A stretch of 64,000 nt of DNA from contig NC_089856.1 in the NCBI RefSeq assembly GCF_036373705.1, positions 8,178,501-8,242,500 on the forward strand, written 5' to 3'. Position 1 is the stretch's first letter. Every line of letters begins with the position of its first letter. The DNA comes from Amia ocellicauda (lineage: Eukaryota > Chordata > Actinopteri > Amiiformes > Amiidae). Shown piece by piece: positions 1 through 64,000 of the stretch. A model generated the notes under the pieces. That model searched no databases. It was not told where the DNA came from and was given only the letters and a program-made list of their open reading frames with translations. The position numbers and the translations under genes were made by a program.

Positions 1-1640
1 ATTAGTACAAGTTATTAAGGGCAACCAGTATTATTTAATTGTGAGAGAATAAGCTATGAAAATAGATTAAGAGAGATATTATACACCAAGTGAAGCAGGA
101 AGTTTTGGAGGAATCGATACACTACTGAGAAGAGCAAAGGGTACCCATGTAAAAAGAGAACATGGTTCACAATGGTTATTGGATCAATATACATACACGG
201 TGCACAAACCAGTGAGGGTGAGGTTTAGGAGGAACTTGACACTGGTACAAGACATTGACTGGCAATGGCAGGTGGACCTGGTGGAAATGGGTCAGTTCTC
301 AAAGTTCAATAACGGTATGACATTCTAACCTGTATAGATGTGTTGTCCAAATATGCCTGGGCAGTACCGTTAAAACAAAACAGGTCAGCAAGTGTCCGCA
401 GCGTTTAAAAGAATATTCACCCAAGGGCGTGTCAAAAAGAAACTGCAGACAGATCAGGGGAAAGAGTTCCTCAACCATGGTTTTCAAAGTCTTCTCAAGC
501 AACACCATATTGTACATTTTGTGACAAACAGTTAAGTGAAAACCAGCGTTGTAGGATTCAATATGACTATAAAATCGAAAATGTGGAAGTACTTTAAAAC
601 GGTGAATACTTTTAGGTATGTGGATGTCTTACCAGACCTGGTTCACAGTTACAATCACACATTCCATAGAACTGTCAAGGAACGTCCAGTAGATGTCACC
701 TCTGACAATGCCCTGAGGGTGTGGAAGACAGTGTATGGATCATTTTTAAAAAGCAAACCTTCAATATTTAAGTTTAAACAAGGCAATCATTTGAGAGTAT
801 CAAGTATAAAAGGGAAATTTGAAAAGGGGTATGAACAGACATTCACTGACGAGATATTCATAGTCAAAGAATGTGTGCCTGGATTAAGACCCATTTACAA
901 ATTAAGAGATTAAAGGTCAGTTTTATATAGAAGAGTTACAAAAGATAAACCCGAATGTTGACTGGATCTATCGTATAAAAAACACTTTAGACTCGAGAGG
1001 TTGTGGCAGAAATAAAACAAGTTTTAGTCAAATGGCTGGGTTGGGGGGTTAAAATTAATAGTACGATCAAAGCTTCAGAGTTGAAAGACATACCACCGGG
1101 GTTGTGAGAAGCTCAAAAAATGAGTGAAAACTGATTTGACCGGACTTTAACCAACAACGCCTCACAGGATCTATTTTCTAATAACAAGAGCTCCAACTTC
1201 TCTGATCCATTGATCTATCAGGTAAATGGGAGGTAGGGATGGTGGAGATGCACTACCCCATGACCGTCAATATGTTTGACAGGAAACAGAGCTTCGAATT
1301 GCTTTCTGAAACAACCGACACAAATTGGTATTATGAAATATCACAAGGCTACTATAAAAACATTGGTGTATTGTTAACAGCCATGAATAATGCGGTCAAG
1401 GCAGTCCCCACACCACCCAATGTATACTTTCAATACAAATATATTAGTAAAAGCGTGAGGCTTTACGGTGATTCAACTTTATTGTTTTGTACCAGGGGCC
1501 AACTAGCACACGTCATGGGGTTCATTCCCGAGAAGCAGGAAAAAAATTGCCCCATCCTGCGGATATTACTGCTGGGTTTAATCACATGTATGTTTATACA
1601 GATATAAAATCGAACACCAACTAGTGGGTGACACTTATGC
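1..1640 (+). mobile_element. Polinton/Maverick-like fossil: integrase and penton-like part
   Basis: Two recognisable parts lie in order. About 180-912 resembles a Polinton-type retroviral-like integrase (for example KLQTDQGKEFLNHGF and HSYNHTFHRTVKERPVDV). About 1205-1600 resembles the Polinton minor-capsid (penton-like) protein, with WEVGMVEMHYPMTVNMF as its key block. The element is cut by the window edge on the left and is broken in several places, so it is a fossil. Its right edge is near the ~1-kb repeat at 1715. Family assignment is from remembered family motifs. Confidence 0.6.
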
Positions 1641-1714
1641 CCCACTTCTGCGTTGTGTGCCTAAAAAGGGGGAATAAGGCAAGTTTGTTACGCTGTTATA
1701 TGATAAGCCTCACT

Positions 1715-2735
1715 ACTGCCTCGGTTCCACTGGCTGACACGTCCCAGTGCGTTTTTTGCAAAAGCTGGCCATTGTGAAGTCCGTCCCTCTTATGGGAGGA
1801 GCACCGACTGTGGGTTTGGTTTGCGTTTGTGTTAAAAACATAGACAGGAAACACTACGAGCAATACAGCCTGACGTAGAAAGGACTTGTGCGTCCGTTTT
1901 ATTCTTTGTGCTTTACATGATTGTAAACAGCGTAATAAATACACATTTCTGTTAAGAGATATTAGAAAGAGCTAAACATGTATAGACAACATTATATTCA
2001 GACAAGCACGTCCCCATAAGAATACGTTTCCATGTGTAACAATAATACTAAATAGCAAATATGTATTGTTATTATTATCGTCTTCATTTGTGCTGGTATA
2101 TATGCATTTTAAACGGCACAGCGTGACTCCCTTAATTTATTACTCTTACTAGAGATTTGTAACTGCAAACAATACTTTTTACGGTATTATTTATAATTTA
2201 CTTTTCAGACGTCCTTAACCAGGGCAAGTTACATACTGACGGTCTCTGCGGATTGTCCTGCACACCATTCACAAAACACAGCCTGAAATACCGTCCAGCT
2301 GTTCATAAAATATTAATAACATCGGCTGCTACCAATGCAATTATTATTATTCAGTTTATTTGTAACTAGTCAGGGCACTGCACCGGTTTTTAATACACTC
2401 GGATATTAACTGTAAGCAGTCATTGTTTCTGTACCTGGATTTCACTCCATGCTGCTAATAAAACTAATTTCTTCGTGATCGCACATGGCACTTGAGATTA
2501 TATCTTCCGATAGAATGGATCTGATCTTGGCCGTGTCTGCAAGTCCAGCGCACACCTCGGCTGCTGAAAGCGAATCATGTCCTCAATGGCAGGACAGTCG
2601 CTTACGGACACATCTAGCACCAGATTGTTAACTGTCCACAAAACACGGACGCGTCCGGACGCTTAGCCAGTGGAAACACCAGTTTAAGCGTCCGGAGCCG
2701 GACATATCTGGACGGGTCCGCCAGTGGAAACGGGT
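1715..2735 (+). mobile_element. ~1-kb non-autonomous DNA element, copy 1
   Basis: The segment begins GCCTCGGTTCCACTGGC and ends GCCAGTGGAAACGGG, so its ends are inverted repeats around TTCCACTGG. No transposase is visible. The same sequence recurs in reverse at about 8395-9545; matched blocks include GCACAAAGAATAAAACGGAC, GTGTTAAAAACA-type stretches and TGTCCGTAAGCGAC-type ends. A Harbinger-like origin is possible but unproven. Confidence 0.55.
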
Positions 2736-2750
2736 AATATGTCCCCCTGA

Positions 2751-2875
2751 GCATGGATCAATTCTACACCATCAGCATTGAAATAAAGACTGATCAGAAT
2801 GAACATGTCACATTTGCATATGGCAAGGTAATAGTGAAGTTACATTTCCAACCTGTTAGATACAACCACTTTTAA
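2751..2875 (+). other. Short reading frame of unknown nature
   Basis: An ATG at 2754 opens MDQFYTISIEIKTDQNEH and continues for about 40 codons. It directly follows the ~1-kb element. It may be one more scrap of the surrounding Polinton-like fossil, but I cannot assign it. Confidence 0.25.
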
Positions 2876-2939
2876 ATCATGGTTATTGTTAAGAACTATG
2901 GAGACCTGCACATGTATAGGAACTACTACATTACATTAT

Positions 2940-2978
2940 CAAAATTTAGCAGACGCTCTTATCCAGGGCGACTTATAT
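2940..2978 (-). repeat. L2-type LINE/SINE 3' tail fragment
   Basis: TAGCAGACGCTCTTATCCAG followed by GGCGACTTAT is the fish L2-type 3' tail in reverse orientation. It abuts the broken end of the CR1 element. Confidence 0.6.
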
Positions 2979-3639
2979 TTCCCTCATTTCTTTAAGTACT
3001 GTTGGAAATATACCATCTGGCCCAGGTGATTTGTTTGTTTTTAATTCTGCTAGTCCCTTTAGTACCTCCTCCTCATTTATCCTGATCTCTCTTAGGATTT
3101 GACTGGACTGATTGTTAACCTGTGGCATGTTATCTGTTTTTTCTTTTGTAAAAACCTCTGTGAAATACTAATTTAGAACATTTGCCACATCTTGTTCGTT
3201 TTCCAAGATACCTCAATTTTTGGTCTTTATCCGTTTCACTTCCTCCTTTTTTGACCACTTGCTGTTGTAATATTGAAAAAAGCTCTTTGCATTAGTTTTA
3301 GCTGCAAGAGCTATGTTTCTTTCCATTTCCTTCTTTGCTTTCCTGATCCCTTTCTTAAGATTTCTTTGCAGCTCAACATATTCTATGCATTTTGTTTAGT
3401 CTCCATCCCTTTTGTATGCGCTATACAACATTTCCTTCCTCTTTATTTTTTTGCATACCTCTATTAAACCATTTTGGCCAGTGTTTTTTGGTCCTCAATT
3501 TGCTAAGTGTTGGTACAAATTGCTCCCGAGCCTCAAGTAGTATATTCTTAAAATATACCCATCCATTTTCAACTGACTCTGTATCCAATGTGCTCCAGTC
3601 TACCTCTTCTAAGTGCCGTCTCATACCTTCAAGGTTTGC

Positions 3640-4328
3640 TTTTCTAAAATTGTAGACCATTGTTTTAGACTTGGACCTTGTTTTTTTAAAAAGAATGCCT
3701 CAAAGCTAACCATATTGTGATCACAATTTGCCATTGGTTGTCCAACTACGATCCCCCTGACTCTATCTTGGTCATTTGAAAAGATCAAGTCAATACATGC
3801 ACTCTCCCTGGTTGGTTCCCTGACAAATTGAGTTAGAAAGCAGTAATTTACCATCTCAACCATTTCTATTTCTGCTTCTGTAGTCCCCACTGGGCTTTCC
3901 CAGTCTAAGTTTGGGAAATTGAAATCCCCCATTATAACAGCCACATCCTTGCTACATGCAGGTCTGATTACATTGTACAATGCAACATCTTGCGGAGTAT
4001 CTGAGTTGGGTGGCCTGTAACACACTCCTACCACTAATCTTCCAGATCTCTTGTTCAAAAGTTTCACCCACAAAGATTCTGTTCCGTTACTGGGATCTAA
4101 TACAAGTTCTTCTGCCTCAATGTCATTTTTCACATATAATGCTACCCCACGCCCTCTTCGATTTTGCCCGTCTCTCCTAAACTGTGTGTATCCTTCCAAC
4201 TTGTATTCATCCCCATCATTTTCTGTAAGCCATGTTTCTGTCACTCCTACAACATCATAGTCACATGCCAGCACTGTGGCTTCCAGGTCTAACATCTTGT
4301 TCCTTATACTTCTGGCATTGAGGTACAA
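3640..4328 (-). pseudogene. CR1 ORF2 endonuclease domain
   Basis: The apurinic/apyrimidinic-type endonuclease of a CR1 LINE nicks target DNA to prime reverse transcription. Motifs in order are NARSIRNK, TETWL, RRGRGVALYV, VGVCYRPPN, MGDFNFPNLDW, FLTQFVREPTR, IDLIFSND and the SDH-like NCDHNMVSF. The frame is open for about 230 residues, then shifts into the segment at 3421-3660, so ORF2 is no longer intact. Confidence 0.8.
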
Positions 4329-4649
4329 ACATTTCAGGACTTTCCTACTAGCGGGTTCCCTTGGTTTTCTTTCCTTAGAGGAACATCTCCCTTTGTCAGA
4401 GCTCCCTGCCCCCCTGGTTCCTAGTTTAAATGATTCTCAATTTCACTGCACATACACTCTCCCAATGCATTAGCCCCCCTTCTGTTTAGATGTAGAATGT
4501 GTGGTTTGTACAGGTCTCATCTATCCCAGAGGAACGACCAATGCTCTATAAACCTAAACCCCTCTTCCCTACACCAAGCTTTCAACCACGTGTTAAACTT
4601 TCTAATCTCTGCCTGTCTCCCTGGCCTGGCACATGGTACCGAAAGTATT

Positions 4650-4880
4650 TCAGAGAAAACTACCATGTAGGTTCTGCTCTTTAGTTTTGTTCCTAACTCT
4701 GAATTTGTCTTGCAGAACCTCTGTCCTACCTTTTCCTATGTCATTGGTTCCAATGTGGACCATGACCAGTGGATTCCCCCCGGCTTTGGCCAGTAGCCCG
4801 TCTACTAGTTTAGGGAGATCTGCAACCTGAGCACCAGGCAGGCAAGATACCATGCGGGTCTCCTTGTCACTAGAACACAC
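4650..4880 (-). pseudogene. CR1 ORF1 esterase-like fragment
   Basis: The minus-strand reading includes VMVHIGTNDIGKGRTEVLQD. The GTND block is typical of the SGNH esterase found in ORF1 of CR1/L2 LINEs. Its position upstream of the endonuclease in the same orientation agrees with CR1 gene order. The N-terminal part is missing. Confidence 0.6.
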
Positions 4881-5091
4881 TGTGTGATCTACACCTCTAA
4901 GAATTGAGTCTCCTACTATAACTACCTCCCTGTTCTGGGGGGAGTGGGTACCATGGTGCTCTGGTGCTCAAGCGTTGTTGGACACCATTTTCTTCAGTCT
5001 TTTGCCTCTGTGGTATAGCCTCTAAAATAGTGAAAAACAGGCTCTGCAGGTGTTATTTCGGCCGGGGTATCGGCATCAGGCATCTGCAAAG

Positions 5092-5640
5092 TTAAAGTGG
5101 CTTTTTCGGATTCTGCCACGTGAGGGCCAGGTACCGCTGTAACACTAGTGCGTAGCGTTTCGCCTTTTCATATTCACCCATTTGAGAGTTTTGCAGAATA
5201 TCTTTAATTTCCCCATCCAATTTATACGTGACTATTTTTCCGATGTCGTGTTCAACTGGAAAGTCCTCTTTAATTCGTTCCATCCGTTTCTGAGGAACTA
5301 AATACATTTTCTCTGTGAACTTTATTTTTTTTAATTTGGCCAGTAAGCTGGTAATGAGGGGGAGGGCGATCCTCAGTAAATTACCGATAAACCCCCCAGA
5401 CTGGTTCAATAGATTTCTCTCTTAACAAACATGGTCTTTTTACTTGGAGTTTTTAGAACGTTGCCACTTTTCTTGAGTTTCCAAAATTGTTTAGCACTCG
5501 AGTGGATGTTGCCTTTCAGTGTATTTAGAGCAATTTCAGATACAGCTTGCAGTAGATTATGGAGGGTGATCAGTGCCAAAATTAAGATGAATGTGATTAT
5601 GAACATGAACATGATTATGTGCACTGGATAGCACTGCTAC
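5092..5640 (-). mobile_element. Polinton-like fossil pieces, minus strand
   Basis: Two open stretches (about 5406-5624 and 5092-5409) encode a membrane-type N-terminal segment and a charged region containing GEYEKAKRYALVLQRYL, which looks like the small structural genes of Polinton-type elements. It is opposite in orientation to the integrase piece at 1-1640. It is incomplete and treated as a fossil. Assignment is tentative. Confidence 0.35.
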
Positions 5641-6092
5641 CGCCCACTGGCTCTGATTGACAGAGTTCAATGTTTTGTCACATTGAAAAAGAAAAAGAAA
5701 TACAAGAGACACTACGAAATGTAGAAGTGCAATGAGAAATGCAAATAAAGAGACAAACGGGAAATAAATATATACATGTTGAAACTAATGAATGAATAAA
5801 TAAATGTTCAAATAAATTAACCATTAAATAGATGAATATATAAATAGGTCTAAATGTCCATGTATTTGTTTAATCATGCATTTATTTTCTCTGTGTATTT
5901 ATTTTAAATTTCAGTTTGGATAGTCCTCCATACTCTGAAACCGTGTAACTCCATGAAATTCAATATTTGTAAAAAAAAAGTATATATACACCTTAAAAAT
6001 ATCATCCATACATCATAATTCGGACCCCAAAAATACCAGTCTCCCAGTTGTGCGCCTTAACCACTACATAGTGCAGCGCTCAGGAGCCTCAC

Positions 6093-6265
6093 ACTGTAAA
6101 AAAATCCCGTAATATTTACGGTAAAAACTGGCAGCTGTGGTTGCCAGAAATCTACCGTAAAAATATGGTCAAAATATTCTTCCGTTTACGGTATACTTAG
6201 AAGTGAACTGTAACATTTACGGTAAAACTTGCAGTTTTGGTTGCCATAAAAAAAAAAAAAAACGC
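6093..6265. mobile_element. MITE-like fragment with TTTACGGTAAAA motif
   Basis: CACTGTAAAAAAATCCCGTA followed by repeated TTTACGGTAAAA and GTTGCCA blocks is a common non-autonomous DNA-element signature in fish genomes. It is nested inside the palindromic element. I could not find its other end. Confidence 0.45.
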
Positions 6266-7058
6266 ATTCAGAACTGGTATGAAAAGCAAATACACTTTAT
6301 GCATTTACGGTTTGTGGTATTTAAATACTTTGGACAACCATATGCTTCTCCTTAAAACAGCAGTAAAAGAATGTACTGCCGGTTGGGTTCAACTTGCAGA
6401 ACAAACATTTTGAATTGCAATCTTTACCAGAAAGCCACACATTCAATAACTTGAACAAGACAGCACACCATTCTATTAACAGAATGGATTAATTATGAAC
6501 CAAATACTTGGAAAGCATTAACATACAGCTTTTTACAATCTCAGATGCACAAAACAAATCTTCCTGTAGGAAAACTTAAATGTATAAATTGAAAGGACAT
6601 GAAAAGCATAACCATACAAAATAAAAATGTGACATTTTATTTTAAGTACACACAATGTTTTGTTGGCTGCTCAAATCATTACTGGTATAGTACCATAACT
6701 ACAAGATAGTATATAAGCCAAAAATATCTTTCTAAGAGGACAGGACTCCCATTTAAGTAGTTTTCGACATTCAAAGTTCAAGCATCTTTCAGTGTAAATC
6801 CAGATAACACAAAGTTGTAAAACATTCTCAGTGCCAACGTAATCTTTAGACATCTGTCAAAAAGGTTTTGTCCAACCTTAATCTGCTCTCCATTCATGAT
6901 CAGCAAGGTCTGCTATGAGTGCAAGGACTCAGGGGTTCACTGGGAGCCGTTTTTTGTTTTTCCTCGATTCAACTTTGGTTCCCTTCTCTGGGTTTATGCT
7001 GAAGCACCTTAAAAAGATAATTGAATGACTGAATTTGTTGCTCACAAAAATACACTGA

Positions 7059-7276
7059 TTAAAGGGTTAGTTCACCAAAAAAAATGGTCATCATTTACTC
7101 ACCCTCAAGTTGTTCCAAACTTGTATGCAGTTACTGGTGCCCATTGACTTCCATAGTATGGGAAAAAAAAGATTACTATGGAAGTCAATAGGAACTAGAA
7201 ACGGTCTGGTAAGCCATATTTTTCAAAATATCTTCTGTGTTCAGCAGAAGAAACAGGTTTGGAACCTCTTGTTTAA
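7059..7276. mobile_element. TTAA-type MITE fragment
   Basis: TTAAAGGGTTAGTTCACC, TTTACTCACCCTCAAGTTG and CTTCTGTGTTCAGCAGAAGA are blocks of a MITE widespread in fish that targets TTAA. Its centre is a hairpin: TTGACTTCCATAGTA (7144-7158) pairs with TACTATGGAAGTCAA (7174-7188). The right terminus is decayed. Confidence 0.55.
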
Positions 7277-7849
7277 TGACCGTTGAAAAGACGTCCCTCT
7301 GACGCATTCCATCATGGTTGAAAAATAGTTCCAAAATGAAAGTTATGAAACGTATCTGAATGCATTTTTAGGAAATGTTCGGCGTTACATATTTTTACAG
7401 ATTTATGCCGTCCTACCGCGACTATTTTTGGCCAGGGACACGACGTTGCCGTTGGACCAATGTTTGCAGGAGAATGGGGTTTGAGTCCCCGCTGTGGCCG
7501 GAACCCCTCTGACTTCCAACCACTTTCTATGGCAACATTGTAAAAGTGCACAGTCTGCATCTTCATCTTCATCACCAATCACTGGTATTTTTTGGTTCCG
7601 AATTATGACGTATGGATGATGTTTTTTTTAGGTATATCTATTTATTTGTTTATTTCAACATTTATTTATACATTCATTAGTTTCAACATGTATATATTTA
7701 TTTCCTGTTTGTCTCTTTGCTATTCACATTTCTCAGTGCACTTCTACATTTCGTAGCGTCTCTTGCATTTCTTTTTTTTTTTTCCCCCCCAATGTGACAA
7801 AACATTGAACTCTGCCAGTCAGAGCTAGTGGGCGGTAGCCAGTGCACTT

Positions 7850-8394
7850 ATTGTCCTATCCAGTGAACATAATCCTCTTCATGTTCACGTTCATAATCCT
7901 CTTCATAATCATGTTAATAATCACCTTCATGTTCATAATCAAGTTAATCTTAATTTTGGCACTGAATGTTTGAGAAATGTTTCTCAACAGAATTCAGTTG
8001 GGGCGGTATGTTGGGGTCTATAAAGTTTATCCCCGCATACATCTTTATCTATGCGTGCTATGGTCATGGTCTCTCGTTCAAAACCTTGTTCAAAATGTAC
8101 ACACAGGGTGAGGTGACCGTTTGGAGAGATAAAAGTGTTATGCCACATTCGTTCTGGACACTAACGTCATGGGCCCAAATGCTGACTGTACCCATGTGTC
8201 CCCCATACACGCACCCAACTCCTCCCACACCCCGCCTCCTCTGAAGAGCCACTGCCCCCCCATTTACAGTATAAAGGGGGCACTGTAAACGTCAATAAAC
8301 ATGTCACCCGATCGGGACAGAACAGGTCTGCGGTAACCGGTGTAATCTCATAGCGCAATATGGCTACACCTGCTAAGAAGACGCCCCCTAAGCC
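7850..8394. other. Promoter-like stretch and short basic reading frame, unassigned
   Basis: 7850-7965 contains repeats of the type TTCATAATCCTCTTCAT and is inverted relative to 5571-5640. At 8270-8276 there is TATAAAG, and at 8360-8362 an ATG opening MATPAKKTPPKPRF, a basic start that runs straight into the ~1-kb element at 8395. It could be another piece of the Polinton-like fossil. No function can be given. Confidence 0.3.
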
Positions 8395-9545
8395 CCGTTT
8401 CCACTGGCTAAGCGTCTGGACTCGTCTGTTTTGTGGACGGTTAACAATCTGGTGCTGGACGTGTCCATAAGCGTCCATCCCCACTGAGGACAGGATTCAT
8501 TTTCAGGAGCGGAGGGGTGCGCTTGACTTGAGACAGACAGGGAAGAGATCAGATACATTGTGTAATACAAGAAATTACAGTTTTATTAGCAGCATGGAGT
8601 GAAATCCACGTACAGAAACAATGACTGCTTACAGTTAATATCCGAGTGCATTAAAAACGTGGATTTCACAGGACTGGTGCAGTGCCGTGACTAGTTAAAA
8701 TAAACTGAAGGTTAATAATCGGATGGTAGCAGCCGATATTCTTAATATTTTATGAACAGCTGGCTGGCGTTTCAGGCTGTGTTGTGTGAATGGTGTGCAG
8801 GACAATCCGCAGAGACAGTCAGTGTGAAGGCGAACATGATTTAGTTAACGTGTGCCCATTTACAAGTTAAATTAATTAATAAATAACTACAGCAGATCTG
8901 GGTTTCCCTCTAAAACATTATGGACTTGTTTAATAAATGCGTCCATAAACGCCATGACTGAGACGCGCACACTTTAGTTCAATTATAACCTGCTATATTG
9001 TAGCTGGATGATTCATCATGAAACGTGCCCGGGTTAAGGACGTCTGATAAGTACATTATAAATAATACGGCAAAAAGTATTGTTTGCAGTTACAAATCTG
9101 TAGTAAGTAATAAATTAAGGGAGTCACGCTGTGCCGTTTAAAATACACATACACTAGCACAAATGAAGACGATAATAATGGCAAATCTGTATTGTTATTT
9201 AGTATTATTGTTGCAAATGGAAACTTATTCTTATGTGAATATGCTTGTGTGAATATAATGTCTCTACATGTTTATCTCTTCCTAATATCTCTGAACAGAA
9301 ACATGCATTTATTACGTGGTTTACAATCATGTAAAGCACAAAGAATAAAACGGACACAAAAGTCCTCTCCACGTCAGGCTCCTCATAGTGTTGCTCTCCG
9401 TCTCTGTTTTTAACACGAAACACAAACCAAACCCACAGTCGCTGCTCCTCCATCAGAGGGACGGACTTCACAACAGCCTGGTTTTGCAAAAAAAGCTCTG
9501 GGACGGCATGGCACGGCATGGCCAGTGGAACCGAGGCACTGGAGA
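8395..9545 (-). mobile_element. ~1-kb non-autonomous DNA element, copy 2, inverted
   Basis: This is the reverse-orientation partner of the element at 1715-2735. It runs from CCGTTTCCACTGGCTAAGCG to GGCCAGTGGAACCGAGGCAC. The copies have drifted by many substitutions and small indels, so both insertions, or their duplication, are not recent. It immediately precedes the unrecognised split reading frame at 9.5-11.1 kb. Confidence 0.55.
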
Positions 9546-11102
9546 CCACACTGCTGATGAAGATGCTGGCGCGCCTAACACAAAATTAAGACGGACAGTA
9601 GGCGGGGACCTGAAAGAGGTAACACTATTTTACTTTTTTTACATTTTTTTTATAAAACCTTACACCCACGCGTTTACATGTTGTTAGGCTGTATGCGTGT
9701 ATATATGAATTTCAATGAAAAGTGAATTTAAATATTTTTTCTTATTGGTACGTTTAACAAAAGAATGGTGTCAGCGCTCCTCCTCCGAGCCCCAGTGAAG
9801 CTGCCCCAATGTCTGATGAAGACGAAGGTGTCAACACTGGTGACGAGTCTGAAGATGATGATGAGGACCATGAACATGGCAGTGAGGATAAAACCTCAGA
9901 CAATGATGGTGGAGTTGGACCATCAGCGGAAAGAGAGGTAAATATAGAGGTCCTACAACTGTGTATAGTCATGTACTTTTACCGACACTCATTACAGTTT
10001 TAAGTGTTATTTTCGTTTCTCTTCATTAGAATAATGGAGTACCTGACACCAGTGATATTGACTCCTCTGTCAGGTATTTAAGACCCCGAACAAGACTGAA
10101 CATTGCATGCTTCTCTTCTTGCCTTCCTAGAAACCACAAGAGTTTTGATTCAGACGGGGAAGGTTGTAAGTCACCCTGGATAAGGGCATCTGCCAAGAAA
10201 TAAAAATAATAAAAAGGTGTGAGATATAATTGTAAAAACCATGATGAACATGCAACACTAGTGATGACACATACCGTAAAGGCCAGTGTCGCTCTAGTGT
10301 TAAAACATTGTATAGGCCATGAATTAGTTGATAAGTGTGAGGCCTGTTTAATAGGAGACCCCAGCCAAGCACAGCAGTAAGTTTAGATCATGAGCAAGGG
10401 AATGTCTGGAGTAGTGTAGCTCTCATATGGGACAAAATAAGTGTCACCCGATTGCTAAATGTTGCGTTATGTGTTGCACGTGCCCTATGTGGAATGTGTA
10501 TCACCAGACAGACTGAAAGAGAAGTGAAATCTCTTTTGCATAGATTAGAAACATGCACTCTACCTTCAAGATGGTTTAGTGACTTGTTGGCAAGTGTAGA
10601 TGAGCAAGTAATACAATTAGTTGAGAAGGTTATAAATAACAAGCCTTATCAGGTGTTTTACAAACATGAATAAAATACTATGCGTGTATGCTCTGCATTT
10701 TTTGTGCATTATATATAATATATATATATATATATTTTTTTTCCCCCCCAGAGAAAGAAAACTCCTGCTGCCGTGGGTTTACGTTTACATATGTCTGAGG
10801 AATCTCTGCTTGAAGATGTCATTCTCACTCTAATATCTCACAAGTTTGGCGATTTGTACGATACTGGAAATCCTATTGTGAAATCACTAGTTGAGGATAT
10901 TGTGAAAACAGTGGATGCCCTCTCCAGTATGCTCAAGAGAATGCTGCATAAAGATCCACGGCCTGGTGTACCTGCTTTTACAGCTGTTCAAAAAGTTCTC
11001 CAGAGTTCTTTTGGAAACACTATCCCTATCATGACCAAGTCCAATTTCTACACTGTGCTAGAAAAAAATAGCAATGATCTGTGTCACAGCCCTTGCCAAT
11101 AA
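9532..11102 (+). CDS. Unrecognised split reading frame with acidic N-terminal part
   Basis: Open segments bounded by splice-like sites lie at 9764-9937, 10030-10073, 10131-10162, about 10341-10652 and 10752-11102, with a possible earlier one ending near 9619. The second encodes an Asp/Glu-rich stretch (MSDEDEGVNTGDESEDDDED). The fifth is helical and includes LNVALCVARALCGMC. The last reads LLEDVILTLISHKFGDLYD and later MLHKDPRPGVPAFTAVQKVL, then a TAA. AATAAA lies at 11258-11263. I do not recognise the family. It may be a decayed host gene or a gene of one of the neighbouring elements, and I do not claim it is intact. Confidence 0.4.
10164..10215 (+). repeat. L2-type tail fragment
   Basis: GTAAGTCACCCTGGATAAGG GCATCTGCCAAG followed by an A/T-rich simple tail is the forward-strand form of the L2 3' end. 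It sits inside an intron of the split reading frame. Confidence 0.6.
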
Positions 11103-11257
11103 ACAAGTAGAGGGAGTTGCTAGTGCAGTACAGTTCAGCCATTTTTCCTGTCTGCTGTAGGAGTTGGGCACGGGAGATCATTGGTCACCCGTGTCAGTAT
11201 CTAATCTCACGGTCTACTTCTGACCTGATACCATGTTGTCATGTTTAGATTTGTCAC

Positions 11258-11263
11258 AATAAA
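11258..11263 (+). promoter_or_regulatory. Candidate polyadenylation signal
   Basis: AATAAA lies about 155 bases after the stop of the last open segment of the split reading frame, a typical distance. Confidence 0.4.
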
Positions 11264-14200
11264 AGACTGACATTGATGCATATTTTACAGTCATTTTTTA
11301 ACGTCTTTACCTTTCTTTTTTTTTTTTTTTATTTACAAACGGAATAATAAAACAATATAACCTTAAAAATAAAATGTATATAAAATTTATATATATATAT
11401 TTTTTTATTTACTAAAGCTTTTATTTTTCTCATTTTTTAATTTATAGATGCCGCCATCTAGATGGGCTAGAACCCAGCTTTTTTCTGCTTCTAGTTATCT
11501 TTTCTTTGCAATGGGAACTAATTTAGTACGAAGCTGGGGATGATCCCAAGATAGTTTTGTACTAGATAGTATGCAACTCCGTACTAACTGTGCAAGTGTA
11601 TTGCAATTTGTCTTAGGAGATGTGGAGAATTAAATAAATAGAGCCGCAATGCAGAGAAAACACCACATGTAAAAGTATTTGATATCTCTCATTCAGTTTT
11701 TAGCTGGTTTCTGCCTTTTGTAAATCAAAAATATCAGTTAGGCCCTGAAAGGTCTTTACATTTTTTTTTTACCATCACACTTTTCTCCACACGTCAAGTC
11801 ATGTGTTGCTTCACTCAGTTTTTTGTTTAGGTAGCACCGATTGGAAGTTTCAAACTAAGAACATGCGATAAATATAAGAGCAATACAAAGTTCAATAATA
11901 CAGTGCAGTTCAAGGCATGATACCATCGCCATTCAAGTCCAAAGTCTGAGTTACACCTTTAAAGAAACACTTTTTATACATTTAAAAAACACTAATAATT
12001 TCCTATATAAGGATACATTATATTATACAAGTATAGTCTAATTACACCAATTAAAAGCAAAACCAGTCTCTGAAACATATCTCCCAAAAGCAAAGGAGTG
12101 TTCAACATACCTCAAAGCTCAGAGATCTCCTTCATTAAACAAAACAAAAAGGCGTCAAAAATAATAACCACCCTCTACGCTCCACTCCCCTGACACAGAC
12201 TGTGTAAATAGAGAAATAAATGGTGAAATAAGATTACTGTGAAACTCTGGCGACATAGTCATGGATAATGGCCGTGAGGTGAACATGTGGGACATAAGAA
12301 AGTTTGCAAATGAGAGGAGGCCATTTGCACCCTTCATGCTCGTTTGTTGTCATAGGAACATCATGCTAAACTGTCCCTAACCCCGACCCTGCTCCCTGGT
12401 TGAGAATCACTGATAAAGTAATGAGTTAAAGGAAGGATGATTGTTGCAACAACCCTTAAAATGTTTTAAAAGGGACATAAAACTTTAACACAGTGACAGC
12501 TTTTCTAATCACTAAGAATAGTTAGAACCCCCCCTCCATGAATAATGAATTGTAAGTAGTCATATTCAAACTGTTGCTCTGGTCTTTTTTTTTTTTTTTT
12601 ACCTAATTTTGGAAAAATCAGGACCCTTCTAGATCTCAGTCCATAAGAAAAGACGGGAAATAAAAATCTAATTTGTTTTTTTGCGACACAATCCTCACCC
12701 TCATCACAGAAAGTTGTCACGTCTTCTTGAATTATAGCCACACCTTAAATGAATAGCATGTCTCTTTACACAAAGATATTGTGAGTCACTCACAAAAGGG
12801 AAAACATTAACTTTTTCTCCCTTTTCTTCTCACTCGCTCGGTTTCTTAGGGAGAATGGCTTGCTTTCATAAGAAAGTACATTTTGGGAAGTGTGAAAAGG
12901 AAAATGTGTAAGAAAAAAACAAGGGGTCTTGGTGAGAGGTTCCCCTTTAATACCTCTGAATAATGTGCTTAAGTTTACAGAAGTGTCTAATTGCTGTGCA
13001 ATTGATAGTTAGGTGTTATGGCCAGTACATTCAAGTGTGACCGGTTTGCATTTATATAGAAATTTCATAATGAGGAGTGTGTGAGCATGTCAGTGTGTTA
13101 GTGAGTGTGTGGGAGAGAGTGTACCCGTGTCACCCTGTGTAAGTGTGAGAGTGAGTGCATTTTTCAAAGTGAATCAACACAACTGGGCAATAAACAAGCA
13201 CCATTAATAAATAACTGTGCTCATAATCCTAATACAAAATCAAAATCACAACAAAAAGAATACATAAATCAACTTAGTTATTAATGGTCTCTGGTATATT
13301 TCAGTCAAAGGAATGAAGACTATCCAGTTCTCCAATACCAACCATGTGAAACAAATTATATTTAATAATTAGAGGGCGGCAGAAGAGAAGTCCTATGTCA
13401 CAATTTCAATTATAAGGTACACCAGAGGGGTGTGGATTTCAGACATTGCAACCACTATTACTCCTACTGCTACTGCCATTACAGCAGAGATTGCTGGATT
13501 GACTTTTCCATCCAACACAACACAAACAAGCCTGACAGAGTGATTGAGGTAAGAGCTACATAGATGTTAATGTTGGGAATAAGATAGACAAATAGGTAGA
13601 CAAACAGATACAGAAATATAGATTGATAGGATTTAAGATTGATAGACCAATAAGTAGATTACCAGGTTGGCAATACTGATACAGATAGACAGATCAGACA
13701 GTCATACACAGAGACTGACAGACACTAGTACTGTTTCTGGCTGTTAAGACATAAGACCTTTTATTATTATTATTCATAATATTATAGTAGCATGTACTAT
13801 TTTTAATATGAGTGGTAGTAGAAGTAGCATTTAAAGTAGTAATAATAGCAGCAGCAGTAGTAATTGTAATTGCAGTAACAGTAGCAGTAGTAACAATAGA
13901 ATCATTGGTAGTTTTTTTTTTATTCAGTTACTGATCTATACATGAAAATGTGAGAAAGAGGGAGTTAAACCAATCTTAATGGGAGAGTGCACACAGGGCA
14001 GGGGGCATAGATAAGCTGGATAACAAATGCATTTGGGGAGGGAAGATAAGGGCAACATGAAAACAAACGAGAGAGTAAACTTTATTTAAAACTATCTCTA
14101 TACATCATTCATTACAAATTCATGTGATGTTACATAACATGCTATGTGGACCAAATATTTCATTATTTCATTTAATGATAAGCAAGTCAAAACTGCCCCC

Positions 14201-14338
14201 CTTCTTGTACATGTAAAATATACAGGATATATTTAAAATATAAGGCGTAATCCATACATTTAATGAAAATGTGGTAGAAGTTAACCTTGCCGTACATTTT
14301 TAACATATCACATGAATCAATGGATTAGAGTCAGGAAG
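11264..14338. other. No gene recognised
   Basis: This stretch holds A/T-rich sequence, the L2 fragment noted above, GT-rich tracts near 13.08-13.16 kb and GTA/ATT-type trinucleotide runs near 13.76-13.90 kb. A Thr-rich open stretch at about 13440-13552 ends at a donor-like GAG|GTAAGA. It could be a 5' exon of the module gene, but nothing else supports it. Confidence 0.5.
11866..11960 (-). repeat. L2 3' UTR fragment
   Basis: AATACAAAGTTCAATAATAC and the following CAGTGCAGTTCAAGGCATG match the region just inside the 3' end of the L2 at 53.2 kb. The match is short and diverged. Confidence 0.5.
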
Positions 14339-14339
14339 A

Positions 14340-15334
14340 CACTAGTGGTCAAAAGTTTTAGAACACCCAAATGAATAGTGAATAACCTGAAATGGTACAA
14401 AGGTAAGCAGTAAACTGCCAGGTTAAAAAAAAAAGTTTAGGTTAAAAATAATGTACATATTAGAGTTATATACTACACCCTCTTAACCATGATTTGACAG
14501 TGTTACGCCCTGCTCCGGTGTATAAAAGTTACACTGTATTCCTACAATGCGCACATAGTTTGAAAGCTTTTTCTCTTGGCCACCAGCACATCCGATTTAC
14601 AATTTCTGTGTTGCCTGCTGTCATTTAGAGCCCGGGGGGTAAACGCGCAGTCTGCTTGGGGGGTCTCATTCAGACAATCACAGATCACTCAGTTTCGATT
14701 GGATTTCTTTGCAAATAGGCTTATTTTGGTCAGAAAAACCTAACGATTAATCCAATTATTTGATGTTATATCAAACACAGGGAAGTCAGATCCAATTATG
14801 TAAAACCATTCTGTATTAGTACACTGCAAACAGAGTTTTCCCCATCTTGACATTTTGAGCTCTCTACAGGTATCTGTTACTTCTACTAAAATGTGGATGA
14901 TCTTTGTTTGATCAGTAGACTGTCTGGTTCCAGAATGTCATAATTGTCAATATTTTCTGAGATTTTGTATTCCTACTCAGACCAAGTTTCCCCCCACCCC
15001 CATTTCAGAATGCAGAGGGGGGGGGGGGCGCATAAATGCAGGTGGGGTATAAAAAACATTTTTCACATTAGAGAATGCTTCACATCGTTGGATACCAAAC
15101 ACTTGGCAAACAGTGAGGAGTACACATGGGATTACATAGAAGCACACAGATTTGGTGCCCTTTTAAGGGTACCAGAGGGGTTTGTCAGTTTAAGGGGTTA
15201 CATTTTGTTAAACAAATTCTCAAATTGTTTATTTGTTCTATGCTTTAATTGCAGAGTACACAGATTTTAAACTGCATACATTTAAATAAAAACTGGAACA
15301 ATGGAGATGTTCTAAAACTTTTTACTGGTAGTGT
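14340..15334. mobile_element. Non-autonomous Tc1-type element (~1 kb)
   Basis: The left end CACTAGTGGTCAAAAGTTTT AGAACACC pairs with the right end GATGTTCTAAAACTTTTTAC TGGTAGTG as inverted repeats typical of Tc1 elements. No transposase remains inside. A G-run at 15017-15028 and an open stretch at 14944-15270 look fortuitous. Confidence 0.6.
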
Positions 15335-15348
15335 ATTTTAACAATATA

Positions 15349-15500
15349 CAGCTCTGGAAAAACTTGAGACCACTGCAAAATTATCTTTTTCTGGTTTTAC
15401 TTTTTATAGGTATGCGTTTGGGTAAAATTAACATTTTTGTTTTATTCTATAAACTACTAACAACATTTCCCCCAAATTCCAAGTTAAAATATGAATGGAA
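15349..15500 (+). mobile_element. Tc1-like element, left-end fragment
   Basis: TACAGCTCTGGAAAAACTTG, GAGACCACTGCAAAATTATC and TTTTATTCTATAAACTACTA are the familiar left terminus of a fish Tc1 family. It stops after about 150 bp and directly abuts the previous element. Confidence 0.65.
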
Positions 15501-15944
15501 TGGCTGCCATACATGGAGAGATGCCAATTTAAGAATTAAATTCAGTGGTGTAATCTTAAGGTAGTTTGAAATACTGGACCAAGTAACAGAAGTTATTGTC
15601 CTCTGCTGCAGGTGCTAGCCGGTTTACTCTTACAACCCAGTACACAACTGTTTAAAACCAGACTAAGACTAGTCTCCAGTTGTCACTCAACCGGTCCTTT
15701 CTCCAAAGATGGAGTCCTAAGTCAGAAGGGTCCTGGGGCTTGTCTCCCTCTGCTAAGCACTGCTGCACCTGCAGGCCATGGGTACACCCTGAAGTCCTTG
15801 GGTTGGATTCCTTGAAATTGTAGTTGTTTTCTTATTCTTCTTGTTTTGGTCATAGAAATAACTCCACTAGTTGACCCTCTTTTGTTTGAGTGCTTCCTTT
15901 AATCTTATTTGACTTTGCTTCCATTATTGTACACAACCACTGAT
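15501..15944. other. No gene recognised
   Basis: Nothing identifiable lies here. A GC-richer patch at 15600-15815 includes CTGCTGCAGGTGC and the partly inverted GCACCTGCAGG, but no family could be named. Confidence 0.5.
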
Positions 15945-15990
15945 AAACCAAAACCAAAACCAAAACCAAAACCAAAACCAAAACCAAAAC
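15945..15990 (+). repeat. (AAACCA)n hexanucleotide microsatellite
   Basis: About eight near-perfect copies of a CCAAAA/AAACCA unit lie just before the retroelement. Confidence 0.9.
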
Positions 15991-16130
15991 GCATACCATA
16001 CACTTGGCATGCTCCCTCCACTCACCAAACCCAACCCACCTTCCTTTGTCTTCCGGTCTGCCTTATATAGCCAGAGGGCCCCACCCTTCCTAGTCAGCCA
16101 GTACTAAGCACTCTGGGAATTGTAGTTTTT

Positions 16131-18760
16131 CACCCTGTCAGCCATTTTTTTAAAGCCCCCATGCGTTATTTCTCACACATCCTTTCCCTCAGCTCAAATC
16201 CACCGGTTCGAGTGGCCAATGAACAACCATCATAAACCCTTGACAAGCCATCTGCATTGGCATTCTGCGAGCCACTCCTGTGCTCTATGACAAACTTGTA
16301 CAATTGCAAGGCTAGAAACCACCTGGTTACCCAAGCATTTCTCTCCTTGTTCTCCTTCATCCATTTCAAGGGTGAATGGTCCGTAACCAGAGTGAATTCC
16401 CTGCCTAGCAAATAATATCTAAGGGCTTCGATCACCCATTTTACCGCCAAGCATTCCTTTTCTACCGTGGCGTATTTTGTTTCCAGGGGCAACAGCTTCC
16501 TGCTTAAGTAAACAATAGGATGTTCCTCGTCCTCAAACATCTGAGACAGAACAGCCCCGATCCCCACCTCCGAAGCATCAGTCTGTAATATAAACCGTTT
16601 AGTAAAATCCGGCATCTTCAAAACAGGTCCCTGAGACAGTATGTCTTTAATACTGTCAAATGCCTCTTTGGTGCCATTAGTCCATTTTACCTTGTTCGGA
16701 GCACACTTTTTAATTAAATCTGTGAGAGGTGCTGCTATAGAAGAAAAATCTGGGACGAATCAGCAATAGTAACCCACCAACCCTAAAAAGGCTCACACCT
16801 GTTTCTTGTCCTGTGGTATGGGCCAGCATTTGGGGCCTACGAGGTCCATAGCAATCCTCTCAAATGGCACCTCAATAATTGGCATGGGTTGTAGGGGTGC
16901 TCGTAGATGTGGTCTGGGACTTGTTAATTGGCACTAAGGACAGGACTTGCAAAACCTCTCTATCGCTTTCCACAGCCCTAGCCAGTAAAATCTGCGCAGC
17001 ACCCTCTGTAGCATCTTCTCCTCACCTAAATGAGCTCCAAACAAGTGGCTGTGAGCGAGTTTTAACACCATATTCCGATATGCCATTGGTACCAACAACT
17101 GTTCTACCCGTCTGTCGTTGATACGAGTAACCCTGTAGAGCAAGTAATTTTTTACAATGAAATGTTCTTGGGGATTTATTATTGCCCCCTCGACTGGTTC
17201 TCCGTTTACAAAGACCACCCTTGTTTTGACGTTAACCAAGGAAGGATCATTCTGCTGTTCCCTGGCAAAATTCTCACTATCTGGTTGGAAGGCATTAGTC
17301 CAGCCAGCATTGTCCTCAACACCTTCTGGCCCCAAACCTAGGACCCCAGTGGCCATGGTTATTTCCTCCCCATTACACTGTGTCCCCACCACCTTGCTAA
17401 CTCTTTTTCCTGTGTTCCCCACCAGAACTAGGTGTGCCAGTGGTGTACCCCTTTTCTTTTCTAAATGCCACTGTAGTCTGGTTTTCTTGCTCTTTATCCT
17501 AGTTGGGGGTATAAACACATCATTGTCATTAAATGGGAACAGACTCATTAAGCTCTCATGATGCTCAGTTACCATCTCAGAGTTGTCCTGGGGGTTGTGC
17601 AATTCCTTCTGAACCTGTACCAGATTGATAAAATCTGGATAGTCCCCTGCCTAGAATCACCTGCTGGGGTAATCGTGGGATACACATTACCAATACACAT
17701 CATTATGTTAGCCGTGGGGTAGTACTTTATGTCCCCATGGATGCAGGTGATCCCCATCTTGAGACTGTTATCCAATGGGGTGGTAGGAATAACCTCTGTG
17801 GTTACTAAGGTAATCGCACCATCCGAATCAATGAGAGCTTTAGTTATCTTGCCATTTACTGCCACTGTTAACAGATATGGATATTTTCCCTTGTCTAACC
17901 CAGACACAATTATATTTCCACAAAATGGATTCCCCAGATTACAATCCATAGGCTCTTCTTCTTTACAATACTTTGCAATATGGCCCAGTTTTTTACATCT
18001 ATAGCATTGATATCTGCTAAAGTCCATGTCAGTCCAGTTATACTGTCCCTTCACGGTCAGAGACCGCTCTTCCCCCCCATTGGTGGTATCCAAGTCCTAC
18101 CTGCCCTTGGCAGGGAACGTGGCTTCCCCTTAGTCCGGGTAGGGCTCTGTGGAGTGGTAGACGTAGTTTTGTTTGGCCAGTTCCTCTGCTGCTAGCTGCC
18201 GTTCAACAGGTTCCACAAACTCGTTAACTGTGGTGGGGTTGCCTTGCCCCACACATTTCCGCAGAGGTGTAGGAAGACTGCATAGGTACCGGTCCATCGC
18301 GATGACCTCCACCACCTTCCTGGCATTGTTCACCTTGGGATTCAACCACCTTGTGGCAAGGTGGATGAGGTCAAACATCTGAGAGAGTGGAGGCACCCCC
18401 GGTTGATAAGCCCAAGCATTATATTTTTGGGCCCTTACTGCTGGCGTAACTCCTGCCCATGCCAGGATTTCCGCTTTTAAACGTGTGTAGTCATCGGCTA
18501 TGGTGTACATGGGTGGAGCTTATTTCTATTGGTGTGACACTGGAGGTTGTCAGACTCTCCAACCTCTTCAGTATTGCTTGGTGTTCTTGCCTAGCTTGCT
18601 CCAGCTGTTGTGCTTGCAGCCGGTTGGTCTCTTGTTGTGTCCTGGTTTGCTCTTGTTGTGCTGCCGTGGCTGTTACCAGAGCTTTTACCAGTTCAGTTAT
18701 GTCGGCCATGTCAGCACCCTGTCAGCCATTTTTTTAAAGACCCATGCGCTATTTCTCATA
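16131..18760 (-). mobile_element. Ty3/Gypsy retroelement fossil, Gmr1-like gene order
   Basis: Minus-strand parts in 5'-to-3' order are a coiled-coil gag start (18491-18709), a gag region resembling the SCAN-related fold (18130-18510), a CCHC zinc knuckle (CYRCKKLGHIAKYC) with a protease-like stretch (17569-18093), an integrase HHCC zinc-binding segment (HSHLFGAHLGEEKMLQRVL, within 16934-17602), and RNase H (ILQTDASEVGIGAVLSQ, LVTDHSPLKWM; 16166-16621). Integrase before RNase H is the order of the Gmr1 branch. It is incomplete and broken in several places. Clear LTRs were not found; a ~45-bp direct repeat (CACCCTGTCAGCCATTTTTT) lies at both ends, 16131 and 18715. A moderate age is guessed from the still-readable frames. 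Confidence 0.75.
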
Positions 18761-19387
18761 ATAATTGCAGGTGGTTTTGTGATGCTCCTGGTGTTTCCTG
18801 TATGTGTGTTTACCCGTATTAATGTAGCATACAATTTTTACATTTTAATATGGTTTTACTCCGATTTTACCATAGTTTCACAGCAGTTTTCATTAGATTA
18901 AATATGCCTTCACTGTGCTTTACTACAATGGACCATGAATAAATCACGAACTACCATACTAAACATGCTTTAGAAATATTTAACAAGGTATACTATGGTA
19001 TTCCCATGATCCAGTGTAGTAAAGAACAGTGCAGAAATAGGAAATAGGAACTAACTGTAAAACAATGTACAACCACAGTTACAACCGTGTTAAAGGTGTG
19101 CAATTCCCAGAGTACATTTTCTAGGGCATATTTTTGTAAGGGTTTGCTATTCCTATCACCTATCACCACATTAACCCTGTCTGCGTCTCAGGCTGTGTAT
19201 GTTTCTTAGAGGCATCTGCAATGACAGGCCATGTTCAAATTGATTGGTTGGTACTGTAATTTACAGGAGCTCCTGTGAGGAGAACTTACTACTACCGATT
19301 TCTTCTATATCTTTCTTCTTCATCATCATTCTTCTCCTTCCTCTTATTCTCCTCCTAATGCTTCTTCTACTTCTTGTATTTCTTTAG
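18761..19387. other. No gene recognised; probable upstream intron of the module gene
   Basis: A/T-rich sequence ends in about 90 bases of strong pyrimidine bias before 19388. That suits a 3' intron end. No TATA box or CpG-rich promoter is obvious. Confidence 0.5.
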
Positions 19388-19459
19388 GTACAGACGACTG
19401 TCCAACCATAGTTTGGAGGATGAAAGTGGGTGTAATTGTTTGGATCGTCCTCCTTGCAG
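19388..19459 (+). CDS. First coding exon, start of signal peptide
   Basis: The ATG at 19420-19422 opens MKVGVIVWIVLLA, a hydrophobic signal-peptide core, and the exon ends at a GTGAGA donor in phase 1. A long pyrimidine-rich tract ending TTTCTTTAG lies just before 19388, so this exon probably has its own acceptor. If so, an untranslated first exon and the promoter lie further upstream, possibly beyond the retroelement at 16-19 kb. Confidence 0.75.
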
Positions 19460-22400
19460 GTGAGAGAGTCAGAAGATGCTGACACTCTAGCGCAGATGCA
19501 ACAATGGTTTACATGAGACTGCCTTTATGCAAATATCCTTTGCCTCTTCCTATGTAAATTCAGTAACTTCAAAATAATATTATTATTCTACAAAAGAGGA
19601 AATTACAATCTTTTTTCATTTTTTTTCCTTTTCTCCTGTTTGACAGCCTTTCTGATTTTCACCGCACTGCCAGAGACCTCAGCCACCAGGTAAAAACTCC
19701 AATCCCCTGCTATTTCCGTCGACCCACGCCCCCCTCCATGCTAGTTCATTAATTGCTTTCACTATGCAATATTCTAATGAAACAGTAAGATAGGAAGTAT
19801 TTTATGATTTATATTAGCATTGCAAGTAGCTTTACATATCGGTAAATGCATTTTCAATGGCTGCTATTCATACTACATACAAGGCATATGATGTATAGTA
19901 TCTGTCTGGTGTGGCAATCCCAAGTAGAGAAATTGGACATCAAAATGTAGATCAAAATGTACAATTTAAACCACACCCAGACACCCACAAGCATATACAC
20001 ACCAACACATACTCTTGCATGGAATGCATGCATGCATGCACAAGAACATTAACTTACATACTTAATGCAATTCCACCCCATCCCCAACACTGATTCACAT
20101 TTGCTGCCTAGTGACACACAGCCAGGCATTATTTCTGCCCATCATTACTGCCATACATAAATGCTCAGATTCTCTCTCTCTCTCTCTCTCTCTTTGTTCA
20201 ATCAGCTCCAATTGTGGTGATGCAGTAGTTATTTTGGATGATACATTCCTAGAAGCCAGCAAAGAGTTCACAGAGGGGCGCAAAGAAGTGAGGCGGAAGA
20301 GAAATGTGTCTGAACCTGGTAGGTCACCAAACTAACTAGGTAATTTAATGGTCAACTAAACAAATCCTAATGAGAAGCTTTGTTAACCAAAGCATGATAG
20401 GTTTTATCTAAACCCTTACCCAATATCAATACAACCCAATATAATATCAATAATATTATTCTCAATAGTAAGTTCCCATTAGTTTATAAAAATCAGCTTC
20501 ATACAATGATTCTTTATGAGCCTGTTACAGTTATGTTATGTTGGATCCAATCTGAATTATCAACTTTTATTTTTGTTCCTCAATTTCTAAGGGTTCAAAA
20601 GTCTGTCCTCAACTACATTTAGAAACTCACTTTCTCTTAAACCTCTATAAACAGCCCTGAAATGTTCAGTTTTTGTTGTGTTTTATATTTAGGTTTTCTT
20701 GAGGTTGACACTAATACAGCTGCCCCTATGACCACAATGTATGAAGAAGGATCAGGTAGGTCAAGAACTTGATAATTCAATGGTCAACTGAAAAGCATTT
20801 ACAACAAAAAGTGTCTATCAAACACATGTTATTTAAATGTAAAGCCTGCCCAATAAGCCATTCATAGCTTTTTCTTACAATTTGGTAATAAAAAAACAAA
20901 AAAACAAAAACACTCTCTGCGTGATTGTCAGAGTGGCAAGACCAGAGGCTGGTGATATACTAATGGCCAGGATAATTAATGTACTAGGATCACTTTATTG
21001 CAATTATGAAAGGCAAAAACCCTATCCATTACATGTTGTGTTAACCTATGCTCTATTGAACTTGGCCAAACTCTAATTTTATTGATTCCGGCTTTATGGA
21101 TTCAGGTTATCTTGAAACTGACACCCCTACAACTCAACCTCCTACCTCAAACATAGCTCCCACTGTGACCTCAGGTAAGTTCTCAACAAAACCTGTTTCT
21201 TCCAAAAGTCAACTGAACAAAATGTTATTTTCACAGCTTAGCATTATTGGCTACTGAACATCTGCATTATATCCAATGATATCCAACAAGAAAAATATGT
21301 GGAACATTATATTTCAACAGACAAAGGCATACAATCTTACCTATGACGGCTACAACAAACATTTTATGGATTTTTGAATTTAGGCAATCTTGAGACTGAC
21401 ACCCCTCTATAGCTCAACCTGCTACCAAAACAATCTCTGAATACAACCAGCTTTGTTACACCTACCACAAGCACCACAAATACAGCTCCCACAGCAACCA
21501 CAATCACAGCTCCCACCACAGCATAACTATAGTTCCTAGTACAACTACCACTACACATACCACTACCAACACAACCACAGCTTTCTCTACAAGCACGACT
21601 TAAATCCACAAACCCACCACTACAAGAATTCTCGATAACTTCTTCAAACACATTTGAAAAACTCTAATTTGTGTTTTTTTCTTCTAGATAATGTTGCAGA
21701 AACCGTAACAGGTCCCACAAGCAATACACATACAGTTCTAGTGACAGACACCACCACCCCAACAACTACTGTAACTACAGCTCTAGCTACAACAAATATA
21801 AGAACTTACCCAATACTTATAACAGAAGGACAAGTTCTCAATGAGACTAACACAACGACAGCATCAACAACGCAAATATCCTCAGCTGCAACATCAATAG
21901 ATACATCTGCATCTCCAACAACATTGTAAGTAAAATATTATTTATTGAACTAAGGAGAGCTGAAGGAAAACCTGATATATATTTATGTGATAACATTTCA
22001 ATGCAAAAAAAAGAACAAGAAAGGACATGTGCATGCATGAAGGGTATAACTCGTGTACAATTCAAAAAGTTGGTTACGTGAGTAAGAAAAGAGAGTTGAC
22101 TGTGAAAATGTGACATCTTTGTATGCTCTAACTGATGACATCATTTTAGGCCGGTCATCGCTGTCCTGAGACTGGAGTTCAACAGCAATAACCCTGTTGC
22201 CAATGAAAGCCAGATCTATCAAGCCTTCACTGATTTCCTGGCTCCTTACACATCCCTGGGAATCTACCCAGTGAGCGTCACCAAAATCACCTCTGACAGT
22301 ACGTTCACCAGGAAATACAGTGAAAAGTGTCTCATTACATGTTTTAGATCCCTTTCAGTGAGATGGTATCTTTTTGGAAACTAATGTGTGTCTTCAAACA

Positions 22401-25400
22401 CTAAAAGTATTGCTACTGATCTAAAAGCTTACTTTAAAATTCTCGAAAATATTCCCCTACAGAACCCAAACCTACAGAATATGCCATCACTGTGTACATC
22501 CTCATAAATGAGCTGAATGTTCCAGAAGGCTCCAGTTTGAACAACCAGACATTCAGCGACATTCAAGACCCCATTGATGCCTTGGTGAGACTCTTACTGA
22601 AGAATACATACTGACACTCAATTTACTTGTCTAATCTGTAGAGGTCAATGGAAGATGTTGCACACATCAAGTCTTCCTTGGGAATTACCCATAGTATGTG
22701 TTCCTTCTCCTGAACACAAGTCAGGATCAAGCTAATGACATAACCTAATTACTGAGTGGCATGAGAATTGACAAAGATCATCGAGTCATTTCACATGATT
22801 TGTGTCTTATTATGTTTTCAGTTCCAAGAAATCCTTTCGGAGGTGCTAGGTAAAAAGCAGACCAAGTTCCCCCCTGCCACATTCAGGCAAGTCACTTCCT
22901 AATGACGTCTCCACTCCTTGACAACATCTCACCACAATACCAACTCCTGCAATTCCTTCAAAGTAAACAAACATAAGCTTGGGGAAATCCTGTGCAAGTG
23001 AATTGACTCTGTCCCTCTTCCTCTTCTCTCCCTCTGATTCCACAGCCACGACAACAATGCGGTCCAGGCTGAAGTCGTGTACCATTTCCAGGAAGCCGAC
23101 ATCCAGAGCCTGAGTGCTTTACTGACTGTGGTCCTGAACATCACAGGACCAGACCAAGACATAACAGTCATTCTGAGCATCAATGGTAGGTTCAAAGTCT
23201 TCTCCTGATTCAAATTATTGGGCTCTTTAGAGATTGTCTTAGTGATAGGGCAATTCACTGAATGATTGTATCGTCAGATTTATTGTCTTGTTCATACATC
23301 CATGAAGATTAAGCTGGTCTTTAACTCTGGTCTGCTCAACGCTGAACCAAAAGTGGTGAAAATTAATTGACTGCACATGTCTCCTGATGAATTTAAGGTC
23401 AAACTGATACAACAACTGCAGCTCCAACTACAATGGCAGCTCCAACTACAGTGGTGGCTCCAGCTACAAGGTAAACCCTCACCTTGGCAATCATATTTGA
23501 GACAGAACCAATATTAAAATCCAATGTATTGACGTGACTCTGTGTGCTTCCTTGTCTTCACAATTGTAGTCCGGTCATCGCTGTCCTGAGACTGGAGTTC
23601 AACAGCAATAACCCTGCTGCCAATGAAAGCCAGATCTATCAAGCCTTCACTGATTTCCTGGCTCCTTACACATCCCTGGGAATCTACCCAGTGAGCGTCA
23701 CCAAAATCACCTCTGACAGTACGTTCACCAGGAAATAAAGTGAAAAGTGTCTCATTACATGTTTTAGATCCCTTTCAGTGAGATGGTATCTTTTTGGAAA
23801 CTAATGTGTGTCTTCAAACACTAAAAGTATTGCTACTGATCTAAAAGCTTACTTTAAAATTCTCGAAAATATTCCCCTACAGAACCCAAACCTACAGAAT
23901 ATGCCATCACTGTGTACATCCTCATAAATGAGCTGAATGTTCCAGAAGGCTCCAGTTTGAACAACCAGACATTCAGCGACATTCAAGACCCCATTGATGC
24001 CTTGGTGAGACTCTTACTGCAGAATACACACTGACACTCAATTTACTTGTCTAATCTGTAGAGGTCAATGGAAGATGTTGCACACATCAAGTCTTCCTTG
24101 GGAATTACCCATAGTATGTGTTCCTTCTCCTGAACACAAGTCAGGATCAAGCTAATGACATAACCTAATTACTGAGTGGCATGAGATTAACAAAGATCAT
24201 CGAGTCATTTCACATGATTTGTGTCTTATTATGTTTTCAGTTCCAAGAAATCCTTTCGGAGGTGCTAGGTAAAAAGCAGACCAAGTTCCCCCCTGCCACA
24301 TTCAGGCAAGTCACTTCCTTATGACGTCTCCACTCCTTGACAACATCTCACCACAATACCAACTCCTGCAATTCCTTCAAAGTAAACAAACATAAGCTTG
24401 GGGAAATCCTGTGCAAGTAAATTGACTCTGTCCCTCTTCCTCTTCTCTCCCTCTGATTCCACAGCCACGACAACAATGCGGTCCAGGCTGAAGTCGTGTA
24501 CCATTTCCAGGAAGCCGACATCCAGAGCCTGAGTGCTTTACTGACTGTGGTCCTGAACATCACAGGACCAGACCAAGACATAACAGCCATTCTGAGCATC
24601 AATGGTAGGTTCAAAGTCTTCTCCTGATTCAAATTATTGGGCTCTTTAGAGATTGTCTTAGTGATAGGGCAATTCACTGAATGATTGTATCGTCAGATTT
24701 ATTGTCTTGTTCATACATCCATGAAGATTAAGCTGGTCTTTAACTCTGGTCTGCTCAACGCTGAACCAAAAGTGGTGAAAATTAATTGACTGCACATGTC
24801 TCCTGATGAATTTAAGGTCAAACTGATACAACAACTGCAGCGCCAACTACAATGGTGGCTCCAGCTACAAGGTAAACCCTCACCTTGGCAATCATATTTG
24901 AGACAGAACCAATATTAAAATCCAATGTATTGACGTGACTCTGTGTGCTTCCTTGTCTTCACAATTGTAGTCCGGTCATCGCTGTCCTGAGACTGGAGTT
25001 CAACAGCAATAACCCTGTTGCCAATGAAAGCCAGATCTATCAAGCCTTCACTGATTTCCTGGCTCCTTACACATCCCTGGGAATCTACCCAGTGAGCGTC
25101 ACCAAAATCACCTCTGACAGTACGTTCACCAGGAAATACAGTGAAAAGTGTCTCATTACATGTTTTAGATCCCTTTCAGTGAGATGGTATCTTTTTGGAA
25201 ACTAATGTGTGTCTTCAAACACTAAAAGTATTGCTACTGATCTAAAAGCTTACTTTAAAATTCTCGAAAATATTCCCCTACAGAACCCAAACCTACAGAA
25301 TATGCCATCACTGTGTACATCCTCATAAATGAGCTGAATGTTCCAGAAGGCTCCAGTTTGAACAACCAGACATTCAGCGACATTCAAGACCCCATTGATG

Positions 25401-28400
25401 CCTTGGTGAGACTCTTACTGAAGAATACACACTGACACTCAATTTACTTGTCTAATCTGTAGAGGTCAATGGAAGATGTTGCACACATCAAGTCTTCCTT
25501 GGGAATTACCCATAGTATGTGTTCCTTCTCCTGAACACAAGTCAGGATCAAGCTAATGACATAACCTAATTACTGAGTGGCATGAGATTGACAAAGATCA
25601 TCGAGTCATTTCACATGATTTGTGTCTTATTATGTTTTCAGTTCCAAGAAATCCTTTCGGAGGTGCTAGGTAAAAAGCAGACCAAGTTCCCCCCTGCCAC
25701 ATTCAGGCAAGTCACTTCCTAATGACGTCTCCACTCCTTGACAACATCTCACCACAATACCAACTCCTGCAATTCCTTCAAAGTAAACAAACATAAGCTT
25801 GGGGAAATCCTGTGCAAGTGAATTGACTCTGTCCCTCTTCCTCTTCTCTCCCTCTGATTCCACAGCCACGACAACAATGCGGTCCAGGCTGAAGTCGTGT
25901 ACCATTTCCAGGAAGCCGACATCCAGAGCCTGAGTGCTTTACTGACTGTGGTCCTGAACATCACAGGACCAGACCAAGACATAACAGTCATTCTGAGCAT
26001 CAATGGTAGGTTCAAAGTCTTCTCCTGATTCAAATTATTGGGCTCTTTAGAGATTGTCTTAGTGATAGGGCAATTCACTGAATGATTGTATCGTCAGATT
26101 TATTGTCTTGTTCATACATCCATGAAGATTAAGCTGGTCTTTAACTCTGGTCTGCTCAACGCTGAACCAAAAGTGGTGAAAATTAATTGACTGCACATGT
26201 CTCCTGATGAATTTAAGGTCAAACTGATACAACAACTGCAGCTCCAACTACAATGGCAGCTCCAACTACAGTGGTGGCTCCAGCTACAAGGTAAACCCTC
26301 ACCTTGGCAATCATATTTAAGACAGAACCAATATTAAAATCCAATGTATTGACGTGACTCTGTGTGCTTCCTTGTCTTCACAATTGTAGTCCGGTCATCG
26401 CTGTCCTGAGACTGGAGTTCAACAGCAATAACCCTGTTGCCAATGAAAGCCAGATCTATCAAGCCTTCACTGATTTCCTGGCTCCTTACACATCCCTGGG
26501 AATCTACCCAGTGAGCGTCACCAAAATCACCTCTGACAGTACGTTCACCAGGAAATAAAGTGAAAAGTGTCTCATTACATGTTTTAGATCCCTTTCAGTG
26601 AGATGGTATCTTTTTGGAAACTAATGTGTGTCTTCAAACACTAAAAGTATTGCTACTGATCTAAAAGCTTACTTTAAAATTCTCGAAAATATTCCCCTAC
26701 AGAACCCAAACCTACAGAATATGCCATCACTGTGTACATCCTCATAAATGAGCTGAATGTTCCAGAAGGCTCCAGTTTGAACAACCAGACATTCAGCGAC
26801 ATTCAAGACCCCATTGATGCCTTGGTGAGACTCTTACTGCAGAATACACACTGACACTCAATTTACTTGTCTAATCTGTAGAGGTCAATGGAAGATGTTG
26901 CACACATCAAGTCTTCCTTGGGAATTACCCATAGTATGTGTTCCTTCTCCTGAACACAAGTCAGGATCAAGCTAATGACATAACCTAATTACTGAGTGGC
27001 ATGAGATTAACAAAGATCATCGAGTCATTTCACATGATTTGTGTCTTATTATGTTTTCAGTTCCAAGAAATCCTTTCGGAGGTGCTAGGTAAAAAGCAGA
27101 CCAAGTTCCCCCCTGCCACATTCAGGCAAGTCACTTCCTAATGACGTCTCCACTCCTTGACAACATCTCACCACAATACCAACTCCTGCAATTCCTTCAA
27201 AGTAAACAAACATAAGCTTGGGGAAATCCTGTGCAAGTGAATTGACTCTGTCCCTCTTCCTCTTCTCTCCCTCTGATTCCACAGCCACGACAACAATGCG
27301 GTCCAGGCTGAAGTCGTGTACCATTTCCAGGAAGCCGACATCCAGAGCCTGAGTGCTTTACTGACTGTGGTCCTGAACATCACAGGACCAGACCAAGACA
27401 TAACAGTCATTCTGAGCATCAATGGTAGGTTCAAAGTCTTCTCCTGATCCAAATTATTGGGCTCTTTAGAGATTGTCTTAGTGATAGGGCAATTCACTGA
27501 ATGATTGTATCGTCAGATTTATTGTCTTGTTCATACATCCATGAAGATTAAGCTAGTCTTTAACTCTGGTCTGCTCAACGCTGAACCAAAAGTGGTGAAA
27601 ATTAATTGACTGCACATGTCTCCTGATGAATTTAAGGTCAAACTGATACAACAACTGCAGCTCCAACTACAATGGCAGCTCCAACTACAGTGGTGGCTCC
27701 AGCTACAAGGTAAACCCTCACCTTGGCAATCATATTTGAGACAGAACCAATATTAAAATCCAATGTATTGACGTGACTCTGTGTGCTTCCATGTCTTCTC
27801 AATTGTAGTCCGGTCATCGCTGTCCTGAGACTGGAGGTCAACATCAATAACCCTGCTGCCAATGAAAGCCAGATCTATCAAGCCTTCACTGATTTCCTGG
27901 CTCCTTACACATCCCTGGGAATCTACCCAGTGAGCGTCACCAAAATCACCTCCGACAGTACGTTCACCAGGAAATAAAGTGAAAAGTGTCTCATTACATG
28001 TTTTAGATCCCTTTCAGTGAGATGGTATCTTTTTGGAAACTAATGTGTGTCTTCAAACACTAAAAGTATTGCTACTGATCTAAAAGCTTACTTTAAAATT
28101 CTCGAAAATATTCCCCTACAGAACCCAAACCTACAGAATATGCCATCACTGTGTACATCCTCATAAATGAGCTGAATGTTCCAGAAGGCTCCAGTTTGAA
28201 CAACCAGACATTCAGCGACATTCAAGACCCCATTGATGCCTTGGTGAGACTCTTACTGCAGAATACACACTGACACTCAATTTACTTGTCTAATCTGTAG
28301 AGGTCAATGGAAGATGTTGCACACATCAAGTCTTCCTTGGGAATTACCCATAGTATGTGTTCCTTCTCCTGAACACAAGTCAGGATCAAGCTAATGACAT

Positions 28401-31400
28401 AACCTAATTACTGAGTGGCATGAGATTAACAAAGATCATCGAGTCATTTCACATGATTTGTGTCTTATTATGTTTTCAGTTCCAAGAAATCCTTTCGGAG
28501 GTGCTAGGTAAAAAGCAGACCAAGTTCCCCCCTGCCACATTCAGGCAAGTCACTTCCTTATGACGTCTCCACTCCTTGACAACATCTCACCACAATACCA
28601 ACTCCTGCAATTCCTTCAAAGTAAACAAACATAAGCTTGGGGAAATCCTGTGCAAGTGAATTGACTCTGTCCCTCTTCCTCTTCTCTCCCTCTGATTCCA
28701 CAGCCACGACAACAATGCGGTCCAGGCTGAAGTCGTGTACCATTTCCAGGAAGCCGACATCCAGAGCCTGAGTGCTTTACTGACTGTGGTCCTGAACATC
28801 ACAGGACCAGACCAAGACATAACAGTCATTCTGAGCATCAATGGTAGGTTCAAAGTCTTCTCCTGATTCAAATTATTGGGCTCTTTAGAGATTGTCTTAG
28901 TGATAGGGCAATTCACTGAATGATTGTATCGTCAGATTTATTGTCTTGTTCATACATCCATGAAGATTAAGCTGGTCTTTAACTCTGGTCTGCTCAACGC
29001 TGAACCAAAAGTGGTGAAAATTAATTGACTGCACATGTCTCCTGATGAATTTAAGGTCAAACTGATACAACAACTACAGCTCCAACTACAATGGCAGCTC
29101 CAACTACAGTGGTGGCTCCAGCTACAAGGTAAACCCTCACCTTGGCAATCATATTTGAGACAGAACCAATATTAAAATCCAATGTATTGACGTGACTCTG
29201 TGTGCTTCCTTGTCTTCACAATTGTAGTCCGGTCATCGCTGTCCTGAGACTGGAGTTCAACAGCAATAACCCTGCTGCCAATGAAAGCCAGATCTATCAA
29301 GCCTTCACTGATTTCCTGGCTCCTTACACATCCCTGGGATTCTACCCAGTGAGCGTCACCAAAATCACCTCTGACAGTACGTTCACCAGGAAATAAAGTG
29401 AAAAGTGTCTCATTACATGTTTTAGATCCCTTTCAGTGAGATGGTATCTTTTTGGAAACTAATGTGTGTCTTCAAACACTAAAAGTATTGCTACTGATCT
29501 AAAAGCTTACTTTAAAATTCTCGAAAATATTCCCCTACAGAACCCAAACCTACAGAATATGCCATCACTGTGTACATCCTCATAAATGAGCTGAATGTTC
29601 CAGAAGGCTCCAGTTTGAACAACCAGACATTCAGCGACATTCAAGACCCCATTGATGCCTTGGTGAGACTCTTACTGCAGAATACACACTGACACTCAAT
29701 TTACTTGTCTAATCTGTAGAGGTCAATGGAAGATGTTGCACACATCAAGTCTTCCTTGGGAATTACCCATAGTATGTGTTCCTTCTCCTGAACACAAGTC
29801 AGGATCAAGCTAATGACATAACCTAATTACTGAGTGGCATGAGATTAACAAAGATCATCGAGTCATTTCACATGATTTGTGTCTTATTATGTTTTCAGTT
29901 CCAAGAAATCCTTTCGGAGGTGCTAGGTAAAAAGCAGACCAAGTTCCCCCCTGCCACATTCAGGCAAGTCACTTCCTAATGACGTCTCCACTCCTTGACA
30001 ACATCTCACCACAATACCAACTCCTGCAATTCCTTCAAAGTAAACAAACATAAGCTTGGGGAAATCCTGTGCAAGTGAATTGACTCTGTCCCTCTTCCTC
30101 TTCTCTCCCTCTGATTCCACAGCCACGACAACAATGCGGTCCAGGCTGAAGTCGTGTACCATTTCCAGGAAGCCGACATCCAGAGCCTGAGTGCTTTACT
30201 GACTGTGGTCCTGAACATCACAGGACCAGACCAAGACATAACAGTCATTCTGAGCATCAATGGTAGGTTCAAAGTCTTCTCCTGATTCAAATTATTGGGC
30301 TCTTTAGAGATTGTCTTAGTGATAGGGCAATTCACTGAATGATTGTATCGTCAGATTTATTGTCTTGTTCATACATCCATGAAGATTAAGCTGGTCTTTA
30401 ACTCTGGTCTGCTCAACGCTGAACCAAAAGTGGTGAAAATTAATTGACTGCACATGTCTCCTGATGAATTTAAGGTCAAACTGATACAACAACTGCAGCT
30501 CCAACTACAATGGCAGCCCCACCTACAATGGCAGCTCCAACTCCAGCTACAAGGTAAACCCTCACTTTGGCAATCATGTTTGAGACAGAACCAATTTTAA
30601 AATCCAATATATTGATGTGACTCTGTGTGCTTCCTTGTCTTCACAATTGTAGTCCGGTCATCGCTGTCCTGAGACTGGAGTTCAACAGCAATAACCCTGC
30701 TGCCAATGAAAGCCAGATCTATCAAGCCTTCACTGATTTCCTGGCTCCTTACACATCCCTGGGAATCTACCCAGTGAGCGTCACCAAAATCACCTCTGAC
30801 AGTACGTTCACCAGGAAATACAGTGAAAAGTGTCTCATTACATGTTTTAGATCCCTTTCAGTGAGATGGTATCTTTTTGGAAACTAATGTGTGTCTTCAA
30901 ACACTAAAAGTATTGCTACTGATCTAAAAGCTTACTTTAAAAATCTTGAAAATATTCCCCTACAGTACCCAAACCTACAGAATATGCCATCACTGTGTAC
31001 ATCCTCATAAATGAGCTGAATGTTCCAGAAGGCTCCAGTTTGAACAACCAGACATTCAGCGACATTCAAGACCCCATTGATGCCTTGGTGAGACTCTTAC
31101 TGAAGAATACACACTGACACTCAATTTACTTGTCTAATCTGTAGAGGTCAATGGAAGATGTTGCACACATCAAGTCTTCCTTGGGAATTACCCATAGTAT
31201 GTGTTCCTTCTCCTGAACACAAGTCAGGATCAAGCTAATGACATAACCTAATTACTGAGTGGCATGAGATTAACAAAAATCATCAAGTCATTTCACAGGA
31301 TTTGTGTCTTATTATGTTTTCAGTTCCAAGAAATCCTTTCGGAGGTGCTAGGTAAAAAGCAGACCAAGTTCCCCCCTGCCACATTCAGGCAAGTCACTTC

Positions 31401-34400
31401 CTAATGACGTCTCCACTCCTTAACAACATCTCACCACAATACCAACTCCTGCAATTCCTTCAAAGTAAACAAACATAAGCTTGGGGAAATCCTGTGCAAG
31501 TGAATTGACTCTGTCCCTCTTCCTCTTCTCTCCCTCTGATTTCACAGCCACGACAACAATGCGGTCCAGGCTGAAGTCGTGTACCATTTCCAGGAAGCCG
31601 ACATCCAGAGCCTGAGTGCTTTACTCACTGTGGTCCTGAACATCACAGGACCAGACCAAGACATAACAGCCATTCTGAGCATCAATGGTAGGTTCAAAGT
31701 CTTCTCCTGATTCAAATTATTGGGCTCTTTAGAGATTGTCTTAGTGATAGGGCAATTCACTGAATGATTGTATCATCAGATTTATTGCCTTGTTCATACA
31801 TCCATGAAGATTAAGCTGGTCTTTAACTCTGGTCTGCTCAACGCTGAACCAAAAGTGGTGAAAATTAATTGACTGCACATGTCTCCTGATGAATTTAAGG
31901 TCAACCTGATACAACAACTGCAGCTCCAACTACAATGGCAGCTCCACCTACAATGGCAACTCCAACTCCAGCTACAAGGTAAACCCTCACCTTGGCAATC
32001 ATATTTGAGACAGAACCAATATTAAAATCCAATGTATTGACGTGACTCTGTGTGCTTCCTTGTCTTCACAATTGTAGTCCGGTCATCGCTGTCCTGAGAC
32101 TGGAGTTCAACAGCAATAACCCTGCTGCCAATGAAAGCCAGATCTATCAAGCCTTCACTGATTTCCTGGCTCCTTACACATCCCTGGGAATCTACCCAGT
32201 GAGCGTCACCAAAATCACCTCTGACAGTACGTTCACCAGGAAATAAAGTGAAAAGTGTCTCATTACATGTTTTAGATCCCTTTCAGTGAGATGGTATCTT
32301 TTTGGAAACTAATGTGTGTCTTCAAACACTAAAAGTATTGCTACTGATCTAAAAGCTTACTTTAAAATTCTCGAAAATATTCCCCTACAGAACCCAAACC
32401 TACAGAATATGCCATCACTGTGTACATCCTCATAAATGAGCTGAATGTTCCAGAAGGCTCCAGTTTGAACAACCAGACATTCAGCGACATTCAAGACCCC
32501 ATTGATGCCTTGGTGAGACTCTTACTGAAGAATACACACTGACACTCAATTTACTTGTCTAATCTGTAGAGGTCAATGGAAGATGTTGCACACATCAAGT
32601 CTTCCTTGGGAATTACCCATAGTATGTGTTCCTTCTCCTGAACACAAGTCAGGATCAAGCTAATGACATAACCTAATTACTGAGTGGCATGAGATTAACA
32701 AAGATCATCGAGTCATTTCACATGATTTGTGTCTTATTATGTTTTCAGTTCCAAGAAATCCTTTCGGAGGTGCTAGGTAAAAAGCAGACCAAGTTCCCCC
32801 CTGCTACATTCAGGCAAGTCACTTCCTAATGACGTCTCCACTCCTTGACAACATCTCACCACAATACCAACTCCTGCATTTCCTTCAAAGTAAACAAACA
32901 TAAGTTTGGGGAAATCCTGTGCAAGTGAAATGACTCTGTTCCTCTTCCTCTTCTCTCCCTCTGATTCCACAGCCACGACAACAATGCGGTCCAGGCTGAA
33001 GTCGTGTACCATTTCCAGGAAGCCGACATCCAGAGCCTGAGTGCTTTACTCACTGTGGTCCTGAACATCACAGGACCAGACCAAGACATAACAGCCATTC
33101 TGAGCATCAATGGTAGGTTCAAAGTCTTCTCCTGATTCAAATTATTGGGCTCTTTAGAGATTGTCTTAGTGATAGGGCAATTCACTGAATGATTGTATCA
33201 TCAGATTTATTGCCTTGTTCATACATCCATGAAGATTAAGCTGGTCTTTAACTCTGGTCTGCTCAACGCTGAACCAAAAGTGGTGAAAATTAATTGACTG
33301 CACATGTCTCCTGATGAATTTAAGGTCAAACTGATACAACAACTGCAGCTCCAACTACAATGGCAGCTCCAACTACAGTGGTGGCTCCAGCTACAAGGTA
33401 AACCCTCACCTTGGCAATCATATTTGAGACAGAACCAATATTAAAATCCAATGTATTGACGTGACTCTGTGTGCTTCCTTGTCTTCACAATTGTAGTCCG
33501 GTCATCGCTGTCCTGAGACTGGAGTTCAATAGCAATAACCCTGCTGCCAATGAAAGCCAGATCTATCAAGCCTTCACTGATTTCCTGGCTCCTTACACAT
33601 CCCTGGGAATCTACCCAGTGAGCGTCACCAAAATCACCTCTGACAGTACGTTCACCAGGAAATACAGTGAAAAGTGTCTCATTACATGTTTTAGATCCCT
33701 TTCAGTGAGCTGGTATCTTTTTGGAAACTAATGTGTGTCTTCAAACACTAAAAGTATTGCTACTGATCTAAAAGCTTACTTTAAAATTCTCGAAAATATT
33801 CCCCTACAGAACCCAAACCTACCGAATATGCCATCACTGTGTACATCCTCATAAATGAGCTGAATGTTCCAGAAGGCTCCAGTTTGAACAACCAGACATT
33901 CAGCGACATTCAAGACCCCATTGATGCCTTGGTGAGACTCTTACTGAAGAATACACACTGACACTCAATTTACTTGTCTAATCTGTAGAGGTCAATGGAA
34001 GATGTTGCACACATCAAGTCTTCCTTGGGAATTACCCATAGTATGTGTTCCTTCTCCTGAACACAAGTCAGGATCAAGCTAATGACATAACCTAATTACT
34101 GAGTGGCATTAGATTAACAAAGATCATCGAGTCATTTCACATGATTTGTGTCTTATTATGTTTTCAGTTCCAAGAAATCCTTACGGAGGTGCTAGGTAAA
34201 AAGCAGACCAAGTTCCCCCCTGCCACATTCAGGCAAGTCACTTCCTAATGACGTTTCCACTCCTTGACAACATCTCACCACAATACCAACTCCTGCATTT
34301 CCTTCAAAGTAAACAAACATAAGTTTGGGGAAATCCTGTGCAAGTGAAATGACTCTGTCCCTCTTCCTCTTCTCTCCCTCTGATTCCACAGCCACGACAA

Positions 34401-37400
34401 CAATGCGGTCCAGGCTGAAGTCGTGTACCATTTCCAGGAAGCCGACATCCAGAGCCTGAGTGCTTTACTGACTGTGGTCCTGAACATCACAGGACCAGAC
34501 CAAGACATAACAGCCATTCTGAGCATCAATGGTAGGTTCAAAGTCTTCTCCTGATTCAAATTATTGGGCTCTTTAGAGATTGTCTTAGTGATAGGGCAAT
34601 TCACTGAATGATTGTATCGTCAGATTTATTGTCTTGTTCATACATCCATGAAGATTAAGCTGGTCTTTAACTCTGGTCTGCTCAACGCTGAACCAAAAGT
34701 GGTGAAAATTAATTGACTGCACATGTCTCCTGATGAATTTAAGGTCAAACTGATACAACAACTGCAGCTCCAACTACAATGGCAGCTCCACCTACAATGG
34801 CAGCTACAACTACAGTGGTGGCTCCAGCTACAAGGTAAACCCTCACCTTGGCAATCATTTTTGAGACAGAACCAATATTAAAATCCAATGTATTGACGTG
34901 ACTCTGTGTGCTTCCTTGTCTTCACAATTGTAGTCCGGTCATCGCTGTCCTGAGACTGGAGTTCAACAGCAATAACCCTGCTGCCAATGAAAGCCAGATC
35001 TATCAAGCCTTCACTGATTTCCTGGCTCCTTACACATCCCTGGGAATCTACCCAGTGAGCGTCACCAAAATCACCTCTGACAGTACGTTCACCAGGAAAT
35101 ACAGTGAAAAGTGTCTCATTACATGTTTTAGATCCCTTTCAGTGAGCTGGTATCTTTTTGGAAACTAATGTGTGTCTTCAAACACTAAAAGTATTGCTAC
35201 TGATCTAAAAGCTTACTTTAAAATTCTCGAAAATATTCCCCTACAGAACCCAAACCTACCGAATATGCCATCACTGTGTACATCCTCATAAATGAGCTGA
35301 ATGTTCCAGAAGGCTCCAGTTTGAACAACCAGACATTCAGCGACATTCAAGACCCCATTGATGCCTTGGTGAGACTCTTACTGAAGAATACACACTGACA
35401 CTCAATTTACTTGTCTAATCTATAGAGGTCAATGGAAGATGTTGCACACATCAAGTCTTCCTTGGGAATTACCCATAGTATGTGTTCCTTCTCCTGAACA
35501 CAAGTCAGGATCAAGCTAATGACATAACCTAATTACTGAGTGGCATGAGATTAACAAAGATCATCGAGTCATTTCACATGATTTGTGTCTTATTATGTTT
35601 TCAGTTCCAAGAAATCCTTTCGGAGGTGCTAGGTAAAAAGCAGACCAAGTTCCCCCCTGCCACATTCAGGCAAGTCACTTCCTAATGACGTCTCCACTCC
35701 TTGACAACATCTCACCACAATACCAACTCCTGCATTTCCTTCAAAGTAAACAAACATAAGTTTGGGGAAATCCTGTGCAAGTGAAATGACTCTGTCCCTC
35801 TTCCTCTTCTCTCCCTCTGATTCCACAGCCACGACAACAATGCGGTCCAGGCTGAAGTCGTGTACCATTTCCAGGAAGCCGACATCCAGAGCCTGAGTGC
35901 TTTACTGACTGTGGTCCTGAACATCACAGGACCAGACCAAGACATAACAGCCATTCTGAGCATCAATGGTAGGTTCAAAGTCTTCTCCTGATTCAAATTA
36001 TTGGGCTCTTTAGAGATTGTCTTAGTGATAGGGCAATTCACTGAATGATTGTATCGTCAGATTTATTGTCTTGTTCATACATCCATGAAGATTAAGCTGG
36101 TCTTTAACTCTGGTCTGCTCAACGCTGAACCAAAAGTGGTGAAAATTAATTGACTGCACATGTCTCCTGATGAATTTAAGGTCAAACTGATACAACAACT
36201 GCAACTCCAACTACAATGGCAGCTCCACCTACAATGGTGGCTCCAGCTACAAGGTAAACCCTCACCTTGGCAAACATATTTGAGACAGAACCAATATTAA
36301 AATCCAATGTATTGACATGACTCTGTGTGCTTCCTTGTCTTCACAATTGTAGTCCGGTCATCGCTGTCCTGAGACTGGAGTTCAACAGCAATAACCCTGC
36401 TGCCAATGAAAGCCAGATCTATCAAGCCTTCACTGATTTCCTGGCTCCTTACACATCCCTGGGAATCTACCCAGTGAGCGTCACCAAAATCACCTCTGAC
36501 AGTACGTTCACCAGGAAATACAGTGAAAAGTGTCTCATTACATGTTTTAGATCCCTTTCAGTGAGATGGTATCTTTTTGGAAACTAATGTGTGTCTTCAA
36601 ACACTAAAAGTATTGCTACTGATCTAAAAGCTTACTTTAAAACTCTCGAAAATATTCCCCTACAGAACCCAAACCTACAGAATATGCCATCACTGTGTAC
36701 ATCCTCATAAATGAGCTGAATGTTCCAGAAGGCTCCAGTTTGAACAACCAGACATTCAGCGACATTCAAGACCCCATTGATGCCTTGGTGAGACTCTTAC
36801 TGAAGAATACACACTGACACTCAATTTACTTGTCTAATCTGTAGAGGTCAATGGAAGATGTTGCACACATCAAGTCTTCCTTGGGAATTACCCATAGTAT
36901 GTGTTCCTTCTCCTGAACACAAGTCAGGATCAAGCTAATGACATAACCTAATTACTGAGTGGCATGAGATTAACAAAGATCATCGAGTCATTTCACAGGA
37001 TTTGTGTCTTATTATGTTTTCAGTTCCAAGAAATCCTTTCGGAGGTGCTAGGTAAAAAGCAGACCAAGTTCCCCCCTGCCACATTCAGGCAAGTCACTTC
37101 CTAATGACGTCTCCACTCCTTGACAACATCTCACCACAATACCAACTCCTGCAATTCCTTCAAAGTAAACAAACATAAGCTTGGGGAAATCCTGTGCAAG
37201 TGAATTGACTCTGTCCCTCTTCCTCATCTCTCCCTCTGATTCCACAGCCACGACAACAATGCGGTCCAGGCTGAAGTCGTGTACCATTTCCAGGAAGCCG
37301 ACATCCAGAGCCTGAGTGCTTTACTGACTGTGGTCCTGAACATCACAGGACCAGACCAAGACATAAAAGCCATTCTGAGCATCAATGGTAGGTTCAAAGT

Positions 37401-40400
37401 CTTCTCCTGATTCAAATTATTGGGCTCTTTAGAGATTGTCTTAGTGATAGGGCAATTCACTGAATGATTGTATCGTCAGATTTATTGTCTTGTTCATACA
37501 TCCATGAAGATTAAGCTGGTCTTTAACTCTGGTCTGCTCAACGCTGAACCAAAAGTGGTGAAAATTAATTGACTGCACATGTCTCCTGATGAATTTAAGG
37601 TCAAACTGATACAACAACTGCAGCTCCAACTACAATGGCAGCTCCAACTACAGTGGTGGCTCCAGCTACAAGGTAAACCCTCACCTTGGCAATCATATTT
37701 GAGACAGAACCAATATTAAAATCCAATGTATTGACGTGACTCTGTGTGCTTCCTTGTCTTCACAATTGTAGTCCGGTCATCGCTGTCCTGAGACTGGAGT
37801 TCAACAGCAATAACCCTGCTGCCAATGAAAGCCAGATCTATCAAGCCTTCACTGATTTCCTGGCTCCTTACACATCCCTGGGAGTCTACCCAGTGAGCGT
37901 CACCAAAATCACCTCTGACAGTACGTTCACCAGGAAATACAGTGAAAAGTGTCTCATTACATGTTTTAGATCCCTTTCAGTGAGCTGGTATCTTTTTGGA
38001 AACTAATGTGTGTCTTCAAACACTAAAAGTATTGCTACTGATCTAATAGCTTACTTTAAAATTCTCGAAAATATTCCCCTACAGAACCCAAACCTACCGA
38101 ATATGCCATCACTGTGTACATCCTCATAAATGAGCTGAATGTTCCAGAAGGCTCCAGTTTGAACAACCAGACATTCAGCGACATTCAAGACCCCATTGAT
38201 GCCTTGGTGAGACTCTTACTGAAGAATACACACTGACACTCAATTTACTTGTCTAATCTGTAGAGGTCAATGGAAGATGTTGCACACATCAAGTCTTCCT
38301 TGGGAATTACCCATAGTATGTGTTCCTTCTCCTGAACACAAGTCAGGATCAAGCTAATGACATAACCTAATTACTGAGTGGCATGAGATTGACAAAGATC
38401 ATCGAGTCATTTCACATGATTTGTGTCTAATTATGTTTTCAGTTCCAAGAAATCCTTTCGGAGGTGCTAGGTAAAAAGCAGACCAAGTTCCCCCCTGCCA
38501 CATTCAGGCAAGTCACTTCCTAATGACGTCTCCACTCCTTGACAACATCTCACCACAATACCAACTCCTGCAATTCCTTCAAAGTAAACAAACATAAGTT
38601 TGGGGAAATCCTGTGCAAGTGAAATGACTCTGTCCCTCTTCCTCTTCTCTCCCTCTGATTCCACAGCCACGACAACAATGCGGTCCAGGCTGAAGTCGTG
38701 TACCATTTCCAGGAAGACGACATCCAGAGCCTGAGTGCTTTACTCACTGTGGTCCTGAACATCACAGGACCAGACCAAGACATAACAGCCATTCTGAGCA
38801 TCAATGGTAGGTTCAAAGTCTTCTCCTGATTCAAATTATTGGGCTCTTTAGAGATTGTCTTAGTGATAGGGCAATTCACTGAATGATTGTATCGTCAGAT
38901 TTATTGTCTTGTTCATACATCCATGAAGATTAAGCTGGTCTTTAACTCTGGTCTGCTCAACGCTGAACCAAAAGTGGTGAAAATTAATTGACTGCACATG
39001 TCTCCTGATGAATTTAAGGTCAAACTGATACAACAACTGCAGCTCCAACTACAATGGCAGCTCCACCTACAATGGCAGCTACAACTACAGTGGTGGCTCC
39101 AGCTACAAGGTAAACCCTCACCTTGGCAATCATTTTTGAGACAGAACCAATATTAAAATCCAATGTATTGACGTGACTCTGTGTGCTTCCTTGTCTTCAC
39201 AATTGTAGTCCGGTCATCGCTGTCCTGAGACTGGAGTTCAACAGCAATAACCCTGCTGCCAATGAAAGCCAGATCTATCAAGCCTTCACTGATTTCCTGG
39301 CTCCTTACACATCCCTGGGAATCTACCCAGTGAGCGTCACCAAAATCACCTCTGACAGTACGTTCACCAGGAAATACAGTGAAAAGTGTCTCATTACATG
39401 TTTTAGATCCCTTTCAGTGAGCTGGTATCTTTTTGGAAACTAATGTGTGTCTTCAAACACTAAAAGTATTGCTACTGATCTAAAAGCTTACTTTAAAATT
39501 CTCGAAAATATTCCCCTACAGAACCCAAACCTACCGAATATGCCATCACTGTGTACATCCTCATAAATGAGCTGAATGTTCCAGAAGGCTCCAGTTTGAA
39601 CAACCAGACATTCAGCGACATTCAAGACCCCATTGATGCCTTGGTGAGACTCTTACTGAAGAATACACACTGACACTCAATTTACTTGTCTAATCTATAG
39701 AGGTCAATGGAAGATGTTGCACACATCAAGTCTTCCTTGGGAATTACCCATAGTATGTGTTCCTTCTCCTGAACACAAGTCAGGATCAAGCTAATGACAT
39801 AACCTAATTACTGAGTGGCATGAGATTAACAAAGATCATCGAGTCATTTCACATGATTTGTGTCTTATTATGTTTTCAGTTCCAAGAAATCCTTTCGGAG
39901 GTGCTAGGTAAAAAGCAGACCAAGTTCCCCCCTGCCACATTCAGGCAAGTCACTTCCTAATGACGTCTCCACTCCTTGACAACATCTCACCACAATACCA
40001 ACTCCTGCATTTCCTTCAAAGTAAACAAACATAAGTTTGGGGAAATCCTGTGCAAGTGAAATGACTCTGTCCCTCTTCCTCTTCTCTCCCTCTGATTCCA
40101 CAGCCACGACAACAATGCGGTCCAGGCTGAAGTCGTGTACCATTTCCAGGAAGCCGACATCCAGAGCCTGAGTGCTTTACTGACTGTGGTCCTGAACATC
40201 ACAGGACCAGACCAAGACATAACAGCCATTCTGAGCATCAATGGTAGGTTCAAAGTCTTCTCCTGATTCAAATTATTGGGCTCTTTAGAGATTGTCTTAG
40301 TGATAGGGCAATTCACTGAATGATTGTATCGTCAGATTTATTGTCTTGTTCATACATCCATGAAGATTAAGCTGGTCTTTAACTCTGGTCTGCTCAACGC

Positions 40401-43400
40401 TGAACCAAAAGTGGTGAAAATTAATTGACTGCACATGTCTCCTGATGAATTTAAGGTCAAACTGATACAACAACTGCAACTCCAACTACAATGGCAGCTC
40501 CACCTACAATGGTGGCTCCAGCTACAAGGTAAACCCTCACCTTGGCAAACATATTTGAGACAGAACCAATATTAAAATCCAATGTATTGACATGACTCTG
40601 TGTGCTTCCTTGTCTTCACAATTGTAGTCCGGTCATCGCTGTCCTGAGACTGGAGTTCAACAGCAATAACCCTGCTGCCAATGAAAGCCAGATCTATCAA
40701 GCCTTCACTGATTTCCTGGCTCCTTACACATCCCTGGGAGTCTACCCAGTGAGCGTCACCAAAATCACCTCTGACAGTACGTTCACCAGGAAATACAGTG
40801 AAAAGTGTCTCATTACATGTTTTAGATCCCTTTCAGTGAGCTGGTATCTTTTTGGAAACTAATGTGTGTCTTCAAACACTAAAAGTATTGCTACTGATCT
40901 AAAAGCTTACTTTAAAATTCTCGAAAATATTCCCCTACAGAACCCAAACCTACCGAATATGCCATCACTGTGTACATCCTCATAAATGAGCTGAATGTTC
41001 CAGAAGGCTCCAGTTTGAACAACCAGACATTCAGCGACATTCAAGACCCCATTGATGCCTTGGTGAGACTCTTACTGAAGAATACACACTGACACTCAAT
41101 TTACTTGTCTAATCTGTAGAGGTCAATGGAAGATGTTGCACACATCAAGTCTTCCTTGGGAATTACCCATAGTATGTGTTCCTTCTCCTGAACACAAGTC
41201 AGGATCAAGCTAATGACATAACCTAATTACTGAGTGGCATGAGATTGACAAAGATCATCGAGTCATTTCACATGATTTGTGTCTAATTATGTTTTCAGTT
41301 CCAAGAAATCCTTTCGGAGGTGCTAGGTAAAAAGCAGACCAAGTTCCCCCCTGCCACATTCAGGCAAGTCACTTCCTAATGACGTCTCCACTCCTTGACA
41401 ACATCTCACCACAATACCAACTCCTGCAATTCCTTCAAAGTAAACAAACATAAGTTTGGGGAAATCCTGTGCAAGTGAAATGACTCTGTCCCTCTTCCTC
41501 TTCTCTCCCTCTGATTCCACAGCCACGACAACAATGCGGTCCAGGCTGAAGTCGTGTACCATTTCCAGGAAGACGACATCCAGAGCCTGAGTGCTTTACT
41601 CACTGTGGTCCTGAACATCACAGGACCAGACCAAGACATAACAGCCATTCTGAGCATCAATGGTAGGTTCAAAGTCTTCTCCTGATTCAAATTATTGGGC
41701 TCTTTAGAGATTGTCTTAGTGATAGGGCAATTCACTGAATGATTGTATCGTCAGATTTATTGTCTTGTTCATACATCCATGAAGATTAAGCTGGTCTTTA
41801 ACTCTGGTCTGCTCAACGCTGAACCAAAAGTGGTGAAAATTAATTGACTGCACATGTCTCCTGATGAATTTAAGGTCAAACTGATACAACAACTGCAGCT
41901 CCAACTACAATGGCAGCTCCACCCACAATGGCAGCTACAACTACAGTGGTGTCTCCAGCTGCAACTCCAGTTCCAGTTCAAACTACAACTGCGGCTCCAA
42001 CTTCAAGGTAAAGTACACTTCACCAATAATATTTGAGACAGCTCTATGTGTGATTCCCTATCTTCACAGTTTTTTTAAATTCTAATGTTTTGATGCCTCA
42101 CTATGTGGTTCCTTTTGCTGACAACTTGTTTCTCTCACTCTTTTTCTCTTTGCCTCCATGCAGGATTGGAGAAGTTATTGTTACAATCCGCCTTGAGTTC
42201 AACATTTCCAAGGAAGTCCCTAGCAAGGAGGAAGTGATGAAGATTGCGAATGATCTGTACCTGTACCGCTTTAGGACTATGAGGGCATTGTCCCTGGATT
42301 ACACTGAAATCAACTATGAAAGTATGCATCCCTCCTTGTCTCTGTCCCTCTCCATTGTAAATGTTGATCTGCTGGATCCTATCTACAGCATCAGTCCTTT
42401 TTTACAGTATATTTACAGCAATGAGGGGAAGAATAAACAAGAACAAGAGTGTATTTGTATTTTTAATATAGCATTGGAGTGTTAAAGAGATGAAAATTCT
42501 AGGTTTAGGAATTGAAGGAATGAAATGGCATTCTTCTCATAAATTTCTTACCATACCAAAAATGGCAAACCTTTGTCTGTGTCCCTCTCTCACATCTATC
42601 TCTTTCCTCCATCTCCCCATCTCTCTCTCTGTTTCTCAGAAATATCTGACAACGCCTTTGCCATTATCATGCTCTTCCACACGAGTAATGTTATCATCGA
42701 TGACTCAATACAGTTCAACAACGAGACATACACAGAGATCGATGAGGCCGTGAATGACCTGGTGAGATACTGAGAGAACAGTACATACAGAAACATCTCC
42801 CAGATAAAGTACTGAGGCTAAGAACAATTCTAAATTTTGACCTAACCAGCAAACTGCAGATTACAAGCCTGTTATCATAAAGTGTTTTATTTATTTATTT
42901 GTTTATGAGCAGGTGCTTCCTTACCCTGTGTGACTTTCAGCTGTCACAATTTGCTTATTGCTATTGAGGGCTTCCCCTTTTTCCATTTAAAATCAATTTC
43001 CTTTCCACTACTGATCTGGTCAAGTCTTTGCACCAAAGGACCAATTGTCCAGATTGTAACACTAAGAGCTACTTATACTCCAGTAAAAAGAAGTAAACCA
43101 GCTTATACTTTGGGTCACAATGAGCATTGATAAGGTGATGGAAATGTATAATTTCTGTAACTGTTACTACCTTCTGTTACAAGACCTTACAGAATAACAC
43201 TCATTGTTCACACTGTAATACCAACAGTGACAGTACTCCAGCAATCAGTTATGATGATCCCTTAAATGAACTTGTGCTTCAGCAAAATTGTGGTAAAAAG
43301 CATTTGCTATGCTCTTCGAAATACATTTAAGATATGTTTATCCCCATTTCATCAATGAGAGACTTTCTTCTGAGTTTGATTGGATTGGATTAGCAGACCT

Positions 43401-45454
43401 GTAATTAGATGGTCTCATCTTGGTGAATAGGGGTGAACACAATCTTCACAATATTTAATGAACATCGCAAATGCATTTTACCCCAAATCTTGCACTAATG
43501 TTGATAACGATATTGAAATTATTTGAGTGTGTTCATTATCTCAATTAATTCTGTTTTTTTATTGTTGTTTCTTCCAGCTCAAAACCATGCTTTCAAACTC
43601 ACAGGCCCCACCTTTTCATCTTCCTCTGAATTCCTTTAAGTGAGTCTTCCTGAGTTAACCATGCCCTAGCATTTCCTCAACAAACTAAGATCATGTGCCT
43701 TTTATTTTCCTTTCTTCCAATCACCACATCTTTACTGAAAAAATAAAACTGAGACTCTCAGTCAGTCTTCAGTGTAGACCAAATTAAAACTTTGACTTCT
43801 CCTCAAGCTACAATTTAATCTAATTAAACCTCCATCTCCATCTCTCTCTGTAACCTAATCCCAAATTTCACCATAAAAAAACTAAATATATATATTAAAT
43901 ATGATGCAATTGTTTGAAGCTTATATTTGACGTAATAGCAATATTGCCCTGTTGTTGTAAATTTAAAATATATGGAATATGTTTTAAATATGTTTTAGTC
44001 TGTAATTCATATATATATATTATATATTTTTAAATATATTGTAGAAATGTACCTCACCTTATATTTTCAACCTATTATATATTTGTTCCATATGGGTTTA
44101 TTATTGGTAGAGGTTTATAATTTGTTATTTGCAAAGGTAGGTCAATTAATTATGCGTTAATTATGCAAGGGTAGGTTCTGCAATCAATTTCCCTCCGTCT
44201 CTGGAAGGTAGAAAACCTGAGGGTAAAACAGTCAAGTCCAGATCCACAACTTCAAAGACTTCAGTAACGCAATGGTTCCAATTGGACTGTTTGTTCATAT
44301 AAACTGACTCTCTCTCTCTTTCTCACTAATTCCATAGTGTCACATCAAACATAATCTATGCTAGTGTGGTGTACAAGTTCAAAGATGGAGATATTGCCAA
44401 CCCCAGCACATTCCTGTCTGCGCTCTTGGAAGTCAGCGGTGAGTTTAGCAGCTACAGCAGCTCTGATGCCACCAGGGTTTTAAAATGAATCCATTCTCAG
44501 TATTTGCTCAAATTAAAAATCTTTCACATATTTGTGGTCATAATCACACACATGGTTTATGCAGTTAGATGTCAACTACATTGTATCTACACTAAACAGG
44601 AGCTGCACTGTAATTACTCAGTACAATGCTATGCAATGCATTACCGGGTGATTTCTAACCACAGTTACCACAGTGGGGAATAATCACAGCGATGTATGAC
44701 AGTGTTTGTGCTTGTGGCTTAATCACCGCCATGCTTTTAGACAAAGCCATGTGGTACATTTCAGTTTATCAGTAATGTAAACGACCATGTGAGAATGTGC
44801 ACTGAACTTGTGCTGTCTCTCCATTCACAGACAAAGGTAGCCTGACCCTAATCTCCACCACACCACCTTCACCTGTCCTGCTGCCCGTAGTGACACCCAC
44901 CCCTGGCAGCAGAGATCCTGGCATCTGGGGTGTCGCCATTGCTGTCCCCATCGGGGTTGCCCTCATCCTGCTACCTTGCTGGATCGCGCTCTGTGTAAGT
45001 GTCTCAGGAGCAGTTTGGCTGTGTGTAGTCTCTCTCTCTCTCCCTGTATGAGTGCTGTGTCATTGAGTAGTGTCTCTTTCTCACTCTTTCTTTCACTCTT
45101 TCCCTGTTGTGTCAACAGTGTCTTTCTCTCTCTCTCTCTGTATTACAGTCCAGTGTCAGGAGCAGTGTCTTTCTCTCTGTAACACAGTCCGGTGTCAGGA
45201 GCAGTGTCTTTCTCTCTGTAACACAGTCCGGTGTCAGGAGCAGTGTCTCTCTCTCTGTAACACAATCCGGTGTCAGGAGCAGTGTCTCTCTCTCATTCTT
45301 TATCTGTATTGGAGTGCTGTGTCAGTGAGCAATGCCTCTCTCTCTTTCCGTATTACAGTGTGTGCTGTGTGGCTGCTGTGCGGGACTCAGGAGGAGATGG
45401 CAGCGAAGGCGATCCTATCCAGTGCAATACACTACCAGAAACGGCCTGTTCTAA
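19420..45454 (+). CDS. Giant modular mucin-like transmembrane protein, 14 tandem 183-residue modules plus one diverged module
   Basis: The reading joins 82 coding exons: six N-terminal exons, 70 exons in 14 five-exon units, four exons of a diverged module, a transmembrane exon and a tail exon. The exons sum to 9,045 nt, exactly 3,015 codons with the stop, and every junction keeps frame. Predicted parts are a signal peptide (about residues 1-25), RRKR at 57-60, a Thr/Ser/Pro-rich stretch to about 188, modules from 189, a membrane helix at about 2960-2983, and a 31-residue tail. Modules lack cysteine, carry sequons NES, NQT and NIT, and are joined by Thr/Ala/Pro linkers suited to O-glycosylation. 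The layout fits a cell-surface or shed mucin. SEA-like folding is my inference from alternating strands and helices; no GSVVV-type self-cleavage motif is visible. The gene is unrecognised by name. N-terminal and array exons are well supported; the true 5' and 3' UTR exons are unknown. Confidence 0.85.
19647..19689 (+). CDS. Coding exon 2, end of signal peptide
   Basis: The acceptor TTTGACAG and donor GTAAAA bound 43 nt reading AAFLIFTALPETSAT in frame with exon 1. Together they give a classical signal peptide with likely cleavage near the Ser-Ala-Thr at residues 25-27. The exon ends in phase 2. Confidence 0.78.
20206..20318 (+). CDS. Coding exon 3, propeptide with furin-type site
   Basis: The exon follows a (TC)n tract and AATCAG and ends at GTAGGT. 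It encodes SSNCGDAVVILDDTF and then the basic run EVRRKRNVSEP. R-R-K-R at residues 57-60 fits the proprotein-convertase consensus, so the first ~35 residues after the signal peptide may be a removed propeptide. Cys31 is one of very few cysteines outside the membrane region. Confidence 0.8.
20693..20755 (+). CDS. Coding exon 4, short Thr-rich exon
   Basis: The 63-nt exon reads GFLEVDTNTAAPMTTMYEEG and has phase-1 borders on both sides. It begins with the same G-x-L-E-x-D-T block as the next exon and the decayed exon at 21384, so these three came from exon duplication. Confidence 0.75.
21106..21174 (+). CDS. Coding exon 5, short Thr/Pro-rich exon
   Basis: The exon is 69 nt between TTCAG and GTAAGT. 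It reads GYLETDTPTTQPPTSNIAP and a few more Thr/Ser codons. It has symmetric phase-1 borders and is a paralogue of exon 4. The content suits an O-glycosylated stalk. Confidence 0.75.
21384..21604 (+). pseudogene. Decayed duplicate exon, probably skipped
   Basis: An acceptor-like AATTTAG is followed by GNLETDTP in the frame of exons 4 and 5, then TAG at 21410-21412. The sequence beyond is ACC/ACA-rich in shifted frames and ends without a convincing donor. Phase-1 borders mean leaving it out joins exon 5 to exon 7 in frame, so the gene can tolerate its loss. Confidence 0.6.
21688..21925 (+). CDS. Coding exon 7, Thr/Ser-rich mucin-like stretch
   Basis: The 238-nt exon runs from CTTCTAG to GTAAGT and encodes about 79 residues dominated by Thr, with Ser, Ala and Pro, for example TDTTTPTTTVTTALATTN. 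It ends in phase 2, matching the border used by every later module. This is the N-terminal O-glycosylation-type region leading into module 1. Confidence 0.8.
22150..23470 (+). CDS. Module 1 (exons A-E)
   Basis: Exons are 22150-22298, 22463-22584, 22822-22886, 23046-23185 and 23398-23470. Exon A starts VIAVLRLEFN, exon B encodes TEYAITVYILINELNVPEG, exon C FQEILSEVLGKKQTKFPP, exon D AVQAEVVYHF and then LLTVVLNITGPD, and exon E the Thr/Ala/Pro linker. The first residue is Leu (TT|G) rather than the Ser used in later modules, because the preceding exon differs. The intron between B and C carries the single extra base of the array. Confidence 0.88.
23570..24871 (+). CDS. Module 2 (exons A-E), shortest linker
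   Basis: Exons are 23570-23718, 23883-24004, 24241-24305, 24465-24604 and 24817-24871. Exon E is 55 nt instead of 73, a loss of six codons from the Thr/Ala/Pro linker that leaves the frame intact. Confidence 0.88.
24971..26290 (+). CDS. Module 3 (exons A-E)
   Basis: Exons are 24971-25119, 25284-25405, 25642-25706, 25866-26005 and 26218-26290. It has Val instead of Ala in the NPVANES segment, shared with modules 1 and 4, which marks an older subgroup at the left end of the array. Confidence 0.88.
26390..27709 (+). CDS. Module 4 (exons A-E)
   Basis: Exons are 26390-26538, 26703-26824, 27061-27125, 27285-27424 and 27637-27709. It combines the Val variant of exon A with the CTGCAGAAT intron variant seen in modules 2, 5 and 6, a mosaic expected from exchange between units. 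Confidence 0.88.
27809..29128 (+). CDS. Module 5 (exons A-E), variant exon A
   Basis: Exons are 27809-27957, 28122-28243, 28480-28544, 28704-28843 and 29056-29128. Exon A reads LEVNINNP where other modules read LEFNSNNP, the most diverged exon A among the 14. The acceptor region also carries private changes (CCATGTCTTCTCAATTG). Confidence 0.88.
29228..30553 (+). CDS. Module 6 (exons A-E)
   Basis: Exons are 29228-29376, 29541-29662, 29899-29963, 30123-30262 and 30475-30553. It has Phe in LGFYPVSV where others have Ile or Val. The linker exon is 79 nt (+6). Confidence 0.88.
30653..31978 (+). CDS. Module 7 (exons A-E)
   Basis: Exons are 30653-30801, 30966-31087, 31324-31388, 31548-31687 and 31900-31978. 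Exon B begins TACCC instead of AACCC, changing the junction codon from Lys to Ile. The linker is 79 nt (+6), with a pattern close to that of module 6. Confidence 0.88.
32078..33397 (+). CDS. Module 8 (exons A-E)
   Basis: Exons are 32078-32226, 32391-32512, 32749-32813, 32973-33112 and 33325-33397. From the D-flanking intron onward it carries the right-hand variants (AAGTTTGG, GAAATGACT) found in modules 9, 10 and 12-14, so it is the junction between the two subgroups. Confidence 0.88.
33497..34834 (+). CDS. Module 9 (exons A-E), long linker
   Basis: Exons are 33497-33645, 33810-33931, 34168-34232, 34392-34531 and 34744-34834. Exon C has Thr instead of Ser in the EILTEVLG segment. The linker exon is 91 nt (+18) and has the same make-up as that of module 12. 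Confidence 0.88.
34934..36253 (+). CDS. Module 10 (exons A-E)
   Basis: Exons are 34934-35082, 35247-35368, 35605-35669, 35829-35968 and 36181-36253. It shares private variants with module 13: AATCTATAG in the B-C intron, CTGCAACTCC in the linker, and GGCAAACATA after it. The two look like copies from one recent duplication. Confidence 0.88.
36353..37672 (+). CDS. Module 11 (exons A-E)
   Basis: Exons are 36353-36501, 36666-36787, 37024-37088, 37248-37387 and 37600-37672. It has the left-hand intron variants (GTGAGATGG, AAGCTTGG, GAATTGACT) although right-hand units surround it, and Lys in DQDIKAIL where others have Thr. It looks like a unit moved in by exchange. Confidence 0.88.
37772..39109 (+). 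CDS. Module 12 (exons A-E), long linker
   Basis: Exons are 37772-37920, 38085-38206, 38443-38507, 38667-38806 and 39019-39109. Variants LGVYPVSV, QEDDIQS, GTCTAATTATG and ATTGACAAAG are shared only with module 14. The linker exon is 91 nt (+18). Confidence 0.88.
39209..40528 (+). CDS. Module 13 (exons A-E)
   Basis: Exons are 39209-39357, 39522-39643, 39880-39944, 40104-40243 and 40456-40528. At every variant position I compared it matches module 10, including both linkers around it. Confidence 0.88.
40628..42007 (+). CDS. Module 14 (exons A-E), longest linker
   Basis: Exons are 40628-40776, 40941-41062, 41299-41363, 41523-41662 and 41875-42007. The body matches module 12 apart from CTAAAAGCTT versus CTAATAGCTT in an intron. 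Its linker exon is 133 nt (+60), extended by further Ala/Pro/Thr codons, and joins the repeated region to the diverged module. The intron after it no longer resembles the repeat. Confidence 0.86.
42164..44438 (+). CDS. Module 15, diverged membrane-proximal module (four exons)
   Basis: Exons are 42164-42321, 42640-42761, 43578-43639 and 44338-44438. They keep the order, phases and nearly the sizes of repeat exons A-D (158, 122, 62 and 101 nt). Sequence matches are clear but distant: IGEVIVTIRLEFN against VIAVLRLEFN, NAFAIIMLFHTSNV against EYAITVYILINELNV, and NIIYASVVYKF against NNAVQAEVVYHF. Introns are unrelated to the repeat, and the third donor is a normal GTGAGT. It is probably the ancestral single module from which the array arose, kept apart from later homogenisation. 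Confidence 0.83.
44831..44994 (+). CDS. Transmembrane exon
   Basis: A Pro/Thr-rich juxtamembrane segment (TTPPSPVLLPVVTPTPGS) leads into a ~24-residue hydrophobic helix starting IWGVAIAVPIGVALILLPCW. The acceptor is ATTCACAG and the donor TGT|GTAAGT, phase 0. Helix and downstream basic run together predict type I topology, with all modules outside the cell. Confidence 0.85.
45153..45308 (+). repeat. 39-bp minisatellite, four copies, in the last coding intron
   Basis: GTGTCAGGAGCAGTGTC recurs at 45153, 45192, 45231 and 45270, giving a 39-bp period. Each copy includes a TCT-rich tract followed by ACACAGTCC or a close variant, so the array duplicates acceptor-like sites just before the true last acceptor at 45358. 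Confidence 0.85.
45359..45454 (+). CDS. Last coding exon, cytoplasmic tail
   Basis: In frame the exon reads CVLCGCCAGLRRRWQRRRSY and 11 further residues ending NGLF, then TAA at 45452-45454. The Cys cluster beside the membrane suits palmitoylation, and the Arg runs are a strong stop-transfer signal, which supports this frame over the alternatives. A good donor (CAG|GTAAGA) follows at 45459, so an untranslated exon probably lies downstream. The stop sits within a few bases of that junction, so nonsense-mediated decay is not expected. Confidence 0.78.
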   Translation, partial: CVLCGCCAGLRRRWQRRRSYPVQYTTRNGLF

Positions 45455-45833
45455 ACAGGTAAGACAGTGGACAAGTCTAAAACTGAGCGAAATATTGTCT
45501 GACTTTTAATTCAGGTAATTATATATTACCATTGTCTGAAGCTTTTATCAGAGCAGAGTCTCCAGCCCTGATCCTAGAGAGCTAGAGAAGTTACAGTATG
45601 CAATACATTGAGGGAAAAAAGTATTTGATCCCGTGCTGATTTTGTACGTTTGCCCACTGACAAAGAAATGATCAGTCTATAATTTTAATGGTAGGTGTAT
45701 TTTAACAGTAAGAGACAGAATAACAACAACAAAATCCAGAAAAACGCATTTCAAAAAAGTTATAAATTGATTTGCATGTTAATGAGGGAAATAAGTATTT
45801 GATCCCCTATCAATCAGCAAGGTTTTTGGCTCC

Positions 45834-45930
45834 CAGGTGTGTTTTATACAGGTAACGAGCTGAGATTAGGAGCACTCTCTTAAAGGGCGTGCTCCTAATC
45901 TCAGCTCGCTACCTGTATAAAAGACACCTG
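45834..45930. repeat. 42-bp-arm hairpin upstream of the Tc1 transposase
   Basis: Arms 45834-45875 and 45889-45930 are reverse complements with two mismatches, and a 13-nt loop separates them. The core is GAGCTGAGATTAGGAGCAC. The hairpin ends seven bases before the transposase ATG. The same structure is present in copy 2. Confidence 0.9.
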
Positions 45931-45936
45931 TCCACC

Positions 45937-46929
45937 ATGGCCAAGTCCAAGGATGTCAGGGACAAGATTGTAGACCTACACAAGGCTGGAATGGGCTACA
46001 AGACCATCGCCAAGCAGCTTGGTGAGAAGGTGACAACAGTTGGTGCGATTATTCGCAAATGGAAGAAACACAAAATAACTGTCAGTCTCCCTCGGTCTGG
46101 GGCTCCATGCAAGATCTCACCTCGTGGAGTTTCAATGATCATGAGAACGGTGAGGAATCAGCCCAGAACTACACGGGAGGATCTTGTTAATGATCTCAAG
46201 GCAGCTGGGAGCATAGTCACCAAGAAAACAATTGGTAACACACTATGCAGTGAAGGACTGAAATCCTGCAGCACCCGCAAGGTCCCCCTGCTCAAGAAAG
46301 CACATGTACAGGCCCATCTGAAGTTTGCCAACATCTGAATGATTCAGAGGAGAACTGGGTGAAAGTGTTGTGGTCAGATGAGACCAAAATCGAGCTCTTT
46401 GGCATCAACTCAACTCGCCGTGTTTGGAGGAGGAGGAATGACCCCAAGAACACCATTCCCACCGTCAAACATGGAGGTGGAAACATTATGCATTGGGGGT
46501 GTTTTTCTGCTAAGGGGACAGGACAACTGCACCGCATCAAAGGGACGATGGACGGGGCCATGTACCGTCAAATCTTGGGTGAGAACCTCCTTCCCTCAGC
46601 CAGGGCATTGAAAATGGGTCGTGGATGGGTATTCCAGCAAGACAATGACCCAAAACACACAGCCAAGGCAACAAAGGAGTGGCTCAAGAAGAAGCACATT
46701 AAGGTCCTGGAGTGGCCTAGCCAGTCTCCAGACCTTAATCCCATAGAAAATCTGTGGAGGGAGCTGAAGGTTCGAGTTGCCAAACGTCAGCCTCGAAACC
46801 TTAATGACTTGGAGAGGATCTGCAAAGTGGGACAAAATCCCTCCTGAGATGTGTGCAAACCTGGTGGCCAACTACAAGAAACGTCTGACCTCTGTGATTG
46901 CCAACAAGGGTTTTGCCACCAAGTACTAA
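45937..46929 (+). pseudogene. Tc1-like transposase, frameshifted, copy 1
   Basis: The N-terminal helix-turn-helix part ([20 protein letters not shown]) is open to 46338. The catalytic part resumes in another frame with [31 protein letters not shown] and [11 protein letters not shown], the DD34E residues of a cut-and-paste transposase. A short loss near 46.33 kb shifts frame after KFAN, and another near 46.83 kb changes the C-terminus. The start also lacks about 13 residues present in copy 2. It is unlikely to be active. Confidence 0.88.
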
Positions 46930-47152
46930 GTCGAAGGGGTCAAATACTTATTTCCCTCATTAACATGCAAATCAATGTATAACTTTTTTGAAATGCGTTT
47001 TTCTGGATTTTTTTGTTGTTATTCTGTCTCTCACTGTTAAAATACACCTACCATTAAAATTATAGACTGATCATTTCTTTGTCAGTGGGCAAACATACAA
47101 AATCAGCAGGGGATCAAATACTTTTTTCCCTCACTGTACAATGCACATAAGA

Positions 47153-47198
<46 letters not shown>

Positions 47199-47283
47199 GT
47201 TGTTGTTGTTGTTGTTGTTGTTGTTATATTATTAGTAGTAGTAGTAGTAGTAGTAGTAGTAATAATAATAATAATAATAATAC
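47153..47283 (+). repeat. Compound trinucleotide microsatellite
   Basis: Runs of TTA, then TTG, then TAG and finally AAT follow one another without a break at the right flank of the Tc1 copy. Confidence 0.95.
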
Positions 47284-48250
47284 ATTATTCACAGATAGAC
47301 ACACGGCAAGGTGTTTGTCTTTTGTATACATTTGCATCAGACTTCCCTGTGGCTGCAATTAATGAAGCAATTCAACTGAAGCTTAGCGCTGCCTCTGGGT
47401 GTTGTATATTATCCAGTTCTTCTACATTCATAGCCACCTACAGGGACAAAAGGCACACCTTAAACCTGCCTCAGGGTGCCCAGATGTGAGATTAGTAATC
47501 CTTTGAGACAAAAGACATCGGAATCAACCAGACTAAAATGTTTTGTGCTAAGCAAACACAAATTCTGTTGCTATTTCCCCTTTCTATACAGGCTGTCTAG
47601 ATCCCAATTAACTGCCAAACAACTACAAATGACATATACTGCACAGCGGTTCACATTACTGAACTACAACTCCCATCACTGCACTGATTGACAATTCACA
47701 TCTGCAGAACTACTACTTTTAATCACTCACCCCAGCATCAACTTTCTCCTCATAGGAAACACCAGTGTTGGTATGTGATGGTGTTGCTTTAGGTTACACA
47801 GGTGACACTTTCAGTCTCATTGAGATTCCTATTTGATTTAAAACTGAGTGTTCACTTTAAAAATCACTGTGAAATCCACAGATGTCTAACAGAAAATGTA
47901 AAGCTGTATCCTTAAAAACATGAAGAATTTTTAATGAATGTCATTCAGTTCCTCTTACTGAGTTGTGCTAGGTTTCTTATTTTTACATTTTATTGTTGTT
48001 ATTATTAGCAGTAGTAGTAGCGTTATTTATTATTAAGAGTATTATCCATCTCAGGTAGTGGACTTTGTTAAACGCGTTAAAAACAATGTATCTGCATAGC
48101 TGGGCCCTGCAGGAACATTATTATTTAATTACAAACAGCACATTACATTCAAATATATCATATTAATACATATTTTAAAAATGTTGTCGAAGTAATATTT
48201 TCAAAAATCTGAAATCTGTATTTGATACTATGTTTAACTTATTTAATCAA

Positions 48251-48299
<49 letters not shown>

Positions 48300-48300
48300 T

Positions 48301-48335
48301 CTTGGCAGACGCCCTTATCCAGGGCATCTATCTTT
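48301..48335 (-). repeat. L2-type tail fragment
   Basis: GGCAGACGCCCTTATCCAGG follows an (ATT)n run, which is the L2 3' tail with its simple-repeat end in reverse orientation. Confidence 0.6.
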
Positions 48336-48621
48336 GAATGTCATATTAAACGTGCTTGTATGGGTTGATCTGTGTATGTCTATGTGTGTGTATGTGCATG
48401 TGCTTCTATAGGTATAGCACAAATTGAAGCTTGTGGATTTCAAAAGTCTACTAATTATAAGGAACCAAACTTTCTGGAAGCTGCAGTGAAATTGATCAAA
48501 AATAATTAGGTTCTATTCAAATAAACAGTTAGATTTAGCACACATTCATTGGGAGATTGTTATGGTTTTTTTAATAATTTGTAATACTTTTAAAGACCTT
48601 CAACTGGGACAGACCAAGATA

Positions 48622-48682
<61 letters not shown>

Positions 48683-50929
48683 GTAAGAACAGGTGGAAAG
48701 GAGGCATGTTGGGACATTACTAAAATATTCAATACTAGTCAGTCAGACTAAAGTCAGAAGTCAGACAGAGGTTTTTTGCGAATATGCTGTACCCTGTATT
48801 TGTGGCTGGAGAGAAACAAGTTAAACAACTGGGCTATTAACACATCAAATATGACAAGGGTGGAGTATGCAAAACATGCCCTTTGATTTATTATAGAAAT
48901 AATGTGTGTGTATGGCAAGAGAGAAAGAGAGTGTGTGTGGCTGAAATGCATTTATTTATTATACCAAAGCAATTATATGCTGATATGTTTAATGCACCTA
49001 TTGCAAATATTAATAAATAAACAATGTATGCACTTTTATCATGTTGTGTCACTTGTTTTGCACTAGGAAACTTTTCCATCCCATTCTGGTTTTTGTAGGA
49101 ATGATTCCTGTGATTCAATCCAGACAGACTAAGTTTCATCCCCCATTGTTTTGCAGTGACTAAAGTCAAGAGAGTTTATTATTTGTCACACAGATCTTAA
49201 CAGAATTAAGACAAAACAAAAATGATTTAGCTGGAAATGGTAACCATGGAACCATTCTGTAGTGTTTTTGCTATAACCTCCTATTATAATAGGACTATTC
49301 TACTGTACTGTTAGTATATCCCCCAATTAAAAAGGAAAGGTCTGAATCCAAATGCACAGACAGATTTTGTATGGTTGCATTGGGACTGATGTTAAAGGTC
49401 TACATTGAATATTAACGGTGTACTTTTAGCTCAAAGCTTATTTGATCCCAGACATAAAACCTCTGCCTTTAAAGATTTTAGCATAAGAAAAAGTGATGTC
49501 ATCCAGTTTTTATGTCAAGAGACACACAGATGCACATAAATCTCTCCTGTTTCCCTCTTCTCCACATGCCCCCAGTCCGTTTAAAACTATTGTCATGCTC
49601 TCTCTCACACAGTCACACGCACACATACTCCACACCCTCAGAGATCCACAGTTGTTTGTCTCTGCCTGCTGGTCTGTCAGTTGTGCAACAAGCAACCAGC
49701 ATCCTGGTTGAAAGCCAGGTGATTAAAGCACCTATAATTCAATGTGTTCCTGTTCAGGTAACATCCAGTACAGTACAGTACAGCACGTTTGGAATTCAAA
49801 TGATGATGATGATGACGTTGATGATGATGATTAATACTGAATAGAATGATTTTGACTAATTCCCCATGAGGCAGGGCAGTCTAATTGACCAAATAATATT
49901 ATACTGCATTGCAATGACTCATACATGTCATTAATTTGACAGTCAATTATGACTTCTAAAGAAAATCCCTCCTTATTGTTCATTGCATACGGTTGTCGTT
50001 ATTCCATTGTGTCAAGAGAAATATAAACACAAGAAAAGGCTGACATTGGGAGCCACCTGCCTGTACAAACACAAAGAGGCCAGATGGCAGGCTACGCTTA
50101 CAAAAGAAACAATTAAGAACCCCTAAAGTATAACATACCAAATCAAAACTTTGCCCTATACATGTGTAATCCATTAGACACACAGCGCTAGGAAAGGTAC
50201 ACCCCACACTGGACTTCAGTCCATTGAAGGGCAGCAGTAGCAGTAACATTTAGCCATTCACACCCTTAGCCCCAACAATACAACACAGCAACATGCCACA
50301 AAGGGCCAAGGTGAGGCAATGCCATTGAAAGGTTGCCAATTAAAGAGCTGAACTCCTCCTAAACAAGTATTTTTGGATTCCATGGATTTCAATTCTCTGT
50401 TCAGTTCTCAACAGCAATGTCTTAGACTCATTGTACTAGTTCACTGAGGACAACCATGTTTGGCATTCTGTGAACTTCAGGGTGCATTCAAATAATGAGG
50501 GTGGTAAGACATTCAAGAGAATCAAGAAGATGTTTATTAGATAATGGTAATAAAATATTATAGATAAACATGTGACCGAGATTCAGAGGATCCCTAGATG
50601 ATCATTGGTTTAGAATAGGGGGCCTTGAAGAACAGTTTCATTTAATTTATCCAGTTGATTAATGATCTGGTATTCCTTTTTGCTTGGTTTACTTGGTCTT
50701 TGGAGATGTAGCCTATAGAGACTATAGAGGAGCCACAATTTCTATTTTTTTGTCTTTATGTTTTCTTTTGTGTTTCTTTTATGTAATATTCCTGCCTTGA
50801 ATATTTTTGGTTGCATTGCCCATAGCTTTTGTCATTATTTTTAGGGATATTAGTTTAAGTATTTACATTTCAGTTAGATTTATATTTTATTATTGTATTG
50901 CTAGTTTATATATACATCATTTTAATAGT

Positions 50930-50960
<31 letters not shown>

Positions 50961-51704
50961 TATGGGTCATTCTCTCAAAACATATACCACTAGTGTTACA
51001 TGAGAGTAAAACATTGAACATCTCATTATCTGTTATATTCTTGTGTTTTTTTAATTATTAAATGCCTCATCTAAAGACATTTGTATGAAAAAAAAGATAA
51101 CCAGTCAGCTACATTTTGTGCTAGTAGCAGAAAACATGTGTACAAAAAGAAAATAAACAAATATTACCTTGTGTTCTTGGTTATCTGATTAGTTCATTTT
51201 TAACATATCAACAATGTCTGCATGCATCTGTGGATGTTTATGAGAGTTCATGGGTGGATGTCACATTTTTAAAAAGGTGCGTGCTTCGGACAAGTTTGGG
51301 TATGTGTTTCACTCTCTGCCACACCCAACATAACATTTTGCTACCTGTTTGGGTTATTTAACACTTCACATATTCTCACTCAAATGTTTATGGAACCAAC
51401 CCTATATTTATATGCATCTGATAATTTATCACAAAGCAGTTTCCATTTAGTACAGTGACCAAAGACACGCTGAGTGATTCAGACTCGACATGGAACAAAT
51501 AGTAAATAACTATCTGTTGAAGGATCACTGGTTAGGCTGTGAATATGACGGAAAATGAAGACCAAAGAGCATTCTACAGAAGTTAAAGTAATACAAATGC
51601 ATAGATTAGGAAAAGAGTACAACATAAGTCAGGGTGGCAAGAGAGAAGACGTTACTCAAAAAGTCCCATCTGACCACAAAACCTTTTCCCACATCGTAGC
51701 TGGG

Positions 51705-51709
<5 letters not shown>

Positions 51710-51794
<85 letters not shown>
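51710..51794 (+). repeat. (TA)n microsatellite, about 85 bp
   Basis: An uninterrupted TA run that produces spurious Tyr/Ile reading frames on both strands. Confidence 0.97.
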
Positions 51795-51799
<5 letters not shown>

Positions 51800-53144
51800 G
51801 ACATTTAGTTTTCCTCTTACTGCTTGGGCCTTCCCTGTCTGAAGCACAATAGCACCCCCTTGTGGAAAAAGGTTTATATTTTTGTGCTGTTTGGCATTTT
51901 CTATTGTGACTGAATAGTAAGAAATATATCAATTGTTAATAATGTATTCCTTGCACTGTCTCATGTACTGTGGGGTTGTCTACCAGGAGTAAATGGTTAT
52001 TACATTCTGTAAGTTCATCACTGAGGTGGTGTTTGTCAGTAAACCTGTAAAATAGCTAAATAATACATTGGTCAGGCTTCTCACCTTTAATTAATTAATT
52101 TACCACCTTATGTTACACTATTTCAGAGTTATTGTTGTAGGACATTAAGGCTATTGCTCAACGTAACATCATTATTTCTCTTGTTGCCTTGTAGAAGAGA
52201 AATGTCATGCTCTTGTGCTTGTAATTGGTTTCACTATCAGGTACGTGATTAAGGTTAATCCTGTAACACAAATAGCATTTCCTTTGGCCTTTAAAAAGTG
52301 GACATGGCTTTGATGAAGGTAAAATTTTAAGTGCTGTAAGTTGCTAATATGATTTAAGACCCCATTCACACTTACTAGTCCTGCTTTTTCCAGAGACCTC
52401 ATTCACAGTTGAGGTTTTAGGGGGCATAAGTGTGTTCACATACGTAGCTGAAAAGGAGGCCTAAAGTTGCAAAGAACTGCATGCCGGGGATGAAAACAAT
52501 GATCTTCTGCTAAAACAAACCAGTTATGCATGACATTAGGTATGATATGCTTACAGGTGTAAGCAGCATAGTTCAGTGGGGATTCTAATTAATACATTAT
52601 CCATTTCAAATGTATGTATCTTTGGATCTACAAGTCTAAAAGTTGCATTAAACAACTGACCCGAAAGATAAGAACATTTAGTTGGACGTCAACATTACAT
52701 TAAAGCACAATACAGACAAAATACCACTGAGATACACACAAGGACACAATTGAGACAACAAGTGTTCTTTGTAACCAGATGTGTTAATACTGTTCATACA
52801 CTGATGCAAAGCTCTGTGAGAATAACTGAAATTCTCAGTTCTACAGTTCATAGGAAAATTATTATTTCTGTGCGTTGAGTGTTCAATGTCCATTCTCAAC
52901 ACATCTAAATAAATAAGAGACCTCTATAACAGTGGTTCTCTACCTGTGGCCCACCAGTATAATCAAGGAGGTCTGCGAACATGCTTGCAAATAATCACAC
53001 ACAGTTTAATGTTGTACATGCCAAGTCGATATAGTGACTTGGCAGTATACAGATTTCACCTAGCTATGTTGTAATTTATCATTTAGATAAGAAAACTTTA
53101 AATTAGTGAAAATAATGTGTTTGAGATCGATGCACAGGAATATT

Positions 53145-53145
<1 letters not shown>

Positions 53146-53180
<35 letters not shown>

Positions 53181-55210
53181 TTAGCAGACACCCTTGTGCA
53201 GGGCGACTTACAAAATATAAGCACAATACAAAGTGCAATAATACAGTGTAATTCATGGCATAATACATTTTACTAATTCACAGTCTACACAAGTGTATAT
53301 GAGATATACATTAAACAAGTGAAAGTTAAGAGCTAAGGGAAAGGGAGAGTAGGGGATATCAAAATAAACAATACAAGTGCTAGTAACGCAAAGGCAAGCG
53401 TATGACAAAACATTGTATAAGTGCGATCTTATACAATGTTTTGTATAAATTACAAGTAGTGTCTGAAAAGATGTGTCTCGAGTAATCAACAGAAGGACTC
53501 TGCTGTTTTGACTTCAGTGGGAAGGTCGTTCCACCACTTAGGGGCCAGGGATGAGAAGGAGCGGCTCTGGAGGAAGGGGAGTGGAGAGGAGGCAGAGTTA
53601 GTCTTCTGGCACTGGAAGACCACAGTGGTCTGGAGGGGATGTATGGAGAGACGAGGGACTGAAGGTAGCTTGGTGCAGTGTGGTGAGACAGCGGTAGGTG
53701 AGGGTCAGTGTCTTGAACTGAATGCGTGCCGGTATCGGGAGCCAGTGGAGGGAGTGGAGCAGTGGAGTAGCGTGTGTGAATCGGGGCAGAGAGAATACCA
53801 GACGAGCCGCAGAGTTCTGGATGAGCTGGAGCGGGCGGGTAGTAGATGAAGGCAGGCCGGCCAGTGACTGGACGAACAGCCGAGTCAAGTAGTTGGTGAG
53901 GAAGGGACGGATTCGGCTTATGTTGCTCAGGAAGAATCTACAGGTGCGTGTCAGCGTGGTGATGTGCTGGGTGTAGGAGAGCGCAGGATCGAGGGTGACT
54001 CCTAGATTCTTAGCGGAAGAAGAGGGAGAGAGTGTCATAGATTCTAAGGGGATTGAGATGGAGAGGTCAGCAGAAGGTGAGGAAGAGGGGGAGAAAGAGG
54101 ATATCAGATTTGGAGAGGTTGAGCTTGAGGTGGTGTGAGTGCATCCAGGCAGACATAGAAAACAAGCAGGAAGAGATGTGAGAGGGGATGAGGGTGTCGG
54201 ATGAGGGAAAAGACAGGAAGATCTGGGCATCATCAGCATAGAAGTGGTAGGAGAAACCATGGGATGCGATGAGGGGGCCCAGGGAGCGAGTGTAGAGAGA
54301 GAACAGGAGGGGGCCCAGGACGGAGCCTTGGGGTACGCCTGTGAGGAGAGGTTGGGGGGTGGATGAGGAACCTCGCCATGTCACTTGGTAGGTCCGGTCG
54401 CTGAGGTAGGAGGAGAACCAGGTGAGAGATTCCAAGGTCAGAGAGGCAAGAGAGGAGGATGGAGTGATTGACAGTGTCAAATGCTGCGGAGAGATCAAGG
54501 AGGATGAGGACTGAGGAGAGGGAAGCTGCCCGAGCACAGCTGAGGGAGTCAGTGACAGCCAGGAGGGCAGTCTTAGTGGAGTGAGCTGTGCGGAAGCCGG
54601 ATTGCAGAGGAAGTGAATGATGGGAAAGAAATGCAGACAGCTGACAGTGGACAGCATTCTCGAGGGTCTTTGAAAGAAAGGGGAGTAGGAAGACAGGGCG
54701 GTTGGTTTCTTGAGGAGTGGGATGACAGCAGTTTGTTTAAAAGCAGAGGGGAAACAGCAAGTGAGTAGTGAGGAGTTGAGGAGGGAGGAATTGAAGGGGA
54801 GTAGATCAGGAGCAGTCGCTTAGAGGAGGCGAGTGGGGAGAGGGTCCAGGGCAAATGTTCTGGGTTTGTGACCTAGGAGGAGAGAGGAAAGTTCAGAGTT
54901 CGAAAGAGGTGAGAATGAAGCAAAGGAAGCTTGATCGGTGGGAGACTTGGGTGGGATGGGAGAGGAGGGGGCACTGTTGAAGAGCTTGCGGATGACTGTG
55001 ATCTTGGAGAAGAAGAAGGAGGCAGGAGGGGGAGGGGGGCAAAGAGGGAGGAGAAGGTGGAGTAGAGTTTGTGGGAGTTGTTGATAGAGGATTCAAAGCG
55101 TGATTGGAAGTAAGACTTCTTGGTTGAGGTGAGTGAGGAGGAGAATGTGGACAGTAGAGAGTGGTAGAGTTCAAGGGCAGCTGGGAGTTTGGACTTCTTC
55201 CACTTCTGTT
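53146..55210 (-). mobile_element. L2 LINE, 5'-truncated, inserted in the hAT element
   Basis: The 3' end on the left has the L2 tail (AGCAGACACCCTTGTGCAGG) next to a (TTTA)n run at 53146-53182. The minus strand encodes reverse transcriptase with [16 protein letters not shown] and the active-site [12 protein letters not shown], followed by KNLGVTLDPALSYTQHI and LHSLHWLPIPARIQFKTLTL. The 5' part, including the endonuclease, is absent, which is usual for LINE copies. Confidence 0.85.
53598..54657 (-). pseudogene. L2 reverse transcriptase fragment
   Basis: Two overlapping minus-strand frames (54067-54657 and 53598-54260) carry the polymerase palm, with YADD as catalytic aspartates, and the thumb and C-terminal region. 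The change of frame between them shows the copy is not functional. Ser/Pro-rich reading in 54.57-55.17 kb continues the upstream part of ORF2. Confidence 0.8.
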
Positions 55211-55539
55211 CAGCAGTGCGCAGAATACTTCATGATGTGTTTACATTAATGACAGAGACATAAAGCTGAGGTTCTGATTTATCTTTTATTCATCACGTGC
55301 CACTCACACGTCTGCTTTACGGCAGTTGTGTACAGTGCAAAGAAAAAAAATAATGGGACAGTCAGTTTTCTTCCAGTGTGTGTTTTTATAAATACAATGG
55401 ATACGTTTGTAACAGAAAACATCAAAAATACAACACAGGAGAAAGAAAGAAGAAAAACCAAAAATTAACTCAGGAAATATGACAACAGCTACATTCAGCT
55501 TGGTTTTATGTGCCTTTATGTTGGTGGTTGTTTCAAAAA

Positions 55540-57030
55540 ACCAAAAAAGATGATAAGAACTGTGTCAGCTGTTGAGAAAGCACTCAAAGCGTCCTACAAG
55601 CTAGCAATTAGAATTGCCAAAGCCAGAAAGCAGAATACAATTGCCGAAACTTTACTAATGCCAGTTGCAATTGATATGTAAGGGAAAATGTAAGGGGACG
55701 AAGCTGCTAATAAATTGAAGAATGTGCCTGAATCAAATGACACCATCAAAAGGTGAATTACAGATATTGCAGCTGACATGAAAGACCAATTACTACACCT
55801 TATAAAAGCAAGTGGCAAATATCGTTTACAACTGGACGAATCAGTAGATGTGTCAGGTGAGGTTCAGCTGTCAGTGTATGTGCGATACATCCATAATGGT
55901 AAAATAGAAGAAGAATTGCTGTTTTGCAAATCACTACCAACAAAAATTACAAGTGATGAGATTTATAAGTGTCTTGATAATTTCATGAAAAGCGACAACC
56001 TAGACTGGGGCCAGTGTTATGGTGCGTGCACAGACAGTGCTGCTGTAATGATGGGACAAAGGCTGCACCATTAGCAAAAGCAACGCATTGCATGCTTCAC
56101 AGGGAAAACCTAATCATGAGAAAGATGCCTGATGACCTGAAACATGTACTTGATGAGACAATAAGAGTGGTCAACTTTATCAAAGCACACCCATTGAATA
56201 CACTTATTTTTTCAATAATGTACGCCTCACAACCTTCTCCTGTAAACTGATATTAGGTGGCTTTCCAAAGGAAAGGTTTTAAATCTTGTTTTCAAGCTTC
56301 GTGAGTCTCTGAAGGTGTTTTTGGAAGAAAAATATCACAAATTAGCAGGCAGATTCTCAGAGGACAATTGGCTTGCTCGACTTGCTAATTTTGCTGATAT
56401 CTTCGGCCACCTGAATGAACTTAATATTAGCATGCAAGGGTGCCAGTCAACTCTTGTCACACTTTCAAACAAAGTGACCGCATTCATTGAGAAACTGGAT
56501 CTGTGGCAGAAACGAGTATGCAAAGGGAACGTGAGCATGTTCCTGCTCCTTCAGGAATTATTGAACTTTGACTAAATTGATGCTGACCGCCTGACTTTGT
56601 GAAATTATAACAGAACACATGGATTCCCTTTGTTGCCAGTTCAGAAAGTACTTCAGTGACATGATGTGGATCATAAATCCCCTTTTACCTACTGATGTGG
56701 AATTCCTTGAAATGATCTCTAAGGAGGAGGATTGATTGATTAAGCTGAGAAATGACACTGATATGAAATGTGCCCATGGAACCATGCCTGCTGCTGAATT
56801 CTGGTTATACGTGTCTGGTGAATTTCCTGAACTTGCTAACCGAGCTCTGCAAGTCCTCCTTCCATTTGCTACCACTTACCTTTGTGAAAGTGGATTCTCA
56901 GCTCTCACCAGCATAAAAAACAAACACTGTTCAAGAATGAATTTTGAAAATGACCTACGTGCTTGTCTAACTGAAATTACTCCTCAACTGGACAAGCTGT
57001 GTGCTGCCAAACAAGCCCAAATATCTCATT
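55540..57030 (+). pseudogene. hAT transposase remnant, ZBED5/FAM200-like
   Basis: Segments in order are EKALKASYKLAIRIAKARKQ; the first catalytic block LQLDESVDVSGEVQLSVYVR; CTDSAAVM with the second Asp; MLHRENLIMRKMPDDL; and, at the C-terminus, the dimerisation block LLPFATTYLCESGFSALTSI. Stops and frame changes separate the readable parts (open pieces at 55778-56074, 56014-56250, 56315-56575 and 56736-57032), and the BED zinc finger was not found. It is dead as a transposase. Host ZBED5-type genes arose from this family, but nothing suggests domestication here. Confidence 0.82.
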
Positions 57031-57249
57031 AGTATCAGGTAAGATGCAATTTAATTTGTGGTGTTTTTATTTTTTGTTAATCTGTTCATATGATGATAAT
57101 AATAATAATAATTTAACCACAGTAATATATGTAATAACTATCAACATAACGTGAAAAATAAAAAATAATAAGGGGGTGTTGAAGGTCCGCAGGTTTGACT
57201 ACTTAAGGTGAAAAAAGGTTGAGAACCACTGCTCTGTAGCATACAAAGG

Positions 57250-57790
57250 CTTTCAAAACCTGGCTGTGAGGAACTGGGAATTCAAGGATGTCACGGCAAA
57301 CACACAACAACAGCTGCAATATATATATTTACACAGGGGAAAACGTGTAACTGCAGTGTACCAGGGATTAAAGCTGGGATGGGGATTAAGGTGCGGACAC
57401 GCGATCCTTGAAAGGAGACTCCAGGAGAAGGATGCAGGTAAACAAATCCAGAGGATAAAGACAATAATCGTTGTAGGGGTCACGAGCAGAGGATCACTCG
57501 ATCAGGTGTACAGACTAGACTGGGAATATCCAAAAGGCAGGATACAATAAAGCCTAAGGCTTGGTAATGTAGCTAAATGGCAGACCATACTTAGGGAGGA
57601 GGGAATGGAACGAAGGGCTATATATACTGTGGTGGGTAAACTAGGGCAATAAGGAACAGGTGGAGATAATTAATCAATTAAGACAGAAGGAGTGAATGAT
57701 GTGCAGCGGGGATCTTGACACGGCTTCAGAAGGACAAGGGAGACATCTGGTGGCAGAACTCGGAAGTGTTTATAAGGTGAATGTCACAAA
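57250..57790. other. Unclassified, repetitive-looking stretch
   Basis: Purine-rich text with phrases such as GGTGGAGATAATTAATCAAT and GACATCTGGTGGCAGAACTC resembles untranslated regions of fish retroelements. I found no coding part, terminal repeats or target duplication. Confidence 0.3.
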
Positions 57791-58079
57791 AGGACAATAC
57801 GATTAAGCTTTACATTTGTATTTACTCTTTGTAGACATAAAAGAGTAGGACTTACAAATCCTAATTGGTATTTAAACTCAGGACTGGGGCTATTTGCATA
57901 AAACTATATTAGACTAGCCTATAATTAGACTAGTCTTATTTTGACAGACTACTGCAAGTTAGTTGAGCTTAAAAATTAAGACTAAAAAGCTCTATTCACA
58001 CCGGACGAAATGCAATTTGTTGTGCGGCAAAGCGATTTTGCGAGATACCGACACATGCACAAAATGCAAAAATATAATT

Positions 58080-58083
<4 letters not shown>

Positions 58084-58137
<54 letters not shown>
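58084..58137 (+). repeat. (TA)n microsatellite, target of the Tc1 insertion
   Basis: A TA run of about 54 bp ends exactly at the left terminus of Tc1 copy 2, and a shorter TA run (59702-59716) continues on its right. The transposon therefore landed within a TA repeat. Confidence 0.9.
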
Positions 58138-58140
<3 letters not shown>

Positions 58141-59698
58141 TGAAGGAAAAAGTATTTGATCCCCTGCTGATTTAGTACGTTTGCCCACTGACAAAGAAAT
58201 GATCAGTCTATAATTTTAATGGTAGGTGTATTTTAACAGTGAGACACAGAATAACAGCAATAAAATCCAGAAAAACTCATTTCAAAAAAGTTATACATTG
58301 ATTTGCATGTTAATGAGGGAAATAAGTATTTGATCTCCTATCAATCAGCAAGATTTCTGGCTCCCAGGTGTCTTTTATACAGGTAACGAGCTGAGATTAG
58401 GAGCACTCTCTTAAAGGGAGTGCTCCTAATCTCAGCTTGTTACCTGTATAAAAGACACCTGTCCACAGAAGCAATCAATCAATCAGATTCCAAACTCTCC
58501 ACCATGGCCAAGACCAAAGAGCTGTCCAAGGATGTCAGGGACAAGATTGTAGACCTACACACGGCTGGAATGGGCTACAAGACCATCGCCAAGCAGCTTG
58601 GTGAGAAGGTGACAACAGTTGGTGCGATTATTCGTAAATGGAAGAAACACAAAATAACTGTCAGTCTCCCTCGGTCTGGGGCTCCATGCAAGATCTCACC
58701 TCGTAGAGTTTCAATGATCATGAGAACAGTGAGGAATCAGCCCAGAACTACACGGGAGGATCTTGTTAATGATCTCAAGGCAGCTGGGACCATAGTCACC
58801 AAGAAAACAATTGGTAACACACTATGCAGTGAAGGACTGAAATCCTGCAGCACCCGCAAGGTCCCCCTGCTCAAGAAAGCACATGTACAGGCCCGTCTGA
58901 AGTTTGCCAACTGAATGATTCAGAGGAGAACTAGGTGAAAGTGTTGTGGTCAGATGAGACCAAAATCAAGCTCGCCGTGTTTGGAGGAGGAGGAATGACC
59001 CCAAGAACACCATCTCCACCGTCAAACATGGAGGTGGAAACATTATGTTTTGGGGGTGTTTTTCTGCTAAAGGGACAGAACAACTGCACCGCATTAAAGG
59101 GACGATGGACGGGGCCATGTACCGTCAAATCTTGGGTGAGAACCTCCTTCCCTCAGCCAGGGCATTGAAAATGGGTCGTGGATGGGTATTCCAGCATGAC
59201 AATGACCCAAAACACACAGCCAAGGCAACAAAGGAGTGGCTCAAGAAGAAGCACATTAAGGTCCTGGAGTGGACTAGCCAGTCTCCAGACCTTAATCCCA
59301 TAGAAAATCTGTGGAGGGAGCTGAAGGTTCGAGTTGCCAAACGTCAGCCTCGAAACCTTCATGACTTGCAGAGGATCTGCAAAGAGGAGTGGGACAAAAT
59401 CCCTCCTGAGATGTGTGCAAACCTGGTGGCCAACTACAAGAAACGTCTGACCTCTGTGATTGGCAACAAGGGTTTTGCCACCAAGTACTAAGTCAAAGGG
59501 GTCAAATACTTATTTCCCTCATTAACATGCAAATCAATGTATAACTTTTTTGAAATGCGTTTTTCTGGATTTTTGTGTTGTTATTCTGTCTCTCACTGTT
59601 AAAATACACCTACCATTAAAATTATAGACTGATCATTTCTTTGTCAGTGGGCAAACGTACAAAATCAGCAGGGGATCAAATACTTTTTTCCCTCACTG
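58138..59698 (+). mobile_element. Tc1-like transposon, nearly full length, copy 2
   Basis: It has the same family and orientation as the copy at 45606, with ends CAGTGAAGGAAAAAGTATTT and ACTTTTTTCCCTCACTG and the internal hairpin (about 58365-58461). By eye, most of the sequence is identical between the two copies, which implies recent spread. Confidence 0.9.
58504..59491 (+). pseudogene. Tc1-like transposase, frameshifted, copy 2
   Basis: The start [20 protein letters not shown] keeps residues missing in copy 1. The N-terminal part is open to 58914. The catalytic part is open from 59045 to the natural stop, with [25 protein letters not shown] and the C-terminus NKGFATKY. Small losses near 58.91 and 58.97 kb, the second removing the segment after the first Asp, disrupt the frame. 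Confidence 0.88.
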
Positions 59699-59716
59699 TG
59701 TATATATATATATATT

Positions 59717-60043
59717 GCAAGGAAGATGAAGTAATGTTAATGTTGCCAATATGTTTAACATAAATCATGTAATTCAGAATATCAAAGGCGTTTAATAAGT
59801 TATATGGGCATATAAAGTAATATACGGTAGTCCTATATAAATGTATGCAAATGTTTATTGCATTTTTATTTATTTTAAAGCAAAACATATTAATAAGCCT
59901 ATGAAGTAAATAAAAAAGTATTTAAAATGGTAAACACATAAGAGGACATTTCTCCAGTGTATATGGTTCCCATGAGCACGAAGAGAAACTACCATATTAT
60001 TTGTTAATGCAAGTTTAGAGCAATGTAACTGTGTTATAATACC

Positions 60044-60088
<45 letters not shown>

Positions 60089-60421
60089 CTTACCTTTCAG
60101 ATTTCTGTCAACTGGAGACTCCTACACCTCAGCTAACACACAACGTCACCACAACGTTGTACAACGTAAATTACCGACAAAATCGCAGTTTCTATTGTAA
60201 TCGTGTCGCTTCAGTGTTGCGTTGTCATGTCGCAAGCAGTGTGAAAGTTCCCTATGACTGAAACGTTAGCCTCCTCACACACAGTCTAATTTATAATTTA
60301 GTCTATCTTTCAATTCAAACTGCTCACCTGAGATCAAATCAATTTCCTGAAAGTTCTTAAAAAAATTAAATTAAATTAAATATTTAAATATTTTCAATTA
60401 TTTATTTTTTAGAAAAAAAAA

Positions 60422-60481
<60 letters not shown>

Positions 60482-61226
60482 GCAGACACCAAATCCAAAG
60501 ATATAAATTGTCAAATGTATTAAAAACAAAGACTAAATGTAGCACTACACTAATTATATAAAATTCAACTCTAGATCAACAAATCAAAGACAAATCACTT
60601 CCGTGACCAAATCAAAGACCATGGGATCGCATATGATATCACACAAATCGTTAAACAAAAAAGGTTATAAACACATTGACTACAATACCGGTTAGTAAGA
60701 CGAAGGTGAGTCTCTCATTAGTATTGTTAGTCAGACATTAAATAACTACACAGGTTAGTATTTATGTCAGGTAACTTCTCGTTATATATATATCCATCTC
60801 ATTTATGTTTAGGTGCCGAGAAAGATCCTATCATTACTTGTTACCACAATTTCCCTTAACTGATTATTATTCAATGATTAAGGATAGGCAGGGCCACCAA
60901 TAATCTAGTATCTATTAACTTGTGTCAATTTCAGACTAAACAGTTAAACAGGAATGAGAAGATATTTCTCGGAGTTGACAGGTTTTATTTTTAAAATTGT
61001 CAACAAAACAGTTTAATGCAGCACTCATTTATATTTAAGCAAAACTAAATGATATTACACATTCTAGAGTTATGAATCACAGAATAACATTTCTAATTGA
61101 TTTCTCAAATGTCATGAATGATAAACTCCAAACTGTTAAACTTCTGAGGCCTTCAGAGTCCTCTCTGGCTTCGGGCTTCCCCCAAAATATCGAGACTCCT
61201 TCCAAAATATATCAATAACCAATCAT
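59717..61226. other. No gene recognised
   Basis: A/T-rich sequence holds (AAT)n at 60046-60087 and (AT)n at 60424-60477. Nothing else is identifiable. Confidence 0.55.
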
Positions 61227-61800
61227 GTGGTTTGTTTCAGTTTAAGTTTCGACCTCCACCACCTATGCTGCTCTCCTCATAAGGGCACGGAACTCCACCA
61301 TCAGCCCATGAAGTGCTCCGGCAGCAAGACCATCTCCTCTGTGTCCCCTCGAGTGGTGCCCGTCTCTCCACCTACATTGTGTCCAGCATCTGCTGCTGCT
61401 TGGACATGGCCTTTGTCATCTCCCACATCTGGCAAAGTAGGGTCGCCTTGAACTCCTCCTTTGTATCACTCCAGGAGGACGATGCTCCCTGTCTCCTGGG
61501 CAGCAGAGACCAGTGGGGCGGGGTGCGTCAAGGGGTGCGCGCCTAGGGGATTGCGAGCGCCTCTGCCCTAGGGATCTTCTCCTGGGGGAGTGTGGGCATC
61601 TCTCCGGAGAGCACTCGCATGGAGGCGGTGGGGAGGGAAAGGTGGATCTCCTAGCCTGGGAAGCCTCCAAGCTGGTGGAGAAGTAGGAGTAGGAGGAGGA
61701 GGAAGGCACCCGAGATGGCGTAAGTTGCCTCGCAGAACCCCGGGAGGCTCGGTGTCTCACAGAGCCCAAGGAGGAGCGGCCTGCTGAGCCCCTGCTCCCA
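61227..61800. other. GC-rich patch with low-complexity frames
   Basis: Base composition rises sharply compared with its A/T-rich surroundings. The minus strand reads Ser/Arg/Pro-rich text, and nearer 61.39-61.45 kb a QMWEMTKAMSKQQQMLDTM stretch of coiled-coil character. It might be a scrap of a retroelement or host gene. Neither strand gives a recognisable domain. Confidence 0.35.
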
Positions 61801-61859
61801 CATCAACTCATTCTGGAGGAGAATGTGGCATGTATAAAAATGCTGAGCAGGCCCAGTTG

Positions 61860-62570
61860 ACCTTGATTTTGGATCGAAATGGCAAGAGAAAAGGATCTAA
61901 GTGACTTTGAAAGAGGAATCATTATTGGGCACGAATGGCAGGAGCTTCAGTCACAAAGCTCAGCTGGCTAGTGTTTCAAAAGGAACAGTGACTAAAGTAA
62001 ATAGGGTTGGAAATTGTGGTTGAAGGTACACATTCGATGACTGTGACACTTGTGTATTACTGCGATATGTAAGGAAAAACAGAAGAGCAACTCTTTCCCA
62101 GGTGACTGAGAATGTCAAAGTGTCAGCAAGAACAGTCCCTCGAAAACTACACTGAGAGGGATATTATAGTAGGGTTGCAGTGTATAAACCCCTCATTACA
62201 AAGACTAATGCACATTAGAGATTTTAGTGGTGCAAAACATTTCTATCCTGATGGGAGTGGTCTATTCCAGGATGACAATGCCCCCATCCACAGGGCACGA
62301 GGGCTCACTGAATGGTTTGATGAGTATGAAAATTATGTGAATCATATGCTATGGCCTTTGCAGTCACCAGATCTCAAGCCAATTGAACACCTATGGGAGA
62401 TTTTGGACTGACGTGTTAGACAGCACTCTCCACCACCATCATCAAAACACCAAATGAGGGAATATCTTTTGGAAGAATGGTGTTCCATCCCTCCAGTAGA
62501 GTCCAGAGACTCGAAGAATGAGTGCATTGAAGCTGTTCTGGCGGCTTGTGGTGGACCAACACCTTACTGA
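61860..62570 (+). pseudogene. Old Tc1/mariner transposase relic
   Basis: The readable remains run from DNA-binding-like text (LSDFERGIIIG-type near 61.9 kb) to the catalytic end LFQDDNAPIHRARGLTEWFD and [15 protein letters not shown]. The central part with the first Asp is missing, and the frame is interrupted several times. It belongs to a different and clearly older Tc1 family than the two full copies. Confidence 0.75.
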
Positions 62571-64000
62571 GACACTTTATATTGGTTTTTCCTTTAATTT
62601 GTCACCCATCTATATATGTCACACTGGGTGCGTAAGGATTAAACAATTCACCAGTATTTTTGTTTTGCAATACACAACTACAAAATATATATTCTATACT
62701 ACCACCCCCCAGGATTTTGCAGCTCTTCCCAACAGCTAGCTGTGACGGCTGAATGGTTAAGTTGTACTTGAAATATAATGGGTATGTCTCCAGACCTGGC
62801 CCTGACCTGGCCTGGCTTATATGTTGGTGTAATTAAATCTGTATCTTCTGGTTCTGTTTCATACCAATACCAAACATGTCCTATTGCTCAGGTAGACTGT
62901 TTGGAACCTTATATGTATTAACAAATGAAAAGTTCTTCATCACTTATTTGCAAAAAAACAATATAGTGTTACCATCAGAGGTGTCAAAAGCAAAAAAAAA
63001 AAAAAAATGAGCAACAGGTGAAATGACAGCAATACTTTGTAGGTCTGCCAAGTGATGACTTTTAAGACGCTATTTGAGGCATCTGTTACTTTACAATAAA
63101 TTTGCAGTTACACTATGTCACTTCTCTTTCCCAGTAGGAAACCACAAACGCTGAAAATGAAGACATGTTTACAGCGTTGCAGAGAGGGGAAATTTATGGC
63201 AAGACACCAACAAACTAATCTGCTAGGCCCAGTGGTGGCCAACTCTGGTACATTGAGAGTCATAATCTATCAGGTTTTAGAAATCAATTTTAATCTTCAA
63301 TTTAAGGACTTGATACAATAATATTCTCATTTAAATAATTATTATAATTTACTTCTTAGCAGACAACCTTAGGCATACTTGTCACATAATATACAAATTA
63401 AAGAAACACAATTTAGAAAATACACATTAGAACTAATTATAGTGAAATGAATGAACCAATTACAAAATAAAGTGAATGGGAAGTACTGAGACAACCATTT
63501 TCATCCCATCTTATAGAAAGATATACAGGTTAAAATATGAATTAAAACATATTTTGTACATATTTGTCAGGAAGGAACTTGTGCAAAAAATACTCATCTT
63601 TGAATGTGTCTAACAATTATCCAGTGTTACTTTTGCTTAGCCAAATACAGACATATATATTCTAGATGTTTGAATCTTTGGCATTACTCTTTGGCATAGG
63701 AAGCACATTTTCAATTTAGATCAGTAATACAATGTTTCAATATTAGGAAATGAAACAAAGGAACATATTTAAATCCATACAATAACTGAGTATATGGGAA
63801 GAAATCACCAAAGGAATATGTCTAAAAGTCTATTTTGTGGATGTGTCCTGTTAAACAAGAGTCAAAGTAAATTATTCCTCAGCACTTTAAAGATGTGGAA
63901 GGTAATCAAGCTGAGTTTAGATCTCAAGCTTTTCTTCACAGTTTTCTTCACATATATTGCAGCTCTGTATTACTGAGAGATTAGCAAGATAGTCACACCA
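62571..64000. other. No gene recognised
   Basis: A/T-rich sequence with short chance frames only. TTAGCAGACAACCTTAGGCA near 63.35 kb may be a very decayed L2 tail. Confidence 0.5.

Follow-up and report, generated by a model that had tools for sequence, protein, structure and literature searches.

The window, by which we mean the whole 64,000-nucleotide stretch of DNA analysed (C7:8178501-8242500), carries a gene that probably encodes a single-pass type I membrane glycoprotein of mucin-like character, with a chain of fifteen modules as its predicted ectodomain. Exons 2-4 of the module (E2-E4) very probably encode a diverged domain derived from the SEA domain. The gene has paralogues in the same genome, and the family looks like a separately built counterpart of human MUC16.

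The five-exon units of the gene were found by fuzzy matching, and the gene was then spliced by hand from the DNA at predicted splice sites. The rebuilt reading frame (19420-45454) bears out an earlier sequence-only reading, which had claimed 82 exons and 3,014 codons in a single frame: it starts with ATG at 19420, ends with TAA at 45452-45454, and has no stop inside the 82 exons. That reading had also placed the modules between a signal peptide and a transmembrane (TM) helix, and hydrophobic 19-mers indeed occur only at residues 1-27 and 2957-2994. The order of the protein is signal peptide, pro-region, Thr-rich stretch, 14 modules, a diverged module (module D), TM segment, and a Cys-rich basic tail. 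Its splice sites and its expression, like the glycosylation, furin cleavage, and bodily location of the protein, are predictions from the DNA. The parts of the gene are as follows.

19420-19459 and 19647-19689, + strand: exons N1 and N2, start codon and signal peptide (frame, splice sites, hydrophobic 19-mers at residues 1-27)
20206-20318, + strand: exon N3, pro-region with Cys31 and a furin-type site, RRKR, at residues 57-60 (translation)
20693-20755, 21106-21174, and 21688-21925, + strand: exons N4, N5, and N6, Thr-rich N-terminal region (30% Thr in residues 61-189)
22150-22298, 22463-22584, 22822-22886, 23046-23185, and 23398-23470, + strand: the five exons of module 1 (gene rebuild)
22463-23185, + strand: exons 2-4 of module 1, an example of the SEA-type part, phases 1-0-2-1 (rebuild and SEA-gene comparison; exons 2-3 profile-tested)
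23570-24871, + strand: module 2 (gene rebuild)
24971-26290, + strand: module 3 (gene rebuild)
26390-27709, + strand: module 4 (gene rebuild)
27809-29128, + strand: module 5 (gene rebuild)
29228-30553, + strand: module 6 (gene rebuild)
30653-31978, + strand: module 7 (gene rebuild)
32078-33397, + strand: module 8 (gene rebuild)
33497-34834, + strand: module 9 (gene rebuild)
34934-36253, + strand: module 10 (gene rebuild, unit comparison)
36353-37672, + strand: module 11 (gene rebuild)
37772-39109, + strand: module 12 (gene rebuild)
39209-40528, + strand: module 13 (gene rebuild, unit comparison)
40628-42007, + strand: module 14, with a long last linker (gene rebuild)
42164-42321, 42640-42761, 43578-43639, and 44338-44438, + strand: exons D1, D2, D3, and D4 of module D, diverged and membrane-proximal (rebuild, comparison)
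44831-44994, + strand: exon D5, Pro-rich stalk and most of the TM helix (rebuild; matched at nine places in the genome)
45359-45454, + strand: exon D6, end of the TM helix, cysteine-rich juxtamembrane stretch, basic tail, and stop at 45452-45454 (rebuild)

Exons N4 and N5 resemble each other by eye. The stretch 21380-21690 begins like exon N5 (NLETDTPL, then a stop) and continues in Thr/Pro-rich frames with stops; it is apparently a decayed Thr-rich exon. The last intron holds a 39-bp tandem repeat of 4.3 copies (45129-45294). Tc1-like transposase copies were recognized by eye at 45856-46847, about 400 bases beyond the stop codon, and at 58387-59491, and further mobile-element pieces lie at 16166-16756 (-), 3621-4433 (-), 54070-54819 (-), and 62106-62411 (+) (RNase H domain, endonuclease, reverse transcriptase, and DDE endonuclease).

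The claim of 14 near-identical 183-residue modules plus one diverged module stood as to the counts and the identity (96.8-100% between units over the 158-aa core) and failed as to uniform length, because only 8 of the 14 modules have 183 residues and the others have 177, 185, 185, 189, 189, and 202. Several further features ascribed to the modules were found in all 14: five exons, no cysteine, and three N-glycosylation sequons. The linkers, which had been called O-glycan-type, are mucin-like (19-44 aa; 36% Thr, 23% Ala, 14% Pro). In the whole protein there are 7 cysteines (Cys31 and six in the TM segment and tail) and 48 sequons (three in each of the 14 modules, 3 in module D, and 3 in the N-terminus). 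Exons E1-E5 measure 149, 122, 65, 140, and 55-133 nt with phases 2-1-0-2-1-2 in every unit, so that the unit is symmetric (phase 2 in, phase 2 out) and whole modules can be gained or lost in frame. Units 1-13 start 1,401-1,437 bp apart, and 1,536 bp separate the start of unit 14 from that of the diverged copy. Module D is only 24% identical to the array modules, yet it has the same phases and the 122-nt exon 2. As D repeats these features, and 50 further modules of the genome have the same exon lengths, the structure of the array goes beyond chance.

The sequence supports the earlier description of a surface mucin, the predicted product being a type I glycoprotein of the cell surface whose linkers are mucin-like and whose layout resembles that of the MUC16 SEA arrays. 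It has the features by which membrane-bound mucins are recognized: a signal peptide, a PTS region, a SEA or similar domain, a single TM segment, and a cytoplasmic tail. The label “mucin” nevertheless needs a qualifier. The PTS part is short, Thr-rich sequence being confined to the short linkers and residues 61-189, and the module core makes up most of the protein.

The module had been described as one that could not be assigned. In our analysis a diverged SEA domain is the most likely identity of exons 2-4, because their splice phases and places match those of a SEA gene and because a profile of exons 2 and 3 scores the SEA N-halves of MUC1 and MUC16 above shuffled sequences; the basis for SEA descent is thus sequence and splice phases for E2-E3, and place and splice phases for E4. 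A SEA search of the genome gave two places, one gene on contig C3 and one on contig C1. The C3 gene (C3:29847366-29848174), which we take to be a TMPRSS-like protease, has SEA exons that measure 131, 68, and 194 nt and show phases 1-0-2-1, and its spliced protein matches Pfam SEA (E = 6.1e-23). E2, E3, and E4, of 122, 65, and 140 nt, agree with it in 4/4 phases (1-0-2-1) at matching places, the splice sites being predicted, and in the C1 gene the one readable intron, again with predicted splice sites, is a phase-0 intron at the same place (1/1). An aromatic residue occupies the 11th position before the phase-0 intron in each of the three: STEFLSMATKIANV (C3), SPEYRSLENTFLEL (C1), and NQTFSDIQDPIDAL (module), each written up to the intron. 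In both the C3 gene and the module, the second intron of the SEA part interrupts the loop inferred to precede strand 3, and the phase-1 intron at the end falls within an N/G pair (SIVVN/G in the C3 gene, LSIN/G in the module).

The E2-E3 profile was built from nine family sequences and tested on seven SEA N-halves (strand 1-helix 1-strand 2) with 2,000 shuffles. It scored 11.0 bits against the MUC1 N-half and 13.2 bits against that of mouse MUC16 (0/2,000 shuffles each), and it gave p = 0.005 with human MUC16. The other four of the seven N-halves were not significant singly (2e7v “HAT,” 0.06; C1 gene, 0.05; C3 gene, 0.15; MUC17, 0.51). Summed over the seven N-halves, the score was reached in 0/2,000 shuffles, whereas the control with five SEA C-halves gave a summed p of 0.18; an earlier six-sequence profile had given a summed p of 0.001 on the N-halves. 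In single-pair tests of six queries against seven targets at three gap settings, the strongest pair was E2-E3 of the window with MUC1 (p = 0.0005, 0/2,000, and 0.0015), the only pair still significant, at two of these settings, once 42 tests are allowed for. E2-E3 of module D gave p = 0.008-0.032 in the same pair tests.

Direct searches did not detect a SEA domain. Pfam PF01390 at E <= 10 found no SEA match in the window module, E2-E4, module D, or the N-terminus, nor in any of eight aligned family members (0/8) or three further family sequences (0/3), and the positive controls scored 8.3e-29 (MUC16), 2.5e-13 (MUC17), and 6.1e-23 (C3 gene). Three PDB profile searches, one of them untargeted with E2-E4, returned no SEA chain. 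The attempt to name the module by plain search (Pfam, NCBIfam, PDB profiles) was rejected, as it gave no SEA and sub-threshold matches only. One such match came from the module of another family member (the ninth gene, described below), put together with guessed joins, which hit Pfam Reprolysin_4 at E = 0.0084 (16.2 bits; cut-off 22). A profile of E4 showed no visible likeness to five SEA C-halves (strand 3-helix 2-strand 4; summed p = 0.91), and two-row hhalign comparisons of the module with SEA were weak, one giving P 0.11 and another doing no better than shuffled columns, 24% of which were as good. A five-sequence SEA HMM gave p = 0.026 for the module in the expected register and p = 0.025 for module D in another register. 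We base the SEA reading on the deeper family profiles instead. The SEA domain is defined by its fold and not by its sequence, so we read the Pfam miss as a limit of detection and the E4 result as not decisive. The motif G-S-[VIAL] was absent from the region of the strand 2-3 loop (residues 101-125) in all 64 array modules of the genome, and by eye module D of the window contains no G-S-[VIA] cleavage motif.

Exon 1, of about 50 residues, lies outside this assignment and has the phases of a last SEA exon (2 in, 1 out). It could be one strand-helix-strand half left over from a SEA domain that has lost its first two exons, which would make the module a SEA-and-a-half, but we consider this rather unlikely. 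Window E1 resembled the C-halves of MUC1 and human MUC16 (p = 0.0075-0.0375) and not that of mouse MUC16 (p = 0.52-0.87); D1 did not match the C-halves and gave p = 0.014-0.034 with the MUC1 N-half; the E1 family profile gave p = 0.09 against both SEA halves; and E1 against E4 gave p = 0.11. If the module were a SEA-and-a-half, neighbouring modules could complete each other's sheets and form a rod by strand exchange without disulphides. Mucin stalks would then be built in a new way, and the amplification would have taken place separately in most of the eight paralogues.

We searched the genome to which the window belongs (988 Mb, 385 contigs) for paralogues. Its size and the Tc1-like reading frames make the earlier attribution to a fish plausible. 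The counts are lower bounds, since the array search scored 150 of 208 candidates, the E1 search 68 of 68, and the TM-exon search 11 of 11. At least nine genes have the common TM exon, and eight of these carry arrays of 4-14 modules (64 modules in total).

C7:8115-8124k: array of 7 units
C7:8161-8166k: array of 4 units
C7:8178501-8242500, + strand: array of 14 units (window gene)
C18:18266-18274k, minus strand: array of 7 units
C18:18343-18354k, minus strand: array of 8 units
C18:18465-18475k, minus strand: array of 7 units
C18:18541-18560k, minus strand: array of 13 units
C18:18729-18744k, minus strand: array of 4 units

Of the 65 rows that the E1 search returned, 64 are the modules and the other, a weak one (E = 0.07), falls on a D1 exon. 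A lone partial module at C18:18428k (C18:18424001-18434000; end of E1, E2, E3, and E4, with Thr-rich flanks) is a small gene or a relic and is excluded from the 64. The TM-exon search at E <= 0.001 gave nine matches: every one of the eight arrays is followed by one, and the remaining match lies at C18:17184k. The last belongs to a ninth gene (C18:17181001-17208000), in which a 292-codon Thr-rich stretch between stops, a PTS part longer than that of the window protein, is followed by one D-like module, split into four exon pieces, and then by the TM exon and a tail resembling those of other members. The E1 search found no array at this locus, and the gene may resemble the ancestral form from which the arrays grew. 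D-type exons lie downstream of the array in 8/8 cases, but only the three C7 genes yielded the full D1-D5 set. These three genes also retain the furin-type R-X-K-R (RRKR in the window gene, RWKR and RWKR in the others).

No cysteine or stop occurs in E1-E4 of the 64 spliced array modules. E1 is 149 nt in 62 modules and 152 nt in two, and E2, E3, and E4 are 122, 65, and 140 nt in 64/64. Protein identity is 93-100% within arrays, and the means between arrays are 49-98%. In a midpoint-rooted FastTree of the array modules, 7 of the 8 arrays form single groups (support 0.74-1.0, with none given for one), and the C7:8161k group takes in units of C7:8115k. As modules are alike within arrays and different between them, we conclude that most of the genes built or homogenised their arrays independently. 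The donor of the third exon is GC (AG/GCAAGT) in all 14 window units (introns 22887-23045 and 13 equivalents) and in 25/25 modules of the three C7 genes, and it is GT in 39/39 C18 modules, which points to one change carried along by amplification. Within the window, units 10 (34934-36352) and 13 (39209-40627) show zero differences over all aligned bases, introns included, which suggests a recent duplication or conversion unless it is an effect of the assembly. In the 78 pairs among units 1-13, identity is 98.9% for introns and 98.8% for exons, and the pooled pN/pS over the 14 cores is 0.48, the pairs not being independent. The similarity of the units and this ratio are consistent with recent amplification or conversion under mild purifying selection.

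That introns are as similar as exons, and that the Thr-rich stretch at 21380-21690 has lost its frame, would also fit a decaying or silent locus in which tandem DNA was amplified under little selection and no protein is expressed. We regard this as highly improbable in view of the absence of stops from the 82 exons and from E1-E4 of the 64 modules, the pN/pS of 0.48 between units, and the constancy of E1-E4 exon lengths across arrays with protein differences of up to 51%. It is very unlikely that the gene is a direct orthologue of MUC16 with a common tandem array in place of an independent one. The two have in common a five-exon repeat, a linker of about 25 residues, and a short tail, and the exon borders of the MUC16 repeat (exons of 42, 23, 58, 12, and 21 aa) fall at matching places of the SEA domain. 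However, the pattern of likeness within and difference between arrays indicates that these originated, or were rebuilt, once most of the genes had separated, the MUC16 Cys pair is absent here, and exon 1 of the module is not known to have a MUC16 counterpart.

The negative searches bear on a further alternative, namely that E1-E4 together (158 aa) make up some other domain that shares no descent with SEA, and that its resemblance to SEA exon phases and to MUC1 and MUC16 is coincidental. The lack of a Pfam or PDB sequence match, the failed hhalign test, the four of seven N-halves that are not significant singly, and the lack of detectable C-half likeness in E4 argue in its favour. We nevertheless consider it quite unlikely: a SEA gene from this genome has all four splice phases at corresponding places, and the E2-E3 profile reaches significance with SEA N-halves but not with C-halves. 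SEA descent of E2-E4 remains the reading that we prefer.

The protein would form an extended bead-on-string stalk in the epithelial glycocalyx, and a furin-type cut would remove the pro-region. N-glycans on the beads and O-glycans on the Thr/Ala/Pro linkers would make it a hydrated, protease-resistant rod, and because the beads have no cysteine, no disulphides would be needed, which fits an exposed rod. The MUC1 SEA domain cleaves itself at G-S; SEA-type beads that lack this motif should therefore stay uncut, with no shedding at these domains. Unequal crossing-over and conversion between the symmetric five-exon units of about 1.4 kb could change the number of modules and leave the frame intact. 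The reach of the protein above the membrane could therefore change quickly, apparently by separate events in most of the paralogues.

A SEA search that depends on Pfam would miss this family, since its SEA domain has drifted beyond the Pfam model, and splice phases help to recover it. Only Muc13 and a MUC1-like gene were identified among the membrane mucins of Fugu, and many others were reported missing in fish (PMC1552070). Among the matches listed in the open-licence literature there was no fish family of this kind. The nine or more paralogues, eight with arrays of 4-14 modules and one with a single module, constitute a natural experiment on the origin and length change of repeat-built mucins such as MUC16, and the family supplies arrays made without cysteines or the G-S motif.

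Gpr126/ADGRG6, whose SEA domain was recognized through structure comparison (PMC6954182), offers a precedent for a SEA domain missed by sequence, although it is a single domain in an adhesion GPCR and not an array. The layout of MUC1, MUC13, and I-Muc (PTS, one SEA, TM) is like that of the ninth gene (C18:17.18 Mb), with its Thr-rich stretch, one module, TM segment, and tail. Chicken Muc13 has one PTS repeat per exon (PMC1552070), and sea bream I-Muc has a SEA domain next to the TM segment and no clear mammalian orthologue (PMC3680472). The family differs from these three in having no Pfam SEA match, no G-S-V-V-V in the array modules, and (by eye) no EGF domain. The C3 gene of the same genome is unlike the family in being Pfam-positive with a single SEA domain, and its counterpart of E2-E3 is not similar in sequence (p = 0.15).

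MUC16 and related mucins carry tandem SEA domains. MUC16 resembles the window gene in its tandem SEA-type domains, its Ser/Thr/Pro-type linkers, its N- and O-glycosylation (predicted here), its TM segment, and its short tail, which the tail of the window protein may resemble. The MUC16 repeat has five exons, as do 14/14 window modules, and covers 156 aa and about 1,900 bp, with SEA as the first 131 aa (PMC3431878); the window module is longer, mostly 183 aa, and has an extra exon 1 of about 50 residues. The same paper gives the MUC16 repeats a Cys pair (Cys59/Cys79) and Met24 and reports the MUC1-like cleavage motif as confirmed in just one MUC16 SEA domain (PMC3431878); the family lacks the Cys pair, with Cys in 0/64 modules (E1-E4). 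The N-terminal region is a short Thr-rich stretch in the window gene, compared with 12,068 aa in MUC16 (PMC3431878), and here there are at least nine genes. As E2-E4 are most likely SEA, the resemblance to MUC16 probably extends beyond layout to the domain itself.
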